Part shown: piece by piece, positions 1-64,000 of the stretch
Layout of the letters: each line of letters opens with the position of its first letter
Position numbering within the stretch: position 1 is the stretch's first letter
Source: Pseudobutyrivibrio sp. YE44
Lineage (GTDB): Bacteria > Bacillota > Clostridia > Lachnospirales > Lachnospiraceae
Direction of reading: 5' to 3'
NCBI RefSeq assembly: GCF_900104335.1
Contig: NZ_FMXT01000001.1
Span: 124,001 to 188,000 of the forward strand
DNA length: 64,000 nucleotides
Program-made: the position numbers and the translations under genes
The notes under the pieces: generated by a model
Told to the model about the DNA's origin: nothing
Databases searched by the model: none
Seen by the model: only the letters and a program-made list of their open reading frames with translations

Positions 1-304
1 TGCAGAGACACTTAATGCTAAGGCAGCAACTGGTCTTTCTGTAGATTCAACAGTAGAGAAGAAGCATCTTGAGAAGGCTTCAAAGCTTACTTTTGAAATG
101 GATTCAAGACTTGAAAAGCTTGAGGCAGATATCGAGAAGGCTAAGGAGCTTTCAGATACTTATGAGCTTGCTAAGTTCCACCACGATGTTATCTTTGCAG
201 ATATGAATGAAGTAAGAGAGGTTGTAGATGAGCTTGAGACAGTAGTTCCAAGTGATATCTGGCCATATCCTACATATGGAGAGATCTTATATTCGGTGAA
301 ATAA
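1..304 (+). CDS. glnN: Glutamine synthetase type III, C-terminal end (partial)
   Basis: The reading frame is open from base 2 and stops at 302-304, so only about the last 100 residues are present. The ending, with a helix-rich stretch followed by DIWPYPTYGEILYSVK, matches the C-terminus of the large (about 700 residue) type III glutamine synthetases of Bacteroidetes and Clostridia, which join ammonium to glutamate using ATP. The catalytic domain lies upstream of the window. The next gene is an ammonium transporter, which fits a nitrogen-assimilation pair. The family call rests on recognising the tail only. Confidence 0.8.
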   Translation, partial: AETLNAKAATGLSVDSTVEKKHLEKASKLTFEMDSRLEKLEADIEKAKELSDTYELAKFHHDVIFADMNEVREVVDELETVVPSDIWPYPTYGEILYSVK

Positions 305-305
305 T

Positions 306-464
306 ACCCCTCATCAGTCAGCTAAAGCTGACAGCTTTTTCTCCGCTTCCGCTCCGGTCGGCTCGGATCAGAGGTCCACTGGACCTCTCTCGCCCCCAGG
401 GGGAAGCCAGAGAATGAGCCTTCCCCTTAAGGGGAAGGGGGACCGCTTGCGGTGGATGAGGTGT
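306..464. repeat. Complete MITE-like palindromic repeat (copy R1)
   Basis: This 159-bp element is GC-rich against an AT-rich background. Its ends are inverted repeats, ACCCCTCATC (306-315) and GATGAGGTGT (455-464), 9 of 10 matching. Inside are five palindromes: GTCAGC-TAAA-GCTGAC (317-332), GAGGTCC-ACT-GGACCTC, CCCC-CA-GGGG, CCTTCCCC-TTAA-GGGGAAGG (419-438) and ACCG-CTTG-CGGT (442-453). Bases 332-408 match the reverse complement of 37878-37954 at 67 of 77 positions without gaps. Bases 419-464 match 30430-30473. There is no coding capacity, and I could not define a target-site duplication. Confidence 0.8.
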
Positions 465-480
465 TATATTAGCACAATGG

Positions 481-522
481 AGTGCAGTTTAAAGTAGAGA
501 TGCTTTAGACTGCACTTTTTTT
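481..522 (+). terminator. Rho-independent terminator between glnN and amt
   Basis: AGTGCAGTTTAAAG (481-494) pairs with CTTTAGACTGCACT (503-516) through 14 pairs including one G-U, followed by seven T. It ends only 24 bases before the amt start codon. It could end glnN transcription, or act as an attenuator in an amt leader, since little room remains for a promoter after it. Confidence 0.8.
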
Positions 523-546
523 AATAAAAACTAGGAGGAAAATATT

Positions 547-2292
547 ATGGAAGAGTACACAAGTTTATTATTTGGTGTGTGGTTCCTTATAGGAGCTGCA
601 CTGGTTTTCTGGATGCAGGCAGGCTTTGCAATGGTTGAGGCTGGCTTTACCAGAGCAAAAAATACAGGAAACATCATTATGAAAAACTTAATGGATTTCT
701 GTATTGGAACAGTAATGTTCATTGTATTAGGTTTTGGTCTTATGCTTGGAGAGGATTGTCTCTTTGGTTTAGTAGGTAGACCAACACTTGGAATTTTTAC
801 AAACTATGCTTCTTTTGATTGGAGCAACTTTGTATTTAACCTTGTGTTCTGTGCTACAACAGCAACAATCGTTTCTGGTGCTATGGCAGAGCGTACAAAG
901 TTTGTTAGCTACTGTGTTTATTCAGGAATTATTTCACTTGTAATTTATCCAATCGAGGCTCACTGGATTTGGGGTGGTGGCTGGCTTGCACAGCTTGGTT
1001 TCCACGATTTTGCAGGTAGCTGTGCTATTCATATGGTTGGTGGTATCTGTGCTCTTATCGGTGCAAAGATTCTTGGACCTCGTATTGGTAAGTTTTCACA
1101 CGACAGCAAAGGTCGTATTTCAAAGGTAAATGCTTTCCCAGGTCACAACATTGCTCTTGGTGCACTTGGTGTATTTATTCTTTGGCTTGGCTGGTATGGC
1201 TTCAACGGTGCTGCAGCAACATCTTTAGAGCAGCTTGCTTCAATTTTTGTTACAACAACAATTGCTCCTGCAGTTGCTACTTGTACAACAATGGCTTTCA
1301 CATGGATTAAGTTTGGTAAGCCAGATGTATCAATGTCATTAAATGCTTCACTTGCAGGTCTTGTAGCTATCACAGCCCCATGCGACGTTACAGATGCTTT
1401 CGGTGCTATTGTAATTGGTGTTGTTGCAGGTTTCCTTGTAGTATTTGGTGTATGGCTTCTTGACTATAAGCTTCATATTGATGATCCAGTTGGTGCTGTT
1501 GCAGTTCACATGATGAATGGTATCTGGGGAACAATTGCAGTTGGTTTATTTGCTACACCTTCAGCTCCAGCAAGTGAGCTTACAGGTCTTTTCTATGGCG
1601 GTGGCTTCAAGCTTTTAGGTTTACAGCTTCTTGGTGTTCTTTCAGTAGGAGCATGGGCTGCTGTTACAATTACAATTTCATTTTCTGTTATTAAGGCTAC
1701 TATCGGTCTTCGTGCTTCAGCTGAGGAAGAAATCGTTGGTCTTGATAGAACGGAGCATGGTCTTCCATCAGCATATTCAGGCTTTAACATGCTTGAGGAC
1801 GACTTCGATACAGATGAGTATGATGATGAGACAGCATCACTTATTACAGAGACTCTTGAGGCTGCTGGACTTGCAAGCCCTGATGAGGCAATTGAGGTTG
1901 AATATGCGCCTTCACAGATTACATCTGCAGGCAGACCTCGTATGACAAAGGTTGAAATCCTTTGTAAGGAGCGTAACCTTGAGAAACTTAAGAATGCACT
2001 TCTTAAGCTTGGAATTACAGGTATGACAGTTTCACACGTAATGGGCTGTGGCGTACAGAAGGGTGCACCAGAGTATTACAGAGGTGTTGCTTTGGAGCCA
2101 TCATTACTTCCAAAGATTCGTGTAGACGTAGTAGTATGCAAGGTTCCAGTTAAAGAAGTAATCGAAACAGCTAAGAAGGTTCTTTATACAGGTCACATTG
2201 GTGATGGTAAGATTTTCGTATACGACGTAGAGCAGGTTGTAAAGATTCGTACAGGCGAAGAAGACTTTGCAGCTCTTCAGGATGTAGAATAA
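547..2292 (+). CDS. amt: Ammonium transporter fused to a PII signal-protein domain
   Basis: The first 400 or so residues are an Amt/MEP/Rh ammonium channel: hydrophobic throughout, with MQAGFAMVEAGFTRAKN near the start, IYPIEAHWIWGGGWL, HMVGGICALIGA and the pore-histidine segment VHMMNGIWGT. An acidic linker follows. From about residue 466 to the end there is a complete GlnB/GlnK domain starting MTKVEILCKERN, with a T-loop containing EYYRG and a C-terminal GDGKIFVYDVEQVVKIRTGE. PII normally plugs Amt as a separate protein, so here the valve is covalently attached. The start follows AGGAGG (533-538) by eight bases. The gene lies downstream of glutamine synthetase. The assignment is confident; the regulatory behaviour is inferred. 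Confidence 0.93.
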   Translation: MEEYTSLLFGVWFLIGAALVFWMQAGFAMVEAGFTRAKNTGNIIMKNLMDFCIGTVMFIVLGFGLMLGEDCLFGLVGRPTLGIFTNYASFDWSNFVFNLVFCATTATIVSGAMAERTKFVSYCVYSGIISLVIYPIEAHWIWGGGWLAQLGFHDFAGSCAIHMVGGICALIGAKILGPRIGKFSHDSKGRISKVNAFPGHNIALGALGVFILWLGWYGFNGAAATSLEQLASIFVTTTIAPAVATCTTMAFTWIKFGKPDVSMSLNASLAGLVAITAPCDVTDAFGAIVIGVVAGFLVVFGVWLLDYKLHIDDPVGAVAVHMMNGIWGTIAVGLFATPSAPASELTGLFYGGGFKLLGLQLLGVLSVGAWAAVTITISFSVIKATIGLRASAEEEIVGLDRTEHGLPSAYSGFNMLEDDFDTDEYDDETASLITETLEAAGLASPDEAIEVEYAPSQITSAGRPRMTKVEILCKERNLEKLKNALLKLGITGMTVSHVMGCGVQKGAPEYYRGVALEPSLLPKIRVDVVVCKVPVKEVIETAKKVLYTGHIGDGKIFVYDVEQVVKIRTGEEDFAALQDVE

Positions 2293-2351
2293 TAACTAAT
2301 TAATTTCAGTAAAAACAAATTTCTCGTTTCAAACAAAACAACGTTCAGATT

Positions 2352-2379
2352 GGCTTCCACTTTTTGGTGGAAGCCTTTT
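2352..2379 (+). terminator. Terminator after amt
   Basis: GGCTTCCAC and GTGGAAGCC form a perfect 9-bp stem with a six-base loop, followed by TTTTG. Confidence 0.85.
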
Positions 2380-2446
2380 GTTTACATGGAAATTTAGGTA
2401 ACGTATAATGATTATGGGGATTGTTAACGTAAGAATGGGGGTTCTT

Positions 2447-3175
2447 ATGAGGATATCGGAAATCACTTCTGCAAATAAGCCTTATATTCGTATTACAAAA
2501 GGTAAGAAAAAGGTAGATGTTCCTATTGTTCCTAAGGTCGTGGCGGTACCACCTAGCAAATTAGGTCTGAGAAAATTTGCTTTTTTAGGTTGCGATAATA
2601 TCAAGGTCACCTTTAAAGGTAAGACTGTGAGACTCAATTGGGCCTTTAATCACAATCGAATGACCCTATATTGTACAGGAGGGCATAAGGCCTACAGCTG
2701 GAACAATGTTAAGGTTGCCACAATCAATTCTAGTAAAGGCAAAAGAGAGCATCTTATTGTCTGCAGACGAGAATTTGGTGATGAGACAGAACGCAGAAGA
2801 TATAAGAGATATCCTATAATTAGAAAAATCAAAGTCACCCAAGGGGACTACAGTTTTATGGCCTCTACAGCAGATATTTCCTATGGCGGAGTGGGAATTT
2901 CAGTTAAGAGAAATACAAGGGTTATCCCTAGTGAACCTCTCGTAATTGATTTTGGGGATTCCACTATAATCAGTGCCCGTCTGGTTAGAACTGTATTTAA
3001 AGAAGATGGTAGTGAATTGCTAGGTTGTCACATCTCAAAGGGCTATAAGTTCGAGATGATGAAAATAGTAAATCATGATGAAGCTGTGGCGGAATCCTTG
3101 AAAGTCAAAGAAAAAGAAAATAAAAAGGATACTGACAAAGGGTGGACTGAAGGCGAAATTAAGCGTTGGCACTGA
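2447..3175 (+). CDS. PilZ domain c-di-GMP receptor
   Basis: The C-terminal half carries both signature elements of a PilZ c-di-GMP-binding domain: an arginine-rich ERRRYKRYPI at about residue 115 and TADISYGGVGI at about residue 142. The N-terminal 110 residues are basic and beta-rich and I do not recognise them; they could be a YcgR-N-like partner domain. I chose the ATG at 2447 because GGGGG lies six bases upstream; in-frame ATGs at 2408, 2414 and 2435 have weaker sites. The gene stands alone after a terminator, 20 bases before a HAD phosphatase gene. An EAL-domain c-di-GMP protein is encoded at 33.1 kb. The effector target is unknown. Confidence 0.8.
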   Translation: MRISEITSANKPYIRITKGKKKVDVPIVPKVVAVPPSKLGLRKFAFLGCDNIKVTFKGKTVRLNWAFNHNRMTLYCTGGHKAYSWNNVKVATINSSKGKREHLIVCRREFGDETERRRYKRYPIIRKIKVTQGDYSFMASTADISYGGVGISVKRNTRVIPSEPLVIDFGDSTIISARLVRTVFKEDGSELLGCHISKGYKFEMMKIVNHDEAVAESLKVKEKENKKDTDKGWTEGEIKRWH

Positions 3176-3195
3176 TTAGAATTGGAGACAGATTT

Positions 3196-3987
3196 ATGAT
3201 TAAGCTTATTACATCAGATGTAGATGGAACCCTAGTAAAGGATTCATCTCCGGAAATATATCCTGAGATGATTGATATGATAAAGAAGCTTCGTCAGCAG
3301 GATATTATTTTTTGTATAGCCACTGGCAGACAGGTTTCAAGTGTTAAAAGAATGTTTAGCGAAGTGGCAGATGACTTAATTATCATGGCTGACAACGGTG
3401 CGCATATTCAGTGCCGAGAAAAGGATATTCATGTTGCAAAGATGAATCCTGATTATATAGAAGAATTGGTTACTGATCTTAGAGCCTTTGATGATTGCGA
3501 GATTCTCTGCGAGGCTCCAGGTTTATCGTACTTGGAATCAAAGAATCAGGATTACATCGATTTTATTCAGAATCAGTATCGCTTTGATATTAAGCTTGTG
3601 GATGATGTACTTAAGGAAGCTAAGGATATTATCAAGATTTCTATTTTCAGAAGACCATCCATCAGAAGCATTGGAGAGGATATTCTTATTCCTAAGTGGA
3701 AGGATAGACTTAAGGTAACAATGGCAGGAGAGGATTGGGTAGATTTTATGGATACCTCTGTGGATAAGGGAAATTCTCTCAAGTTTGTTCAGGAATTCTA
3801 TGGAATCACACCAGAGGAAACTATGGTATTTGGTGACAATAATAACGATATTGGAATGCTTAAGAGAGCAGCTGAAAGCTACGCAGTATCCACAGCTCCA
3901 GATATTGTAAAGGCAAGTGCAAATCACATTTGTCCTCCTTGGATGGAAAAGGGTGTATATCAGGTTTTAAAGGAAACTTTCGGCTAG
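3196..3987 (+). CDS. Cof-type HAD-IIB phosphatase
   Basis: This 263-residue protein belongs to the Cof subfamily of haloacid-dehalogenase phosphatases. Motif I is DVDGTL (residues 8-13, nucleophile Asp8), motif II is the IATGRQ segment, and motif IV is GDNNND near residue 215. The length and the cap inserted between motifs II and III are typical. These enzymes hydrolyse sugar phosphates, flavin or PLP phosphates with broad overlap, so the substrate cannot be given. The start ATG at 3196 follows TTGGAG; a longer frame from 3166 has no good site. It is followed closely by larB, but a role in that pathway is only guilt by position. Confidence 0.85.
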   Translation: MIKLITSDVDGTLVKDSSPEIYPEMIDMIKKLRQQDIIFCIATGRQVSSVKRMFSEVADDLIIMADNGAHIQCREKDIHVAKMNPDYIEELVTDLRAFDDCEILCEAPGLSYLESKNQDYIDFIQNQYRFDIKLVDDVLKEAKDIIKISIFRRPSIRSIGEDILIPKWKDRLKVTMAGEDWVDFMDTSVDKGNSLKFVQEFYGITPEETMVFGDNNNDIGMLKRAAESYAVSTAPDIVKASANHICPPWMEKGVYQVLKETFG

Positions 3988-4013
3988 ATTTTAATACAGA
4001 GTGAGAATGGGAA

Positions 4014-4688
4014 ATGGAGTTTGCAAACTTAGATTTTGATAGAAAGAGGCGCACAGGTTTTCCTGAGGTGGTTTTTTGTCAGGGGAAGGATGACAGCTTT
4101 TTAGTTGATATTTATAAAAAGCTTTATGATAGAGACGGCTGTGTCTTTGGTACTAGAGCCACTGAGCATCAGTTTGAGCTAATAAGGGCTAGTATGTCAA
4201 AGGCAGAATACGACAGAGTCAGCCGTATACTAAAGGTGCCCGCAGCAAATCACAGTGAAATAGAATTGGTTGGAAACATTGCTGTTGTCACTGCAGGAAC
4301 AGCAGATATTCCAGTGGCAGAGGAAGCAGCCATGACAGCTGAGTATTTTGGCTCAAAGGTTAGCAGAGTTTACGACGTTGGAGTAAGCGGTGTTCACAGA
4401 CTTCTAGACAAAAGAGAAATCATTGATGAAGCTAACTGTGTAGTGGCAGTGGCTGGTATGGAAGGTGCACTGGCTTCTGTTTTGGGAGGGCTTGTTAGTA
4501 AGCCTATTATTGCGGTGCCTACAAGTGTTGGATATGGTGCCAACTTTGGCGGTTTATCAGCGCTTCTTACAATGATAAATTCCTGTGCAAACGGAATATC
4601 TGTGGTGAATATTGATAATGGCTACGGTGCAGGTTATATTGCCACCCAGATAAATCGACTAGCAGTAGGTGAAAAAAACGATAAATAG
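4014..4688 (+). CDS. larB: LarB, nickel-pincer cofactor biosynthesis (P2CMN synthase)
   Basis: The 224-residue protein has the LarB layout: an N-terminal VVFCQGK segment and a C-terminal AIR-carboxylase (PurE-like) fold with AVPTSVGYGANFGGLSALL. LarB carboxylates the pyridinium ring of nicotinic acid adenine dinucleotide and hydrolyses the anhydride, the first step to the nickel-pincer cofactor of lactate racemase-type enzymes. larC follows after nine bases. larA and larE are not in the window, so either they lie elsewhere or the cofactor serves another LarA-family enzyme. Confidence 0.9.
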   Translation: MEFANLDFDRKRRTGFPEVVFCQGKDDSFLVDIYKKLYDRDGCVFGTRATEHQFELIRASMSKAEYDRVSRILKVPAANHSEIELVGNIAVVTAGTADIPVAEEAAMTAEYFGSKVSRVYDVGVSGVHRLLDKREIIDEANCVVAVAGMEGALASVLGGLVSKPIIAVPTSVGYGANFGGLSALLTMINSCANGISVVNIDNGYGAGYIATQINRLAVGEKNDK

Positions 4689-4697
4689 GGAGATGGG

Positions 4698-5570
4698 ATG
4701 AAGGCATTATATTTTGAGTGTAGTTCAGGTATTAGTGGGGATATGACAGTAGGAGCCCTACTTGATTTAGGCGCAGATGTTCAGGTGCTAAACAAGGCGC
4801 TTTCTTCTATCAAGGCAGAGGGCTTTCAAACAAGGATTTCAAAGGTTGAAAAATCTGGTCTTAGGTGTGTGGATTTTGATGTGATTTTGGATGAGGATCA
4901 TGATGGCCATGATCATGATATGGAATATCTTTATGGCCATACACACAATCACGAGAGTCATGATAATCATAACCATAATCATGACGAGCATTCACATACC
5001 CATGAGGCTCAGCCTCATGACGAACATCATAAGCACCATCATGAAAAGCATCATCACCGTGGTCTAAAAGAAATAAATGATATTATTTCATCAGTAGACA
5101 TGACAGATGGTGCTAGAAATATTTGTAATAATATTTTTCAAGTATTGGCTGAGGCAGAGTCCAAGGCACACGGAGTTCCTGTGGACCAAGTTCATTTTCA
5201 CGAGGTTGGAGCAATAGACTCTATAGTGGATATTGTTTCTATTTCAGTTTGTCTGGATAACATAGGAATTGATAAGGTATTTGTTCCAAAGCTTACAGAT
5301 GGGCAAGGAACTGTACGCTGTCAGCACGGGATTCTTCCAGTTCCAGTACCTGCTGTTTTAAACATAGTTAACGCTGCTGATATTCCAATAGAAATTACAG
5401 AGACAAAGGGAGAGCTTGTTACCCCAACAGGCGCAGCCACAGTAGCTGCTGTAAGAACCAGCGAACAATTGCCAGAGTCCTTTAACGTGGAAGGAGTAGG
5501 CATGGGGGCAGGAAAAAGAGACTATGGATTATCCGGAATCCTTAGAATTATGAAAATCAATTATTATTAG
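4698..5570 (+). CDS. larC: LarC-like nickel insertion protein, N-terminal (LarC1) part only
   Basis: The start MKALYFECSSGISGDMTVGALLDLGAD and the central HFHEVGAIDSIVDIV are characteristic of LarC, the CTP-dependent nickel inserter for the pincer cofactor. Between about residues 70 and 125 lies a histidine-rich loop of HDH/HNH pairs, a likely nickel store. The protein ends at residue 290, just after the GAGKRDYG segment. Full LarC continues for about 130 residues (LarC2), joined in some species by a programmed frameshift. I found no LarC2 coding after 5570 in any frame before the next promoter, so this copy looks truncated or split from its second half. Confidence 0.85.
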   Translation: MKALYFECSSGISGDMTVGALLDLGADVQVLNKALSSIKAEGFQTRISKVEKSGLRCVDFDVILDEDHDGHDHDMEYLYGHTHNHESHDNHNHNHDEHSHTHEAQPHDEHHKHHHEKHHHRGLKEINDIISSVDMTDGARNICNNIFQVLAEAESKAHGVPVDQVHFHEVGAIDSIVDIVSISVCLDNIGIDKVFVPKLTDGQGTVRCQHGILPVPVPAVLNIVNAADIPIEITETKGELVTPTGAATVAAVRTSEQLPESFNVEGVGMGAGKRDYGLSGILRIMKINYY

Positions 5571-5683
5571 GTTAGTTACATTGGAAATGTGTACACAATT
5601 TTGACTCAAATTAGTTCATTTAGACGGATGTTAGTCTAATAAAACTTGAAAATGCACTAGTTTAGGTACAATAATAATTGTTC

Positions 5684-5712
5684 TTGATTTGGACACAATT
5701 ATATTGTAATAT
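5684..5712 (+). promoter_or_regulatory. Sigma-A promoter of the ferredoxin gene
   Basis: TTGATT (5684-5689) and TAATAT (5707-5712) are separated by 17 bases, 57 bases upstream of the ferredoxin start. The 197 bases between larC and the ferredoxin gene hold nothing else I can identify. Confidence 0.6.
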
Positions 5713-5768
5713 CAACTTACTTAGTAATTGATAGTTTTTATCAAAAAGATTTTAAGGAGGATTTAATT

Positions 5769-5939
5769 ATGGCATACGTTATTTCTGATTCATGCGTTTC
5801 ATGTGGTACATGTGAGCCTGAGTGTCCAGTAGGCGCTATTTCACAGGGCGATTCACAGTTCAACATTGATGCTGACGCTTGTGTATCATGTGGTACATGC
5901 GCTGGTGTTTGCCCAACAGGTGCTATCTCAGAGGGCTAA
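5769..5939 (+). CDS. 2[4Fe-4S] clostridial ferredoxin
   Basis: This small gene encodes 56 residues with two near-identical cluster motifs, SCVSCGTCEPECPVGAIS and ACVSCGTCAGVCPTGAIS, that is CxxCxxCxxxCP twice. It is a soluble low-potential electron carrier for pyruvate:ferredoxin oxidoreductase, hydrogenase, Rnf and Nfn reactions. AAGGAGG lies nine bases before the ATG, a consensus-like promoter lies at 5684-5712, and a strong terminator follows, so it is a single-gene transcription unit and probably highly expressed. NfnAB at the end of the window is a plausible partner. Confidence 0.97.
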   Translation: MAYVISDSCVSCGTCEPECPVGAISQGDSQFNIDADACVSCGTCAGVCPTGAISEG

Positions 5940-5977
5940 TTAGTTTAATAACTAAACTAGAAATCCGGTAAAATAAG

Positions 5978-6003
5978 AAGGAGCTCGTAATGAGCTCCTT
6001 TTT
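5978..6003 (+). terminator. Terminator after the ferredoxin gene
   Basis: AGGAGCTC, loop GTAAT, GAGCTCCT, then five T. The stem is symmetrical and may also stop the facing minus-strand ECF gene, which ends at 6034. Confidence 0.88.
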
Positions 6004-6033
6004 CGTGCGTAAAATTATTTATATAAAGCTGTA

Positions 6034-6594
6034 TTAAATAAGCTTTTTTAGAATAGGGTAGAGTACAAAGGCGAAAATGACGCCGAATACTGCCTGAATC
6101 AGGTTTGGAATAATTCCTGCTAATGAAGCAATCACACCAGCTGAAAGGCTGGTATTATTTACCACTGAAAGCATAAAGATTTCAAAAAGGAAATATCCAA
6201 GAACCATAACTGCTTCACCGAAGATACCCCCAAGAATAGTACTAGGAATTTCTTTCTCTTTAAATATTTTTGTGAAGAACTTAAAAGCATAGAAGCCTAC
6301 AAGAGCAGTAAGCCCTTTGATAATAAAGGTGGCTGGAACATATATAAAGTATCCTCCGATTAAATCTGAAAGAGCGCTTCCGATTCCTGCGGCTAAGCCG
6401 CCCCATAAAGGGCCAAGTAACAATCCTGATAAAAGAACAAAACCATCACCAGGGTGGATATAGCCATTTGTTGGGGTTGGTATTTTTATAATCATGGTAC
6501 TGACACAAGTGAGTGCTGCCATTAATGCTGCAAAGATAAGTCGTTTGGTTTGGTCGTGATTAATAGCTTTAACTGAAGTTGTTGTGTTATTCAT
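6034..6594 (-). CDS. ECF transporter S component (vitamin-type)
   Basis: This 186-residue protein has five to six hydrophobic segments and the segment IPTPTNGYIHPGDGFVLLSG followed by GPLWGGLAAGIGSALSDL, typical of substrate-binding S components of energy-coupling-factor transporters. S components capture a vitamin and dock to a shared EcfAAT module, not encoded here. The start (6594) follows AAGGAGG by six bases on the minus strand; a longer frame to 6693 would run into the divergent promoter region. It faces a MocR-like regulator across 126 bases. MocR proteins often control vitamin B6 transport and synthesis, so pyridoxine is a guess; a corrinoid or precursor is an alternative given the nearby cbiL. 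Confidence 0.8.
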   Translation of the reverse strand: MNNTTTSVKAINHDQTKRLIFAALMAALTCVSTMIIKIPTPTNGYIHPGDGFVLLSGLLLGPLWGGLAAGIGSALSDLIGGYFIYVPATFIIKGLTALVGFYAFKFFTKIFKEKEIPSTILGGIFGEAVMVLGYFLFEIFMLSVVNNTSLSAGVIASLAGIIPNLIQAVFGVIFAFVLYPILKKLI

Positions 6595-6720
6595 TTTGTG
6601 CCTCCTTATTTCCATAAATTCAAGCAAAAAGCCTTTTACTTTTCCTAAGTTGGAGATATAATAGCACCAAACTGATACTAAAAAAATGCTCAATATTATA
6701 TATTTTTTAGGGGACAGATT

Positions 6721-7986
6721 ATGAAAGTCTATGAAACAGTATATAACTATTATTTAGATTTGATGAAGTCCGGTGATTTGAAGGCAGGAGATAGAATGCC
6801 ATCATTAAGAGAGTGCGAAAGAACACTAAGTGTCAGTCGAACCTCTGTTGAAAATGCTTATCTTCAGCTGGCTGCAGATGGATATATTTATTCTGTGGAA
6901 AAGGTAGGTTATTTTGTTACAGACCTGGCTACTAAAATTGATACTCAGGAAAAAGGCACCATCTTAAAAGAAAAGCCAAAGGACTATAAATATGATCTTG
7001 CAACCATAGGAGAGGATAAACAGGTTTCTTGTCTTAATATGTGGCGCCGGTACATGAAATCAGCCTTAAGACAGGAGGATAGATTGCTATCTTATGGTGA
7101 CTATCAGGGGGAGCGCGATCTTAGAATAGAAATTGCAAATTATGTTAGAAAGCGAAGAAATATAATTTGTTCAGAAGATGATATTGTTATTGGGGCAGGC
7201 TTTCAGAATTTGCTTCAAATACTCATAGCTCTTATTCCAGGAGAAAAATCAATATCATTTCCCACCAGAGATTTCTTTGATGGTGCTACAACCTTTAAAA
7301 ACGCAGGCTTTCAGGTCAGCTACCGAAACAAGGAGAGCCACGTAATCTATGTTACCCCTTCTTACATGACAAAATGGGGCGAGGTTATGACTATAAAAAG
7401 AAGACATGAGCTTTGTGAGCATGCTATCAAAAATAATCATTTGATTATTGAGGATGATTATCAGAATGAGTTTGTTTTTTCTTCGAAACCTACACCAAGT
7501 CTCTACGCCTTAAACGGAGGAGTAAATACAGCCTTTCTAGGCTCATTTTCAAGAGTTTTGCTGCCTAGCGTAAGAATAAGCTTTATAATATTACCAAAGG
7601 GTGTGAAACAGGAATATAACTCTATAAAAAAAGCTTATAATCAAACAGCATCAAAGGCGGAACAGATAGCCCTAGCCCAGTTCCTTAGAGATGGTCATCT
7701 GAACCGTCATATAAAGAAGATGAGACGTTTATACGAAGAAAAGCGTATGGTTATGGAGGCTTCCATCCTAAAGAATCTTTCAGATAAGGGAGAAATCCTA
7801 AAGGGTGAAAGTGGCATGGAATTGGGCATAAGAATAAATAAAAAGAGCGTTTTTGAAAAGATAATAAAGAAGCCAGTTTCTGTTGGAATACTGGATAATA
7901 CAAAGGATAATTCCACCTTGTTATTATCCTGCAGTAAGATTGATGTTGATGATATAGATAAGGCAGTCTCTCTTTTATTAGAGTAG
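6721..7986 (+). CDS. MocR-like regulator (GntR helix-turn-helix plus aminotransferase domain) lacking the PLP lysine
   Basis: Residues 1-70 form a GntR winged helix (GDRMPSLRECERTLSVSRTS, then ENAYLQLAADGYIYS). Residues 95-421 form a type I aminotransferase fold, with IEDDYQNEF and GSFSRVLLPSVR. In active MocR/GabR/PdxR proteins the latter reads GTFSK, where the lysine forms the Schiff base with pyridoxal phosphate. Here residue 278 is arginine (AGA at 7552-7554), so covalent PLP binding should be lost. The length is slightly short for the family (usually 450-500). It is divergent to an ECF S gene and followed after 26 bases by cbiL. It probably regulates the divergent gene. Confidence 0.85.
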   Translation: MKVYETVYNYYLDLMKSGDLKAGDRMPSLRECERTLSVSRTSVENAYLQLAADGYIYSVEKVGYFVTDLATKIDTQEKGTILKEKPKDYKYDLATIGEDKQVSCLNMWRRYMKSALRQEDRLLSYGDYQGERDLRIEIANYVRKRRNIICSEDDIVIGAGFQNLLQILIALIPGEKSISFPTRDFFDGATTFKNAGFQVSYRNKESHVIYVTPSYMTKWGEVMTIKRRHELCEHAIKNNHLIIEDDYQNEFVFSSKPTPSLYALNGGVNTAFLGSFSRVLLPSVRISFIILPKGVKQEYNSIKKAYNQTASKAEQIALAQFLRDGHLNRHIKKMRRLYEEKRMVMEASILKNLSDKGEILKGESGMELGIRINKKSVFEKIIKKPVSVGILDNTKDNSTLLLSCSKIDVDDIDKAVSLLLE

Positions 7987-8012
7987 TAAAAAATGTTTAG
8001 GAGGAAGCCACT

Positions 8013-8708
8013 ATGATGGGTGTGTTATATGGTATAGGAGTTGGGCCAGGAGATTCGAAGCAGCTTACCCTAAAAGCGGTAGAAGCAATAAAGGAAGCGG
8101 ATGTTATTTGTTTGCCAAAGGCAGATAAGGATAAATGCAGAGCTTACCAAATAGCACTTGGTGCAGTGCCAGAGCTTAGATATAAAAAGATTTTAAGCTA
8201 TGAATTCGAGATGACTAAGGATGAAGCTGCTCTAGAGGAAATGCACAAGGATTTTTATCAGAAATATAAGGCCCTTGTAAAAGAAGGATATAACATTGGC
8301 TTTTTGACCATTGGTGATCCAACAATTTATTCCACCTTCGGGTACATAATGAAGCTTGCAAAAGCAGATGGGATTGAAGTGGAAATCATTAATGGAATTA
8401 CATCCTTCTGTGGTTCGGCTGCTGCCAGTGGTATTCTCCTGTGCGAAGGCGAGGAGGATGTTCATATTATTTCTGGGCAGAAGGATATTGATGAGGCCCT
8501 TAAGCTTTCTGGAACAAAGGTAATAATGAAAAGCGGAAAGCAGGTAGCAAAGATAAAGGAAAAGCTTCTTGCGCTTGAAAATCAAGGGGAGATTTCCGTG
8601 TGGGCAGTTGCAGATTGTGGCATGGAAACAGAACAAATCTTCAGAGGAGCAATGATGATACCTGATGACAGCAAATATATGCTGACAATTATTGTTAAAG
8701 AGTGCTAG
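8013..8708 (+). CDS. cbiL: Precorrin-2/cobalt-factor II C20-methyltransferase
   Basis: The 231-residue protein starts LYGIGVGPGDSKQLTLKAVE, the SAM-binding motif of tetrapyrrole methylases, and has the family's TIGDPTIYSTFGYI and EIINGITSFCGSAAASG segments typical of CbiL/CobI. It transfers a methyl group to C20 of cobalt-factor II in the anaerobic B12 pathway. All other corrin-ring enzymes of the pathway are in the operon at 35.6-55.4 kb, which lacks cbiL, so this copy completes that set. AGGAGG lies eight bases before the ATG. It may be cotranscribed with the MocR-like gene. Confidence 0.92.
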   Translation: MMGVLYGIGVGPGDSKQLTLKAVEAIKEADVICLPKADKDKCRAYQIALGAVPELRYKKILSYEFEMTKDEAALEEMHKDFYQKYKALVKEGYNIGFLTIGDPTIYSTFGYIMKLAKADGIEVEIINGITSFCGSAAASGILLCEGEEDVHIISGQKDIDEALKLSGTKVIMKSGKQVAKIKEKLLALENQGEISVWAVADCGMETEQIFRGAMMIPDDSKYMLTIIVKEC

Positions 8709-8801
8709 AATTGCTACAATAAGGGCAATAAAGTAGATTAGAAGGGTTTTATAAACTTTTTTATAAGTATTCATGAATACATACAGGGGGAATATAAAAA
8801 A

Positions 8802-11093
8802 GTGTTTCGTGATTGTGCTGCTTTAAAAAAATCATTGTTAATTATTTTGGGCTTTGTATTACTTGTTTCACAAAGCCCTGTTTTTGCGTCTGCAAAAAAT
8901 AACGATGAAGAAAAGGTTGTAAGGGTTGGCTACTACGAGAATGAAATATTTGAGGAGGGAGCTGAAGAGGGCGCAGTCAAGACCGGCTATGCTTACGAAT
9001 ACTATATGAAGATTTCTGAGTACACAGGTTGGAGATATGAGTATGTGTACGGAAGTTATAGCGAATTGTATCGTATGCTTCTTAAGGGAGATATCGATTT
9101 GTTGGCAGGCTTGGCCTATAAAGAAGACAGAGAAAAGGTAATAAGCTATCCGGAATTAGCAATGGGAAGCGAAGCCTATGTGTTGGTAAAAAATGTAAAT
9201 AATACGGGCATAACAGGTGACCCAGCCACCTTGAATGGACATACAATTGGAGTGCTTAATAATGCTTTGCTAGACGCTATTAAACAATATTTGATTGAGC
9301 ATAGTATAGATGCAAATCTAATTATTTATGGTGACAATGAAAAACTAATGGCTGACTTTGATGCGGGAGTTATTGATGTTTTCGCAGCTGAAGGAAGCGG
9401 TACAAATGCCAGAAATAATACGGAAGTACTTTTTGCTTTTGGACACACTGACTACTATATGTGTGTCAATAAAAAAGAGACAACTATACTTAGTGAATTA
9501 AACGATGCACAGTCTCACTTATATAGTGACGAGCCATATTATCTTAGCACTTTAAATGCAAAGTATTATGCCTCAAGTCTTTCCTCGCAAGCATTGTCTA
9601 CAGTTGAAAGAGATTGGATTAGTTCTCATGATAAGATTCACGTGGGTTATCTAAATAATTATTTACCATACAGCGACACAGATTCCAAGGGACAGGCAAA
9701 GGGAATTGTTAAAGAGGTTATTCCTCATATATTGTCCTCCCTTAAATTGGATGACATAAATGTGGTATATAAGGGCTATGACAATTATGATGATATGATA
9801 GCAGCCATAGATTCAGAAGAAATTGATGTAGCCTTTCCTGTTGCAGGTGGTCTTTATTATTCCGAGGAAAATGGAATATATCAGTCAAATGCTTTGTTAT
9901 CATCTAGTACTGATTTGATTTATAGGGATGTTGTTATTTATCCAGACAAAGCAAAGTTTGCCATCAATAAAAACAATAGGATGCAGTTTTACTATGTAAA
10001 GAATACTTATCCTGAAGCAGATATTTATTACTACGACAGTATTGAAGATTGTCTGGAGGCTGTTTTGTCTAAAGAGGTGGACTGTACCACACTTAATGGT
10101 GTGAGAGGTAATGCCATCCTCAAGAATTCTGCCTACAAAAAACTGTCCCTTAGACAGTTGTCCGCTACTGACGATAGATGCTTTGGTGTGAAGATTGGAA
10201 ACGAGGGAGTTCTTCGTTTGCTTAATCGTGGTATACATATTCTTGGGAATGATTATGCTGAGAACCTGGCATACAGATATACGGATCAATTATATAATTA
10301 TTCTGTATCAGATTTTATAAGAGATTACTTTTATATTTTTCTTTTGATTATTATATTTATAGTTGTGTTATCCTTGGTTCTTGTTTCACAAAAGCTTAAA
10401 CTGGCCAATGAAATGAATGAAAGGCTTATTGGTGAAAACAATGCCAAGATTAATTTCATTAACAATATGGCCAACATAATTAGAGGTCCTGTTAAAGAGG
10501 TTGCAGAGGGTGCTGATGAGGAGGAGGCCCATCGATTGCTTTCTATTGTTGATGATGTAATTGATATGAGCAACTTTGATAATGGAGTGGTTACCCTTAG
10601 TGAGGATAAGGTAAATATACCAGGACTTATAAAGTGCATAGATGACAAACTTCGTGATGATGCTATCAACAAAAATGTCGAGCTGACAATTAAAATGAAT
10701 GATATTAAAAATAAATACATCATTGCAGATAAAGCTCGACTGGCTCAGGCCCTTATGAATATTCTTTCGAATACAATTAATGTTTCACCAAAGGGTGGAC
10801 ACGTTCAAATGTTGGTAGAAGAGCAAAAATGCAGCAATCCAAGAATTACCAACATGATTTTTACAATAAAAGCAGATGCCAATGTTATTTGTGAGGAATT
10901 CCTAAAGAATGCTTTTGATATTTTCTCTAAGGAGAAAACTACTCTTGAGGATGAGGTTGGACCAGCTTTAAGCCTTGCAGTTTCAAAGAATATCATTGAC
11001 TTAATGGGTGGAAATATTGATTTAAACACTCAAAAGGATACAGGTTGCCAGGTTATTGTTAAGGTGCCAGTAAAGATAAATTATGGAATATAG
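8802..11093 (+). CDS. Membrane sensor with two solute-binding domains and a degenerate histidine kinase
   Basis: The protein starts at GTG after CAGGGGG, with a signal peptide (residues 1-28). Two periplasmic solute-binding (SBP_bac_3-like) domains follow, about residues 35-255 (EKVVRVGYYENEIF at the start) and 270-500 (KIHVGYLNNYLPYSD), then a transmembrane helix at about 507-527 (FLLIIIFIVVLSLVLVS), a dimerisation helix and a HATPase-like region to residue 763. The H-box reads NMANIIRGP where kinases have SHEIRTP, so the phosphorylated histidine is replaced by Asn (about residue 558). The nucleotide-binding G1 motif DxGxG is also missing. It looks like a pseudokinase or a non-phosphorylating sensor. 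No response regulator is adjacent. Confidence 0.8.
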   Translation: MFRDCAALKKSLLIILGFVLLVSQSPVFASAKNNDEEKVVRVGYYENEIFEEGAEEGAVKTGYAYEYYMKISEYTGWRYEYVYGSYSELYRMLLKGDIDLLAGLAYKEDREKVISYPELAMGSEAYVLVKNVNNTGITGDPATLNGHTIGVLNNALLDAIKQYLIEHSIDANLIIYGDNEKLMADFDAGVIDVFAAEGSGTNARNNTEVLFAFGHTDYYMCVNKKETTILSELNDAQSHLYSDEPYYLSTLNAKYYASSLSSQALSTVERDWISSHDKIHVGYLNNYLPYSDTDSKGQAKGIVKEVIPHILSSLKLDDINVVYKGYDNYDDMIAAIDSEEIDVAFPVAGGLYYSEENGIYQSNALLSSSTDLIYRDVVIYPDKAKFAINKNNRMQFYYVKNTYPEADIYYYDSIEDCLEAVLSKEVDCTTLNGVRGNAILKNSAYKKLSLRQLSATDDRCFGVKIGNEGVLRLLNRGIHILGNDYAENLAYRYTDQLYNYSVSDFIRDYFYIFLLIIIFIVVLSLVLVSQKLKLANEMNERLIGENNAKINFINNMANIIRGPVKEVAEGADEEEAHRLLSIVDDVIDMSNFDNGVVTLSEDKVNIPGLIKCIDDKLRDDAINKNVELTIKMNDIKNKYIIADKARLAQALMNILSNTINVSPKGGHVQMLVEEQKCSNPRITNMIFTIKADANVICEEFLKNAFDIFSKEKTTLEDEVGPALSLAVSKNIIDLMGGNIDLNTQKDTGCQVIVKVPVKINYGI

Positions 11094-11104
11094 AATATAG
11101 AATG

Positions 11105-11134
11105 AAAGCTAGAAGCTGAGGCTTCTAGCTTTTA
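11105..11134 (+). terminator. Terminator after the degenerate sensor gene
   Basis: AAAGCTAGAAGC, loop TGAG, GCTTCTAGCTTTTA. Confidence 0.8.
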
Positions 11135-11165
11135 TGGAAATTAACGTAAGTTAGGGGGAGGTCGT

Positions 11166-11849
11166 ATGCCACATATTCTATTAGATAACATGAATTTTGA
11201 GTGCGCTCTAAGGCTGTTTGTAGCAGGAGTATGTGGTGCACTTGTTGGAATAGAAAGAACACACAGGAACAAAGGTGCCGGTATTAAGACTCACGTGTTT
11301 GTTGCTATTGGTGCTGCCTTGTTTGTTATTATTTCTAAATACGGATTTGCGGATTATGTTTTTATAGAAAACACAGGAGTGGATGTTTCCCGTGTTGCTG
11401 CAAACATTGTATCAGGAGTGTCCTTCTTGGGTGCAGGTATTATCTTCCTGAGGGGTGGCAGTGTACATGGTCTTACTACCGCCGCAGGAGTGTGGGTTAC
11501 CGCAGCTATCGGAATGGCTGTGGGAGCAGGTATGTACATCCTTGGTGGAGTGGGTACGCTGATGGTACTATTAGTTCAATACTTTATGCACAAGGGGCTC
11601 CTTAGTGATATGGGAAACGTGGTGACCAGCAAAATTGTGGTTTCTATGAATGATGATCCAAAGGAGTTTGCTGATTTGCAGAGCATGCTTAAGAGTCGAA
11701 ACATTGAGATTTATGGTAGTCACATAAAGCGACATAAGGATAATTCCTTGACCTATTCTTTGGATGTAAAGATTCCACCTAATCTTTCTACTAGAGAGCT
11801 ATTAGCCCTTATAAAAGAAAGCTCCAATATAAAGTCGATTGGATTCTAA
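11166..11849 (+). CDS. MgtC/SapB family membrane protein, copy 1
   Basis: The 227-residue protein has an MgtC-type N-terminal membrane domain: CGALVGIERTHRNKGAGIKT, then SFLGAGIIF and GLTTAAGVWVTAAIGMAVGAG. A soluble ACT-like C-terminal region follows from about residue 150. Some MgtC proteins help cells survive low magnesium or modulate the F-type ATP synthase; the role of the clostridial ones is not known. GGGGGAGG lies just before the ATG. A paralog follows after 12 bases with the same domain order, so the two were probably a tandem duplication and are cotranscribed. Confidence 0.88.
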   Translation: MPHILLDNMNFECALRLFVAGVCGALVGIERTHRNKGAGIKTHVFVAIGAALFVIISKYGFADYVFIENTGVDVSRVAANIVSGVSFLGAGIIFLRGGSVHGLTTAAGVWVTAAIGMAVGAGMYILGGVGTLMVLLVQYFMHKGLLSDMGNVVTSKIVVSMNDDPKEFADLQSMLKSRNIEIYGSHIKRHKDNSLTYSLDVKIPPNLSTRELLALIKESSNIKSIGF

Positions 11850-11861
11850 GGAGGGCTAAGT

Positions 11862-12554
11862 ATGGTAAACGTATTATTTAAAAATAGCTTTGAACTAGAG
11901 GTTATTGTAAGACTGGCCTTTGCTTTGATTAGCGGTTTTCTTCTTGGAATAGAACGTAGCTATCATGGAAAGGCGGCAGGAATCAGAACCTATATGCTAG
12001 TTGGTATTGGAGCCTGCATGTTTGCTGCAGCTTCCAAATATGGATTTGTGGATATGCTTACCCTTGGAGAGCGTGCAGATGTTTCCAGAGTAGCATCAAA
12101 TATTGTTACAGGTGTATCCTTCCTGGCAGCTGGTGCTATCTATTTTAAAAGAGAGAAGGTTACAGGACTTACCACCGCAGCAGGTATTTGGGTTATGGCA
12201 GCTATAGGCACGGCTTATGGTTGTGGAATGTACATTGTAGCCACAGTTGCAACCCTATATTTATTTGGAATCCAGACACTTCTGAAGGATAAGATGACAA
12301 AACGCCTTCATGTAAAGGTTCCTAATAAAGTGGATATCCTTATGGATTCAACCGAGAAATGTTTGAATCGCGTGCTTTCTGTTTTTGAAGAATATAATAT
12401 AGACGTGGAAAACACCGGGATAAAACGTCAAAAGGGTGATTTGTTTTTCTATAGCTTTGAAATTAGTATACCGGAGACCACCACAACCCTTGATGTGGTA
12501 AATGCTCTGGCTTCTTTAAAAAATGTTCAATCTGTGGACATGGGATTGACCTAA
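11862..12554 (+). CDS. MgtC/SapB family membrane protein, copy 2
   Basis: This is a paralog of the preceding gene with the same organisation: GFLLGIERSYHGKAAGIRT, a DVSRVASNIVTGVSFLAAGA helix, then GLTTAAGIWVMAAIGTAYGCG, and a cytosolic C-terminal region. It has 230 residues. The membrane halves are clearly similar, while the C-terminal halves have diverged. AAGGAGGG lies before the ATG. The paired arrangement suggests a hetero-oligomer, but this is inference. Confidence 0.88.
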   Translation: MVNVLFKNSFELEVIVRLAFALISGFLLGIERSYHGKAAGIRTYMLVGIGACMFAAASKYGFVDMLTLGERADVSRVASNIVTGVSFLAAGAIYFKREKVTGLTTAAGIWVMAAIGTAYGCGMYIVATVATLYLFGIQTLLKDKMTKRLHVKVPNKVDILMDSTEKCLNRVLSVFEEYNIDVENTGIKRQKGDLFFYSFEISIPETTTTLDVVNALASLKNVQSVDMGLT

Positions 12555-12620
12555 AAGGCTGGATGAATCCTATTTATTATTATCACAAAGAAATAAAGAT
12601 TTATTCACAGAATAACGAAT

Positions 12621-12666
12621 AATAGCATCTTTTCTTATGTTAAAGTAAGAAGGGATGCTATTTTTA
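12621..12666 (+). terminator. Terminator or attenuator before the hybrid kinase gene
   Basis: AATAGCATC pairs with GATGCTATT, extended inward by TTCTTA/TAAGAA, then five T. It ends 28 bases before the kinase start codon, so either the kinase promoter lies within or before this hairpin or it attenuates read-through. Confidence 0.75.
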
Positions 12667-12693
12667 TTGTTTGTATGAACAAGGGGAAATGTC

Positions 12694-15600
12694 ATGGCTA
12701 CAGGAAACCAGGTATACACAGTTAAGGTATTTACAAGTGGAAGCAAGCTAAACAAGCTTGTTGGTTCTATTGTACTTTTGGTTTTAGGATTAGGCTTTTG
12801 CTATATATCGTCTTCACATGGTGGCGATTACTTTACCAATTCTGGTACAGAGGTTGTAGCAGGCTTTTATCTGCTGCCTACATTGCTTCTTGCAGGTCTC
12901 TATGGTTATCTTGTTTCTTTCTTTATTTTTTTAGTTGGCTTTATTATTACCCTTTGCGTCAATATGAATAACGCCTATTCCATGGTTATATATATGGCGG
13001 CGATTCTTTGTTTTTCGCTGTGTAGCCAGGATTTATATTTTAAAAAGCTGTGGAAGACAATTGTTACGTGTACTATAACCTTTATATTTATAACCTTTAA
13101 CAATTTTTTATGTTTCAGTGCAGTAGCAAACATGAATTATAAGTTGCATAATTACTTTTCTACCAATTTTTACACATATAAAGAAATCATTGCAATTTAT
13201 GGCACAGGCTTGTTACTGTATTTGTTTTTTAATTATGCTCCTGACAAGTGGAAGTATTGTTTTCCTTTGGGAGTGGTCTACTTAAAAGATAATCCTGGTG
13301 TAAATGATATTTGGAGAAAGCTTAGAAAAACTAGGGTTAGTGTAAAAATTACGGCTACAATTATACTTGTGGAAATTGTGCTAGGGATTGGTGTTGCCGT
13401 ATTTATGATGGTACTTTTCCCAGATATAAAAAAGGTATTTACCACCCGTCAAAGAGATTTAAATAATTCGGAGAGTGTACAAACAGAGCAAATGGTAACG
13501 GATTTGGAAAATATGGATTTTCGCATTGATAATGCCATGATTTCCTTTGATGTTAAAATGATTATGCTTATGCTTTGTGCAGGTGTCCCACTGGCAGGTT
13601 TTGCAAATTTTTATACTAAAAGCTTTATTGCTGGCCCTCTTGGAGAAATGTCCGATTTTATGGCAAGCTACGCTACGGCATCAGATGATGACAAGATTAT
13701 TTACGGTCACAACATAGATGATATTGTAGTAAATTCACACGACGAGATAAGAGTTATGTATGAAGCTGTTCATGAGACGGTTTATGAGATGGAGGCTTTC
13801 ATCCAAAGACAGGAGGAACGACAGCAAATTGAGTCGGATTTGGAGGTTGCAAGGCGTGCTAGCGAAGCAAAATCCAGCTTCCTATCAAATATGTCCCATG
13901 AAATTCGAACTCCTATAAATGCAGTTCTTGGTATGGATGAGATGATTCTTCGTGAATCCAAGGATGAAGAAATTCTGGGATATGCTTCTGATATTAAAAG
14001 GGCTGGAACAAATCTTCTTAGAATAGTAAATGATATCCTTGATTTTTCTAAGATTGAAGCAGGGAAAATGGAAATCATACCTGTTGAATATGAGCTCTCT
14101 TCGGTGCTAAATGATTTGGTAAACATGATAAAAAATCGTGCCGAAGAAAAAGGGTTAAAAATAATTGTAAATGTTGATCCTACCATTCCTCATTTACTTT
14201 TCGGAGATGAGATACGATTAAAGCAGATTATCACTAATATTCTCACCAATGCAGTAAAATACACAGAAAATGGTGGTATTGTTTTAGGCATCAAATGGAA
14301 GGCCTGTTCAATAGAAGAAATACAGGCACTTGATGAAAATATTATTGAACAATTAGATAAAAACTGTAGGGCAAAGGGGAATATTACCTTGGAGGTTTCT
14401 GTAGAGGATACGGGAATTGGTATAAAGCCTGAGGACATGGACAAGCTCTTTAATTCCTTTGAGCGTGCGGATGAAAAGAGAAATCGTACCATTGAAGGTA
14501 CAGGGCTTGGTATGAGTATTACTACAAATCTTCTTAGTTTGATGGGAAGTAAGCTTGAAGTCCAGAGTGATTATGGTGTTGGTTCGAAATTTAGCTTTGA
14601 TATTGTTCAAAGAATAGTGGATGAAAAGCCAATAGGAGAGTTCTCTCAGAATCTGATAAAATCAGAAGTTATCGCATCAAACTATAGAGAAAGCTTTATA
14701 GCTCCAGATGCAAGCTTGCTTGTGGTTGATGACACTGAAATTAATCTAACAGTATTTAAGAATCTTCTTAAACAGACACAGGTTAACATATATACCGCAA
14801 ACTCAGGCTTCGAATGTCTTGAAATGATTAAGGAACGTAAATACGATATTATCTTCTTAGACCATCGTATGCCTGAGATGGATGGTATAGAGTGTCTTCA
14901 GTTGATTAAGGCAGATAAAGATGGAATCAATAATTCCACTCCAGTAATTGCTCTTACAGCGAATGCTGTTTCTGGTGCAAGGGAAATGTATTTGGATGCA
15001 GGTTTTGATAATTATCTTACAAAACCAATTTCTGCAGATTTATTAGAAGAAATGATAGTTGAGTTGCTCCCTGAAGATTTGGTACAAAAAAGAGATGAGA
15101 GTCTCGAAGAAATCAGTGAAGAAGAATTGCCAGATTGGATGGAGAAACTTCCATTTATAGAGCCTGAGCTTGGAGTAGTAAACTGTGGAGGAAACGAATC
15201 TTATCTATATGCCCTTCATGCTTATATGGATGCACTTGAGGATGTACAAAATGATATTAAATCAGCCTTGGAGGAGGACAGAATTAAAGATTATACTACA
15301 AAGGTTCATGCTTTAAAGAGCTCTTCTAAAATCATTGGGGCTATGGAGATTGGCTCGCTTGCTGAAGAACTGGAAAAGGCAGGCAATGACAATAATCTTG
15401 ATGCCATAAATTCCTACACTGATCAGCTGTTAAGCTATCACAAGGCATTAGGTGTTGCACTGAAGCGATATATGAAATCGGAGGATTCGGCGGAAGATAA
15501 GCCTGAGATTACAAGGGATAAGCTTAAGGAGGCCTATGATGCCCTTAAAGAAATAGGAATGCTCTTTGATTATGACAGTGCGCAGTCGATAATTGAAGTG

Positions 15601-15708
15601 TTAGAGGATTATAGGATGCCAGAGGATGAAGCTGAAAAGTATGAGGCTATAAAGAAGGCTTTGAACAATGCAGATTGGGAAGAGCTAAATAAGCTTATGA
15701 GTGAATAA
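12694..15708 (+). CDS. Hybrid sensor histidine kinase with receiver and Hpt domains
   Basis: The 1004 residues comprise about six N-terminal membrane helices (1-200), another pair of helices (about 225-330) flanking a short extracellular loop, a linker, a HisKA domain with SNMSHEIRTP (His402), and a HATPase with ILTNAVKYTENGG, DTGIGI and GTGLGM. A receiver domain follows with FLDHRMPEMDG (Asp723), then an Hpt domain with VHALKSSSKIIGA (His872). All phosphorelay residues are intact, in contrast to the sensor at 8.8 kb. No final response regulator is adjacent, so the output is unknown. AAGGGG lies about eight bases before the ATG. Confidence 0.92.
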   Translation: MATGNQVYTVKVFTSGSKLNKLVGSIVLLVLGLGFCYISSSHGGDYFTNSGTEVVAGFYLLPTLLLAGLYGYLVSFFIFLVGFIITLCVNMNNAYSMVIYMAAILCFSLCSQDLYFKKLWKTIVTCTITFIFITFNNFLCFSAVANMNYKLHNYFSTNFYTYKEIIAIYGTGLLLYLFFNYAPDKWKYCFPLGVVYLKDNPGVNDIWRKLRKTRVSVKITATIILVEIVLGIGVAVFMMVLFPDIKKVFTTRQRDLNNSESVQTEQMVTDLENMDFRIDNAMISFDVKMIMLMLCAGVPLAGFANFYTKSFIAGPLGEMSDFMASYATASDDDKIIYGHNIDDIVVNSHDEIRVMYEAVHETVYEMEAFIQRQEERQQIESDLEVARRASEAKSSFLSNMSHEIRTPINAVLGMDEMILRESKDEEILGYASDIKRAGTNLLRIVNDILDFSKIEAGKMEIIPVEYELSSVLNDLVNMIKNRAEEKGLKIIVNVDPTIPHLLFGDEIRLKQIITNILTNAVKYTENGGIVLGIKWKACSIEEIQALDENIIEQLDKNCRAKGNITLEVSVEDTGIGIKPEDMDKLFNSFERADEKRNRTIEGTGLGMSITTNLLSLMGSKLEVQSDYGVGSKFSFDIVQRIVDEKPIGEFSQNLIKSEVIASNYRESFIAPDASLLVVDDTEINLTVFKNLLKQTQVNIYTANSGFECLEMIKERKYDIIFLDHRMPEMDGIECLQLIKADKDGINNSTPVIALTANAVSGAREMYLDAGFDNYLTKPISADLLEEMIVELLPEDLVQKRDESLEEISEEELPDWMEKLPFIEPELGVVNCGGNESYLYALHAYMDALEDVQNDIKSALEEDRIKDYTTKVHALKSSSKIIGAMEIGSLAEELEKAGNDNNLDAINSYTDQLLSYHKALGVALKRYMKSEDSAEDKPEITRDKLKEAYDALKEIGMLFDYDSAQSIIEVLEDYRMPEDEAEKYEAIKKALNNADWEELNKLMSE

Positions 15709-15720
15709 GAGATAGGCGTA

Positions 15721-15749
15721 AAAAAAGCAGCACAGTAGTGCTGCTTTTT
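15721..15749. terminator. Bidirectional terminator between convergent genes
   Basis: AAAAAAGCAGCAC, loop AGTA, GTGCTGCTTTTT. It has an A-run on one side and a T-run on the other, so it can stop the hybrid kinase gene and the facing lipoprotein gene. Confidence 0.9.
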
Positions 15750-15759
15750 AGTATGTTTA

Positions 15760-16347
15760 TTAGCCTCTGCCACATACAACCTGGTAAGTGATTACTTCAT
15801 CATTAGCGAAAGTAAAGTAGATGCTGAAACCATCATCATAGATGTAATTAAGGTGGTGTCCATCCTCATCATCGTACTCACAAATAACTTCACCATATGC
15901 GTTCTTTACTTCGTCTAAAGTAGAACCAATAGTGATTCCCTTGTTAGTCTTGTATCTATCAGATACACACTTGAACTCAACAATTTCTTTCTTTCCATCT
16001 GTTTCAGAATATGTAACTGAAATGTCATCAAAAGTGTCTGTATGGAAATCGCCATCAGCAGAAGTATCTGTAGGATCACCAAACTCTTCCTTAAGTCTGT
16101 TAAGAACTTCGTCACCGTCGTCCATAACTGAAATGCTAATGTCAAATACATCGCTTGAAATAGTAGTTTCAGCTTTTGGATCCTCAACTGTTAAGCCTGT
16201 GCTACCATCTTCCTCTACACAGCAAATGTCACAATCGCTACATCCTTCATTAGTATTGTAGAAATCATCATCCTGGCTCTTGCCACAAGCCACGATTGAT
16301 AATCCCATAAGCATTGTTATCATTGTTACTAAAAACTTTTTCTTCAT
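15760..16347 (-). CDS. Putative lipoprotein of unknown function
   Basis: The 195-residue protein begins with a lipoprotein signal peptide, MKKKFLVTMITMLMGLSIVAC, with the lipid-attached Cys at residue 21. Next comes a short acidic, cysteine-rich stretch (CSDCDICC), then a beta-rich domain with KGITIGSTLDEVKNAYGE. That GxTxxEVxxxYG pattern occurs in small BLIP/SmpA-like outer-layer proteins, but I do not claim membership. The four clustered cysteines could bind a metal. It has its own promoter (16394-16422) and AAGGAG before the ATG. Confidence 0.75.
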   Translation of the reverse strand: MKKKFLVTMITMLMGLSIVACGKSQDDDFYNTNEGCSDCDICCVEEDGSTGLTVEDPKAETTISSDVFDISISVMDDGDEVLNRLKEEFGDPTDTSADGDFHTDTFDDISVTYSETDGKKEIVEFKCVSDRYKTNKGITIGSTLDEVKNAYGEVICEYDDEDGHHLNYIYDDGFSIYFTFANDEVITYQVVCGRG

Positions 16348-16393
16348 TTCAAAATCTCCTTAATTAGTCAACTGTATTATTTGTAGTAATACG

Positions 16394-16422
16394 GTTATAA
16401 CACTCTACAAACCGCTTGTCAA
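16394..16422 (-). promoter_or_regulatory. Sigma-A promoter of the lipoprotein gene
   Basis: On the minus strand TTGACA (16422-16417) and TATAAC (16399-16394) are 17 bases apart, about 46 bases upstream of the lipoprotein start codon. The remaining bases up to 16563 hold no further feature I can support. Confidence 0.75.
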
Positions 16423-16563
16423 CATAATAATCAAAAAGAGGATAAGATTATAGTATAAAACGCCTAAAGAATTCTAAAGATGTCCTCAAAATAGCTCTAG
16501 CGGGAATTATTTCCTTTCTTTATAATTAAGTAAGGGAATGAAATTTATTTTAGGGGGACCGTT

Positions 16564-17400
16564 TTGGCAGAGTGTAAGGTTTGTTACAGACATTGTAAAA
16601 TAGATGAGGGGAACTACGGTTTTTGTGGAGTTCGAACTTGTAAGGATGGTGTTGTGGTTCCTGAGAATTATGGGCGCCTTACAGCAATTGCTCTCGATCC
16701 AATTGAGAAGAAACCACTTAACAGATTTTATCCTGGTAGCAAGATTCTATCAGTGGGGAGTTATGGCTGTAATCTTAGATGTCCTTTCTGCCAAAATTCT
16801 GATATATCCTGGTCAGATGAAGTTGCGATTAGCAAACAAGAATCCAGATATGTTTTACCAGAGGAATTGTCAGAGCTTGCTGAAGAACTGAAGCCAAAAG
16901 GAAATATTGGAGTAGCCTTTACCTACAATGAACCACTTATATCATACGAGTACATATTGGATACAGCCAAGCTTTTAAAACAAAAGAATTTAAAAGTAGT
17001 AATGGTTTCAAATGGCATGGCAGATACATCTACAGTAGGAGAGTTATTCCAGTATGTGGATGCTATGAATATAGATTTAAAAGGCTTCACAGATTATTAC
17101 TATCAGGATTTATTAAAGGGAAATCGTCAGATGGTAATGGATTTTATAGAAGAGGCTGTGAAGCATTGTTATGTGGAACTGACCACGCTAATAATTCCAG
17201 GGGAAAATGATTCGGAAGAGGAAATCTCTAATCTCAGTAAGTGGATTAGCGAGTTAGATAAAGATATTCCACTTCATTTATCTAGATTCTTCCCGAGATT
17301 TAAGATGACAGATAGAGATGCCACTTCCGTGGATTGGATTTATCATTTAAAAGATGTTGCTGAACAGAATTTAAAATACGTATATACGGGGAATTGTTAA
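16564..17400 (+). CDS. AmmeMemoRadiSam system radical SAM enzyme
   Basis: The 278-residue protein has an N-terminal cysteine motif (CKVCYRHCKIDEGNYGFCG), then the radical SAM cluster motif GCNLRCPFCQN at about residues 68-78, and NPLISYEY-like and NIDLKGF segments typical of PflA-like activases. In the family this enzyme occurs with Memo/LigB-like and AMMECR1 proteins, and the next gene encodes exactly that pair as a fusion. The biochemical reaction of the system is not established. The start is TTG, six bases after TAGGGGGA; no ATG nearby has such a site. Confidence 0.88.
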   Translation: MAECKVCYRHCKIDEGNYGFCGVRTCKDGVVVPENYGRLTAIALDPIEKKPLNRFYPGSKILSVGSYGCNLRCPFCQNSDISWSDEVAISKQESRYVLPEELSELAEELKPKGNIGVAFTYNEPLISYEYILDTAKLLKQKNLKVVMVSNGMADTSTVGELFQYVDAMNIDLKGFTDYYYQDLLKGNRQMVMDFIEEAVKHCYVELTTLIIPGENDSEEEISNLSKWISELDKDIPLHLSRFFPRFKMTDRDATSVDWIYHLKDVAEQNLKYVYTGNC

Positions 17401-17431
17401 TGTTTTAGATGCGTTTTATGGAGGAGAAAAA

Positions 17432-18817
17432 ATGGGGATTTTAGCTGCATTTATGGTGCCTCATCCACCGATGATTGTGCCAGAAATAGGTAAAGGTTCA
17501 GAAGAGTGTGTTAGGGAAACTATAAATTCTTATGAGAAGGTGGCAGATGAAATAGCAGAGCTTAAGCCTGAGACAATTATCATAACCAGCCCTCATAGTG
17601 TAATGTACTCAGACTATTTTCATATTTCACCTAGAAAGGGCGCAAAGGGCTCCTTTGCAAATTTTAGAGCGCCACAGGTTTCTTTTCAGGAAGATTATGA
17701 TGAAGAGCTGAGAGATAAGATTTGCGATTTATGTGAGGAAATAGACTTCCCAGCAGGATTATTGGGAGAACATAATCCTGAGCTAGATCATGGAACCATG
17801 GTGCCCCTTTGGTTCATTAGAAATAAATATAAAGAGGGCAGAATAATTCGTATTGGATTGTCAGGTCTAGGCCTTGTAGAACATTATGCCTTGGGGGAGC
17901 TTATTCAAAAGGCTGTAGAAGAAACAGGAAGAAAAGTGGTTTTTATAGCAAGTGGAGATTTGTCACATAAGTTGCAGGAAAATGGTCCATATGGTTTTGC
18001 AAAGGAAGGTCCCATCTATGATTCAAAAATAATGGATGTGGCTGGTCGTGCAGCCTTTGGGGAAATGCTTGAATTTAGTGAGGATTTATGTGATAAAGCA
18101 GCTGAGTGCGGACATCGCTCCTTCGTAATAATGGCAGGAGCATTAAACGGTCTCAAGGTGGAGGTTAAGGTATATTCTCATCAGGATGTAACAGGCGTTG
18201 GTTATGGAATAGCATCTTTTTATCCTAAAGGGAAAGATGTTAGCCGCAATTTCCGTGAAAGCTATTTAAGTAAGTTAAGGGATGAATTGAGTGAGATTTC
18301 AAAGAATTCTGACGCTTATGTTCAGTTGGCTAGAAAGTCACTTGAATCATATATCTTAAATAGACAGGTAATAAGTGTTCCTGATGACCTTCCATCAGAG
18401 ATGCTTTCAAAACAAGCGGGAGCCTTTGTGTCTATACATAAGGCTGGTCGACTTCGCGGGTGCATTGGCACAATACTTCCTACTACAGAAAATGTGGCAG
18501 TAGAAATAATAAACAACGCTATTAGTGCATCCACAAGGGATCCACGTTTTGATCCAATTAGACCGGAGGAATTGCCATTTCTTGAAATCAATGTAGATGT
18601 ATTAGGTGACCCAGAGGATATTTCTGGTCCAGAGAAGTTGGATGTTAGAAGATATGGTGTAATTGTAAGCTCCGGAAATCGTAGAGGATTATTGCTTCCT
18701 GATCTGGATGGTGTAGACACCGTTGAACAGCAGATCTCCATAGCTCGTCAAAAAGGTGGAATATCACCGGATGAAAAAGTAAAACTACAGCGTTTTGAAG
18801 TGGTAAGACATGTATAA
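17432..18817 (+). CDS. AmmeMemoRadiSam fusion: LigB/Memo-like domain plus AMMECR1 domain
   Basis: Residues 1-265 resemble class III extradiol dioxygenases and Memo proteins: MVPHPPMIVPEIGKG at the start, TSPHSVMYSDYF, and ASGDLSHKLQ with candidate metal-binding histidines. Residues 285-461 are an AMMECR1 domain: AGAFVSIHKAGRLRGCIGTI, ASTRDPRFDPI, GLLLPDLDGVDTVEQQI. It is 31 bases downstream of its radical SAM partner with AGGAG before the ATG. The two domains are separate genes in some genomes and fused in others. Metal dependence is likely; the substrate is unknown. Confidence 0.88.
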   Translation: MGILAAFMVPHPPMIVPEIGKGSEECVRETINSYEKVADEIAELKPETIIITSPHSVMYSDYFHISPRKGAKGSFANFRAPQVSFQEDYDEELRDKICDLCEEIDFPAGLLGEHNPELDHGTMVPLWFIRNKYKEGRIIRIGLSGLGLVEHYALGELIQKAVEETGRKVVFIASGDLSHKLQENGPYGFAKEGPIYDSKIMDVAGRAAFGEMLEFSEDLCDKAAECGHRSFVIMAGALNGLKVEVKVYSHQDVTGVGYGIASFYPKGKDVSRNFRESYLSKLRDELSEISKNSDAYVQLARKSLESYILNRQVISVPDDLPSEMLSKQAGAFVSIHKAGRLRGCIGTILPTTENVAVEIINNAISASTRDPRFDPIRPEELPFLEINVDVLGDPEDISGPEKLDVRRYGVIVSSGNRRGLLLPDLDGVDTVEQQISIARQKGGISPDEKVKLQRFEVVRHV

Positions 18818-18876
18818 TTAAAATGAACTGTGCTATAATTTTGGATAGTTTAAGACACAATTCAAAGGAGGATATC

Positions 18877-19179
18877 ATGGTAAAGCATATTATTTTATGG
18901 ACACTTAAGGATGAGCTTTCAGATTCGGAAAAGCAGCAGGTAAAGCAGGGGATAAAGGAAGGACTTGAGGGCCTTGCTGGAAAGATTCCTGGAATGGTTG
19001 ACATCAAGGTAAATATTAATGGTCTTACAAGCTCAAATGCAGATTTAATGCTTGATTCCACTTTTGAAAGTGAAGAGGCATTAAAGGGCTATGCTGTTCA
19101 TCCTGAGCACGTGGCAGTTGCTGATGGAAAGGTTAGACCTTATACAAAAATCAGAAGTTGCTTAGACTTTGAAGTGTAA
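18877..19179 (+). CDS. Dabb family (stress-responsive alpha/beta barrel) protein
   Basis: The 100-residue protein has the MVKHIILWTLKDE start and the later AVHPEHVAVADGKVRPY of dimeric alpha/beta-barrel (Dabb) proteins, a ferredoxin-like fold of small enzymes and stress proteins with no general function. I chose the ATG at 18877 because AAAGGAGG lies just upstream; a longer frame from 18823 has none. It follows the AmmeMemoRadiSam fusion after 59 bases and may be cotranscribed. Confidence 0.85.
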   Translation: MVKHIILWTLKDELSDSEKQQVKQGIKEGLEGLAGKIPGMVDIKVNINGLTSSNADLMLDSTFESEEALKGYAVHPEHVAVADGKVRPYTKIRSCLDFEV

Positions 19180-19202
19180 AAAATATATAGTGGCAGAATA
19201 AA

Positions 19203-19233
19203 AAAGAATAGCAGTTCAGGTTGCTATTCTTTT
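19203..19233. terminator. Bidirectional terminator overlapping the end of the HD gene
   Basis: AAAGAATAGCA and TGCTATTCTTTT pair across an eight-base loop. The stem contains the stop codon of the convergent minus-strand gene (19224-19226). Confidence 0.8.
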
Positions 19234-19811
19234 ATATTACCCTTTTTTACATTATCTTCAATTATAGAATTAACTAGTTCAAAAAGCTTTTCGGAACCAA
19301 GCTTGGTTTTATCCTGGCGACCGTGAACTTGAGTAGAAGTTATTCCACGCTTTTTCCAATCTTCACCTCCGTTGCTGTCGTTTAGCATAAGAGGTTGAAG
19401 GTTATCCATGGCACGGGCAAATTTAGCTTCTGCAGTTTCATAGGCTTCAAATTCATCAAAGAGAGCAATAAGTTCAGCTTTTTGATCTTCAGGTAAAAGA
19501 GAAAAGATTCGCTCTTTTGCAGCATCTTCTCTAGCTTTTTGTGTCTTGAGATTTTCTGTGTCATATGCATAGGTATCACCTGCATCAATTTCCACGATGT
19601 CGTGAATGAGGCACATAAGCATAACTTTACCAATATCAACTGGTTCATTGGAATATTCTCTAAGGAGATAAGCCATTATGGCCATATGCCAGGCATGCTC
19701 TGCATCATTTTCGTTTCTACCATGGCCAGAAAGATGGGTCTGTCTAAGTATATTTTTCTCTTTGTCAATTTCTAATGCAAAGTCCATTTGTTGCTGTAGT
19801 CGTTTGTCCAT
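19224..19811 (-). CDS. HD-domain phosphohydrolase (YfbR/HDDC2-like)
   Basis: The 195-residue protein has the HD metal motif: DAEHAWHMAIMAYL (first His), LIHDIVEIDAGD (HD pair) and a distal Asp in ARAMDNLQPLML. The arrangement matches YfbR/HDDC2-type 5'-deoxyribonucleotidases, which remove the phosphate from dNMPs. It is a single minus-strand gene flanked by a shared terminator and by the divergent ddh gene. Substrate specificity is inferred from the family. Confidence 0.85.
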   Translation of the reverse strand: MDKRLQQQMDFALEIDKEKNILRQTHLSGHGRNENDAEHAWHMAIMAYLLREYSNEPVDIGKVMLMCLIHDIVEIDAGDTYAYDTENLKTQKAREDAAKERIFSLLPEDQKAELIALFDEFEAYETAEAKFARAMDNLQPLMLNDSNGGEDWKKRGITSTQVHGRQDKTKLGSEKLFELVNSIIEDNVKKGNIKE

Positions 19812-19984
19812 GTTTTTGCTCCTTATTAGAATGATGAAACTATTTTATCCTCTTTTAAAGAGGGATTCAACAAGAGGGTTACAGATATACAAAGAACTTA
19901 TGATATCTATACATTTGTCTCTTTTATTTATGTTATTAATTGTTATAATTATTTGTAGCTATTAACAGATCATGGAGGAAAAAG

Positions 19985-20962
19985 ATGATTAAAGTTGGTA
20001 TATTAGGTTACGGAAACCTAGGACGTGGAGTAGAAGCAGCGGTTTCATTAAGCGAGGATATGGAACTTGTTGCCATTTATACAAGAAGAGACCCAAAGAC
20101 AGTTACAGTAAAAACAAATACACCAGTTAAGAGTACAGCTGACTTGGATACAGGAAAAGAGGATATTGATGTTTTGGTTATCTGTGGTGGTAGTGCTACA
20201 GATCTTCCTGAAATGACACCTAAGTATGCGAAGCTTTACAATGTAATTGATTCCTTTGATACACACGCAAGAATTCCGGAGCATTTTGCAAATGTAGATT
20301 CAGCTTCAAAAGATGCTGGAAAGATTGGTCTAATCTCTTGCGGATGGGATCCAGGAATGTTTTCATTAAATCGTTTATATGCTACATCAATCCTTCCAAA
20401 GGGACAGGCTTATACATTCTGGGGCAAGGGTGTTAGCCAGGGACACTCAGATGCTATTCGTCGTATCGATGGAGTTGTTGATGCTAGACAATATACGGTT
20501 CCAGTTCCAGCAGCTCTTGAAAGAGTTAGAAGTGGAGAGAATCCAGAACTTACTACTAGAGAAAAACATACTAGAGAGTGTTTTGTAGTTGTTGAAGAGG
20601 GGGCTGATAAGGCTCGTATAGAAAAAGAGATTAAGGAGATGCCTAACTACTTCTCAGATTACGATACAACAGTAAACTTTATTTCTGCTGAGGAGCTTAA
20701 GGCAAACCATAGTGGTCTACCACATGGAGGAAGTGTGATTTACACTGGCGAGACAGGTTTTGATGGTAACAAGCATGTTATCGAATATCGTTTAGACTTA
20801 GATTCTAATCCAGAATTTACCGGAGCTACACTTACAGCATATGCAAGAGCTGTTGCTCGTCTTAACGCTGAAGGTGTCACAGGTGCAAAAACAGTATTTG
20901 ACATTGCACCAGCATATCTATCACCAATAAATCCTGAAGAGCTTAGAGCTCACTTCTTATAA
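19985..20962 (+). CDS. ddh: meso-Diaminopimelate D-dehydrogenase
   Basis: The 325-residue protein begins MIKVGILGYGNLGRGVE, a Rossmann NADP-binding motif, and contains SCGWDPGMFSLNRLY and GKGVSQGHSDAIRRIDGV, which line the active site of meso-DAP dehydrogenase. It makes meso-diaminopimelate from tetrahydrodipicolinate and ammonia in one step, feeding lysine and peptidoglycan synthesis. ATGGAGG lies just before the start, and the gene is monocistronic with a strong terminator. Confidence 0.95.
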   Translation: MIKVGILGYGNLGRGVEAAVSLSEDMELVAIYTRRDPKTVTVKTNTPVKSTADLDTGKEDIDVLVICGGSATDLPEMTPKYAKLYNVIDSFDTHARIPEHFANVDSASKDAGKIGLISCGWDPGMFSLNRLYATSILPKGQAYTFWGKGVSQGHSDAIRRIDGVVDARQYTVPVPAALERVRSGENPELTTREKHTRECFVVVEEGADKARIEKEIKEMPNYFSDYDTTVNFISAEELKANHSGLPHGGSVIYTGETGFDGNKHVIEYRLDLDSNPEFTGATLTAYARAVARLNAEGVTGAKTVFDIAPAYLSPINPEELRAHFL

Positions 20963-20971
20963 TAATTAGAA

Positions 20972-21013
20972 AAGGCTACTGTTTCTCACCTTTTGTGAGA
21001 GACAGTAGCCTTT
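20972..21013. terminator. Bidirectional terminator between ddh and the EamA gene
   Basis: AAGGCTACTGT pairs with ACAGTAGCCTT, extended inward by TCTCAC/GTGAGA, with T-rich flanks on both sides. Confidence 0.88.
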
Positions 21014-21021
21014 ATTAAATA

Positions 21022-21882
21022 TTATTCTTTTAGATTCTTCTTCCATCTAATAATAGCTACTCCAATAATTATCGTATATCCGATAATACTAAGGAAAGTT
21101 GGTGTTTCTCCAAGGAAGATGATACCAAGTAGAGCAGCAAAGATTACCTGGGTGTAATCGAAAACTGAAATTTCTTTTGCAGGTGCATATTTGTAAGCTG
21201 TTGTTATGGCAAACTGTCCAAGGGAAGCGCCAACTCCAGCTAGCAATAGACATGTCAACTGCCAAGGAGTCATATGAACATAATCTTTTATTAGAAATGG
21301 AAGAGTAACCAAACATGAAAAGCCTGAAAAGCTTATTACAATAACTGGAGTCTGAACTCCATTTCTGGTCATTTTTCTTACAAATACATAAGCTGTTCCG
21401 GCGCCAAAGCCACCAAATAATCCTACTAATGCAGGGAAGAAAGATGAGAAAGCCCCTGTAGGTCTAATAATAAATAATGCCCCTGTGAAGGCCACAATAG
21501 TTGTGAGAATATCAAAACGATTTGGCACTTCCTTTAAAATAAAAATAGAAAGAATAATAGCAAAGAAAGGTGACAGTTTATTTAACATATTAGCATCAGC
21601 GATTCCGAGACGGTCTATGGCGTAAAAATTTGCAATTAATCCGGAGGTTCCAAAGGCGCAACGCATAAATAGTGAAAGTCGATTTCCTTTTCCAACTTTG
21701 AAGCCGGTTTCAGATTTTGCAAGGGCTACTAAGGCCACAAAAAGAGCTACAAGATTTCTGAAGAAAGCTTTCTGCATAGTTGGCAAATCACCAGAGATTC
21801 TTACAAAGAAGGTCATAAGCGAGAAGCCGAATGCAGCCAGCAATATACAAATAATTCCCTTAAGCTTATTATTCTTAATCAT
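21022..21882 (-). CDS. EamA/DMT family transporter
   Basis: The 286-residue protein has about ten membrane helices in two EamA repeats. The first starts GIICILLAAFGFSLMTFFVR and contains FRNLVALFVALVAL. The second includes FAALLGIIFLGETPTFLSI, the usual end of an EamA repeat. Family members export or import amino acids, nucleotides or other small metabolites, and the substrate cannot be read from sequence. The gene is the second of a minus-strand pair, 13 bases after an acetyltransferase gene. Confidence 0.85.
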   Translation of the reverse strand: MIKNNKLKGIICILLAAFGFSLMTFFVRISGDLPTMQKAFFRNLVALFVALVALAKSETGFKVGKGNRLSLFMRCAFGTSGLIANFYAIDRLGIADANMLNKLSPFFAIILSIFILKEVPNRFDILTTIVAFTGALFIIRPTGAFSSFFPALVGLFGGFGAGTAYVFVRKMTRNGVQTPVIVISFSGFSCLVTLPFLIKDYVHMTPWQLTCLLLAGVGASLGQFAITTAYKYAPAKEISVFDYTQVIFAALLGIIFLGETPTFLSIIGYTIIIGVAIIRWKKNLKE

Positions 21883-21895
21883 TTTCGGTCTCCTT

Positions 21896-22375
21896 TTATT
21901 TTAGTAGCTTAAAATCTTTTATATTCATTTGCATATAAAAGGAATTGTTATTTCCATCACCAATGTATTTGAAGCCGAAATGTTCATAAAGCTTAATTGC
22001 GCGCTTATTGTCCTTCTCAACTTCCAACTGAACAATTTCCATATTGGTAGCTTTTGCTATTTTAAAGGCTTCCGTAATAATTCTAAATAAGGTTTTTCCT
22101 TTTAGGAAACCTAAGTCGTCACTTAGGGCTAAAGCTGTAATGTAGGCGATGTGTGTTTCTGAGTCATTGGAATAAAAGCTGATAAAGCCAACTGGAATAT
22201 CATTATGGAATTCAACGATAAAGTGACCATCCTCAAGCTGTTTCTTTATATAAATGTCTTTATATCTGTCGTCGGTGATAGCTCGAAGAAAATAAGTGTC
22301 CTTAAAATGATTAATCACTAGATTAAGTGCTTCGTAGGTTTTGATTTCCTTAACAGTGATATTGGTTTGAGACAT
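21896..22375 (-). CDS. GNAT family N-acetyltransferase
   Basis: The 159-residue protein has the GNAT core: GFISFYSNDSETHIAYITAL on the central strands, a FLKGKTLFRIITEAF helix in place of the usual acetyl-CoA loop, then VEKDNKRAIKLYEHFGFKYI, the RimI-like motif B. It transfers an acetyl group from acetyl-CoA to an unknown amine. The acetyl-CoA loop Q/RxxGxG/A is not well preserved. It is the first gene of the minus-strand pair with the EamA transporter. Confidence 0.82.
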   Translation of the reverse strand: MSQTNITVKEIKTYEALNLVINHFKDTYFLRAITDDRYKDIYIKKQLEDGHFIVEFHNDIPVGFISFYSNDSETHIAYITALALSDDLGFLKGKTLFRIITEAFKIAKATNMEIVQLEVEKDNKRAIKLYEHFGFKYIGDGNNNSFYMQMNIKDFKLLK

Positions 22376-22394
22376 AGTATTTTCCTTTCTTCTA

Positions 22395-22424
22395 TTGCTT
22401 TTTGTAGGAATAAATACGTATAAT
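22395..22424 (+). promoter_or_regulatory. Candidate promoter of the SpoIIE-phosphatase operon
   Basis: TTGCTT (22395-22400) and a perfect TATAAT (22419-22424) are 18 bases apart, 44 bases before the start codon. Confidence 0.5.
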
Positions 22425-22467
22425 TACATAGGGGAAATGATATACGAAAAGGGGAGATTTATCAAGT

Positions 22468-23991
22468 ATGCTCGATCAAAAAAAACGCCATTCGGTTGTG
22501 TTGATTTCACTTTTATATATGCTCTTTGTTTTAATACTGGCTCAGCTGGTTTTTCTAAGGGGAATTCACAATTTAAAAGACATATATCTTATTAATATCG
22601 GAATTGATTTTGTAGGTATGCTTACAGGTTTTACCCTTTATGTATGCTGTTATATTGATTTGCAAAAAACAGGTAATAATGTTAGGTATTTAATGGCTCT
22701 CATTAATACGACCTTCCTATCTTTATTTACAGATGGTGTTGCCTGGTTGGTAGATGAATTACCACAGTTTAGGTATGTTAATATTATGGATAATACCTTG
22801 TATTATCTGTGTACACCACTTTCGGCTTATTTCTTCTGGATGTACACCATGTCATATCTCAATATAAAAAAGAATTTGCTTAAGAAGCTTAGTAGAGCAG
22901 TTAGAGTAGGTCTTTATATTTCCATTTCAATCAGATTCATTAACATTTTTAATGGTATTTATTTTACCGTAAATGAGCTTGGAGTATATTCTCGAACCCA
23001 ATATAATTGGTTTTCTTTGGTTTATTCCATTGTCACGGTTTTGTCTGCTCTTGTAATGGTAATTATTGAGCGTAATCAGTTGGAAATTTATCAAGTGATC
23101 ACCTTCTTTATGTATACCTTTGCACCTGTAGCAGTAGGTATATTAACCATGTTTGTGTATGGACTTTCAATTGGTCCAGCTGTAATTATGCTGGATATTT
23201 TATTAATGTATTGCGTTCTCAATGTTTCGGAAGGGCAGGAAAAGGCGGCAGCTGCCAGAGATATGTCCCTGGCTGGAAAGATTCAGCAGGCTGTTTTACC
23301 TAGTGAGTTTCCATATTTGCCAGAGCGTAAAGAATTTGATTTGTATGCCACCATGACTCCTGCCAAAGAGGTTGGCGGTGACTTTTACGATTTCTTTATG
23401 GTGGATGAGGATGAATTGGCTCTTGTTATGGCAGATGTTTCTGGTAAGGGTATAGTTGCAGCTTTATTTATGATGGTTTCAAAAGCTCTTATAAAAAACG
23501 GCATTAGAAGAGGACAAAGTCCAGCTAATGTTTTAAAGGATGTTAACAACCAATTATGCGAGGGCAATAAAGCTAATATGTTTGTTACAGTATGGCTGGC
23601 TACAATAAACGTGAAAACAGGGGCAGGTATTTCTGCAAATGCAGGTCACGAACACCCTGTTATAAAACATGCTGACGGTCAATACGAATTATTGAAATAC
23701 AAGCATTCTCCTGCAGTTGCCACTATGGAGGATATTCCTTTTAAAGAGCATGAATTTCTGATGGAGCCTGGGGACAGCATTTTTGTTTATACTGATGGTG
23801 TGCCAGAGGCTAGCAATTCTGAAAACGAACTTTTTGGCACAGATAGAATGCTTAACGCACTAAATAAAGAACCTGATGCTAAGCCTGAAAAGGTTTTAGA
23901 AAATGTAATGAAGGGCATAAATAGTTTTGTAGCAGGTACAAAACAATTCGATGATATTACAATGCTTTGTATGACATATCATGGAGCGTAG
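22468..23991 (+). CDS. Membrane-anchored SpoIIE/RsbU-type PP2C phosphatase
   Basis: Residues 1-255 hold about seven to eight membrane helices. Residues 270-507 are a PPM-type phosphatase domain like RsbU/SpoIIE: AGKIQQAVLPSEFP, AKEVGGDFYDFF, LVMADVSGKGIVAALFM and DSIFVYTDGVPEASNS, with the metal-binding aspartates present. Such enzymes dephosphorylate anti-sigma-factor antagonists (STAS proteins) or related partners. No STAS or anti-sigma gene is adjacent; an unknown protein and a response regulator follow in the same operon. AAAGGGGAG precedes the ATG. Confidence 0.9.
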   Translation: MLDQKKRHSVVLISLLYMLFVLILAQLVFLRGIHNLKDIYLINIGIDFVGMLTGFTLYVCCYIDLQKTGNNVRYLMALINTTFLSLFTDGVAWLVDELPQFRYVNIMDNTLYYLCTPLSAYFFWMYTMSYLNIKKNLLKKLSRAVRVGLYISISIRFINIFNGIYFTVNELGVYSRTQYNWFSLVYSIVTVLSALVMVIIERNQLEIYQVITFFMYTFAPVAVGILTMFVYGLSIGPAVIMLDILLMYCVLNVSEGQEKAAAARDMSLAGKIQQAVLPSEFPYLPERKEFDLYATMTPAKEVGGDFYDFFMVDEDELALVMADVSGKGIVAALFMMVSKALIKNGIRRGQSPANVLKDVNNQLCEGNKANMFVTVWLATINVKTGAGISANAGHEHPVIKHADGQYELLKYKHSPAVATMEDIPFKEHEFLMEPGDSIFVYTDGVPEASNSENELFGTDRMLNALNKEPDAKPEKVLENVMKGINSFVAGTKQFDDITMLCMTYHGA

Positions 23992-24035
23992 TAATTAGTG
24001 GTTATAAGGTGAATAACATATTAAGGAGAAGAAAT

Positions 24036-24530
24036 ATGGATGCGTTATCAATGATTAGAGGTAAAGAGTTTTACGATGCTATCGTTGATTTTGATGATAG
24101 TGATGAGGCTAGAGAATACTACTATAATGTCATGGACACTCCAACTGGACGAAAGAATAAAGACGGCTCTGAAGAAACCGTGAGAGAGCGAATCCTTAAG
24201 GCCTATGGCATGCTTTTCTGTGAGGAGTTTAATTTAGAGCCTGGTCAGCCAGCGGGGGTTGATGAAGTTACCGATACTGCAGATCGATTATACATTGGAA
24301 GTATGGGCTACGATCCTAATCATTGGTACAGAATGAAATACCATTTTCCTGTTATTGATTTTGACAACTATGATAGATTTGCAGCCTTGGTTTTGGCGGA
24401 TATGAATTCTGGTCCACTTCACGAGGCAGCTATTAACGATGGTGAAACACTTGTGGTAGGTGAAGCTGATCCTTTGCACATGACACCAGAACAGAGAAAG
24501 AATCAAAAGATTAAGTCAGTGACACTTTAG
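24036..24530 (+). CDS. Hypothetical protein in the SpoIIE-phosphatase operon
   Basis: I do not recognise this 164-residue protein. It is acidic and soluble without a signal peptide or membrane segment. It starts MDALSMIRGKEFYDAIVDFD and has a tyrosine-rich EAREYYYNVMDTP stretch and a C-terminal part with HWYRMKYHFPVIDFDNYD. The ATG at 24036 follows AAGGAG by seven bases. It sits between the phosphatase (44 bases) and a response regulator (20 bases), so a role in that signalling unit is likely but unproven. Confidence 0.7.
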   Translation: MDALSMIRGKEFYDAIVDFDDSDEAREYYYNVMDTPTGRKNKDGSEETVRERILKAYGMLFCEEFNLEPGQPAGVDEVTDTADRLYIGSMGYDPNHWYRMKYHFPVIDFDNYDRFAALVLADMNSGPLHEAAINDGETLVVGEADPLHMTPEQRKNQKIKSVTL

Positions 24531-24550
24531 TTTGCAAGGGGGAAGCATTA

Positions 24551-25363
24551 ATGAAGATATTGGCAGTTGATGATGAAAAAAAATCTCTAGAGGCTATTTC
24601 TGACATAGTCAAGGAGGTTGCGCCAGATGCAACCTATATGGAATTCGATAATTCGCTTTCAGCCTTGGCAAAGGCCAGAGAAGAAGAGTTTGATGTTGCT
24701 TTTTTAGATGTAAATATGCCGGAACTTTCAGGTATAGATTTGGGAAAGTATTTAGTGGAGTTAAATCCTTTTATAAATGTTATTTATCTTACGGAGCACA
24801 AGGAATTTGGCTACGATGCCATGCAGCTTCACGCCAGTGGCTATATTCTAAAACCGGCGGTGGCTCGTAATGTAAAAAGAGAATTAGATGCTCTTAGATA
24901 TCCAGAGCTTAGAAAGAAATACAAGAGAGTTTTTGCTCAAACCTTTGGAAACTTTGAGTTGTTTGTTGATGGAGAGCCTGTGACTTTTAAATATAATAGA
25001 ACAAAAGAAATTGTTGCTGTGCTTATTAACAACAAAGGTGCCCAGACTTCAAATGGTGAGTTGATTGCCTGCCTTTGGGAGGATGATGGTGATCCAGACA
25101 AAAAGCTTTCTTATCTTTGTAACTTGAGACAAGATTTACAGAACACCTTCAAGAAACTTAAGCTTGATGGAATCATTTTAAAGCAGAGAGGAAGCATGGC
25201 CATAGCAGCTGATAAAATAGAATGTGATTTATTTGATTGGCTAGAAAAACGAAAGGCTTCTAAATATCAATATATGGGTGACTATATGAATCAGTATAGT
25301 TGGCCAGAATTTTTCCATGCGGAGCTTGATGAAATAAGCTATGCAATGGATGAAGAAGAATAA
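24551..25363 (+). CDS. Response regulator with SARP-like winged-helix output
   Basis: Residues 1-120 form a receiver domain: MKILAVDDEKKS with the acidic pair, FLDVNMPELSGIDL with the phosphorylated Asp, and YILKPA with the conserved Lys. Residues 130-230 form a winged-helix DNA-binding domain of the OmpR/SARP kind (FGNFELFVDGEPVTFKYNRT, LIACLWEDDGDPDKKLSYL). Regulators of this architecture occur in Clostridia near sensor proteins. The cognate kinase is not adjacent; the upstream phosphatase may instead control it. Confidence 0.85.
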   Translation: MKILAVDDEKKSLEAISDIVKEVAPDATYMEFDNSLSALAKAREEEFDVAFLDVNMPELSGIDLGKYLVELNPFINVIYLTEHKEFGYDAMQLHASGYILKPAVARNVKRELDALRYPELRKKYKRVFAQTFGNFELFVDGEPVTFKYNRTKEIVAVLINNKGAQTSNGELIACLWEDDGDPDKKLSYLCNLRQDLQNTFKKLKLDGIILKQRGSMAIAADKIECDLFDWLEKRKASKYQYMGDYMNQYSWPEFFHAELDEISYAMDEEE

Positions 25364-25408
25364 AAAAATGCAGTAAGTTGGTGCTAAAGTCCAGCTTACT
25401 GCATTTTT
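25364..25408. terminator. Bidirectional terminator between the regulator and thioesterase genes
   Basis: AAAAATGCAGTAAG pairs perfectly with CTTACTGCATTTTT across a 17-base loop that itself holds TTGG/CCAG-like pairing. Confidence 0.9.
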
Positions 25409-25436
25409 GATTTTTAGGCTAAATCATACTAGGTTA

Positions 25437-25820
25437 TTAGTGGTGGCCTTGAGCCTTTGCCATAAATTTTTCGTTATTGATAATGAAACGTTCATGTGTG
25501 CCCATTCCAATCATTCCGTTTTCATCAGAGCAAACCACTTCAAAGGTAAGCTTTCTACCATCAATCTCAATCAATGTAGCTTCACACATGATTGTCATGC
25601 CAATTGCACTAGGAGCCATGTGGCTAACATTAACCTTAGTTCCTACAGAGCCTAAGCCTTCCTCGAGCTCTGGCTGAATCATTTTCCAACAGGTTTCTTC
25701 CATAAGGGAAATCATTGCTGGTGTAGCAAATACTTCCAAAGCACCGCTGGTGAAAGCCTTTGCAGTGTTATCGAGAGTTACAACAGTTTCGGCATTGCCC
25801 TTCATTCCGATTTCTAACAT
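25437..25820 (-). CDS. Hotdog-fold thioesterase (FlK-like)
   Basis: The 127-residue protein resembles fluoroacetyl-CoA thioesterase-type hotdog proteins: LEVFATPAMISLMEETCW supplies the catalytic helix with Glu, followed by VGTKVNVSHMAPSAIGMT with the conserved His, and a C-terminal HERFIINNEKF. The family hydrolyses short or unusual acyl-CoA thioesters, often for detoxification. The substrate here is unknown. It is a single minus-strand gene ending in HH. Confidence 0.85.
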   Translation of the reverse strand: MLEIGMKGNAETVVTLDNTAKAFTSGALEVFATPAMISLMEETCWKMIQPELEEGLGSVGTKVNVSHMAPSAIGMTIMCEATLIEIDGRKLTFEVVCSDENGMIGMGTHERFIINNEKFMAKAQGHH

Positions 25821-25949
25821 CTTTCAAGTCTCCTTGTATTATATTTTAATGCTGTGAGTACTAACATTTATACCACAAAATTATACTCTTTTTGTGAATT
25901 AAGTGGTACAATATTTAAAAGTTATTATTGGTCTAGAAGGGGGGACAGT

Positions 25950-26327
25950 ATGATCAAGGAAGAAAACATTATCGATTTATCAGATTTTGCCGAGAGAGAC
26001 ATCAAAGAAGAAGTTGCGCATATTCGAGAGAGTATTACATCCTTAGAAAAGCTTATTGAGGCAAAGGAAAAAACTCTTCCTGATGATACTGGCAACAATA
26101 TGACCAGAAGCATCAAGGCTTCTATCCGAGAATACATTGAGGAAATTAGCTTACCTATTGAGCAGAAGTGCGACGTGCTTGAGGCAAAGCTTAACGCACT
26201 TCAGGAATCGGTTAACCAGGTTAAGGAAAGCCAGAGTATCAGAGGCAAGCTTTTAGTGGCAAACCTTATTGGTATCCTGCTTGTTTTAATCGCAAACCTA
26301 TATATAATTTTTTATGTAGGAGCATAA
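25950..26327 (+). CDS. Small coiled-coil protein with a C-terminal membrane anchor
   Basis: This 125-residue protein is not assigned to a family. Residues 1-95 are charged and helical with heptad-like spacing (EEVAHIRESITSLEKLIEAK; CDVLEAKLNALQESVNQV). Residues 103-122 form one hydrophobic helix (LLVANLIGILLVLIANLYII), which places the coiled coil in the cytoplasm as a tail-anchored protein. The start follows GGGGGG at 25950; an upstream ATG at 25854 has no ribosome-binding site. It stands alone before a terminator. Confidence 0.65.
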   Translation: MIKEENIIDLSDFAERDIKEEVAHIRESITSLEKLIEAKEKTLPDDTGNNMTRSIKASIREYIEEISLPIEQKCDVLEAKLNALQESVNQVKESQSIRGKLLVANLIGILLVLIANLYIIFYVGA

Positions 26328-26339
26328 GCAAAGCGAGTT

Positions 26340-26370
26340 AAAATCCGGTGTTGCATACACCGGATTTTTA
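26340..26370 (+). terminator. Terminator after the coiled-coil gene
   Basis: AAATCCGGTGT, short loop, ACACCGGATTTTT. It lies about 80 bases upstream of argS; no T-box-like leader is visible between them. Confidence 0.88.
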
Positions 26371-26451
26371 TGTTTAAATTATTATTTGAGCCAACAAAAT
26401 TAGTGTTTAAAGGTTCTATATATTTAGGAATTAAGATATACGGAGGACATG

Positions 26452-28212
26452 ATGAAAGAAATTCTTCAGCAGATTAAAGAAGTTGTTATTCAGGGCTTCA
26501 AAGATTGCGGTTATGATGAGAAATATGGAATGGTTTCACTTTCAAACAGACCTGATCTTTGTCAGTTCCAGTGTAACGGTGCATTAGCCGCTGCAAAGGA
26601 ATACAAGAAAGCCCCAATCGGTATTGCTACAGAGGTGGCAGAGAAGCTTGCAGAAAACAATATGTTTTCTAAGTGTGAGGCATGCCCTCCAGGCTTTATT
26701 AATATGAATCTTTCTGATGAGTTTATAGCAAACTTCGTTTCAGATATGGCAGCTGATAAAGAGCGTTTTGGTGTAGAAAAGGTAGCGTCGCCAAAGAAGG
26801 TTATGATTGATTACGGCGGACCAAACGTTGCAAAGCCACTTCACGTTGGACACCTTCGTTCTGCAATTATTGGTGAGTCTATTAAGCGCACAGCTCGTTT
26901 CATGGGTGATGAGGTAATCGGTGATGTTCACCTTGGTGACTGGGGCCTTCAGATGGGTCTTATCATTACAGAGCTTAAGCTTCGTAAGCCTGAGCTTGTA
27001 TACTTTGATGAAAACTATGATGGTGAATACCCAGTAGAGCCACCTTTCACAATTTCAGAGCTTGAAGAGATTTATCCTTGCGCATCGGGAAAGTCAAAGG
27101 AGGATGAGGCATACAAGGAGGCTGCTCTTAAGGCAACTTTCGAGCTTCAACATGGAAGAAAGGGTTACCAGGCTCTTCTTTCACACATTCTTAATGTGTC
27201 AGTTACTGACCTTAAGAGAAACTACGAAAAGCTTGATGTAGACTTTGATCTTTGGAAGGGTGAGTCAGATGCACAGCCTTACATCCCTGATATGGTTCAG
27301 AAGATGAAGGACGATGGCTTCGCATACATTTCAGAGGGTGCTCTTGTTGTTGATGTTAAGGAAGACACAGATACAAAAGAAGTTCCACCATGTATGATTC
27401 TTAAGTCAGATGGTGCATCTTTATACAATACAACAGACCTTGCAACAATGGTTTGGCGTATGAAGGATTACAATCCTGATTCAATCATCTACGTTGTAGA
27501 TAAGCGTCAGGAGCTTTACTTTACACAGGTATTCCGTTGTGCAAAGAAGACAGGCATCGTTCCTGATTCTACAAACCTTTTCTTCGTAGGCTTTGGTACT
27601 ATGAACGGAAAGGACGGAAAGCCATTCAAGACTCGTCAGGGTGGCGTTATGCGTCTTGAGTATCTTCTTCAGGAAGTTGAAGACAAGATGCTTGAGAAGA
27701 TTAGAGAGAATGGTACAATGGATGAAGAGGATGCACTTAAGACAGCTCGTATAGTTGGACTTTCTGCTGTTAAGTATGGTGATCTTTCAAACCAGGCTTC
27801 AAAGGATTATATCTTCGATATCGATAGATTCACATCTGCTGAAGGAAACACAGGTCCATACATCCTTTACACTATTGTTAGATGTAAATCAATTCTTGCA
27901 AAGGCAGGAGAGTTCGCTTGTGAAGGTGGAATCCTTCCAGCACACTCAGAGTCAGAGAGAGCACTTCAGCTTGAGCTTACAAAGTTCATGGCTGCACTTT
28001 CTTCTGCATACGAGGATATGGCGCCTCACAAGATTTGTGCTTACATCTACGATTTAGCAAATGCTTTCAACAGATTTTATCACGATACAAAAATATTGGC
28101 TGAGGAGGATGAGACAGTTAAGGCTAGCTACTTGAAGCTACTTAGTCTTACAAGAGATGTTCTTGAAAAGGCTATTGACCTTCTTGGCTTTAATGCACCG
28201 GAGCGTATGTAA
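26452..28212 (+). CDS. argS: Arginyl-tRNA synthetase
   Basis: The class I synthetase of about 586 residues attaches arginine to tRNA-Arg. It has an N-terminal Add-1 domain, the KPLHVGHLRS form of the HIGH motif at about residues 128-137, the FKTRQGG segment in place of KMSKS, and a C-terminal DALR anticodon-binding domain (AHKICAYIYDLANAFNRFY). Two ATGs are adjacent at 26449 and 26452; GGAGG sits two and five bases before them, so the second is preferred. The rRNA methyltransferase gene starts directly after its stop codon. Confidence 0.96.
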   Translation: MKEILQQIKEVVIQGFKDCGYDEKYGMVSLSNRPDLCQFQCNGALAAAKEYKKAPIGIATEVAEKLAENNMFSKCEACPPGFINMNLSDEFIANFVSDMAADKERFGVEKVASPKKVMIDYGGPNVAKPLHVGHLRSAIIGESIKRTARFMGDEVIGDVHLGDWGLQMGLIITELKLRKPELVYFDENYDGEYPVEPPFTISELEEIYPCASGKSKEDEAYKEAALKATFELQHGRKGYQALLSHILNVSVTDLKRNYEKLDVDFDLWKGESDAQPYIPDMVQKMKDDGFAYISEGALVVDVKEDTDTKEVPPCMILKSDGASLYNTTDLATMVWRMKDYNPDSIIYVVDKRQELYFTQVFRCAKKTGIVPDSTNLFFVGFGTMNGKDGKPFKTRQGGVMRLEYLLQEVEDKMLEKIRENGTMDEEDALKTARIVGLSAVKYGDLSNQASKDYIFDIDRFTSAEGNTGPYILYTIVRCKSILAKAGEFACEGGILPAHSESERALQLELTKFMAALSSAYEDMAPHKICAYIYDLANAFNRFYHDTKILAEEDETVKASYLKLLSLTRDVLEKAIDLLGFNAPERM

Positions 28213-29547
28213 ATGTCCTCATCATCATTTTTACCAATTGATTTTATTAACCGCATGGAGCAGGACTTAGGTCCTGACTTCCATGCGTTTTTGCGTTCAT
28301 ATGAGGAAAACAAAATATCAGCCCTCAGATTTAATCCTATAAAGGCAGATGACAAGGCTAAAGAGAAAATCTCTCATATGTTAACTGAGCCAGTGGAATG
28401 GTCAAAGAACGGATATTACTACAACGATGAGGAAAGCCGTCCAGGTATTCATCCTTATCATCAGGCTGGTGTTTATTATATTCAGGATGCATCAGCTCAG
28501 CTTCCAGTGGAGATGCTTGATCCAAAGCCCTATGAAATCTGTCTTGATTTATGTTCTGCTCCAGGAGGTAAATCTACCCAGATAGCAGGATATCTTAATG
28601 GTACCGGCATACTGGTTTCCAATGAGCCTATGAAAAACAGGGCCAAGATTCTTTCGGAAAATGTGGAACGCCTTGGCATTAGAAATTGTATTGTCACCTC
28701 TGAATTCCCAGACAAACTTTCACAGAAATATCATGAATATTTTGATAAGATAATGGTGGATGCGCCATGCTCTGGAGAGGGCATGTTCAGAAAGAACCAT
28801 GAGGCCTGTGATGAGTGGTCTTTAGAGTCGGTTCAGATGTGCGCCGAAAGACAGGCCGAAATTTTAGATAGAGCCTATGAGATGCTCATTCCAGGAGGAA
28901 GAATTTGTTATAGCACTTGTACCTTTGCAAGGGCAGAGGATGAGGAGACTGTGGCAGCCTTTGTAAAAAGGCATCCTGATATGTCCGTTGTGGAAGAAAA
29001 AAGATTATGGCCACATCAAGTTAAGGGAGAGGGCCATTATGCTTGTCTTCTTGAAAAGGCTGATGGCGATGGCAGAGCCGAGGAATGTGCAGCTGATAGA
29101 AATCTCTACAGCTATAAAAAGATAAATGATAAGCTTTTGGTGGATTACAAAAGCTTCATAAAAGAAACAATGGCAGATCCAAAGCAATGGTCTAAGAATT
29201 TAATTCTTGTAAAGGATTTGCTTTATATGCTTCCTGAGGGTTGCCCAGATTTTGAAGGTTTACATGTTCTTAGGGGAGGGCTTTTCCTTGGCACTTTAAA
29301 GAAGAATCGTTTTGAGCCAAGTCACGCTTTAGCTCTTGCAGTTAAGGCTGACGAGGTTAAGAGAGTCTTTGATGTGGATAGCAATTCTAGGGAAGCAGAA
29401 AACTATCTTAAAGGCCAATCCCTCTATGGGGAAGTGGAGGATGGATGGACCTTAATTACAGTAGATGGTTATTCTCTGGGATGGGGTAAGGCTGTTAAAG
29501 GCCAGATAAAAAATCATTATCCAAAGGGTCTCAGACTTTTGGGTTAG
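28213..29547 (+). CDS. RsmB/RsmF/NOP2-family rRNA cytosine-5 methyltransferase
   Basis: The 444-residue protein has SAM motif I DLCSAPGGKSTQIAGYL at about residue 113, the motif IV cysteine in VDAPCSGEGMFRK and the motif VI nucleophile cysteine in CYSTCTFARAEDEE, the double-cysteine mechanism of m5C RNA methyltransferases. C-terminal RsmF_methylt_CI and PUA-like segments (GLHVLRGGLFLGTLKKNRF, YSLGWGKAVKGQIKNHYPKG) fit RsmF/YebU-type enzymes, which modify 16S rRNA. It abuts argS with no gap and is probably cotranscribed. Confidence 0.92.
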   Translation: MSSSSFLPIDFINRMEQDLGPDFHAFLRSYEENKISALRFNPIKADDKAKEKISHMLTEPVEWSKNGYYYNDEESRPGIHPYHQAGVYYIQDASAQLPVEMLDPKPYEICLDLCSAPGGKSTQIAGYLNGTGILVSNEPMKNRAKILSENVERLGIRNCIVTSEFPDKLSQKYHEYFDKIMVDAPCSGEGMFRKNHEACDEWSLESVQMCAERQAEILDRAYEMLIPGGRICYSTCTFARAEDEETVAAFVKRHPDMSVVEEKRLWPHQVKGEGHYACLLEKADGDGRAEECAADRNLYSYKKINDKLLVDYKSFIKETMADPKQWSKNLILVKDLLYMLPEGCPDFEGLHVLRGGLFLGTLKKNRFEPSHALALAVKADEVKRVFDVDSNSREAENYLKGQSLYGEVEDGWTLITVDGYSLGWGKAVKGQIKNHYPKGLRLLG

Positions 29548-29555
29548 GAGAGTGT

Positions 29556-30422
29556 ATGATACATAGAATTTATATGCACAAACAAGACATATATGAATAT
29601 ATTATGTTTACCATTGCTTCTGTGGTGATGGTTGTTGGAATATACTTTTTTAAATTCCCAAATCATTTTTCATTTGGAGGAGTAAGTGGTCTTTCAATTG
29701 TACTTGCTGCATTGTTGCCACACACACCTGGATACATTAACTTAATAATAAATATGTTTTTGTTACTTCTTGGATTTATTGTTTTTGGCAAGGAATTCGG
29801 AGTAAAGACCACCTACATAACTTTACTTGTTTCTTTTGGCCCTAGCATATGTGAAAGATTTTGGCCAATGGAAGGACCTTTGACTACAGAGCCTGTTCTT
29901 GAGCTTATGTTTGCCATTGCCCTTCCTGCTTTTGCGTCTGCAATCTTTTTCAACCTTGGTGCATCGTCAGGTGGAACAGATATTGTGGCTATGATTCTCA
30001 AGAAATATACCAAGGTAGATATTGGTACAGCTCTTTTTATGTCAGATATAATGATTGTTGCCAGTGCCTGCTTGGTATTTAATGTACAGACAGGTTTGTT
30101 CTCTTTGGTGGGACTTTTGGCAAAGTCATTGGTTGTGGATGAAACCATAGAGAATATTAATCTTGTAAAGTACTTTACTATCATATGTAATGACCCAGAT
30201 CCAATAGTAGATTTCATTATGAATGATTTAGGAAAGGGTGCTACTGTGTACAAAGCAGAGGGCGCTTATGGTCATCAGGAAAAGACTGTCATACTTACAA
30301 TTCTTAAAAGACAGCAGGCTGTAGAGCTTAAGACTTTCATTAGAAAGAATCAGCCTTCAGCATTTATTGCAATAACAAACTCTAGTGAAATTATCGGCAA
30401 GGGATTTAGAGGATACAACTAA
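29556..30422 (+). CDS. YitT family membrane protein
   Basis: The 288-residue protein has about five membrane helices (GIYFFKFPNHFSFGGVSGLS; LGASSGGTDIVAMILKKYT) and a cytosolic C-terminal DUF2179 domain from about residue 215, with GKGATVYKAEGAYG and VILTILKRQQAVELK. YitT proteins are widespread in Firmicutes and their function is not established. The gene starts eight bases after the methyltransferase gene and ends seven bases before repeat R2. Confidence 0.88.
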   Translation: MIHRIYMHKQDIYEYIMFTIASVVMVVGIYFFKFPNHFSFGGVSGLSIVLAALLPHTPGYINLIINMFLLLLGFIVFGKEFGVKTTYITLLVSFGPSICERFWPMEGPLTTEPVLELMFAIALPAFASAIFFNLGASSGGTDIVAMILKKYTKVDIGTALFMSDIMIVASACLVFNVQTGLFSLVGLLAKSLVVDETIENINLVKYFTIICNDPDPIVDFIMNDLGKGATVYKAEGAYGHQEKTVILTILKRQQAVELKTFIRKNQPSAFIAITNSSEIIGKGFRGYN

Positions 30423-30429
30423 AATTTTT

Positions 30430-30473
30430 GCCTTCTCCTTGAGGAGAAGGTGCCCGAAGGGCGGATGAGGTGT
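30430..30473. repeat. Half-copy of the palindromic repeat (R2) supplying a Shine-Dalgarno
   Basis: Hairpin CCTTCTCC-TTGA-GGAGAAGG (30431-30450), mini-hairpin GCCC-GAA-GGGC, then GATGAGGTGT (30464-30473). It aligns with 419-464 of copy R1. The paired change C-G to T-A in the first stem keeps pairing. GAGGTG lies three bases before the ATG at 30476 and is the only ribosome-binding site for that gene. Confidence 0.75.
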
Positions 30474-30475
30474 TT

Positions 30476-33019
30476 ATGAAATCAGTTTGGGGAATAATGG
30501 CTCACGTGGATGCAGGCAAAACTACTTTGTCTGAAGCCATTTTATATAATGCAGGAAAAATAGCGTCTATTGGTCGAGTAGACCATGGGGACGCTTTTTT
30601 AGATACAGATAATCAAGAAAAAAATCGCGGGATTACTATTTTTACTAAGCCTGCAATTTTCGATTATGAGGGAGAAGAGTTTACTCTCTTAGACACTCCT
30701 GGTCATGTGGATTTTTCAACTGAGGCGGAGCGTGCCATATGGGCGTTGGATTATGCAATTCTTTTGATTTCTGGTACTGACGGTGTTCAGGCTCACACAA
30801 AGACTATATTTAAATTGCTTAGGGATAACAGCATTCCTACACTTATTTTTATAAACAAAACTGATATGCCTCAGGTGGAACTGTCGCAAATTATGAGCGA
30901 CTTGAAAAGTCAGATTTCAGATAAATGCGTTTTCGCAGATGATTATGAAGCTATGGCTTTATCAGACGAAGCAACCATGGAGGAGTTTTTAGATACTGAA
31001 AAGTTAAGCTCAGCTACAGTTACTAATCTCATTAATTCCTTGAAGGTTTATCCTGTATATTCAGGTTCAGCTCTTAAAAACCAAGGAGTAGATTTATTGA
31101 TGAAGGCTATGACAAATCTTTCAGGTTCGGTGAAACGTCCAGAGGATTTTGGTGGAAGAATCTACAAGATAGAAAGCTTAGGCCGAGATGTAAGGCTAAG
31201 CTTTATGAAGGTTACTGGTGGAAGTCTCCAGGTGAAGAGCATGTTGTCAAACCAGGAGAAGGTCAACGAGCTTCGACTATATTCAGGTGAGAAATACACT
31301 CAGGTGGATGAGGTTTTTGCTGGTGATGTAGTGGCCCTTGTTGGACCTAAAGAAACCTTCGCAGGCCAAGGCCTTGGTATAGAAGAAAACAGACCAGAGC
31401 TTTCCTTGACACCAGTTCTTTCTTATGAGCTTAAATTCTTAGATGATACAGTTCCAAGAGTTGCTTATCCAAAGCTTTGTGCTCTTAACGAGGAAGACCC
31501 ATCCTTAAGCGTTTCCTGGGATGAAAAAGCCGAGCAGATAAGAATGAATCTTATGGGAGAGGTTCAAACAGAAATTCTTGTTAATAGAATTAAAGAAGGG
31601 CTTGGTTATCAGGTAGAGTTTATTGAGGCAGGTGTTTTATACAAAGAGGCCTTGAAAGATAAGGTGGAGGGTGTAGGACATTTTGAACCATTACGCCATT
31701 ATGCCGAGGTCCATTTATTGATGGAGCCCCAGCCGGAGGGAAGTGGTATAAGCGTTGAAGCTGATGTGTCAGTAGATGCTTTGGCTCTTAACTGGCAGCG
31801 ACTTATTGAGACACACATCCTTGAAAAGGAACATCTTGGAACATCTATTGGTGCACCTATAACGGATGTGAAGTATACAATTATTGGAGGCAAAGCCCAC
31901 ATTAAGCACACAGAAGGTGGCGATTTTAGAGAGGCAACCTACAGAGCAATTCGTCAAGGATTTATGGAAGCAGGCACGGAAATTTTAGAACCATATTTTC
32001 GTTTTGAAATGACAATTCCAACTTCAGCAGTTGGAAGAGCTATGACTGACATCGAAGCCATGAGTGGCACCTTTGAAGCACCTGAAGATTTTAATAATAT
32101 GTCTATTCTTCGAGGCGTAGCACCTGCAGTTGAAATCAGAAATTATAGTGCTAAGCTGGTGGCTTTTACAAAGGGGGAAGGCAGATTGTCATTAGTGTTT
32201 GACGGTTACAAAAAATGTCACAACTCTGAACAGGTCATAGAAGCCTACGGTTATAATCCTGATGCTGATGTGGATAATCCTGCAGCTTCAGTTTTCTGTT
32301 CTCATGGAGCAGCCACCATTGTTCCTTGGCAGGAGGTTAAAGAACATTGCCATGTGTCATGTCTTTCTGATAAGTCAGAACTTTCTCAGGAAATGGATGT
32401 GGCAAAAAGAATGAATCACTCTGTTGATGAATGGCTGGATCCAGATGAAATCGACAAGATTCTTGCTATGGCAACCCATAGCAATCAGGGAAAGAATCCC
32501 AAAAAAGGATGGCACTATGGTGAGGGAAACCGGCCAAGGAGAGTGGATTCGGACTATGTGTACAAAGCGCCTAAGGAGATTAAGCCTAGAGAAAAATATC
32601 TTCTTGTAGATGGCTACAATTTGATATATGCATGGCCTGAGCTTAAGGAAGTTTTGGAGGTTAATCTTGATGGAGCAAGGGGAAAGCTTCTAGATATCCT
32701 TAGCAATTATAAAGCCATGACAGACTATAATGTGATTGCGGTTTTTGACGCCTATAGGGTTAAGGGCCATCCGGTAGAAGCCAGTGATTATCTTAACATC
32801 CATCAGGTATTCACTGCGGAGGCTCAAACTGCGGATGCATATATTGAGAGATTTACCCACGAGCACGGCAAAAAATATGACATAACCGTAGTTACCTCAG
32901 ATGGCCTGGAACAGGTGATTATACGTGGTGCAGGGGCAAGACTTATTTCTTCCAGAGAGTTTATAGAAGAGGTGGAGCGACAGGCAATCCTACTCCGCGA
33001 ACAATTTGATATAAAATAG
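30476..33019 (+). CDS. TetM/EF-G-like translational GTPase fused to a Rae1/YacP-like NYN nuclease domain
   Basis: Residues 1-665 match ribosomal protection-type translation factors (TetM/TetO, EF-G fold): AHVDAGKTTLSEAIL (G1), RGITI (G2), DTPGHVDF (G3), NKTD (G4), then domains II-V. A basic linker with GWHYGEGNRPRR leads to residues 707-847, which look like the YacP/Rae1 NYN (PIN-like) domain: LLVDGYNLIYAWPELK, FDAYRVKGH, FTAEAQTADAYIERF and TSDGLEQVI, with the conserved acidic residues. Rae1 of Bacillus subtilis cleaves mRNA in the ribosomal A site, so the fusion would place a nuclease on a ribosome-binding GTPase. ATG 30476 is used because its Shine-Dalgarno lies in repeat R2. It is probably a housekeeping factor, not an acquired resistance gene. 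Confidence 0.88.
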   Translation: MKSVWGIMAHVDAGKTTLSEAILYNAGKIASIGRVDHGDAFLDTDNQEKNRGITIFTKPAIFDYEGEEFTLLDTPGHVDFSTEAERAIWALDYAILLISGTDGVQAHTKTIFKLLRDNSIPTLIFINKTDMPQVELSQIMSDLKSQISDKCVFADDYEAMALSDEATMEEFLDTEKLSSATVTNLINSLKVYPVYSGSALKNQGVDLLMKAMTNLSGSVKRPEDFGGRIYKIESLGRDVRLSFMKVTGGSLQVKSMLSNQEKVNELRLYSGEKYTQVDEVFAGDVVALVGPKETFAGQGLGIEENRPELSLTPVLSYELKFLDDTVPRVAYPKLCALNEEDPSLSVSWDEKAEQIRMNLMGEVQTEILVNRIKEGLGYQVEFIEAGVLYKEALKDKVEGVGHFEPLRHYAEVHLLMEPQPEGSGISVEADVSVDALALNWQRLIETHILEKEHLGTSIGAPITDVKYTIIGGKAHIKHTEGGDFREATYRAIRQGFMEAGTEILEPYFRFEMTIPTSAVGRAMTDIEAMSGTFEAPEDFNNMSILRGVAPAVEIRNYSAKLVAFTKGEGRLSLVFDGYKKCHNSEQVIEAYGYNPDADVDNPAASVFCSHGAATIVPWQEVKEHCHVSCLSDKSELSQEMDVAKRMNHSVDEWLDPDEIDKILAMATHSNQGKNPKKGWHYGEGNRPRRVDSDYVYKAPKEIKPREKYLLVDGYNLIYAWPELKEVLEVNLDGARGKLLDILSNYKAMTDYNVIAVFDAYRVKGHPVEASDYLNIHQVFTAEAQTADAYIERFTHEHGKKYDITVVTSDGLEQVIIRGAGARLISSREFIEEVERQAILLREQFDIK

Positions 33020-33026
33020 TTTTATA

Positions 33027-33072
33027 AAATAATGAATTTATTGTTTTTTTTAACAGTAAATTCATTATTTTT
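33027..33072 (+). terminator. Terminator after the GTPase-nuclease gene
   Basis: AAATAATGAATTTA and TAAATTCATTATTT pair over 14 bases with a 16-base loop, followed by more T. Confidence 0.85.
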
Positions 33073-33140
33073 ATCTATACTGTATCTGTGTGAGTATTGC
33101 TTAATGTATTTTAAATAATTTTACTTGGGGGAATTTCTAA

Positions 33141-35303
33141 ATGGGAAGGTATGAGTTTGACAAAGTAGAAAGATATACATTGGAGCGATTAAATCTCCCA
33201 ATGGCCATATATCAGTATATTGACAAAAGAGTTGTTACACTCCTTGTTACTGATGGTATGTGCAAACTTATGGGGATGGAAAGAGCAGATGTAATCAAGC
33301 TTTTGGATGATGACATGTACAGAGACACTCATCCAGATGATAAGGCTCGTGTGGCAGATGCTGCCCTTAAGTTTGCTTCTGGTGGTGAGACCTTTGATTG
33401 TGTCTATAGAACAATGTCACATGTTCTTAATGACTATGTTATTTTGCATTCTCACGGAGCTCACTTCTTTACAGAAGATGGTACTATGCTTTCTTCAACT
33501 TTATATATGGTTGAGGGGCTGGGCCAGGACGAGGATAATCCGCTTACCGAAAAGCTGGCGTCTAACTTTAAAGATATTATGAAAAAAGAAAGCCTGATAA
33601 GGGATAACTTTTATGACACCCTTACAGGTTTACCGAACATGTCTTATTTTTTACAGTTAGCCGAGTCTGGCAAAATGACCATAATTGAGTCAGGACATAT
33701 CCCAGGTATTTTGTTCTTTGATTTAACAGGAATGAAATTTTTCAATGATAAATATGGAATCAGAGAAGGAGATAACCTTTTGGTTTCTTTTTCAATGATT
33801 CTCAAAAAGTATTTTCCTAATGAAAATTGTGGACGAATGGGTTCTGACCATTTTGCAGTATACACCAAAATGGAAGGAATCGAAGAAATCCTGATAAATA
33901 TCTTTACTGATATTAAATATGCTAATGAAGGTAGAACCTTACCTGTACATGTTGGTATTTACTCTATGGAGTTTGAAGATGTTCCAGCTAGTACAGCCTT
34001 TGATAGAGCAAAGGTTGCATCTGACAAGGAAAAAGGCGCTTATGTTTCAAAGTATTCGTATTATGATAATAACACCCATGCGGTAGCTTCAAATCATCAA
34101 TACGTAATTAACAACTTTGAAAAGGCTATGGAAGAACGTTGGATTATGCCTTACTATCAGCAAATCATAAGAGCTGTCAATGGTTTGGTTTGCGATGAGG
34201 AAGCTCTTGCTCGTTGGAATGATCCTGTAAGAGGCTTAATTCCACCTGATCATTTTATTTACGTTTTAGAGGATGTTAAGCTTATTCATAAGCTAGATTT
34301 ATATATTTTAGATAGAATTATTGAGCATGGAGAAGAAGTTTTAGAGAAGGGAATGCCATTAGTTCCTGTATCACTTAATCTATCCAAATATGATTTTGAG
34401 CTTTGCGACATTGTGGAAGAGATAGACAAACGAATCAAGGCTTCCAAGCTTGAACCGGATTTTCTTACCATTGAGGTTACAGAGAGTGTTTCTGGTTTGG
34501 ATCCTGATTTTGTATCTACTCAGATTAATCGATTCCATAAGGCGGGCTTTAAGGTTTGGATGGATGATTTCGGAAGTGGTTATTCATCTCTTAATATGCT
34601 TCAGCAATTCGATTTTGATTTGATAAAGTTTGATATGAGATTTATGAGAGAGTTTAGTTCATCTCGTAAAAATCATATTATTCTAAGACAGCTTGTTCAG
34701 ATGGCTAAAAAGCTTGGCATAGATACCTTGGTGGAAGGTGTTGAAACCATTGAGCAGGTTAAGTTCCTCAGAGAAATCGGAGTAGCAAAGCTTCAAGGTT
34801 ATTATTTCGCAAAACCAATACCTATGGATGAGTGGTATGCAATTTACGGGGCAAATATTGGCAATAGCATTGAGAATGAAAATGAGACCGCTTATTATGA
34901 TGCCATTTCTCGTATCAATGTAGTAGAGCCTGAAGTAAACGTTGACTACAACTGGAGATCAAATGATTTCTTTGGACAGTTGCCTACAGGTATATTGGAG
35001 TTTAGAGAAGATAGTATCTATATTATTAGATACAATAAGACTTTCGCAAAATTCCTTGTTAGAGCAGATTTTATTGATGAAACTGATCTAGGTGCTGTAA
35101 TGATAAAACAAAAAAGACTACCTGAGGTTGATTTCATTAATGTAATTAACAAATGTGTGGACTCTGGCAAGTGGGAATTAGTGGAAGGCTTGCATGAACA
35201 GAGCATGAAGATAGACTTGTTTATAAAGTTTATTGGAAGAAATCCTATCACTTCTTTTGTAGCCTTTGAGGTGGTAATTATTGCCATATCTACAGAAGAT
35301 TAG
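33141..35303 (+). CDS. PAS-GGDEF-EAL protein, probable c-di-GMP phosphodiesterase
   Basis: The 720 residues contain an N-terminal PAS-like region (1-130), a GGDEF-fold domain at about 155-315 whose signature is degenerate (MGSDHF in place of GGDEF), and an EAL domain at about 335-580 with EEALARWNDP, SLNLSKYDF, EVTES, DDFGSGYSSL, LIKFD and VEGVET, so the metal and substrate residues are present. A C-terminal PAS-like part (600-720) follows. It should hydrolyse c-di-GMP rather than make it. ACTTGGGGGAA precedes the ATG. It is a single gene between a terminator and the B12 riboswitch. The PilZ protein at 2.4 kb would read the same messenger. Confidence 0.9.
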   Translation: MGRYEFDKVERYTLERLNLPMAIYQYIDKRVVTLLVTDGMCKLMGMERADVIKLLDDDMYRDTHPDDKARVADAALKFASGGETFDCVYRTMSHVLNDYVILHSHGAHFFTEDGTMLSSTLYMVEGLGQDEDNPLTEKLASNFKDIMKKESLIRDNFYDTLTGLPNMSYFLQLAESGKMTIIESGHIPGILFFDLTGMKFFNDKYGIREGDNLLVSFSMILKKYFPNENCGRMGSDHFAVYTKMEGIEEILINIFTDIKYANEGRTLPVHVGIYSMEFEDVPASTAFDRAKVASDKEKGAYVSKYSYYDNNTHAVASNHQYVINNFEKAMEERWIMPYYQQIIRAVNGLVCDEEALARWNDPVRGLIPPDHFIYVLEDVKLIHKLDLYILDRIIEHGEEVLEKGMPLVPVSLNLSKYDFELCDIVEEIDKRIKASKLEPDFLTIEVTESVSGLDPDFVSTQINRFHKAGFKVWMDDFGSGYSSLNMLQQFDFDLIKFDMRFMREFSSSRKNHIILRQLVQMAKKLGIDTLVEGVETIEQVKFLREIGVAKLQGYYFAKPIPMDEWYAIYGANIGNSIENENETAYYDAISRINVVEPEVNVDYNWRSNDFFGQLPTGILEFREDSIYIIRYNKTFAKFLVRADFIDETDLGAVMIKQKRLPEVDFINVINKCVDSGKWELVEGLHEQSMKIDLFIKFIGRNPITSFVAFEVVIIAISTED

Positions 35304-35305
35304 GT

Positions 35306-35334
35306 TTGACAGTGATATACAAATATGTTAACGT
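35306..35334 (+). promoter_or_regulatory. Candidate promoter of the cobalamin operon
   Basis: TTGACA (35306-35311), 17-base spacer, then TAACGT (35329-35334) preceded by TGT, an extended -10 arrangement. It lies about 30 bases upstream of the riboswitch aptamer. The -10 match is poor, so this is tentative. Confidence 0.4.
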
Positions 35335-35363
35335 TTTCACTGAATTAAATATATTGTTGAGTA

Positions 35364-35530
35364 TAGGTGCTCATGGGGTTCGTATATACGAATCGGGTAT
35401 GAGTGAAAAGGGAATCTGGTGAGAATCCAGAGCGAAGCCGTCACTGTGTTAGGGAGTTTGCTTTTATATCACTGAGTTATTTGGGAAGAGGAAGCAAATG
35501 ATGATCGAAGTCAGGAGACCTGCCTATTCT
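35364..35530 (+). promoter_or_regulatory. Cobalamin (B12) riboswitch aptamer
   Basis: The leader has the conserved cobalamin aptamer elements in order: a paired 5' part with GGTGCTCATGGGG, GGTGAGAATCC (35418-35428), AGCCGTCACTG, GGGAAGAGG, and the B12 box AGTCAGGAGACCTGCC (35509-35524). It lies upstream of cbiK and the whole cob operon. Binding of adenosylcobalamin or another corrinoid should reduce expression of uptake and synthesis genes. With its platform it accounts for the 344 bases between the EAL gene and cbiK. Confidence 0.93.
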
Positions 35531-35581
35531 TGTATCTAAGATTTGCGGACTTTCGAATCTTGATTCTATTATTTGAGAATT

Positions 35582-35610
35582 AAGGGTCGCAGTATGCGGC
35601 CCTTTTGGTT
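35582..35610 (+). terminator. Riboswitch expression-platform terminator
   Basis: AAGGGTCGCA, loop GTA, TGCGGCCCTTTT, pairing with one G-U. It lies 52 bases after the B12 box and 38 bases before cbiK. Its 5' side can be sequestered by upstream bases, so it is the likely transcriptional off-switch. Confidence 0.75.
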
Positions 35611-35647
35611 TGTGTTCGCGAGTCTTAATATATTAAGGAGGACGAAC

Positions 35648-36877
35648 ATGAAGAAAAGATTAGTTAGTTTACTTGCAGTAACAATGTCAGCAGCTCTTTT
35701 GTTTGGAGCTTGCGGAAGTGCTTCAACAGAGTCTACAGATGAAACTGCAACAACTGAGACAGAAGCAACTGCAGATGAAAAGACTGATGCAGGTGAGGAG
35801 GATGCTGATAAATTGGCAGCGGAAGAATGTGCAGCATTAATTGATGCAATCTATGTTCAGGAGCGTACAGATAAAACAGATGAGCAGTGTGCTGCAGCAA
35901 AAGCAGCTTGGGATGCTCTTTCAGATACAGCAAAGGAGCTTGTTGAAGGCGAGAATGCTGATCCTGATTATTTCGGTAGAGATACAGGTGATGCCAGCAA
36001 GGATGATCCTTTAAATCAGGATGATATTGGCGAGAATGAAATCCTTGTTGTAAGCTTTGGTACATCCTTCAATGATAGCCGTGTTCAGGATATTGGTGGA
36101 ATCGAGAAGGCTATAGCGGAGGCTAATCCTGATTGGTCTGTAAGACGTGCCTTTACAGCTCAGATTATTATTAATCACATTCAGGCTCGTGATAATGAGA
36201 AGATTGATAATGTTCAGCAGGCTCTTGATAGAGCAGTAGAAAATGGTGTTAAGAACCTTGTGGTTCAGCCAACACACCTTATGCACGGTGCTGAGTATGA
36301 TGAGCTTGTTGCAGAGCTTGATAAATATACAGACAAGTTTGAATCAGTAAAGGTTGCTGAGCCACTTCTTGGAGAGGTTGGAAAAGACGCAACTGTTATC
36401 AATGCAGATAAGGAAAAGGTAGCAAAGGCTATTACAGCAGAGGCAGTTAAGGATGGTGGCTTTGATTCCTTAGAGGCAGCTGAAAAGGATGGCGTTGCAT
36501 TTGTATTTATGGGACATGGTACAAGCCATACTGCAAAGGTTACTTATTCTCAGATGCAGACACAGATGGACAAGCTTGGCTACAAGAATGTATTCATCGG
36601 TACAGTTGAGGGTGAGCCAGAGGAGACAGCTTGCGAAAATATAATTGAAGCAGTTAAGGCTGCAGGTTACACAAAGGTTGTTCTTCGTCCACTTATGGTT
36701 GTTGCAGGTGATCATGCAAACAACGATATGGCTGATTTGCAGGATGACGAATCTTGGGCAGCACAGTTCAATGCATCAGGAGCATTCTCTGAAATTAGCT
36801 GTCAGATTAACGGCTTAGGTGGAATTGAAGATGTTCAGAAAATATATGTAGAACACACAAAGGAAGCGCTTAAATAA
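35648..36877 (+). CDS. cbiK: Sirohydrochlorin cobaltochelatase CbiK, lipoprotein form
   Basis: The 409-residue protein inserts cobalt into sirohydrochlorin (anaerobic B12 pathway). It begins with a lipoprotein signal peptide ending LLFGAC (Cys22), then an acidic linker of about 100 residues, then a CbiK domain: ILVVSFGTSFNDSR, QPTHLMHGAEYDELV with a metal-ligand His, MGHGTSHTAKVTYSQM and EGEPE. Export of a chelatase is unusual but known for some CbiK proteins, where a heme or metal-handling role has been suggested. ATG 35648 follows AAGGAGG; a frame from 35573 crosses the riboswitch terminator and is rejected. It is the first gene after the riboswitch. Confidence 0.9.
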   Translation: MKKRLVSLLAVTMSAALLFGACGSASTESTDETATTETEATADEKTDAGEEDADKLAAEECAALIDAIYVQERTDKTDEQCAAAKAAWDALSDTAKELVEGENADPDYFGRDTGDASKDDPLNQDDIGENEILVVSFGTSFNDSRVQDIGGIEKAIAEANPDWSVRRAFTAQIIINHIQARDNEKIDNVQQALDRAVENGVKNLVVQPTHLMHGAEYDELVAELDKYTDKFESVKVAEPLLGEVGKDATVINADKEKVAKAITAEAVKDGGFDSLEAAEKDGVAFVFMGHGTSHTAKVTYSQMQTQMDKLGYKNVFIGTVEGEPEETACENIIEAVKAAGYTKVVLRPLMVVAGDHANNDMADLQDDESWAAQFNASGAFSEISCQINGLGGIEDVQKIYVEHTKEALK

Positions 36878-37434
36878 TGAAGAAGAAATTATTCACACTT
36901 TTATTAACAACAATTATGACTATTTCTCTTGTAGCCTGTGGAACTTCACAGACTACAGAGAAGGAGTCCTCAGAAGCAACTGTAGAACAGACAACAGAAA
37001 CAGAGCAGGAGCCTGATACAGAAGAAGAGGAAGCTACTGAGCCTACAGAAGTTTCAGATGCTGCTGCTCTTGAAGATGGAGTATACCAGGTGGATTTCAC
37101 TACTGACAGTGGTATGTTCCACGTTAATGAGGCTATGAATGGTCACGGAGCCCTTACTGTAGAGGATGGAAAGATGACTGTTCATATTTCTCTTGTATCA
37201 AAGAAGATTTTAAATCTTTATGTTGGTCTAGCGGCTGATGCTGAAGGAGACGAAGCAAACTGGCTTCAGCCAACAGAAGATGAGATTACTTATGAAGATG
37301 GAACAACTGACACAGTATATGGTTTTGATGTTCCTGTAGAAAATCTTGATGAGGAATTTGACTTAGCACTTATCGGTGAGAAGGGCACTTGGTATGATCA
37401 CAAGGTAAGCGTTTCAAATCCTGTTGCACAATAA
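36877..37434 (+). CDS. Lipoprotein with the same domain as the N-terminus of the BtuF-like protein
   Basis: The 185-residue protein has a lipoprotein signal ending SLVAC (Cys21), an acidic Thr/Glu linker, and a beta-rich domain with GVYQVDFTTDSGMFHVNEA, TVEDGKMTVHISLVSKK and GFDVPVENLDEEFDLAL. The next protein carries a related domain at its N-terminus (VETDGKRTVELIWSSSNY and FTIPFAEYDKAFKV). I know this domain type from clostridial metal/tetrapyrrole-uptake lipoproteins but can name no ligand. Its start overlaps the cbiK stop (TAATG), so it is translationally coupled and probably binds a corrinoid, cobalt or a tetrapyrrole at the surface. Confidence 0.7.
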   Translation: MKKKLFTLLLTTIMTISLVACGTSQTTEKESSEATVEQTTETEQEPDTEEEEATEPTEVSDAAALEDGVYQVDFTTDSGMFHVNEAMNGHGALTVEDGKMTVHISLVSKKILNLYVGLAADAEGDEANWLQPTEDEITYEDGTTDTVYGFDVPVENLDEEFDLALIGEKGTWYDHKVSVSNPVAQ

Positions 37435-37453
37435 GAACCGGAAGAGGTGTCTT

Positions 37454-39070
37454 TTGAAGAAAAAATTAGTATTTTTTGCTGCAGTGCTGGCTATTTGCTT
37501 AACAGCCTGCAGCTTTTTTAATAAAACTGAACAAGATAACAAGCTGCAGAGTGTAAGTGATAACTCTGTAGTTACATATAGCTGTCAGGTTTCACTTTCA
37601 GGTGGCAGTGGAAGAGCTTCCGTAAACTCTCCAGCTACCGTCGTGGAGACTGATGGCAAGAGGACTGTGGAATTGATTTGGTCAAGCTCCAACTATGACT
37701 ATATGTTAGTGGAAGGGCAGCGTTTTGATAATGAAGCTTCTGAAGGTGATAATTCCAAGTTTACAATTCCTTTTGCAGAATATGACAAGGCCTTTAAGGT
37801 AATTGGTGATACCACAGCCATGAGCCAGCCTCATGAGATTGAGTATGAGCTGACGGTATCTTCGCCAAAAACTTCAGGGCTTCCCCTTGAGGGCGAAGGA
37901 GGTCCGGGGGACCTCCGATCTGAGCCGACCGTAGCGGAAGCGGAGAAGAAGCTGACTGATGAGGTGTCTTCTGCGGAAGCGGAGAAGAAGCTGTCAGAAG
38001 CCCTAAAAAAATCCGGTCTGTCCAAAACAGGTTCAATGACCCTTGAATATGCCACACAGTATACAGTCGACTATTTTGAGGATGGCTCAAAAAAACAGTA
38101 TGCTCTTATTACCATCGGCTCTGGAGATTACACACAGCACTTTTTAAAATCCTTAAAAAATGCACCTGAGCCTAAAGGATTATCAAGTGACATAACCTTT
38201 TTGGGATCAGTGGACAAAACCTACCTTGTTTCCACTTCTGTAATGGATTTAATCTCATCTGTTGATGCTTTAGACAATATCAGCTTTACAGGCACAAAAG
38301 CCAGTGAATGGTATGTCTCTTCTGCAAAGAAGAGTATGAAAAAGGGCGACATTATCTACGCTGGAAAGTATTCAGCTCCTGATTATGAATTGCTTCTAAC
38401 AGATGAGTGTAATTTGGCCATTGAAAACACAATGATTTATCATACTCCGGCGGTAAAAGAAAAACTTGAAAGTCTGGGCATTCCAGTAATGGTCGAGTTG
38501 TCCAGCTACGAAAGTCATCCTCTTGGAAGATTGGAATGGATTAAGCTTTACGGTCTTTTGTATGATAAAATGGAAGAAGCAGATAACGTATTTACGAAGC
38601 AGGTAAAGGGCGCCACAGCCTTTAGCAACACAGGCACACCAGAAAAGAGTGTGGCAGTGTTTTCGGTTACCTCTAAGGGAATTTTTGTAATTAGAAAGCC
38701 AGGAGATTATATTGCCACAATGATTAATATGGCAGGTGGTAAATATGTTCCTGAAAAGATAAAGGGCACTGATGAAAATGCTCTTTCTACCATGAAGATA
38801 ACATCAGAAGATTTCTTCATATACGCAGGTGACGCGGATATTTTGATATACAATAGCACTGTTGAGGGTGAAGTGGAATCCACTATGGATCTTATCAAAA
38901 AGAACCAGATTCTTGCTGATTTTAAGGCTGTTAAAGACGGCCAGGTGTATTGTTTATCAAAGGAATACTTCCAGGCAAGTTCAAATGTGGCGGAGTTCAT
39001 TGAAGATATGAATAAAGTGCTTAATGGACAGACGGATTCTTTGACTTATATCTTTAAGCTTAAGGAGTAA
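37454..39070 (+). CDS. btuF: BtuF-like corrinoid-binding lipoprotein with an extra N-terminal domain
   Basis: The TTG at 37454 is preferred: GAGGTG lies just upstream and it yields a clean lipoprotein signal (KKKLVFFAAVLAICLTAC). Residues 35-140 are a beta domain shared with the preceding lipoprotein. Residues about 142-181 are encoded by palindromic repeat R3 plus a partial tandem copy (AEAEKKL occurs twice). Residues 200-538 form a helical-backbone periplasmic binding domain of the BtuF/FhuD class: GDIIYAGKYSAPDYELLL, LGIPVMVELSSYESHPLGR, ILIYNSTVEGEVESTM. The permease and ATPase genes follow directly. Specificity for corrinoids is inferred from the operon. Confidence 0.85.
   Translation: MKKKLVFFAAVLAICLTACSFFNKTEQDNKLQSVSDNSVVTYSCQVSLSGGSGRASVNSPATVVETDGKRTVELIWSSSNYDYMLVEGQRFDNEASEGDNSKFTIPFAEYDKAFKVIGDTTAMSQPHEIEYELTVSSPKTSGLPLEGEGGPGDLRSEPTVAEAEKKLTDEVSSAEAEKKLSEALKKSGLSKTGSMTLEYATQYTVDYFEDGSKKQYALITIGSGDYTQHFLKSLKNAPEPKGLSSDITFLGSVDKTYLVSTSVMDLISSVDALDNISFTGTKASEWYVSSAKKSMKKGDIIYAGKYSAPDYELLLTDECNLAIENTMIYHTPAVKEKLESLGIPVMVELSSYESHPLGRLEWIKLYGLLYDKMEEADNVFTKQVKGATAFSNTGTPEKSVAVFSVTSKGIFVIRKPGDYIATMINMAGGKYVPEKIKGTDENALSTMKITSEDFFIYAGDADILIYNSTVEGEVESTMDLIKKNQILADFKAVKDGQVYCLSKEYFQASSNVAEFIEDMNKVLNGQTDSLTYIFKLKE
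37878..37967. repeat. Palindromic repeat copy R3 inside a coding sequence
   Basis: This 90-bp partial copy is inverted relative to R1. Bases 37878-37954 match the reverse complement of 332-408 (67 of 77), and the end GATGAGGTGT lies at 37958-37967. It is read through in frame (30 codons) in the BtuF-like gene. A perfect 21-bp direct repeat (37934-37954 and 37973-37993, spacing 39 bases, 13 codons) shows a further in-frame duplication of its edge. Confidence 0.85.
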
Positions 39071-39073
39071 TTT

Positions 39074-40084
39074 GTGAAAAAACGAAATTATACTCTTATT
39101 TTTATATTGATGATTCTCGTGCTAATGGGGCTAGCATTAGCTAGCCTTGCTATGGGAAGCGCAGATATTTCTCCAGGTGAAATAATATCTTCACTCACTA
39201 GTTCAGAAGACGATTACTATTCAAAAATCCTTATAACCATAAGAATGCCTAGGATTTTAGCAGCAATTATTCTGGGTGGAGCATTGGCCGTCTCAGGATT
39301 TCTTCTTCAGATTTTCTTTGGGAATCCAATTGCAGGACCTTACGTTCTTGGTATATCTTCTGGTGCCAAGCTTTTTGTGGCACTTTTAATGGTATTTCTA
39401 TTAGGAAAAGGAATCTATATCAATTCTCTAGGAATGGTTTTTGCAGCTTTCTTAGGCTCCCTTCTTGCTATGGGAGCAGTTCTACTTATGTCTCAAAAAG
39501 TTCGAAATATGTCTTTGCTTATAGTATGTGGTGTTATGATTGGCTACATATGCTCAGCAATTACAGAGTTTGTGGTGACTTTTGCGGAGGATTCAAATAT
39601 TGTAAATCTTCATAATTGGTCCTTAGGAAGCTTTTCAGGAATTAGTTCTGGACAGGTTATGTTTTCCTTTGTGTTGGTTACAATTACGGTCATTGTTTCC
39701 TTCTTTATGTCTAAGCCAATTGGAGCTTATCAATTGGGAGAAGCCTACGCCAGAAATATGGGAGTAAATGTTAAGGTTTTAAGAGGGATTTTAATTCTAT
39801 TATCAAGTCTTTTGTCTGCCACGGTTACAGCTTTTGCAGGTCCAATATCCTTTGTGGGTATAGCGGTGCCACACATAATGAGAAGTCTTTTTAAGACAGC
39901 TAAGCCTATAGTTATGATACCAGCGTGTTTTATTGGTGGTGGGATTATTACATTGGCCTGTGATGATGTGGCTCGCACAGCTTTTGCTCCTACAGAGATG
40001 AGCATTAGTGCGGTTACTGCTTTGTTTTTAGCACCAGTGGTTATTTATCTTCTAATTAAGCGTAAGGAGATGCAGCGTGGATAA
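39074..40084 (+). CDS. btuC: FecCD-family corrinoid ABC transporter permease
   Basis: The 336-residue protein has about ten membrane helices of the FecCD/BtuC type: RMPRILAAIILGGALAVSGF at the periplasmic gate, GNPIAGPYVLGISSGAKLF, the LHNWSLGSFSGI loop, and the ATPase-coupling segment FAGPISFVGIAVPHIMR. It starts at GTG three bases after the binding-protein stop and ends overlapping the ATPase gene by eight bases. Together with its neighbours it imports corrinoids. Confidence 0.9.
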   Translation: MKKRNYTLIFILMILVLMGLALASLAMGSADISPGEIISSLTSSEDDYYSKILITIRMPRILAAIILGGALAVSGFLLQIFFGNPIAGPYVLGISSGAKLFVALLMVFLLGKGIYINSLGMVFAAFLGSLLAMGAVLLMSQKVRNMSLLIVCGVMIGYICSAITEFVVTFAEDSNIVNLHNWSLGSFSGISSGQVMFSFVLVTITVIVSFFMSKPIGAYQLGEAYARNMGVNVKVLRGILILLSSLLSATVTAFAGPISFVGIAVPHIMRSLFKTAKPIVMIPACFIGGGIITLACDDVARTAFAPTEMSISAVTALFLAPVVIYLLIKRKEMQRG

Positions 40085-40865
40085 GAAAATTAAGTTGGAG
40101 GAATTATCAGTAGGTTACGATACACCGGTAGTGTCTAACCTAAGCTTTTCTGTTGAGCCAGGGGAGATTTATGCTCTAATTGGTCCAAACGGAGCTGGTA
40201 AATCCACAGTACTTAAGACTATTACAAGACAACTAAACCGAATTAATGGTAAAATATACATAAGCAATGAAGATGAGTCTCAGATGTCTGAAGAAAGCAT
40301 AGCTAAAGTTATATCAATGGTTATGACTGAGAGAATTCATCCAGAACTTATGACCTGCTTCGACATTGTGGCCACAGGTCGATATCCTTACACAGGAGCG
40401 TTGGGGTTACTAAAGGAAGAAGATAAAGCCAAGGTTTTAGAGTCTATTCATCTGGTTGGGGCCGAGGCTGTTTTGGATAAGGATTTTTCCAAAATAAGTG
40501 ATGGTCAAAGACAGCGAGTGATGCTTGCTCGTGCAATTTGCCAGGAGCCAGAAATAATGATTCTAGATGAGCCTACCTCCTTTTTGGATGTTCAATATAA
40601 GCTTGATTTGCTGGCTCTTATTAAACGCCTTTCTAAGGAACGAAATATTGCGGTTATTATGTCTATTCATGAGCTTGAGTTTGTTCCAGCTATAGCAGAC
40701 AAGGTAGTGGCCGTAGATGGAAACAGACAGGTTTTTGTTGGTACCCCAGATGAAATTATCACTGGTGAAAACATGGAAAAGCTTTACCACATGAAACCTG
40801 GTACAGGTGAAATATTAGTTGAGGGGTTAATGGCTTATTCAAAGAATATTGAAAGTTTAATTTAG
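40077..40865 (+). CDS. btuD: Corrinoid ABC transporter ATPase
   Basis: The 262-residue ATPase has Walker A LIGPNGAGKST, the signature ISDGQRQRVMLARAI, Walker B IMILDEPTSFLD and the switch His in IMSIHELEF. It belongs to the iron-siderophore/B12 group. The GTG start at 40077 lies inside the end of btuC, with AAGGAG upstream, giving translational coupling. Confidence 0.9.
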   Translation: MDKKIKLEELSVGYDTPVVSNLSFSVEPGEIYALIGPNGAGKSTVLKTITRQLNRINGKIYISNEDESQMSEESIAKVISMVMTERIHPELMTCFDIVATGRYPYTGALGLLKEEDKAKVLESIHLVGAEAVLDKDFSKISDGQRQRVMLARAICQEPEIMILDEPTSFLDVQYKLDLLALIKRLSKERNIAVIMSIHELEFVPAIADKVVAVDGNRQVFVGTPDEIITGENMEKLYHMKPGTGEILVEGLMAYSKNIESLI

Positions 40866-40893
40866 CTCTTTTTATAGGGCAAGAGGTGATATT

Positions 40894-42408
40894 TTGTCAA
40901 AAGTTATTATGGTACAGGGCACAATGTCCAACGTTGGAAAGAGTCTAATTGTAGGAGGCTTGTGTCGTATATTTTCCCAGGATGGCTATAAGGTTGCACC
41001 TTTTAAATCTCAGAATATGGCTCTTAATTCTTTTGTAACAGCAGATGGTTTGGAGCTTGGAAGGGCTCAAGCTATGCAGGCTGAATGTGCCAAGGTGGCA
41101 CCGAGCGTGTACATGAACCCTATTCTTTTAAAGCCTACAAATGATGTGGGCTCCCAGGTGATTGTAAATGGTGAAGTAGTGGGCAATATGAGTGCAGTGG
41201 ACTATTTTGCCTACAAGAAGAAACTAATCCCTGATATAATGACAGCCTTTAGAAAGCTGGAGGAATGGGCAGACATTATAGTGATTGAAGGGGCTGGATC
41301 CCCTGCAGAAATAAACCTTAAAGCCGATGATATTGTAAATATGGGTATGGCAAAGCTGGTGGATGCTCCAGTGTTATTGGTGGGAGACATCGATAGGGGT
41401 GGTGTTTTTGCACAGCTACTTGGTACCCTTGAACTTTTAGAGACTGATGAAAGAGACCGAGTAAAGGGTCTTATTATAAACAAATTTAGAGGGGATAAAT
41501 CTCTTTTAGATTCAGGAATTGACATGATTGAGGATATGGGTAAGGTGCCTGTTGTAGGTACAGTTCCATATACTCAGCTACAGATTGATGATGAGGATAG
41601 TCTTAGTGAAAGATTATCTAATAGTCATGGGAATATTAGTGAAGTTGGCCCTGATTTAATTCAGATTATGGTTATCAGACTTCCTCACATCTCAAATTTT
41701 ACAGATGTGGCACCATTTGAAAGTATTCCTGGTGTGAAGGTTACCTTCACCACTAATCCTAGGGATTTAGAAAAGGCAGACCTTGTGATTATCCCTGGTA
41801 GTAAAAATACCCTTGGAGATATGAGATGGCTTAGAGAATCTGGAATGGAGGCAGCCCTTCGGAAGATATCAGTGGTAAAACCTGTTGTAGGTATTTGTGG
41901 CGGTTTCCAGATGATGGGAAGTTCTATATCAGATCCTTTTGGAGTGGAAGAAGGCGGAACCATCAGAGGTCTTGAATTATTGCCTCTTGAGACACAGCTG
42001 AATGGACAGAAATATCGTAGTCAGACAGAGGATTGCTTCGATGATTTGACTGGACCATATGAAAACCTATCAGGTCTTAACTTTGTAGGCTATGAGATTC
42101 ATAACGGAAATACGATAATTTCTGGAGATAACTGTCCTTCTGTTGTGGAACAGGATGATGAAGGAAATATTATTTTGGTTCAGGAAGGTAATATCCTAGG
42201 CACCTATGTCCACGGTATATTTGATAATGAAGATATTGCCTACAGAATAGTGGAAGGTTTGGCTATGGCAAAGGGAGTTGCTTTCGCTGACAGTGAACCT
42301 TTTGATTATCAGGAATTCAAAGAAAAAGAATATGACAAGCTGGCAGCTGTGCTGCGAGAAAATCTTGATATGGAATATATTTATGGATTATTAAAGGCTT
42401 CTCCTTGA
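40894..42408 (+). CDS. cobQ: Cobyric acid synthase
   Basis: The 504-residue glutamine-dependent amidotransferase (also CbiP) amidates the b, d, e and g carboxylates of adenosylcobyrinic acid diamide. N-terminal motifs are VQGTMSNVGKSL (P-loop-like) and FKSQNMALNSFVT. The glutaminase part has GICGGFQMMG with the nucleophile Cys and GTYVHGIFD with the catalytic His. The start is TTG after AGAGGTGAT. The last codons and the stop (Lys-Ala-Ser-Pro-stop) lie inside the hairpin of repeat R4, so the original C-terminus has probably been altered. Confidence 0.95.
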   Translation: MSKVIMVQGTMSNVGKSLIVGGLCRIFSQDGYKVAPFKSQNMALNSFVTADGLELGRAQAMQAECAKVAPSVYMNPILLKPTNDVGSQVIVNGEVVGNMSAVDYFAYKKKLIPDIMTAFRKLEEWADIIVIEGAGSPAEINLKADDIVNMGMAKLVDAPVLLVGDIDRGGVFAQLLGTLELLETDERDRVKGLIINKFRGDKSLLDSGIDMIEDMGKVPVVGTVPYTQLQIDDEDSLSERLSNSHGNISEVGPDLIQIMVIRLPHISNFTDVAPFESIPGVKVTFTTNPRDLEKADLVIIPGSKNTLGDMRWLRESGMEAALRKISVVKPVVGICGGFQMMGSSISDPFGVEEGGTIRGLELLPLETQLNGQKYRSQTEDCFDDLTGPYENLSGLNFVGYEIHNGNTIISGDNCPSVVEQDDEGNIILVQEGNILGTYVHGIFDNEDIAYRIVEGLAMAKGVAFADSEPFDYQEFKEKEYDKLAAVLRENLDMEYIYGLLKASP

Positions 42409-42495
42409 GGAGAAGCTGTAATGTAAGCATAGCTTACTAGGGCACAAAAGTTGATTACTAAAGTAATCATCCTTTTGACCCATGTGATGAGGTGT
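42397..42495. repeat. Palindromic repeat copy R4 between cobQ and cbiC
   Basis: Hairpin GCTTCTCC-TTGA-GGAGAAGC (42397-42416), then GTAAGC-ATA-GCTTAC-like, GATTAC-TAAA-GTAATC enclosed by CAAAAG/CTTTTG, then GATGAGGTGT (42486-42495). The first loop provides the cobQ stop codon TGA (42406-42408), and GAGGTG is the Shine-Dalgarno of cbiC eight bases before its ATG. It is a variant arrangement: the first stem and the end match R1 and R2, the middle does not. Confidence 0.7.
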
Positions 42496-42502
42496 AATTA
42501 TT

Positions 42503-43132
42503 ATGGATGCTATTGAGTACGTCTTACCAACAGAAATTGAAAAAAGAAGCTTCGAAATCATTGGTCAGGAGCTGAGTGAAATGGGAATAGTCCTTGATCC
42601 TATTCAGGAACCTATTACCAAAAGAGTCATTCATACCAGCGCAGATTTTGATTATGCCTCTACCATGAGATATTCAAAGGACGCAATAGAAATTGCCCAT
42701 AACCTTATTAGAAATGGAGCAGACATTGTTACAGACACCAACATGGCAAAGGCTGGCATCAACAAGAAAAAGCTAGAAAGCTTCGGCGGTCAGGTTCACT
42801 GCTTTATGGCCGATGAGGATGTGGCAGCAGAGGCCAAGGCTCGCCAGGTTACCAGAGCTACTGTATCCATGGAACGAGCTGCCAAGCTGAACAAGCCAGT
42901 GATTTTTGCAATTGGAAATGCCCCAACGGCTCTTATATCTCTTTACGAGCTGATGGAAGCAGGCACCTTTACGCCAGAGTTTGTAATTGGAGTTCCAGTT
43001 GGCTTTGTAAATGTAGTTCCTGCAAAGGAGCTGTTCTTAAATTCGAAGATACCTTACATAATAAATGAAGGACGCAAGGGCGGCAGCAATATTGCAGCCG
43101 CAATATGCAATGCACTTATATACAGCCTATGA
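42503..43132 (+). CDS. cbiC: Cobalt-precorrin-8 methylmutase
   Basis: The 209-residue protein moves the C11 methyl to C12, giving cobyrinic acid (CbiC/CobH family). It has KRVIHTSADFDYASTMRYS with the conserved active-site His, DIVTDTNMAKAGINK, and IGNAPTALISLYELM. Its Shine-Dalgarno comes from repeat R4, and it ends in an ATGA overlap with cbiD. Confidence 0.95.
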   Translation: MDAIEYVLPTEIEKRSFEIIGQELSEMGIVLDPIQEPITKRVIHTSADFDYASTMRYSKDAIEIAHNLIRNGADIVTDTNMAKAGINKKKLESFGGQVHCFMADEDVAAEAKARQVTRATVSMERAAKLNKPVIFAIGNAPTALISLYELMEAGTFTPEFVIGVPVGFVNVVPAKELFLNSKIPYIINEGRKGGSNIAAAICNALIYSL

Positions 43133-44241
43133 AAAAAGGATTTACTACGGGGAGCTGCAGTGCTGCGGCTGCAAAGGCAGCCGCCTATATGCTGCTTTCT
43201 GGAAAAGAGAAAAATCAAATAGAGATAGAGACTCCGGCAGGCGTGATGTTTAAGGCTGAGCTGGTGGATATCGTAAGAGATGAAGGCAGCGTTAGCTGTG
43301 CAGTGATAAAGGATGGTGGAGATGATCCGGATGTTACCACAGGGGCACATGTTAAGGCTACAGTGACTGTAAGGGCTGAGGGAGAGGAAGATGCCTTCTT
43401 GGAGCCGGTGATTGAAATCGATGGTGGAAAGGGTGTTGGAAGAGTGACTCTGCCAGGTCTTGATCAGCCGGTGGGAAATGCAGCTATAAACAGTGTTCCA
43501 CGGTCTATGATTGAAAAAGAGGTGCTGGAGGTTTGCCATCTGTTGGATTTTAAAGGAAAGCTTCTAGTGGAGATTTCTGTGCCTGAGGGTGAGAAGATTG
43601 CTGAGCATACATTCAACCCTAGACTTGGAATTACTGGTGGCATTTCAATCCTTGGTACAACTGGAATTGTTGAGCCTATGAGTAACAAGGCTCTTGTTGA
43701 TACAATCCGAGTGGAGCTAAATCAAAAAAAGTCATTAGGAAATAATATTGCTTTTGTCTCTCCGGGAAACTATGGCCTAAAGTTTATGAAGGAACAGTTT
43801 GATTATGATTTGGATAAAAGTGTAAAGTGTTCAAACTTTATTGGTGAGACTGTGGATATGGCTTGTGAACTTGGATTTGAAACCATGGTTTTAACAGGGC
43901 ACATAGGAAAGCTGGTTAAGGTAGCTGGAGGAATTATGAACACCCACTCCCACGAGGCAGATGCCAGAATGGAAATCCTTTCAAGCTGCGCTTTGAGAGC
44001 AGGAGCAGATGCTGATATAGCCAGAGCAGTTTTAGAGTGCCTTAACACAGAGGAAGCCTTAAGGATGATTAAAGAAAAAGGCTTGCTTGAGGAGACTATG
44101 AAGATAGTTTTGGAAAAGATTATCTTTTATTTGAACTTTAGAGCACAGGGAAGAATAAAGTTTGAGTGTGTTCTTTATAGCAATGAATTCGGAATATTGG
44201 CTGAGACTGAGGGGGCCGGAGAAGCCTTCAAAAGGAGTTAG
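43129..44241 (+). CDS. cbiD: Cobalt-precorrin-5B C1-methyltransferase
   Basis: The 370-residue protein starts KKGFTTGSCSAAAAKAAAY, the CbiD hallmark, with ITGGISILGTTGIVEPMS and VLTGHIGKLVKVAGGIMNTH further on. CbiD methylates C1 during ring contraction. The ATG at 43129 overlaps the cbiC stop (ATGA); a frame from 43105 would read eight codons into cbiC and lacks a site. Confidence 0.95.
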   Translation: MKKGFTTGSCSAAAAKAAAYMLLSGKEKNQIEIETPAGVMFKAELVDIVRDEGSVSCAVIKDGGDDPDVTTGAHVKATVTVRAEGEEDAFLEPVIEIDGGKGVGRVTLPGLDQPVGNAAINSVPRSMIEKEVLEVCHLLDFKGKLLVEISVPEGEKIAEHTFNPRLGITGGISILGTTGIVEPMSNKALVDTIRVELNQKKSLGNNIAFVSPGNYGLKFMKEQFDYDLDKSVKCSNFIGETVDMACELGFETMVLTGHIGKLVKVAGGIMNTHSHEADARMEILSSCALRAGADADIARAVLECLNTEEALRMIKEKGLLEETMKIVLEKIIFYLNFRAQGRIKFECVLYSNEFGILAETEGAGEAFKRS

Positions 44242-44242
44242 A

Positions 44243-45004
44243 ATGGTTTATTTTGTTGGGGCAGGCTGCGGTGCTGCCGATTTGATAACAGTTAGAGGAA
44301 TGAAATTAATTGGGCTTGCGGATGTGATGATTTATGCAGGTTCCCTGGTAAATCCAGAGCTTCTAAATTACGCAAAGGAAGGTTGCCAGATTTACAACAG
44401 TGCCACCATGACCCTAGATGAAGTTTTGGAGGTTATGATCGCTGCAGATAAAGAAGGAAAGACGGTTGTTAGACTTCACACAGGAGAGCCTAGTATTTAT
44501 GGAGCTGTTCAGGAGCAGATGCAGCGACTAGAGGAACAGGGAATTGCCTATGAAAGCTGCCCTGGGGTTAGCGCTTGCTTTGGAGCGGCGGCTAGTCTAA
44601 ACCTAGAATACACCTTGCCAGATGTAAGTCAGTCTCTGATTATTACTCGAATGGAGGGAAGGACAGCAGTTCCACCAAAGGAGTCTATTGAAAGCTTTGC
44701 CAGTCACGGGGCATCAATGGCTATTTATTTAAGTGCTGGAATGTTGGAGGAGCTTCAGGAGAGACTATTAAAGGGTGGATATTCTAAAAATACACCAGCA
44801 GCCATTGTGTACAAGGCAACCTGGCCTGAGGAAGAAAAGTATATTTGTACGGTGGGTACCTTGGCAAATACAGCAAAGGCTAAAAATATTACAAATCTTG
44901 CTGTTATTCTTGTGGGAGATGTGATAGCAAAGTCTAATTATTCTTTAAGTAAGTTGTATGATCCAGAGTTTGAGACGGGATTTAGAAAGGCAACGCCTCA
45001 ATAG
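44243..45004 (+). CDS. cbiF: Cobalt-precorrin-4 C11-methyltransferase
   Basis: The 253-residue SAM-dependent methylase has VYFVGAGCGAADLITVRG (SAM motif I), VRLHTGEPSIYGAVQEQM and CPGVSACFGAAASLNLEYT, as in CbiF/CobM. The ATG at 44243 follows AAAGGAG by five bases, one base after the cbiD stop. A remnant of the palindromic repeat follows before cbiG. Confidence 0.95.
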   Translation: MVYFVGAGCGAADLITVRGMKLIGLADVMIYAGSLVNPELLNYAKEGCQIYNSATMTLDEVLEVMIAADKEGKTVVRLHTGEPSIYGAVQEQMQRLEEQGIAYESCPGVSACFGAAASLNLEYTLPDVSQSLIITRMEGRTAVPPKESIESFASHGASMAIYLSAGMLEELQERLLKGGYSKNTPAAIVYKATWPEEEKYICTVGTLANTAKAKNITNLAVILVGDVIAKSNYSLSKLYDPEFETGFRKATPQ

Positions 45005-45010
45005 ATAATA

Positions 45011-45028
45011 ACACCTCAAGGGGAAGCC
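45011..45028. repeat. Possible remnant of the palindromic repeat (R5)
   Basis: ACACCTC, the terminal sequence, is fused directly to AAGGGGAAGCC. Fifteen bases (CCTCAAGGGGAAGCC) are identical to the reverse complement of 37878-37892 in R3. It lies between cbiF and cbiG. At this length chance similarity cannot be excluded. Confidence 0.4.
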
Positions 45029-45038
45029 TAGGATAAAC

Positions 45039-45950
45039 ATGATTTTAATTAGAGCGGTATATTTTACTGATAATGGAAACAGAATAGCGGATAGGCTGAA
45101 AGAATATTTCTATGTGGAGGGGAAGCCTGAGGATATTTCCTTGGCTGACTGGACTAAGGATACCTTCGAAATGCATTTACCTTTGATTTTTATTGGCTCC
45201 ACAGGTATAGCAGTCCGGACAATTGCGCCTTTTGTTACAAGTAAGCTAAAGGATAGTCCAGTAATTGTTATTGATGAATTGGGAAAGAATGTTATTCCTA
45301 TTTTATCGGGCCATTATGGTGGCGCAAACGAACTTGCTAGACTTATAGCTAAAAACCTTGGAGCAAATCCAGTTATTACCACGGCCACAGATCTTAATAA
45401 CGTATTTGCGGTAGATGTTTTTGCAAAGAAAAATGGCCTGACAATTACTGACAAAAGCTTGATTAAGCAGGTATCTGCCAAAGCTCTTAAGGGAGAAAAT
45501 CTTGATATCAAGCAAACCGATGATGATATTATTATCGAAGGCCTTAGACTTATTCCAAAAAGATTAATTCTAGGAATTGGTTGTAAAAAAGGAAAAGACT
45601 TTCAAGAACTAAAAGACTTGGTAAATACGGTTTACTCTGATGAGGAACTTAATGAAAACTTATACGCGATTGCATCTATCGATGTTAAGGCAGAGGAGCT
45701 TGGACTTATAAAACTGGCAGAGTTTTATGGAGTGCCCTTTGTTACTTTTTCAGCTGAAGAGTTACAACTGGTTGAAGGAGAATTTGAGGAATCCTCTTTT
45801 GTTAAGGACAAGGTTGGCGTTGGAAATGTATGTGAGAGGTCAGCTCTTCTTTTAGCAGGAGATGAGGGCCTGTTAGTTAAGAATAAAGTCGCTAAGGATG
45901 GCATTACCTTGGCGGCAGCAAAGCGAACCAAGATTTATTATGTTTGGTAG
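45039..45950 (+). CDS. cbiG: Cobalt-precorrin-5A hydrolase
   Basis: The 303-residue protein opens the delta-lactone of cobalt-precorrin-5A and releases acetaldehyde. It shows the CbiG core: PLIFIGSTGIAVRTIAPFV, SGHYGGANELARLIA and TDLNNVFAVDVFAKKNGL, then the C-terminal domain GIGCKKGKDFQELKDLV. It is somewhat short for the family (about 330-350). The ribosome-binding site is weak (AGGGGAAG, inside R5). Confidence 0.93.
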   Translation: MILIRAVYFTDNGNRIADRLKEYFYVEGKPEDISLADWTKDTFEMHLPLIFIGSTGIAVRTIAPFVTSKLKDSPVIVIDELGKNVIPILSGHYGGANELARLIAKNLGANPVITTATDLNNVFAVDVFAKKNGLTITDKSLIKQVSAKALKGENLDIKQTDDDIIIEGLRLIPKRLILGIGCKKGKDFQELKDLVNTVYSDEELNENLYAIASIDVKAEELGLIKLAEFYGVPFVTFSAEELQLVEGEFEESSFVKDKVGVGNVCERSALLLAGDEGLLVKNKVAKDGITLAAAKRTKIYYVW

Positions 45951-45958
45951 GAGATAAT

Positions 45959-46714
45959 ATGGCAGGACATATTTATATAGTTGGCATGGGACCTGGTGAT
46001 AGAACCATGATGACCAATGAGGCCTATGAGGCCATGGATAAGGCTGACATTATTGTTGGGTATACAGTTTATATAGATTTAGTGAAGGTGCATTTCCCAG
46101 ACAAGGAGTTTTTCACCACTCCTATGAGGCAGGAAATTGAAAGATGCAGAGCTTGTTACGATTTTGCAATTCAAGGTAAAGAAGTTGCCTTTATTTGCAG
46201 TGGTGATGCCGGAGTTTATGGAATGGCGGCTCCTATGTTTGAGTTGTTACCAGAATACGTAAATACGAATCCTGATATTTCTGAGGACAGCATTACTGTA
46301 ATCCCAGGAGTAACTGCAGCAATTTCTGGAGCGGCAGTTTTGGGAGCACCTATTAATCATGATTTTTGTCTTATAAGTCTTAGTGATTTGCTCACCCCTT
46401 GGCCGGCTATTGAAAATCGTTTAGCCTGTGCTATTAAAGGTGATTTTGCCATTGCTTTATACAATCCTAGCAGCCATAAACGTCACGATTATTTACAGAA
46501 GGCCTGTGACATTATGATGGCGGCTGGGGCAAAGGAGGATAGAGCCTGCGGTTACGTGGAAAACATTGGTCGAGAGGGAGAAACCGCAACGGTATGCACC
46601 TTAAAGGAATTGCGTGATACAAAGGTGAATATGTTCACTACAGTATTCATTGGAAACTCAAATGCGAAAATTATAAACAACAGATTAGTTACACCTAGAG
46701 GATATGCACTATGA
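45959..46714 (+). CDS. cbiH: Cobalt-factor III C17-methyltransferase
   Basis: The 251-residue methylase (CbiH/CobJ) carries out C17 methylation and ring contraction. Motifs are HIYIVGMGPGDRTMMTNEA, FICSGDAGVYGMAAPMFEL and IPGVTAAISGAAVLGAPI. The ATG at 45959 follows TAGGAGAT, eight bases after the cbiG stop. It ends in an ATGA overlap with the next gene. Confidence 0.95.
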   Translation: MAGHIYIVGMGPGDRTMMTNEAYEAMDKADIIVGYTVYIDLVKVHFPDKEFFTTPMRQEIERCRACYDFAIQGKEVAFICSGDAGVYGMAAPMFELLPEYVNTNPDISEDSITVIPGVTAAISGAAVLGAPINHDFCLISLSDLLTPWPAIENRLACAIKGDFAIALYNPSSHKRHDYLQKACDIMMAAGAKEDRACGYVENIGREGETATVCTLKELRDTKVNMFTTVFIGNSNAKIINNRLVTPRGYAL

Positions 46715-48753
46715 AAAAAGTAATTATTTTTGGTGGAACAACTGAAGGAAGACGTTTAGCAGAGCTTTTAGTTAAGGCTAAGATTTCCTGCATTTATTGC
46801 GTTGCCACCGAGTATGGTAAGCAACCGGTGATGGAGTCAGATTATCTGCGAATACATGAGGGAAGAATGGATGCTTCTGCTATGACAGAGCTCTATCAGC
46901 AGCAGGAGCCAGATGCAATTGTAGATGCAACCCACCCTTTTGCAGAAATAGTAAAAGAAGAAATTGCTAACAGCATCTTTGCTTATGATAAAGAGGTTTC
47001 CTTTTTCAGACTTGCACGTGACGAGGAGGAAGGCTTGGATCTTAGCAATTGCTATTTCTTTAATGATATAGAGGAATGCATTAGGGCATTGAAAAATACC
47101 AGCGGAAGGGTTTTTCTTACAACTGGTAGTAAAGAGCTAAAGGCCTTTTGTGAGGATGAAGCACTTAGGGAGCGTGTTGTAGCAAGGGTTATCCCAAGCG
47201 AAGAAAGCCTTAAGATTTGCTACGACAATGGTCTTAAGGGAAATCAGATTATTGCCATGCAAGGACCATTTACTGCTGGCATGAACTTGGCATTTCTTAA
47301 GGAATGTGAAGCTCAGGTTCTTGTTATGAAGGAAGGCGGCAAATCCAGCGGAGAGAGGGAGCGGATTGTGGCTGCCAATAAACTGGGGGTAAAAGTTTTT
47401 ATCCTAAAACGTCCAGAGGAAAAAATGCAAGCTATGAATTTCTCTCAGGTTAAGGCTGCATTGTTTGATCTATTTGGTGTTAAAGAGGACACAAACGATA
47501 TTACTCCAGATAAAAAGCTGGCAGTTACCTTAGCAGGATTTGGTATGGGCTTTGGAAGTATCACCAGCGAGGTTCAAACCGCCATAAATCAGGCTGATTA
47601 TATTTTCGGCGCCTCAAGAATGCTTGTGGGTATAGATAGAAATTGTAAAAAATACCCTTATTATTTAGCAAAGGATATAGTTCCTGTTCTTGAACAGCTG
47701 GCTGACGAGATTAAGTTTGGCCAAAAGAAGGTAGTTGTTTTATTTTCAGGAGATACTGGCTTTTATAGCGGAACAAAACGTCTTTTGGCAGAAATTGAAA
47801 AGCTTAGTTTTTGCTCTGTAAAGGTTTTACCTGGCATATCATCAATCAGCGCACTTGCTGCAAAAGTAAATGAAAGCTGGCAGGATGGAAAAATAATAAG
47901 CACCCATGGTGTGGAGGAAAGCAAGTGGAAGCCAGAATTAATAGAGGCTGTTAGTTTTAATGAAAAGGTGTTTGTTCTTACTTCAGGTGTTGCAGATGTG
48001 AGAACAATTGGCGAAATGCTTATGGAGCTTTCTCAGAAGAATCAGTATAAGCTTCAAATATACGCAGCCGTAAACCTTTATTCAAATGAAAAGATAATTA
48101 CTATGGGACCGGAAAAATGCTCATCCTTTAATGAGGAGGGCCTGTGCACCCTATTTATAAAAAACGTAAATGCGAATTCAAAACCATGTGCACCTGGCTT
48201 ATCAGATGATATGTTTATACGTGAGCAGGTTCCTATGTCGAAGGAAGAAATCCGTGAGCTATCTATTTGTAAGCTCAGGCCAAAAAAGAATTCTGTGATT
48301 TACGATATAGGTAGTGGAACAGGTTCTGTAACAGTGGAGCTGGGACTTCTTGATGCAAGCATATCTGTATATGCTATAGAGCTGAAGTCAGAGGCTTGTT
48401 CATTGATTCGCAAAAACCTAGCAAAATTCAACCTAAACAATGTTAAGGTAATTGAAGGTACAGCACCTGATGCTTTAGAAGGCCTACCTGTTCCGACACA
48501 TGTTTTTATTGGCGGAAGCGCAGGGCGTTTAGAAGAAATAATCGGTGCCTTAAAAGCATTAGATAATGATATAAGAGTTGTAATTAATTCTGTTACAATA
48601 GAAACAAGTACAGAAATATTTAATGTTCTAAAAAAGCATCAAATAAAGGATGCAGATATAGTTCAAGTGGGAGTGGCAAAGGCAAAGAAAGCTGGAGATT
48701 ATAGCGTAATGCAGGGACAGAATCCAGTTTATATTGTCTCATTTAAGTTATGA
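46711..48753 (+). CDS. cbiJET: Trifunctional fusion CbiJ-CbiE-CbiT
   Basis: The 680 residues comprise three enzymes. Residues 1-255 are cobalt-precorrin-6A reductase (KKVIIFGGTTEGRRLAELL, DATHPFAEIV, MQGPFTAGMN). Residues 266-470 are the C5-methyltransferase CbiE (LAGFGMGFGSITSEVQTAI, LFSGDTGFYSGTKRLL, LPGISSISALAAK). Residues 498-680 are the C15-methyltransferase and decarboxylase CbiT (REQVPMSKEEIRELSICKL, YDIGSGTGSVTVELGL, IGGSAGRLEEII). CbiE-CbiT fusions (CobL) are common; adding the reductase upstream puts three consecutive steps in one chain. It overlaps both neighbours by ATGA. Confidence 0.93.
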   Translation: MKKVIIFGGTTEGRRLAELLVKAKISCIYCVATEYGKQPVMESDYLRIHEGRMDASAMTELYQQQEPDAIVDATHPFAEIVKEEIANSIFAYDKEVSFFRLARDEEEGLDLSNCYFFNDIEECIRALKNTSGRVFLTTGSKELKAFCEDEALRERVVARVIPSEESLKICYDNGLKGNQIIAMQGPFTAGMNLAFLKECEAQVLVMKEGGKSSGERERIVAANKLGVKVFILKRPEEKMQAMNFSQVKAALFDLFGVKEDTNDITPDKKLAVTLAGFGMGFGSITSEVQTAINQADYIFGASRMLVGIDRNCKKYPYYLAKDIVPVLEQLADEIKFGQKKVVVLFSGDTGFYSGTKRLLAEIEKLSFCSVKVLPGISSISALAAKVNESWQDGKIISTHGVEESKWKPELIEAVSFNEKVFVLTSGVADVRTIGEMLMELSQKNQYKLQIYAAVNLYSNEKIITMGPEKCSSFNEEGLCTLFIKNVNANSKPCAPGLSDDMFIREQVPMSKEEIRELSICKLRPKKNSVIYDIGSGTGSVTVELGLLDASISVYAIELKSEACSLIRKNLAKFNLNNVKVIEGTAPDALEGLPVPTHVFIGGSAGRLEEIIGALKALDNDIRVVINSVTIETSTEIFNVLKKHQIKDADIVQVGVAKAKKAGDYSVMQGQNPVYIVSFKL

Positions 48754-50081
48754 AAAGAATAATGATAGCCGCGCCAAAAAGCGGCACTGGAAAAACTACA
48801 ATTACATGTGGCTTGTTAGCAGCCTTAAAAGCTAGTGGGATGAATCCATGCAGCTTTAAGTGTGGACCAGATTATATTGATCCTATGTTTCATAGAACTG
48901 TCTTAGGGATTCCTTCTGGTAATCTTGATACTTTTTTTACAGATGATACAACTACAAGGTCTCTTTTTGCTAAGGAATATTCTGGAAATATTGCGGTGAT
49001 TGAAGGAGTAATGGGCCTTTATGATGGAATAGGTGGCACAGAAGAAACAGGCTCTAGCTATGACTTAGCCAGGGCTTTGTCATGCCCAATTATTCTGGTT
49101 ATAGACGGAAAAGGAGCTGGTCGTTCAATTCTTAGTGAGATTAGAGGCTTTCTTGATTATGACAAGTATCATCTAATCCAGGGGGTTATTCTGAATCGAA
49201 CAAGTGCAGCCTTTGGAAAAAAACTAGGAGCTTTAATTGAAAAGGAGCTTAGGGTTAAATATCTTGGGGCAGTTCCTCAGTCTGTAGATGCTGATTTTAG
49301 TAGTCGACATCTTGGTTTAATTCTTCCTTATGAGATACATTCTATAAACGAAAGAATCGTTAGAATTGCTGAAAGCATTCTTCAAAATGTTGATATTTTC
49401 TCAATTAAAAAAATTGCCGAATCTGCCTTTAAATTAGATATAATAGAAGATAAGAATAAGGCGTATCCAGAGGTTAGTACAAGGCTTGCTGTGGCAAGGG
49501 ATGAAGCTTTTTGTTTCTATTACAGAGAAAACTTAGAAATGCTTATGGAGGCCGGTGTAGAACTGGTAGAGTTTTCTCCAATAAAAGATGCTCATCTACC
49601 AACGGGCATACAAGGAATTTTGTTGGGAGGAGGCTATCCTGAAAACTTTTTAAAGGAGCTTTCTTTAAACAATTCTATTAAGTTAGAAATAAAGAAAGCC
49701 TTTCAATCAGGCATGCCAATCCTTGCGGAATGTGGTGGCTTCATGTACCTTATGGATTCCATCACTGATAACGAGAATCGTAAATACGATATGGTTGGAG
49801 CAATCTCGGGTGCAGCTCGTTTTGTAGGAAAGCTTGTAAGATTTGGATATGTAACCTTACATGATGGTGAAATGCAAATTAAAGGACATGAGTTCCATTA
49901 TTATGACACAGACAATAATGGCTCAGATCTTATTGCTGTAAAACCTACTGGAAGTAAAAGCTGGGAATGCATTCATAAAATAGGACAATCCTATATGGGC
50001 TTTCCACATCTTTACTATCCATCCAATCCGGGCTTTGTTAATTCATTTGTGGAGGTTATGAAAGAATATGGGGGACAATAG
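48750..50081 (+). CDS. cbiA: Cobyrinic acid a,c-diamide synthase
   Basis: The 443-residue ATP- and glutamine-dependent amidotransferase has RIMIAAPKSGTGKTTITCG (P-loop), CSFKCGPDYIDPMFHR, VIEGVMGLYDG and the glutaminase segment ILAECGGFMYLMD. It amidates carboxylates a and c of cobyrinic acid. ATGA overlap with the preceding gene; the last 14 bases overlap cobT. Confidence 0.95.
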   Translation: MKRIMIAAPKSGTGKTTITCGLLAALKASGMNPCSFKCGPDYIDPMFHRTVLGIPSGNLDTFFTDDTTTRSLFAKEYSGNIAVIEGVMGLYDGIGGTEETGSSYDLARALSCPIILVIDGKGAGRSILSEIRGFLDYDKYHLIQGVILNRTSAAFGKKLGALIEKELRVKYLGAVPQSVDADFSSRHLGLILPYEIHSINERIVRIAESILQNVDIFSIKKIAESAFKLDIIEDKNKAYPEVSTRLAVARDEAFCFYYRENLEMLMEAGVELVEFSPIKDAHLPTGIQGILLGGGYPENFLKELSLNNSIKLEIKKAFQSGMPILAECGGFMYLMDSITDNENRKYDMVGAISGAARFVGKLVRFGYVTLHDGEMQIKGHEFHYYDTDNNGSDLIAVKPTGSKSWECIHKIGQSYMGFPHLYYPSNPGFVNSFVEVMKEYGGQ

Positions 50082-51144
50082 ATTTTTATTTGATGATGTA
50101 CTTGAAAATAAGCTTACTATAGAGCCTGTATCAAAAGAGGCTATTGAGGCTGTGAAGGCGAAATGGGATAAGGTGGCCAAGCCTATAGGAAGCTTTGGCA
50201 CTTTGGAGGATTTGCATTCAAAGATTGCTGCCATTCAGGGGTTTGAAGCACCGGACTTATCACACATGCGTCTTATTGTATGTTGTGGTGATCATGGTAT
50301 TGTTGAAGAAGGTGTTAGTCAAACAGATCAGGATGTTACCCGTATTTGTGCAACCAACATCGGAAAAGGTGTTACCACAGCAGGTATCATGGCTAAAAGC
50401 GCAGGTATAGATATCCTTTCAGTTGATGTTGGAATTAATTATGCTAAGGAGGTTCCTTACACTTTAAATCGCAGAGTAAAGTATGGAACCTGTAATTTCC
50501 TGAAGCATCCTGCAATGTCAGTAGAAGAATTTTCAAGGGCTGTTCAAGTGGGAATGGATCTTGTAAAGGATAGTAAAGATGATGGCTTTAACTGTCTGCT
50601 GGTGGGAGAGATGGGTATAGGAAATACCACCAGTGCTGCTGTAATGGCAGGATACCTTCTGGATTTAAATGCCGAGACTGTCACAGGTCGAGGGGCAGGT
50701 CTTGATGATGAGGGCTTCAGCAGAAAGCGTGCAGTTGTATCTATGGCACTTTCAAAATACAGCGGGCTTTCTCCTGTAGAAATATGCAGCAATTTTGGAG
50801 GTTTAGAGCTGGCGGCAATGACAGGTATCGTTATAGGCGCAGGTCTTTACAAGCTGCCTGTTATTCTTGATGGAATGCTTAGTATGGTTTCGGCTTTGGT
50901 GGCAGATAGACTGATTGATAATGCTAAGGATTATCTTATTCCTTCTCACATCAGTAAGGAGCCAGTATCTGAAAAGCTGGCTAAGAAGCTTTCGATTCAG
51001 CCAGTTATTGATGGAAAGATGGCAGTAGGAGAGGGAGCTGGGGCTGCGATGATGGCACATTTGCTTCAGACGGCAGATGATGTTTTTCACAATGCTCTGA
51101 AGTTCCAAGACTCAGAAGTAGAACAGTACGAAAGATTTAATTAG
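50068..51144 (+). CDS. cobT: Nicotinate-nucleotide:dimethylbenzimidazole phosphoribosyltransferase
   Basis: The 358-residue protein activates the lower-ligand base as alpha-ribazole phosphate. Motifs are KPIGSFGTLEDLHSKIAAIQ, CCGDHGIVEEGVSQ, GEMGIGNTTSAAVMAGYL, VTGRGAGLDDEGF, and the catalytic Glu in VGEGAGAAMM. It starts inside the end of cbiA, so it is coupled. The base used is not revealed by the sequence; anaerobes often use alternative benzimidazoles or purines. Confidence 0.95.
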   Translation: MGDNRFLFDDVLENKLTIEPVSKEAIEAVKAKWDKVAKPIGSFGTLEDLHSKIAAIQGFEAPDLSHMRLIVCCGDHGIVEEGVSQTDQDVTRICATNIGKGVTTAGIMAKSAGIDILSVDVGINYAKEVPYTLNRRVKYGTCNFLKHPAMSVEEFSRAVQVGMDLVKDSKDDGFNCLLVGEMGIGNTTSAAVMAGYLLDLNAETVTGRGAGLDDEGFSRKRAVVSMALSKYSGLSPVEICSNFGGLELAAMTGIVIGAGLYKLPVILDGMLSMVSALVADRLIDNAKDYLIPSHISKEPVSEKLAKKLSIQPVIDGKMAVGEGAGAAMMAHLLQTADDVFHNALKFQDSEVEQYERFN

Positions 51145-51714
51145 ATGATTACTATAATTTATGGTGGAACCAGTAGCGGCAAATCAGCCTATGCAGAAGG
51201 GCTGGTCTGCAACTCGAAATACAACTACCGATATTATTTAGCTACAATGTCCTCTCAGGATGAGGAATCCAAGGCAAGAATAAAGCGTCACAGAAAGCTT
51301 AGGTCTGGGAAGCGCTTTATTACCCTGGAGCATCCTGTTGATGTGAAAAATGCCATAGGTGATATTGAAAGGATAGAGTCCGGGGATTTTTCTACAGAGG
51401 ATCCATATCATAAAAGCAATATTGTGCTTTTGGAATGTATGTCAAATCTTCTGGCAAACGAAATGTTTAAAGGAGGAGTTACTCAGGAATTAGATTTCTG
51501 CGTTAACAAAATCCTTTCTGATATACAGGAGTTGGAGGCTAAGGTTTCAGAGCTTGTAATTGTTACCAACAATATTTTTGATGATGGCATAGCCTATGAA
51601 GCTGAAACAAAAGACTATATTAGAGCCCTGGGGGCCATTAATTCTCAATTGGCGTTAAGGGCTAACAAGGTAGTTGAGGTGACTGTTGGTATACCAATAG
51701 TTATCAAAGGATAA
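51145..51714 (+). CDS. cobU: Adenosylcobinamide kinase/guanylyltransferase
   Basis: The 189-residue protein has the P-loop IYGGTSSGKSAYAEGL, ATMSSQDEESKARIKRHR with the His that is guanylylated in CobU, VLLECMSNLLANEMF (Walker B-like) and VTNNIFDDG where CobU has TNEVG. It phosphorylates adenosylcobinamide and transfers GMP. The TNEVGxG motif is less conserved than usual. It starts directly after the cobT stop. Confidence 0.88.
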   Translation: MITIIYGGTSSGKSAYAEGLVCNSKYNYRYYLATMSSQDEESKARIKRHRKLRSGKRFITLEHPVDVKNAIGDIERIESGDFSTEDPYHKSNIVLLECMSNLLANEMFKGGVTQELDFCVNKILSDIQELEAKVSELVIVTNNIFDDGIAYEAETKDYIRALGAINSQLALRANKVVEVTVGIPIVIKG

Positions 51715-51723
51715 GGAGAGATA

Positions 51724-52509
51724 ATGACTGTACTTAAATCAATAGTGGTTGCTTTTTCAATGTATTCTAGAATTCCAATGCCACGGTTCAACTGGGACAG
51801 TAAGGATATGAAATATCATTTGATATTTTTCCCTTGGGTGGGAGCAGTAATAGGTGCACTGGAGTATGGCTGGTATTATTTGGTCGTTAATCTACCTTTT
51901 AATCTTCCTTATGATGTGTCCATTGATCGTATGCCTTTTGTTTTAGTAGCCATGGCTATTCCTATTATTGTGACTGGTGGCTTTCATATAGACGGATTTA
52001 TGGACACCAGTGATGCCCTTGCATCCTTGGGAGATAAGGAAAAGCGATTAGAAATCCTTAAAGATTCTCATGTGGGAGCCTTTGCAATAATTCGATTAGT
52101 CACACATGGATTAATACTTGCCGCAGCTCTTTATATCATGGATCTTGCAGGAATTATAGCCTGGTGTTTTTCATTTTTTGCTACTAGAGCCATTAGCGGC
52201 ATTTGTGTTGTGAATTATAAAAAAGCAAAGAACGATGGGATACTTTTTGTATCCTCTAAGACAGCAAGCGAAAAGCTTGTAATGTTCTTTCTGATGCTTC
52301 AGTTTATTGCTTGTGCAGTATATGCTGGAGGCGTCTACGATTGGTATTGGACCATATCTATGGTTGGTCTTGCTATAGCCGTGATTCAGTATATCTATAC
52401 TGCATACTCCAAATTCGGAGGAATCACCGGAGATTTAGCTGGCTGGTTTGTATGCAAAGCAGAGGTCTACATGGCAGTTTGCATAGCAATTCTTTCAATA
52501 TTTATTTGA
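51724..52509 (+). CDS. cobS: Adenosylcobinamide-GDP ribazoletransferase (cobalamin synthase)
   Basis: The 261-residue membrane protein joins adenosylcobinamide-GDP and alpha-ribazole. It has SMYSRIPMPRFNW near the N-terminus, the hallmark TGGFHIDGFMDTSDALASLG with the metal-binding Asp residues, and GITGDLAGWFVCKAEVY. It has six to seven membrane helices. It lies between cobU and a short CobU-like gene. Confidence 0.95.
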   Translation: MTVLKSIVVAFSMYSRIPMPRFNWDSKDMKYHLIFFPWVGAVIGALEYGWYYLVVNLPFNLPYDVSIDRMPFVLVAMAIPIIVTGGFHIDGFMDTSDALASLGDKEKRLEILKDSHVGAFAIIRLVTHGLILAAALYIMDLAGIIAWCFSFFATRAISGICVVNYKKAKNDGILFVSSKTASEKLVMFFLMLQFIACAVYAGGVYDWYWTISMVGLAIAVIQYIYTAYSKFGGITGDLAGWFVCKAEVYMAVCIAILSIFI

Positions 52510-52517
52510 GGTGTAAC

Positions 52518-52850
52518 ATGATTCTTATTGTTGGCGGAAGCTACCAAGGAAAAACAGAATATGCCAGACAAAATTTCCCTAATGCAAAATACTTCAATAA
52601 TCTTCATACCTTTATTAAGAAGAGACTTGAGGATTTAAAAAGTCAGGATGAAATTTTGGCAGAGATTAAGGATGTGATTTCTGAAGGCCAGTGGATTATC
52701 ATTTCTGATGAAATAGGAAATGGTGTGGTTCCTTATGATGCTTTTGACCGACAGTGGCGAGAGGTTACAGGTCGTATTTTAATTAGCTTAGCCAGAGAAG
52801 CTACAGAGGTTCACAAGGTGGTTTGCGGCATTGGGCAGAGGATAAAATAA
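52518..52850 (+). CDS. Mini-CobU: short adenosylcobinamide kinase-like protein
   Basis: The 110-residue protein begins with a P-loop, ILIVGGSYQGKTEYA, and ends with IISDEIGNGVVPYDAFDRQW and VCGIGQRIK, which align with the CobU segments TNEVGMGIVP and VSGIGVKIK. The central third of CobU, with the guanylylated His and the RIxxH motif, is missing. This contrasts with the full-length cobU nearby, whose TNEVG motif is the weak part, so the two may complement each other. GAGGTG precedes the ATG at 52518; frames running further upstream lie inside cobS. It is coupled to cobC by TAATG. Confidence 0.8.
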   Translation: MILIVGGSYQGKTEYARQNFPNAKYFNNLHTFIKKRLEDLKSQDEILAEIKDVISEGQWIIISDEIGNGVVPYDAFDRQWREVTGRILISLAREATEVHKVVCGIGQRIK

Positions 52851-53425
52851 TGGAACGAAGGATTACTCTTATTCGTCATGGCTGTTGTCCGGGAAATGAT
52901 AGAAAATGCTACATAGGAATTACAGATGAGCCCCTTAGCGAAAAAGGTGAAAAGTCCATACTTCTTAGAGCATACCCTGAGGCGGATATAGTTTTTTCCA
53001 GTCCCTTGCAAAGATGTGTTTTCACGGCGAAGCTGATTTATCCGAATCTTACCCCGGTAATCATAGATGATTTGAGAGAGACTGACTTTGGTCTATTCGA
53101 GGGGAAAAACTATCAGGATCTTGAAGGCAATCCAGACTATCAGCGATTTATTGATTGTGGTGGAACCATTCCTTTCCCACAGGGGGAAAGCAGAGATGAG
53201 GCTACAGTCAGAGCTATAAAGGGCTTTGAAGAGCTTCTTACCAAAATAGGAGAAGCGAAAAATATATCAGTAATTGTTCATGGCGGAACAATAATGGCTA
53301 TTTTAAGCCATTACTTTGGGGGAGACTATTATTCTTATCATGTAGAAAACAGCGAGGGATATACTTTTGATTTATCACATGACGGCATTTTTGGCAGGTT
53401 ACATTCTAGATCTTTTCTTAGGTGA
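52850..53425 (+). CDS. cobC: Alpha-ribazole-5'-phosphate phosphatase-like histidine phosphatase
   Basis: The 191-residue protein belongs to the phosphoglycerate-mutase/histidine phosphatase family: ITLIRHGCCPGN with the catalytic His, SSPLQRCVFTAKLIY, LRETDFGLFEGKN and VIVHGGTIMAIL. Within a cob operon this is expected to be CobC, which dephosphorylates alpha-ribazole phosphate or adenosylcobalamin phosphate. It overlaps the preceding stop by one base and the cbiB start by 59 bases. Confidence 0.88.
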   Translation: MERRITLIRHGCCPGNDRKCYIGITDEPLSEKGEKSILLRAYPEADIVFSSPLQRCVFTAKLIYPNLTPVIIDDLRETDFGLFEGKNYQDLEGNPDYQRFIDCGGTIPFPQGESRDEATVRAIKGFEELLTKIGEAKNISVIVHGGTIMAILSHYFGGDYYSYHVENSEGYTFDLSHDGIFGRLHSRSFLR

Positions 53426-54359
53426 TCCAATTGGTTGGCCTCATCCCATCAGATTTATTGGGGTTTTAATAGGAAGATTCACAGAAGATTTTCTCAAGTT
53501 GGCCGAAAGAAATCTCAGTGTGGAGACCTTGTCTAAAAGAAAAAGAAGATACGGGTTAATTATGGTAATCCTTGTGATATTAATACCAACTTTGATTTGT
53601 TTTCTTATTCTTAAGTTAACCTACACATTAAATCCATTTTTAGGACTTATAATTGAATCAGTAATTACTTATCAGTGTCTTGCAGCCAAAAGCTTGTATG
53701 TTGAAAGTATGAAGGTGGCAAAGGCCCTTTCTTCGGAAGGCCTGTTAGCAGGACGCAAAGCTGTATCTATGATAGTAGGAAGAGATACTAATAGCCTGGA
53801 TGAAAATGGAGTTATTAAGGCAGCTGTGGAGACTGTGGCCGAAAACACCTCAGACGGGGTAATTGCTCCTCTTATATATCTTGCAATAGGTGGGCCGGTT
53901 CTTGGTATTACTTACAAAGCAATTAATACTATGGACTCCATGGTAGGCTACAAAAATGATAAATATATGGATTTTGGAAGGGCAGCAGCCAAGCTTGATG
54001 ATGTTGTCAATTTCATTCCAGCAAGACTTAGCGCTATTTTTATGATAGTCAGCTGTATTTTCCTTGGAAGGGATTATAGCTTTATAAATGCAGTAAGGAT
54101 TTTTAAAAGAGATAGGTTTAATCATTCTAGTCCAAATTCAGCCCAAACAGAAAGCGTTTGTGCCGGAGCCTTAGGTCTTAGATTGGCTGGACCAGCCAGC
54201 TATTTCGGAAAGGTTGTAAATAAGAAATATATTGGAGATTCTATCAGGGGAATATCTATTGATGATATAAAAAAAGCAAACATAATGATGTTTGCAACAG
54301 AAGCTATATGTGTGGTTTTATCTGTCACTATTATGGCGATTATTTTATTTGTGAGGTAG
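53367..54359 (+). CDS. cbiB: Adenosylcobinamide-phosphate synthase CbiB
   Basis: The membrane protein attaches aminopropanol phosphate to adenosylcobyric acid. It has AGYILDLFLGDPIGWPHPIR near the start, ETVAENTSDGVIAPLIYLA, and AINTMDSMVGYKNDKYMDFG. The TTG at 53367 is preferred over ATG 53379 because GAGGGA lies seven bases before it; either start overlaps the end of cobC. Confidence 0.92.
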   Translation: MIYHMTAFLAGYILDLFLGDPIGWPHPIRFIGVLIGRFTEDFLKLAERNLSVETLSKRKRRYGLIMVILVILIPTLICFLILKLTYTLNPFLGLIIESVITYQCLAAKSLYVESMKVAKALSSEGLLAGRKAVSMIVGRDTNSLDENGVIKAAVETVAENTSDGVIAPLIYLAIGGPVLGITYKAINTMDSMVGYKNDKYMDFGRAAAKLDDVVNFIPARLSAIFMIVSCIFLGRDYSFINAVRIFKRDRFNHSSPNSAQTESVCAGALGLRLAGPASYFGKVVNKKYIGDSIRGISIDDIKKANIMMFATEAICVVLSVTIMAIILFVR

Positions 54360-54365
54360 TGTGAC

Positions 54366-55403
54366 ATGCATGGTGGAGACATCTATAGAAACAGTATAAG
54401 ATTCGATTTTTCGGTAAACCTGAATCCTTTAGGGGTTCCTTCAGAGGTTCAATGGGTTCTTACTGAAGCGGCTCTTCACGCAAATAAATATCCAGATATT
54501 ACTCATGAAAGCTTAATCAAAGAGACAGCTGAGCTTTTTGATGTTCATGAAGATAACATTGTTTATGGCAATGGTGCATCAGAGTTGATAATGGCTATTT
54601 GTCATAGTATTGCTCCTAAAAAAGCACTTATATTATCCCCTTGCTTTTCAGGTTATGAAACATGCTTGAGAGGGGCTATGCCAAAGTGTAAGATTTTTAC
54701 ACATTTATTATTGGAAGAAAATGATTTTGAGCTTCATCATGATTTTGTAGAAAAGATACAGGTGGAAAGACCAGACCTTGTATTTTTAACAAATCCTAAC
54801 AATCCAAATGGAAAGTTAATTGATGGGGATTTGCTCCTTGATATTATTGAGGTTTGTGAAAAGGTGGATACCACTCTTGTTGTTGATGAATGTTTCTTGC
54901 CTCTTACTGGCAGGGATAATGAATATTCTCTGATCAGAAATATTCACAAGTACAAAAAACTGATTGTTCTTAGAGCTTTTACAAAGACCTATGCTATACC
55001 AGGTGTGAGATTAGGTTATGCTGTCTGTTCAAAGAAGTCTATTGCAGACGGGTTAAAGGGGCATCTTCCAGAATGGAATGTTTCAATATTTGCCCAGATG
55101 GCTGGCGCTGAGTGTCTGAAGCATAAAGACTATGTTGAGGAATCTAATAAGCTGATATATGAGGAACGTAAATTTTTGAAGGAAGGTTTGAAAAAGCTAG
55201 GAGCAAAGGTATACGGATCTGATGCAAACTTTATTCTGTTCAAATGTAATAATTATGCTTTAAAGGAGGCCCTTTTAGAATACAGTATTTTAATTAGGGA
55301 TTGTTCTGATTATTACGGTTTGGAAAAAGGCTTCTACAGAATCGCTGTAAAGCAGCATAACGAAAACGAAGGGCTGTTGTCAGCCCTCGAGGATTTATTA
55401 TAG
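54366..55403 (+). CDS. cobD: Threonine-phosphate decarboxylase CobD
   Basis: The 345-residue PLP enzyme makes (R)-1-amino-2-propanol phosphate, the substrate of CbiB. It starts HGGDIYRNSIRFDFSVNLNP and has VYGNGASELIMAICHSI, FLTNPNNPNGKLI and the PLP lysine in RAFTKTYAIPGVRLGYAV. It is the last gene of the cob operon. It ends four bases from the end of a convergent gene without a clear terminator. Confidence 0.94.
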   Translation: MHGGDIYRNSIRFDFSVNLNPLGVPSEVQWVLTEAALHANKYPDITHESLIKETAELFDVHEDNIVYGNGASELIMAICHSIAPKKALILSPCFSGYETCLRGAMPKCKIFTHLLLEENDFELHHDFVEKIQVERPDLVFLTNPNNPNGKLIDGDLLLDIIEVCEKVDTTLVVDECFLPLTGRDNEYSLIRNIHKYKKLIVLRAFTKTYAIPGVRLGYAVCSKKSIADGLKGHLPEWNVSIFAQMAGAECLKHKDYVEESNKLIYEERKFLKEGLKKLGAKVYGSDANFILFKCNNYALKEALLEYSILIRDCSDYYGLEKGFYRIAVKQHNENEGLLSALEDLL

Positions 55404-55407
55404 GATA

Positions 55408-56307
55408 TTATTGATAGTTAATTATATATTTTCGCATTGTATTCATAACAAGCTTCTTATTCCCGCTCCAAAGTGGTGCAATAAGAAGCTTTTTTGGTCC
55501 ATCTCCCGTAAGACGGTGGATGACAGTTTCCTTTGGAAGAAGCTTTAGGCATTTACAGACAAGCTGACAGTATTCCTCCAGCTCATATATATGAAAGGGT
55601 TCATTCTTATATATTTCAGCAAGCTTGGTTCCTTCCAACACATGAAGAAGCTGGAGCTTAACTCCAAATAGGGTAGGAGTAAGCTTGGAAAGATAGGCTA
55701 CTGTACCAAGCATATCTTCTTCTGATTCCCCAGGTAGACCAAGTATCACGTGAACTACCACCTTAAGACCAGCGTCAGTCAAACGCTTGTAAGTATCTTC
55801 AAAGACGCTTAGCTTATAGCCTCGATTAATATATGTGGCAGTATCTTCATTTATAGTTTGAAGGCCTAGCTCCACCCAAACCTCTTTATGTTTATTTACA
55901 TTAGAAAGAAAGCTAATCATATCATCTGTGAGACAATCCGGCCTTGTCCCAATAGATAAACCTACAATCTCTGGATATTCCAAAACCTTGGAAAACATTG
56001 TCATAAGTCTATCTTGATCTCCATAGGTATTTGTAAAGGATTGAAAATAGGCAATGTATTTTCGTTCCGAGGCAGGTATCTTTGAGGAAATTTTATTATC
56101 GACTCTTTTTTTAGCGTCAGAGATTTGATTTTCTATACTTCCTGAGGTAGCGAAATCTCCTGAACCTCCTTCAGAGCAGAAGATACATCCTCCTGTGCTG
56201 ATGGTGCCATCACGATTAGGACAGGTGCAACCGCTGGTGAGAGATAGTTTATATACTTTTGTGTTATATTTATCCTTAAGATAATCTGAAAGGGAAATGT
56301 AGGTCAT
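55408..56307 (-). CDS. Radical SAM protein of the YhcC/TIGR01212 type
   Basis: The 299-residue protein has SGCTCPNRDGTISTGGCIFC, the CxxxxxxxxCxxC-type cluster motif of this subfamily, followed by HVILGLPGESEEDMLGTV and FGVKLQLLHVLEGTKLAEIY, and it ends near TGDGPKKLLIAPLW. The family is related to Elp3 and MiaB-like radical SAM proteins; the function is not established here. It is convergent with cobD and has its own upstream region shared with the gene at 56.5 kb. Confidence 0.88.
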   Translation of the reverse strand: MTYISLSDYLKDKYNTKVYKLSLTSGCTCPNRDGTISTGGCIFCSEGGSGDFATSGSIENQISDAKKRVDNKISSKIPASERKYIAYFQSFTNTYGDQDRLMTMFSKVLEYPEIVGLSIGTRPDCLTDDMISFLSNVNKHKEVWVELGLQTINEDTATYINRGYKLSVFEDTYKRLTDAGLKVVVHVILGLPGESEEDMLGTVAYLSKLTPTLFGVKLQLLHVLEGTKLAEIYKNEPFHIYELEEYCQLVCKCLKLLPKETVIHRLTGDGPKKLLIAPLWSGNKKLVMNTMRKYIINYQ

Positions 56308-56432
56308 AAGTTTTATTCCTTTATTTTTTTATTAGTATAACCTATTTTTATTGGTATATCTAAGTGATAGAATAATGTATAGATTCTTGTTTTTCCAGCA
56401 AGAAGTCATGAAAATATAAAACAAAAAACGGT

Positions 56433-56461
56433 TGACACCCTAAATGAAATGTTATATTATG
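56433..56461 (+). promoter_or_regulatory. Sigma-A promoter of the small gene at 56515
   Basis: TTGACA (56433-56438) and TATTAT (56456-56461) are 17 bases apart, 53 bases before the start codon. Nothing else is evident in the 207-base divergent intergenic region. Confidence 0.7.
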
Positions 56462-56514
56462 TCTGAGGTTTTGCAAATGATAGTTTATTTATAACGTTTT
56501 ACAGGAGCCGTATC

Positions 56515-56937
56515 ATGATTACAATTCGTACACGTAGAAAGCTTGGAATGTTACAACACCAAATTGGTGGAAATAAAGAAGCCTCATTCGTAATAAGCCT
56601 TGGACAGAATTTTTTAGATTTTGTTGATAAGTATTCAGAGGATGAGTATTCAACAAATTCTGTTTTATATAAAAAGATAGAAGAGTTGGTGGAAGCTAAG
56701 GACTATAAAGCTTTGGAACATATATTTAAAACTATTCAGGTTTTTGGTACTTACGATCGAGTTTCTATGAAAACTATAAAATATAAAAACGTAAAATCAG
56801 CTGTAGGTCTCACCTATAATGGTACAGTTTTTGAGGGTTTTGATGAGGAAAAAGACGAACTTTCAAGGATTGTTGCACATACATGCAAGTTGTGTTCAGC
56901 GGTAGGAGATGAATACATGGAAAATATGCTCTCTTAA
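56515..56937 (+). CDS. Hypothetical 140-residue protein
   Basis: I do not recognise this protein. It is soluble, with an N-terminal basic MITIRTRRKLGMLQHQIGG, a helical charged middle (LYKKIEELVEAKDYKALEHI) and a conserved-looking FGTYDRVSMKTIKYKN. The C-terminal HTCKLCSAVGDEY has two cysteines three apart. ACAGGAG precedes the ATG and a consensus promoter precedes that. It lies between a radical SAM gene and the PTS operon but is separated from the latter by a promoter and regulatory leader. Confidence 0.65.
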   Translation: MITIRTRRKLGMLQHQIGGNKEASFVISLGQNFLDFVDKYSEDEYSTNSVLYKKIEELVEAKDYKALEHIFKTIQVFGTYDRVSMKTIKYKNVKSAVGLTYNGTVFEGFDEEKDELSRIVAHTCKLCSAVGDEYMENMLS

Positions 56938-56964
56938 ACGTTTTCGAAAATTTTAAAAAAAGTG

Positions 56965-56993
56965 TTGACATTGGTGGTTACTTTTGCTAAGTT
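56965..56993 (+). promoter_or_regulatory. Promoter of the ptsG-licT operon
   Basis: TTGACA (56965-56970), 17-base spacer, TAAGTT (56988-56993) with an extended TGC immediately upstream. Transcription would start near 57000, just before the antitermination site. Confidence 0.65.
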
Positions 56994-57003
56994 ATCATAC
57001 GTA

Positions 57004-57036
57004 GTGTGTAACTTGTAACCAATCAAGGCACGAACT
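57004..57036 (+). promoter_or_regulatory. Ribonucleic antiterminator (RAT) for a LicT-type protein
   Basis: GTGTGTAACTTGTAACC followed by AATCAAGGCACGAAC resembles the RAT of BglG/LicT systems (GGATTGTTACTG...GGCAAAACC). Its 3' end shares GGCACGAAC with the terminator, so the two folds exclude each other. The antiterminator gene is in the same operon. Confidence 0.65.
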
Positions 57037-57081
57037 ATGCATAAGTTATTTGTATTTATGTGTTGGTTCGTGTCTTTTTTT
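57027..57081 (+). terminator. Conditional leader terminator of ptsG
   Basis: GGCACGAAC (57027-57035) pairs with GTTCGTGTC (57066-57074) over nine pairs including one G-U, followed by seven T. It lies 119 bases upstream of ptsG. Confidence 0.8.
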
Positions 57082-57199
57082 ATGTTTTCCCATCAAAGGC
57101 ATAAAAAAGACACAAATTTTACTTATTATGTAGAAATGCATCAGAGTAGAAGCCAATCGCATAGTACACAAACAATTTAATGTATAGGAGAAAAAACAA

Positions 57200-59323
57200 A
57201 TGAAAGACAAAATTTTTGCAGTATTGCAGCGAGTTGGACGTTCATTCATGCTTCCAATCGCAATCCTTCCAGTAGCAGGTTTGCTTCTCGGAATCGGTGG
57301 TTCATTCACAAACACAACTATGCTTGAGACATACCACCTCACATCAGTTTTAGGCCCAGGTACAGTAGGAAACGCTATCCTTACTGTTATGAACGAGGCA
57401 GGTAACATTGTATTCGCTAACTTACCAATCATCTTTGCTATCGGTGTTGCAATTGGTATGGCAAAGAAGGAGAAGGAAGTAGCAGCTTTAGCAGCAGCTA
57501 TCGCTTTCTTAATCATGCACGCTTCAATCGGCGCTATGATCACAATTCACGGCGGTCCAGAGGCAATGCTTGATGGTGCTACAACATCAGTTTGCGGTAT
57601 CACTTCATTACAGATGGGTGTATTTGGTGGTATGATCGTAGGTCTTGGTGTAGCAGCTCTTCACAATAAGTATTATAAGATCCAGCTTCCACAGGTATTA
57701 TCATTCTTCGGTGGTACAAGATTCGTTCCTATCATCTCTGGTTTGGTATACACAGCAGTTGGTATTTTAATGTTCTTCGTATGGCCATTCATTCAGCAGG
57801 GTATCGCAGCTGTTGGTGGTCTCGTAATGGAGTCCGGTTATGCAGGAACATGGATTTACGGTATCATGGAAAGACTTCTTATTCCATTTGGTCTTCACCA
57901 TGTATTCTATCTTCCATTCTGGCAGACTTCACTCGGTGGTACACTCGAGGTTAACGGTCAGATGATCGAAGGTGCACAGAACATCTTCTTTGCACAGCTT
58001 GGTGCACAGAACACAATTGACCACTTTGCAGTATCAGCTACAAGATTCATGTCTGGTAAGTTCCCATTCATGATCCTTGGTCTTCCAGGTGCAGCTCTTG
58101 CTATGTACAGATGCGCACTTCCTGAGAAGAAGAAGGAAGTAGGAGGTCTTCTCCTTTCTGCAGCTCTTACATCAATGCTTACAGGTATCACAGAGCCAAT
58201 CGAGTTCACATTCTTATTCGTAGCTCCAGCTCTTTACGGTATCCACTGCGTATTCGCAGGTGCATCATACATGCTTATGCACATTTTAGGTGTTGGTGTT
58301 GGTATGACATTCTCAGGTGGTCTTATCGACTTAATCCTCTTTGGTATTCTTCCTGGTAATGCTATGACATCATGGGTATGGATCCCAGTTGTTGGTGCAG
58401 GTTACTTCGTAGTTTACTATTTACTTTTCACATTCCTTATCAAGAAGTTCGATCTTAAGACTCCTGGTAGAGATGCAGATGAAGAGGTTAAGCTTTATAG
58501 ACGTTCTGACTACAACGCAAAGAAGGAGTCTATGAACGACAACACTTCTGAGAAGATTTGTAACGGTCTTGGTGGTAAGGCAAACATCTCTGATGTTGAC
58601 TGCTGTGCAACAAGACTTCGTGTAACTGTTCACAAGTCTGAGCTCGTTAACGATGCTATGCTTAAGGCAACTGGTGCTTCTGGTGTAGTTCACAAGGGTA
58701 ACGGTGTTCAGGTTATTTATGGACCACACGTAACAATCATCAAGGCTAACCTTGAAGATTATCTTGAGACAGCTCCTAATGTTGAGTATAATGGAGCAAA
58801 TGAGGCTGTAGCTGAGGAAGTTAAGGCTGAGGCAACAAACGAGCCAACAGGTAAGGTTGTTAAGACAGTTATCCTTGGTAGCCCAATCACAGGTGTTGCT
58901 GCTGACTTAGCAGAGACTCCAGACGATGTTTTCGCTCAGAAGATGATGGGCGACGGTGCAGTTGTAACTCCAAATGATGGAAAGGTTGTTGCACCTGCTG
59001 ATGGTACAGTTGTATTTGTATTTGATACAAAGCACGCAATCGGTTTCAAGACAGATGATGATGTAGCTATGCTTCTTCACTTCGGTATTGATACAGTTAA
59101 GCTTAAGGGTGAAGGCTTTAATGTTCATGTAACAAATGGTCAGAAGGTAAAGAAGGGTGATGTTCTTATGGAGGCTGACTTAGATTTCATTTCTAAGAAT
59201 GCACCATCAATCGCTACACCAGTTCTTTGCACTGAGCTTAAGAGCAATCAGAAGCTTCGTCGCGTAGGTGATGGAAATATTAATGCAGGAGAGGACTTAC
59301 TCGCTGTAGACTTTTACGAGTAA
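57200..59323 (+). CDS. ptsG: PTS glucose-family transporter, EIICBA in one chain
   Basis: The 707 residues comprise EIIC (1-420; QRVGRSFMLPIAILPVAGLL, LIPFGLHHVFYLPFWQT, TGITEPIEFTFLFVAP), EIIB (about 450-530; DVDCCATRLRVTV with the phosphorylated Cys) and EIIA (about 555-707; IGFKTDDDVAMLLHFGIDTV with His627). It takes up and phosphorylates glucose or a close relative such as N-acetylglucosamine. Codon use is strongly biased and uniform, suggesting high expression. AGGAG precedes the ATG. Expression should be gated by the leader RAT/terminator and the LicT-type protein encoded next. Confidence 0.93.
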   Translation: MKDKIFAVLQRVGRSFMLPIAILPVAGLLLGIGGSFTNTTMLETYHLTSVLGPGTVGNAILTVMNEAGNIVFANLPIIFAIGVAIGMAKKEKEVAALAAAIAFLIMHASIGAMITIHGGPEAMLDGATTSVCGITSLQMGVFGGMIVGLGVAALHNKYYKIQLPQVLSFFGGTRFVPIISGLVYTAVGILMFFVWPFIQQGIAAVGGLVMESGYAGTWIYGIMERLLIPFGLHHVFYLPFWQTSLGGTLEVNGQMIEGAQNIFFAQLGAQNTIDHFAVSATRFMSGKFPFMILGLPGAALAMYRCALPEKKKEVGGLLLSAALTSMLTGITEPIEFTFLFVAPALYGIHCVFAGASYMLMHILGVGVGMTFSGGLIDLILFGILPGNAMTSWVWIPVVGAGYFVVYYLLFTFLIKKFDLKTPGRDADEEVKLYRRSDYNAKKESMNDNTSEKICNGLGGKANISDVDCCATRLRVTVHKSELVNDAMLKATGASGVVHKGNGVQVIYGPHVTIIKANLEDYLETAPNVEYNGANEAVAEEVKAEATNEPTGKVVKTVILGSPITGVAADLAETPDDVFAQKMMGDGAVVTPNDGKVVAPADGTVVFVFDTKHAIGFKTDDDVAMLLHFGIDTVKLKGEGFNVHVTNGQKVKKGDVLMEADLDFISKNAPSIATPVLCTELKSNQKLRRVGDGNINAGEDLLAVDFYE

Positions 59324-59340
59324 TCCTTAGGAGAGATTAG

Positions 59341-60174
59341 ATGTATAGAGTCGAGAAGGTTCTAAATCATAATGCCTTAATCGGTATTCCAGAGAACACA
59401 ACTCAAGAATACTTGATTTTAGGTAAGGGGATAGGGTTTGGAAAACATATTAGTGAGACAATTGAGGTCACTGATGAGCACAAAGTTTATTCACTTCAGG
59501 AATCCACAGAACGTGGTGACAAGAAGGAGTTAGCAACAAGTATTGACCCTGTATATCTTGAAATCGCTAATGAAATATTAGATGGAGCGGAGGCGGCATT
59601 CAAGGACATCGACAGAGATGTCCTGCTGCCTTTAGCAGACCATATTGAATTTGCAGTTAAACGAATTAAAAATAACGAGCAGCTTAAGAACCCCTTAACA
59701 GATGACATCAGAGTTTTATTCCATGCAGAGTTTAAGGTAGCTGAGGTAGCGAGAGATATTCTTGCTAAGAGACTTAATATAGCTATTTCTGATGATGAAA
59801 TTGGGTACATTGCTCTTCATGTTCATTCTTCTATTATGGATCAGGCAGTTTCTCAGGCCATGCAGATGGCTGATGCTGTCAGACAGTGCGTAAAGATGGT
59901 AGAAGAGGAAACAGGTAAGCGCATTGATACACAATCTCTATCTTATAACAGGTTGCTCAACCATATTCGTTATATGATTGCAAGAACAGTTAAAGGCGAG
60001 GTTTTGAAGCTTGATATGAACGACTATATTAATGCCTCTGCCGCAAATTCATTTCAGGCAGCTACCAAGATTTGCAAAGAGCTTTCAAAGAGCTTGGGCA
60101 AAGATATTCATGATGCAGAGATTGGATATCTTGCTATGCACATCGAGAGGGTTGCATTAGATGAAATGGATTAA
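59341..60174 (+). CDS. licT: BglG/LicT-family transcription antiterminator
   Basis: The 277-residue protein has an N-terminal RNA-binding CAT domain (MYRVEKVLNHNALIG, ILGKGIGFGKH) and two PTS regulation domains: PRD1 with LPLADHIEFAVKRI and GYIALHVHSS, PRD2 with NRLLNHIRYMIAR and GYLAMHIERV, carrying the phosphorylatable histidines. It should bind the RAT in its own operon leader and prevent termination when its PTS substrate is present. It starts 17 bases after ptsG. Confidence 0.92.
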   Translation: MYRVEKVLNHNALIGIPENTTQEYLILGKGIGFGKHISETIEVTDEHKVYSLQESTERGDKKELATSIDPVYLEIANEILDGAEAAFKDIDRDVLLPLADHIEFAVKRIKNNEQLKNPLTDDIRVLFHAEFKVAEVARDILAKRLNIAISDDEIGYIALHVHSSIMDQAVSQAMQMADAVRQCVKMVEEETGKRIDTQSLSYNRLLNHIRYMIARTVKGEVLKLDMNDYINASAANSFQAATKICKELSKSLGKDIHDAEIGYLAMHIERVALDEMD

Positions 60175-60239
60175 AAGTTTTTTTTAATCCCTAAAACAGT
60201 TCACTTATTTACGTATATTAACCCAATTGATATACATTT

Positions 60240-60274
60240 AAAGACAGTCTATTGCTAAATAGACTGTCTTTTTT
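60240..60274 (+). terminator. Terminator after licT
   Basis: AAAGACAGTCTATT, loop GCTA, AATAGACTGTCTTTTTT: a 14-bp perfect stem. Confidence 0.92.
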
Positions 60275-60340
60275 GCTTTATCTGTGTTAAAATAATTAGT
60301 TGTGATTAGATAATATATTTGTCAAAAAGGAAGGTGTATT

Positions 60341-61513
60341 ATGACAAAGATTGATATAATTTCAGGTTTCCTGGGCGCAGGTAAAACTACTTACATTAAA
60401 AAGATGCTCGAGGAAGCATACAAAGGTGAAAAGGTCGTTCTTATTGAGAACGAATTTGGCGAAGTTGGTATTGATGGTGGCTTTTTAAAGGATGCTGGCA
60501 TCACAATTTCTGAAATGAATTCTGGATGTATTTGCTGTTCACTTGTTGGAGATTTTGATAAGAATCTTCACGAGGTACTTGAGAAGTTCTCTCCAGACAG
60601 AATTCTTATTGAGCCATCAGGTGTTGGTAAGCTTTCAGATGTTATGACATCTGTTATCAAGCTTGAAGAGACAGCTGATGTTAAGCTTTGTGGACTTGTT
60701 ACAGTTGTAAACGCACTTAAGGCTTCAAAGCAGATGAAGGCTTTTGGCGAATTCTTCAACAACCAGATTGAGTTTGCAACAACAATCGTTCTTTCACGTT
60801 CACAGACAGCTACTGAGGATCAACTTGAGTTCTGCGTAAAGCAGATTCAGAAGTTTAATCCTAAGGCTGCTATCATTACAACTCCATGGGATGAAATCAC
60901 TGGTGAAAAGCTCCTTTCTGTTATGGAGGGACAGGACAATCTTGCATCTGAAATGAAGCATCTTGCAGAAGAGGCTCATGAAGAGCACGAGCATGAACAT
61001 CACCATGACCACGACCATGAGCACGAGGAGCATGAGCATCATCATCACGACCATGACCATGATGAGCATGAACATCATCACGATCATGAGCATGATGATC
61101 ATGAGCATCATCATCACGACCATGACCATGATGAACACGAGCATCACCATCATGACCATGAGCACCATCACGAACATGGTGAGAACTGTACTTGTGGATG
61201 TCACGACCACGATCATGAGCATCATCACCATCATGCAGATGATGTATTTACTACATGGGGCAAAGAAACACCTCACAAGTTTGAGCGTGCAACAATCGAA
61301 AAGGCAATGAAGGCATTTGCTAAGACAACAGACTACGGCACAGTTATCCGTTCAAAGGGTATGGTTGAGGATGTCAACGGCGGATGGATCTACTTTGACT
61401 TTGTAGATGGAGAGTATGAGCTTAGAAGTGGCGAACCTGATTACACAGGACGTCTTGTAGTAATTGGTGCTGACATCGACGAGCACAAGATTGAAGAATT
61501 ATTCGGAGTATAA
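60341..61513 (+). CDS. CobW/G3E-family GTPase with a very long histidine-rich insert
   Basis: The 390-residue protein has Walker A FLGAGKTTYIKKML, the metal-binding CxCC motif in SGCICCSLVGDF, EPSGVGKL, and a C-terminal CobW_C domain (residues 320-390). Between about residues 208 and 302 lies a stretch dominated by His, Asp and Glu (repeats of HEHHHHDHDHD type) plus CTCGC. G3E GTPases are metallochaperones for zinc, cobalt or nickel; the His tract should hold many metal ions. It is followed immediately by a second CobW-family gene. The metal cannot be decided from sequence. Confidence 0.9.
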   Translation: MTKIDIISGFLGAGKTTYIKKMLEEAYKGEKVVLIENEFGEVGIDGGFLKDAGITISEMNSGCICCSLVGDFDKNLHEVLEKFSPDRILIEPSGVGKLSDVMTSVIKLEETADVKLCGLVTVVNALKASKQMKAFGEFFNNQIEFATTIVLSRSQTATEDQLEFCVKQIQKFNPKAAIITTPWDEITGEKLLSVMEGQDNLASEMKHLAEEAHEEHEHEHHHDHDHEHEEHEHHHHDHDHDEHEHHHDHEHDDHEHHHHDHDHDEHEHHHHDHEHHHEHGENCTCGCHDHDHEHHHHHADDVFTTWGKETPHKFERATIEKAMKAFAKTTDYGTVIRSKGMVEDVNGGWIYFDFVDGEYELRSGEPDYTGRLVVIGADIDEHKIEELFGV

Positions 61514-61514
61514 A

Positions 61515-62471
61515 ATGGCAAAAGATATACCAGTATACGTCTTTACTGGATTTATGGATAGTGGAAAGACCACTTTAATCCAGGAGACATTATTTGAAAA
61601 TGATTTCGCTGCTGGTGGAGAGGATAAGATCCTTATTCTTTCCTGCGAAGATGGCGATGTTGAATATGATATTGAAAAGCTTAAGACAGTAAATGCTAAG
61701 GTAGCAACAATTGATTCAGAAGATGAATTCAATCTTGAGAACCTTACACGTATTTCCAAGGAGTATGATCCAGATGTTATCTTCCTTGAATACAATGGTA
61801 CTTGGGGCGTAGACAAGATTTATGATGAGCCTCTTCCAGAAGGATGGGTGCCTGCTCAGAGTCTTGCAACAGTAGATGCTACCACATTTGAAAACTATCT
61901 TAATAATATGCGTACAATGATGATGGAGCAGCTTTTTAAGGCTGAGGTGGTTATTTTCAATCGCTGTACAGATGCTACTCCAAAGTCAAAGTTCCGTGGA
62001 CAGATTAAGTCAATGAATCGTCCAGCTCAGATTGTTTACGAGAGAGCAGATGGCTCAATTGATGATTCTCCAGAGGAACTTCCTTTTGATATTAATGCAG
62101 ATGTAATTGAGATTTCAGATGCAGATTATGCTCTTTGGTTCATGGATTGTATGGAAACACCAAAGAAGTATGATGGTAAAACAGTTCATTTCCTTGGTTT
62201 GGTTTATAATCCTAACGATGGAAAGCTTCGCAAGGATGTGTTTGTTCCAGGTAGATTCGCAATGACTTGTTGCGTTGAGGATATTCAGTTCCTTGGTATG
62301 AAGTGTAAATGGGACAAGGCTTCAACACTTGGACATCGTAGTTGGGTAGATATCACAGCAAAGATTAAGCTTGAATTCGCTAAAGAATATAAGGGCCGAG
62401 GCCCAGTTCTTTATCCGGTTAGCGTAAACCCAGCAGAAAAACCAGAGGATGAACTCGTATATTTTAGTTAA
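61515..62471 (+). CDS. Atypical CobW-like GTPase fused to a YcgQ/TIGR03943-like C-terminal domain
   Basis: Residues 1-215 have a G3E GTPase fold start (VYVFTGFMDSGKTTLIQETL) but no CxCC metal motif; that position reads LSCEDGDVEYD. From about residue 225 the chain resembles the C-terminal domain of YcgQ/TIGR03943 proteins: VFVPGRFAMTCCVEDIQFLG with the paired cysteines, then SWVDITAKIKLEF and PVLYPVSVNP. YcgQ-YcgR are zinc-linked membrane proteins in Bacilli. The ATG at 61515 is one base after the preceding stop, so it is coupled to the His-rich GTPase. A role in metal homeostasis is likely; details are inferred. Confidence 0.8.
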   Translation: MAKDIPVYVFTGFMDSGKTTLIQETLFENDFAAGGEDKILILSCEDGDVEYDIEKLKTVNAKVATIDSEDEFNLENLTRISKEYDPDVIFLEYNGTWGVDKIYDEPLPEGWVPAQSLATVDATTFENYLNNMRTMMMEQLFKAEVVIFNRCTDATPKSKFRGQIKSMNRPAQIVYERADGSIDDSPEELPFDINADVIEISDADYALWFMDCMETPKKYDGKTVHFLGLVYNPNDGKLRKDVFVPGRFAMTCCVEDIQFLGMKCKWDKASTLGHRSWVDITAKIKLEFAKEYKGRGPVLYPVSVNPAEKPEDELVYFS

Positions 62472-62487
62472 TAACGTAAATAAAAAA

Positions 62488-62511
62488 GCTCCTCGTTAGC
62501 TTGCGAGGAGC
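62488..62511 (+). terminator. Hairpin after the second CobW gene
   Basis: GCTCCTCG and CGAGGAGC form an 8-bp stem with a seven-to-eight-base loop, preceded by six A and followed by the weak T-rich ATATTTATA. Confidence 0.6.
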
Positions 62512-62520
62512 ATATTTATA

Positions 62521-62672
62521 GCTATTTGCAGCTACACAATGTTGGTGAGCGCGAGCAGGGAAGAATCATGCCAAGCATGGGAGGGACCTACACCGGCGGG
62601 TGGGGCCCATGCTTGAGTATGAGGGGTGCCCTGCGGGAGCATGGAAGATATGGGGCTGTAAATAGGTTTTTT
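62521..62672 (+). ncRNA. Candidate structured RNA between the CobW genes and nfnA
   Basis: A GC-rich island in an AT-rich gap folds well by eye. A closing stem CTATTTGCAGC (62522-62532) with GCTGTAAATAG (62655-62665) has 11 pairs, one G-U. An inner stem GCAGGG (62555-62560) pairs with CCCTGC (62629-62634). A long arm TCATGC+CAAGCATGGG (62566-62581) pairs with CCCATGCTTG+GTATGA (62606-62622), 16 pairs with one bulged A. Large internal loops separate the closing stem from the arm. Six T follow the closing stem. I know no family match; a 6S-like shape, a leader of nfnAB or a mobile palindromic unit are options. Confidence 0.5.
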
Positions 62673-62751
62673 ATGCACTTTAACACTTTACAAAACTAAA
62701 GAAATGTTATAAATTATTAGAAATTGGTTTAAAAGGGAAGGAGTCTATTTT

Positions 62752-63642
62752 ATGTATCCAATCGTAAAGAAGGAAAAGCTTTCGGACAAGATTTTCCTTA
62801 TGGTAGTAAAGGCACCACGCGTTGCAGCTGGTTGTCTGCCAGGACAGTTTATTATTGTAAAGATTGATGAGGAGGGTGAACGTATTCCTCTTACAATTTG
62901 TGATTACGATAGAGCAGAAGGAACAATCACAATCGTGTTCCAGACTGTTGGCGCATCAACAGAGCGTATGGCTAATCTTAACGAGGGCGATGCTTTTGCA
63001 GATTTCGTAGGTCCACTTGGTCAGCCTTCAGAGCTTTGCCTTGAGGAAGACCTTGAAGAGACAAAGAAGAAGAGTATCGTATTCATCGCTGGTGGTGTAG
63101 GTACAGCACCTGTATATCCACAGGTTAAGTGGCTTAAGGAACACGGTGTTAAGACTACTGTTATTATTGGCGCACGTTCAAAGGATATCCTTTTCTATGA
63201 GGATGAGATGCGTGAAGTTGCAGATGAGCTTTATCTTGCAACAGATGATGGAAGCTACGGTTTCCACGGAAATGGTTGCCAGCAGCTTCAGGCACTTGTA
63301 GATTCTGGCAAGAAGTATGATCATTGCGTAGCAATTGGTCCTATGATTATGATGAAGTTTGTATGTCTCCTTACAAAGGAGCTTGGTATTCCTACAGTTG
63401 TTTCTATGAACCCAATCATGGTTGATGGAACTGGTATGTGTGGAGCTTGCCGTCTTGTAGTTGGCGACGAAGTTAAGTTTGCTTGTGTTGATGGCCCTGA
63501 GTTCGACGGACACCTTGTTGATTTTGATCAGGCTATGGCTAGAGCAAAGCAGTACAAGACAGAAGAAGGCAGAGCACTTCTTAAGCAGCAGGAAGGCGAT
63601 ACTCACCACGGCGGATGTGGAAATTGTGGAGGTGACAAGTAA
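62752..63642 (+). CDS. nfnA: NfnA, ferredoxin:NADP reductase small subunit (FAD/[2Fe-2S])
   Basis: The 296-residue protein resembles the FNR-like electron-transfer subunits of NfnAB and dihydroorotate dehydrogenase: RIPLTICDYDRAEGTITIVF (FAD-binding), IAGGVGTAPVYPQVKW (NAD-binding), and GTGMCGACRLVVG with FACVDGPEF, which bind a [2Fe-2S] cluster. NfnAB bifurcates electrons between NADPH, NAD+ and ferredoxin. A cysteine-containing tail (HHGGCGNCGG) follows. GGAAGGAG precedes the ATG and the next gene overlaps by TAATG. Confidence 0.92.
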   Translation: MYPIVKKEKLSDKIFLMVVKAPRVAAGCLPGQFIIVKIDEEGERIPLTICDYDRAEGTITIVFQTVGASTERMANLNEGDAFADFVGPLGQPSELCLEEDLEETKKKSIVFIAGGVGTAPVYPQVKWLKEHGVKTTVIIGARSKDILFYEDEMREVADELYLATDDGSYGFHGNGCQQLQALVDSGKKYDHCVAIGPMIMMKFVCLLTKELGIPTVVSMNPIMVDGTGMCGACRLVVGDEVKFACVDGPEFDGHLVDFDQAMARAKQYKTEEGRALLKQQEGDTHHGGCGNCGGDK

Positions 63643-64000
63643 TGGGAGACGTATTAGTTAGAGTACCTATTTCAGAGCAGGATCCTAAGGTTCGTGCAAC
63701 AAACTTTGAAGAGGTTTGTCTTGGATATACAGAAGAAGAGGCAGTAGAAGAGGCAGGACGTTGCCTTAATTGTAAGAAGCCTATGTGTGTAGGCGGCTGT
63801 CCAGTTTCTATTAATATTCCTGCATTTATCGAGCAGGTTAAGAATCGTAACTTTGAGAGAGCTTATGAGATTATCTCTGAGTCTTCAGCTCTTCCAGCAG
63901 TTTGCGGTCGTGTTTGTCCACAGGAGTCACAGTGCGAAGGCAAGTGTATCCGTGGTATCAAGGGCGAGGCTGTTGCAATTGGAAAGCTTGAGCGTTTCGT
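63642..64000 (+). CDS. nfnB: NfnB / GltD-like NADPH oxidoreductase subunit (partial)
   Basis: Only the first 119 residues are in the window. They match the N-terminal iron-sulfur domain of NADPH-dependent glutamate synthase small-chain-type proteins (GltA/NfnB): EEAGRCLNCKKPMC, GGCPVSINIPAFIEQ, PAVCGRVCPQESQCEGKC, eight cysteines for two [4Fe-4S] clusters. Partnered with nfnA this points to NfnB rather than glutamate synthase. The FAD and NADPH domains lie beyond the edge. Confidence 0.9.
   Translation, partial: MGDVLVRVPISEQDPKVRATNFEEVCLGYTEEEAVEEAGRCLNCKKPMCVGGCPVSINIPAFIEQVKNRNFERAYEIISESSALPAVCGRVCPQESQCEGKCIRGIKGEAVAIGKLERF

Follow-up and report, generated by a model that had tools for sequence, protein, structure and literature searches.

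Palindromic repeats of Pseudobutyrivibrio flank small DUF559 nuclease genes and suggest a REP-like system

A family of short, palindromic repeats is dispersed through the genome of Pseudobutyrivibrio sp. YE44 (the host), and in related genomes of the genus every full-length DUF559 gene lies between two inverted copies of these repeats. Outside the genus, about half of the testable DUF559 loci are likewise enclosed by inverted hairpin pairs. DUF559, a widespread domain, has no known function, and for some palindromic repeat families we know of no enzyme. The association gives both a testable role, since nuclease and candidate substrate lie within a few hundred bases of each other. Taken together, these results point to what is probably a REP-like system in which a small free-standing DUF559 nuclease takes the place of a RAYT/HUH transposase.

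The repeats form a genuine family, far above chance in the host genome. Exact GATGAGGTGT tails occur 63 times (27 forward, 36 reverse), compared with four occurrences of the reversed control pattern (1 + 3). In addition, a covariance model applied to 150 of 1602 first-look candidates returned 70 matches at E<0.01; the 35 sequences from which the model was built are among them, and one match overlaps a second on the other strand. The family is established by this genome-wide search; in the window alone (the whole 64,000-nucleotide stretch analysed), the tail at one mismatch was seen 7 times against 3.8 expected, a count reached by 10 of 100 shuffles and not significant. The typical unit is one-ended and about 51 nt long. 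It consists of a pyrimidine-rich hairpin 1, which in some units carries an extra hairpin module, a linker, hairpin 2 and a linear tail GATGAGG(TGT/GT), spelled GATGAGGTGT or GATGAGGGT. Most host units are single, and inverted pairs occur in both orientations; where two complete units stand tail to tail across a short spacer, the plan is that of the DUF559 cassettes without the gene. Some tail-to-tail pairs are half remnants. With a crude ORF caller, 51 of the 63 tails, which include a few chance occurrences, were intergenic. Within a family sample of Lachnospiraceae, 14 of 299 genomes, host included, match the model; with scoring limited to 19 candidates per genome, this is a minimum count. 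These results uphold the sequence-only reading of the window, which had described a dispersed palindromic family with a modular middle and a constant tail at gene junctions, suspected its presence in other Lachnospiraceae and proposed the covariance search.

The copies in the window are listed in Table 1. The sequences given earlier for 306-464, 30430-30473, 37878-37967 and 42397-42495 were confirmed, each with GATGAGGTGT at its end. The first of them had been taken for a two-ended MITE of 159 bp, an interpretation that was rejected: 306-464 is a composite of two one-ended units, head to head with tails outward. The fifth, tentative copy at 45011-45028 is at most a deletion remnant. The arms 332-408 and 37878-37954, from the left half of R1 and from R3, are 87% complementary. 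R3 lies in a poorly conserved linker of a periplasmic-binding-protein gene (37424-39070), whose orthologues are without most R3-encoded residues, the alignment being gappy at R3. The R2 tail contains the Shine-Dalgarno-like GAGGTG and ends 2 bases before the ATG at 30476 of an EF-G-like gene. Comparison with related strains, as had been suggested, revealed empty sites for two window copies. The R2 unit is absent in Pseudobutyrivibrio sp. MD2005 (L058), leaving an alignment gap of 48 nt, and the R4 site exists in empty and differently filled versions within the genus. No target-site duplication was obvious at the empty R2 and R4 sites, where the flanks have diverged. The inner repeat of R4 (query 4997-5054) has matches in the genomes G000, G325, G313 and G306. 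At the Rfam gathering score the window copies gave no match, the sole window match being a cobalamin riboswitch at 35348-35541, and NCBIfam returned nothing useful for the repeat.

Table 1. Copies of the repeat family and associated features in the window (window positions, except for the match on contig C16)
Feature	Positions (strand)	Description	Covariance-model match
R1, left half	304-408 (-)	inverted long-form unit in which hairpin 2 precedes a hairpin 1 that contains an extra internal hairpin; outward tail ACCCCTCATC on the left	C16:124304-124348 (-), 26.7 bits
R1, right half	417-466 (+)	canonical unit with outward tail GATGAGGTGT (455-464)	48.2 bits
R2	30429-30475 (+)	canonical unit, subfamily B, shortly after a YitT-family gene	62.3 bits
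R3	37877-37969 (+)	long-form unit, in-frame insertion	30.4 bits
Partial duplicate	37973-37997 (+)	partial tandem duplicate of the R3 end (GCGGAAGCGGAGAAGAAGCTGTCAG)	
R4	42394-42496 (+)	hybrid of family hairpin 1, second repeat and tail GATGAGGTGT (42486-42495) at the junction of a cbiA/cobQ-like gene with cbiC; cbiC ATG 7 nt after the tail end	42395-42426, 27.8 bits
Second repeat in R4	42420-42477 (+)	unrelated repeat with its own copies in the host genome and relatives	
Doubtful remnant	45011-45028	doubtful remnant	none up to E 1

The stems of the repeats covary. The first-stem changes CCTTCCCC / CCTTCTCC / GCTTCTCC noted in the window are real and recur across copies, columns 6-25 holding G-C in 20 and C-G in 13 cases and columns 11-20 C-G in 17 and T-A in 16. 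Among 472 stem cells, 64 carry double changes, 19 are unpaired and 5 are G-U. Two of five covariation measures were not clearly above shuffles, the weaker measures giving 6 pairs against 4.7 (24/500 shuffles) and 12 further pair types against 12.2. Inverted repeats can self-correct at the DNA level. Given this possibility and the rarity of G-U intermediates, covariation alone is not evidence of selection on an RNA fold; the covariation reported in the sequence-only reading stands, while a maintained RNA fold, one of the two possibilities given there, does not follow from it alone.

The association with DUF559 is complete in the genus. Twelve of 29 genus genomes contain 14 full-length DUF559 (PF04480) genes, and a thirteenth (G312) has a broken gene (L134/L137) that is outside the 14. 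At all 14 full-length loci a model match lies on each side with tails inward, and the flank inverted-repeat scores, from 39 to 89, exceed the threshold of 34. Another four genus rows of this flank test are edge-cut views of genes tested elsewhere. All genus cassettes sit in the cobalamin operon, so many of them represent one inherited insertion. The genes are free-standing, at about 115-135 codons, with no intron or intein seen. A DUF559 search of the host at E<=0.001 was negative, the three first-look candidates having failed, which is why this partner was invisible to a reading of the window. In the Lachnospiraceae sample, weak DUF559 matches, mostly at profile positions ~66-107, were excluded, and only one genome (G153) has a full-length match. 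An enzyme associated with the repeats, as had been anticipated, therefore does turn up beside them in relatives, in the form of a DUF559 nuclease, whereas the RAYT that had been envisaged was not found in the host.

Copy number and DUF559 type are related for one tail variant. In the genus, the 9 genomes that carry a non-clade-1 DUF559 gene each have 12-61 copies of the tail CKGATGAGGGT, and the other 20, which include the genome with the broken gene, have 0-5; labels in this comparison were set by eye, and each cassette contributes its own two tails. Clades were assigned by eye from protein start and site. A tree supports clade 1 (95/94) and adds G306 to it, and it places G318 outside the main clade 2, hence the term non-clade-1. 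On the tree the CKGATGAGGGT pattern needs 3 changes. Well-supported branches provide 2 contrasts and all branches together 3; these are concordant, though their number does not allow a test. No comparably clear DUF559 link is seen for the tail type of the host itself. The tail CKGATGAGGTG is present 60 times in the host and 35 times in G325 (3 contigs), both without DUF559, and 53 times in G318, without a clade-1 gene. Clade-1 DUF559 predicts its copy number weakly (Mann-Whitney p 0.011; independent pairs 0.5/3), in a test that left out G306, which is clade 1 on the later tree and has 11 copies only.

Outside the genus, 16 of 33 testable DUF559 loci lie in inverted hairpin pairs, compared with 1 of 96 control placements (Fisher p 1.6e-10; two of the 16 exactly at the threshold of 34). 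In family f39 (Bacillota), the same script gave 15 of 27 loci against 0 of 48 controls (p 7.6e-9). The threshold was chosen after earlier flank results and was fixed beforehand only for f39. Flanks were measured from the domain end with same-locus controls. Rows scoring below 60 or covering fewer than 70 profile positions were left out, which removed 22 of 67 earlier rows, four of them from the broken G312 gene. The named records were chosen for variety (19 of 40 matches). Furthermore, pyrimidine-rich hairpins, by a definition made after the repeats were seen, lie within 250 nt of DUF559 on both sides at 24, one side at 25 and neither side at 11 of 60 loci, and in 14 of 370 control windows. 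Paired inverted hairpins at DUF559 span four phyla with differing repeat spellings. A similar plan in another spelling was found in Sinorhizobium, Sphingobium, Sphingomonas, Novosphingobium, Pseudanabaena, Deinococcus, where hairpin 1 adjoins the gene and the orientation is thus opposite, and several Bacillota. Failing loci numbered 17 of 33 in the first set and 12 of 27 in f39, among them those of E. coli, both Synechocystis plasmids, Picosynechococcus, Photobacterium, Azospirillum, Shinella and Thermoactinomyces, together with 4 Bacillota and 5 of 6 viral contigs. At one passing locus (L212) the match is not a hairpin repeat. At L126, L207, L214 and L215 the ORF reads into the repeat.

The DUF559 protein is predicted to adopt an EDxHD/Vsr-like fold with the catalytic E, D, H and D residues present. 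The predicted structure of a viral-contig relative (mean pLDDT 86) had 3hrl and then I-Bth0305I (3r3p) as its best Foldseek matches, followed by mitoribosomal proteins and PvuRts1I/AbaSI, with Vsr (1cw0, 1vsr) weaker at E 0.03 and 0.11. Residues E24, D51, H68 and D77 are invariant, and their catalytic equivalence is assumed from the name of the EDxHD motif, not from superposition. NCBIfam offered only 'DUF559 domain-containing protein', below cut-off. EDxHD enzymes form a known homing family, and I-Bth0305I has long multi-domain DNA-binding regions (PMC3943268). For these the short, free-standing DUF559 proteins, encoded between inverted hairpin repeats, have no room, despite the shared predicted fold and conserved residues. 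The authors who described Caulobacter VsrA, which carries DUF559, interpret it as a mismatch-repair-type endonuclease (PMC12907096), a reading that counts against the system proposed here. For Vsr, whose fold is related, and VsrA, the proposed role is T:G mismatch repair with a cytosine methylase, in contrast to the link with repeats observed here. Within the accessible passages of the open-access literature on DUF559 / PF04480, no link between DUF559 and repeats was found.

The proposed system can be described as an autonomous form, in which a unit, a DUF559 gene and an inverted unit would make up a cassette, and a non-autonomous form comprising single units and inverted pairs. The nuclease would recognise its cognate hairpin-plus-tail, probably extruded or single-stranded, and may cut the unit and/or intergenic targets between co-transcribed genes. 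Repair of the break would then fill it with copied units or an entire cassette, in a homing-like manner. Many of the insertions that survive sit directly behind a stop codon, the tail GAGGTG replacing the ribosome-binding site of the next gene; such doubling of function would explain the tolerance of insertions inside operons. The genome that contains the window may have lost, or never kept, the nuclease while retaining the repeats. The repeats resemble REP/REPIN-RAYT systems in being short, palindromic, numerous and mostly intergenic, in occurring as singlets and inverted pairs, and in their constant unpaired end, and in those systems too the enzyme gene is flanked by repeats (PMC3733652, PMC3116915). 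They differ in having two hairpins, a tail GATGAGG instead of GTAG or CGTC and mostly single units in the host, and in their candidate enzyme, a DUF559 EDxHD nuclease where REP systems have an HUH/Y1 transposase. They are also reminiscent of MITEs in their small size, non-coding nature, dispersal and inverted-repeat composites, and in the enzyme-bearing cassette alongside. From these they are set apart by the one-ended unit and by the fact that no target-site duplication was identified.

Other explanations fit part of this evidence. DUF559 could be a homing-type parasite that cuts the repeats and is copied into them, the repeats themselves being spread by something else. The EDxHD enzymes are known for homing (PMC3943268), one genome paper files a DUF559 gene among homing endonucleases (PMC9403480), repeats far outnumber cassettes, and the host and G325 keep many repeats without DUF559. 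We nevertheless regard this as unlikely, since CKGATGAGGGT copy number separates genomes with and without non-clade-1 DUF559 without overlap across 29 genomes, a split unexpected under pure parasitism, with few independent events behind it. Mobilisation by a RAYT or IS200-like HUH transposase, as in classical REPs and REPINs, would agree with the architecture of hairpin and constant linear end, the inverted pairs and the intergenic placement, and four Y1_Tnp matches, which we read as IS200-like, exist in the host. All four are partial and at contig ends, the hairpin beside the Y1 gene (AAACCACCGGCTAAGCCGGTGGTTT) is unlike the unit, and there is no GTAG/CGTC tag; such a partner, which was not found in the host, appears very improbable.

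Maintenance of the units as RNA signals (terminator, mRNA stabiliser or translation signal), with spread as a secondary matter, is improbable as the main explanation. It gains from the covarying stems and from the tail, which holds GAGGTG and is followed within 20 nt by an ATG (>=60 codons) at 23 of 54 unit-class tails, compared with 6 of 54 at the other unit end and 9.7% of random positions. Likewise, in a hand count with the crude ORF caller, 36 of the 51 intergenic tails (from 63) share the direction of the two adjacent genes, 10 oppose both and 5 have a mixed arrangement. Against it stand the sites empty in relatives, the patchy presence between genomes, the rarity of G-U intermediates, and the lack of any Rfam match at the gathering score in the window copies or in three DUF559 loci of relatives. 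Co-option of some copies as RNA signals is compatible with the DUF559-served system. Finally, DUF559 genes and hairpin repeats might both simply gather in permissive intergenic spots. One-sided hairpins at 25 of 60 loci and the confinement of all genus cassettes to one operon would suit such a coincidence, which is hardly credible, since same-locus controls almost never show the paired inverted hairpins that accompany the gene in four phyla, with differently spelled repeats.

A broader proposal, to which we give an even chance, is that DUF559 EDxHD nucleases define a second enzymatic class of REP systems across much of the bacterial domain, without an HUH transposase and with lineage-specific hairpin-plus-GAGG-tail repeats, explaining many orphan repeats, including the Sinorhizobium CCCTCTCCC...GGGTGAGGG type. 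If true, REP-like repeats would have arisen more than once, with different enzyme chemistry. At ~500 bp the cassettes are small and lend themselves to tests in laboratory strains. The C/T-rich palindrome on the flanks of the S. meliloti DUF559 gene recurs many times on Sinorhizobium and Rhizobium plasmids, and its copies may be Rhizobium-type intergenic mosaic elements (RIME). The Sinorhizobium flanking repeat is dispersed, its query being found at 1060 places in 307 plasmid records, and flanking repeats are dispersed also in Novosphingobium (6 places in one record) and D. psychrotolerans (3).

The four clear repeat copies in the window (R1 to R4) are present as the sequence-only reading described, with GATGAGGTGT closing each one, and the repeat family itself is established. 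This tail occurs exactly 63 times in the host genome (3.24 Mb in 28 contigs; 27 forward and 36 reverse), compared with 1 forward and 3 reverse occurrences for a reversed-pattern control, and all 63 sites were extracted with about 2 kb of flank, contig permitting. Alignment of 35 canonical units from the host gave two consensus structures, each with variants: subfamily A, [A]GGCTTCYCC-TTGA-GGRGAAGC -> T GTCACC-GAA-GGTGAC T -> GATGAGGTGT, and subfamily B, GCCTTCYCC-TTGA-GGRGAAGG -> TGCCC-GAA-GGGCG -> GATGAGGTGT. A covariance model returned 70 matches at E<0.01 in the host genome (150 of 1602 candidates scored). Longer units carry an extra hairpin within hairpin 1, as in R3 and in R1's left half. 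A second repeat inside R4 also has copies in the host and in other Pseudobutyrivibrio genomes, notably G325 and G306.

The paired stem changes claimed from sequence alone proved real. Using a two-hairpin structure defined from the tested sequences themselves, 96.0% of 472 cells were paired (82.2 in shuffles), 64 cells were changed on both sides (22.5) and the covariation score was 0.316 (0.110), with 0 of 500 shuffles as high in any of these three measures; only 5 cells were G-U and 19 unpaired. Sliding the stem partner abolished all three signals. Two sparser measures were not clearly raised, namely pairs with a double change (6, compared with 4.7 in shuffles; 24 of 500 reach it) and further pair types (12 and 12.2; 386 of 500). 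The pattern does not ask for RNA selection, since two subfamilies combined with DNA-level palindrome correction would give the same result.

Comparison with relatives revealed empty and differently filled sites. In Pseudobutyrivibrio sp. MD2005 (L058), the two genes on either side of R2 are present with no unit between them, and several genus members (e.g. L058, L170, L183, L189) lack a unit at the R4 junction between the cbiA/cobQ-like gene and cbiC, a junction filled in three related loci (L177, L181, L182) by a GATGAGGGT-tailed unit. At R3, the unit-encoded residues are mostly missing from five orthologues (two identical there), in a variable linker. The GAGGTG of the tail often lies where a ribosome-binding site is expected; an ATG that opens an ORF of 60 or more codons lies within 20 nt in 23 of 54 units, the corresponding figures being 6 of 54 for the opposite end of the unit and 9.7% for random positions.

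Within the genus, the association of these units with DUF559 nuclease genes is strongly supported. Some DUF559 match was found in 38 of 299 sampled Lachnospiraceae genomes, full-length only in G153 of the same genus, where two covariance-model matches closely flank the gene. DUF559 matches occur in 13 of 29 genus genomes, of which 12 carry a total of 14 full-length genes and the thirteenth a broken one; each of the 14 has a unit on both sides with tails facing the gene (inverted-repeat scores 39 to 89). These cassettes occupy three junctions of the cobalamin operon, assigned by DNA matches to the window operon and Pfam names of its genes, the methylase by eye. In L093, the mechanical cbiD ORF starts upstream and runs on across the repeat. 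A search of the host genome found no DUF559 gene.

Repeats and other features of the window, and DUF559 cassette junctions in the genus
Feature	Window position	Loci	Description
R1	306-464		two units head to head
R2	30430-30473
R3	37878-37967
R4	42397-42495
Second repeat in R4	42420-42477		GTAAGCATAGCTTACTAGGGCACAAAAGTTGATTACTAAAGTAATCATCCTTTTGACCC
Transporter ORF	547-2292		single ORF, ammonium transporter plus P-II regulatory domain
GTPase ORF	30470-33019		one 849-residue ORF, EF-G/Tet(M)-like GTPase plus C-terminal YacP-like NYN nuclease domain
His-rich tracts	60962-61242, 4944-5071		long, CAT/CAC-rich
Cassette, cbiC to cbiD		L093, L123, L124, L125, L131
Cassette, cbiD to methylase		L127-L130, L132, L133, L135, L136
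Cassette, cbiA/cobQ-like to methylase		L126

Outside the genus, the association is strongly supported at about half of the testable loci. The inverted-repeat test was passed by 16 of 33 loci, compared with 1 of 96 control placements drawn from the tested loci, genus loci among them: 4 of 8 in the Bacillota sample (28 of 398 genomes with a match at 1e-10), 1 of 6 on viral contigs and 11 of 19 in plasmid and phage records (chosen from 40 hits). L138 and L212 score exactly 34, the threshold, and the passing match of L212 is no hairpin repeat. With script and threshold unchanged, a newly drawn set from family f39, selected because its genome G640 had one passing and one failing gene in the first set, returned 29 new loci; 15 of 27 testable loci passed, compared with 0 of 48 controls (DUF559 at E<=1e-20 in 48 of 151 genomes). 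Failures included the E. coli, both Synechocystis, Picosynechococcus, Thermoactinomyces, Photobacterium, Azospirillum and Shinella records, together with 4 Bacillota, 5 of 6 viral and 12 of 27 f39 loci. Of the 60 loci outside the genus, 24 have pyrimidine-rich hairpins within 250 nt on both sides, 25 on one side (among them the failing Photobacterium, Shinella and Synechocystis loci) and 11 on neither, compared with 14 of 370 control windows.

Across lineages the flanking repeats share a plan and differ in spelling, as in Sinorhizobium (CCCTCTCCCC...GGGGAGAGGG-TTAGGGTGAGGGG) and Sphingobium (CCTCCCCG...CGGGGAGG-GGGACCATGC...GTGGAGGGG); in Deinococcus, where 4 of 4 loci pass, hairpin 1 adjoins the gene. 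An E. coli DUF559 gene (L225) is preceded by a long palindrome with GAATGAGGTGA at its end, and no matching partner lies downstream. Operon-interior sites recur: Deinococcus plasmid loci (L209, L216, L217, L218) hold DUF559 at several junctions within hydroxyphenylacetate/phenylacetate catabolism clusters, and Sphingomonas L214 holds it between transhydrogenase subunit genes.

The structure modelled for a viral-contig relative (pLDDT 86) best matched 3hrl and the homing endonuclease I-Bth0305I, and more weakly mitoribosomal proteins, PvuRts1I/AbaSI and Vsr; by sequence, 3hrl was clear and 3r3p marginal (E 0.009). The invariant residues, including E24, D51, E62, D64, H68 and D77, fit the EDxHD name, equivalence being taken from the motif name rather than a superposition.

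Altogether, we infer, as somewhat more probable than not, that DUF559 mobilises the repeats. Units also occur as tail-to-tail pairs, which are the cassette plan minus the gene. Among the matches listed, nine were taken: six (L227, L230-L234) join complete units across spacers that all differ, about 10-16 nt long and in one case about 43, and three (L226, L228, L229), apparently a single orthologous site, have a tail alone on one side. The host pair L009 also joins complete units, and tail-outward pairs resembling R1 occur in another genus (L235, L236). Enzyme clade and tail type were further compared across the 29 genus genomes, with clade labels assigned by eye from cassettes and every cassette adding its own tails to the counts: CKGATGAGGGT has 12-61 copies in the nine genomes with non-clade-1 DUF559 and 0-5 in the other 20, the broken-gene genome included (Mann-Whitney p 1e-5). 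A tree built from four cobalamin-operon proteins and covering 28 of the 29 genomes requires three changes in non-clade-1 presence, and both of its well-supported-branch contrasts are concordant, n being too small for a test.

CKGATGAGGTG copy number is weakly related to clade-1 DUF559 (p 0.011; 0.5 of 3 pairs), and adding G306 (11 copies), which falls in clade 1 on a later tree, weakens the relation further. This tail has 60 copies in the host and 35 in G325, both without a DUF559 gene, and 53 in G318, which has no clade-1 gene. We read such repeat-rich genomes as holding old copies that outlasted the enzyme; many CKGATGAGGTG repeats in genomes without the gene are also predicted if DUF559 is a homing parasite that cuts, and is copied into, repeats spread by something else. 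As a kind of system, REP-like repeats flanking an enzyme gene are already known, and the enzyme class is new; no description of the association was found in the open-access papers searched.

At host contig ends (L054-L057), Y1 (IS200-like) genes are cut short, which makes IS200 copies the probable cause of breaks in this assembly. Among other window genes, the encoded His-rich stretches look like metal-binding segments. A homologue of a window binding protein (38% identity) lies in L059, titled uncultured Bacteroides, a title that may be wrong.
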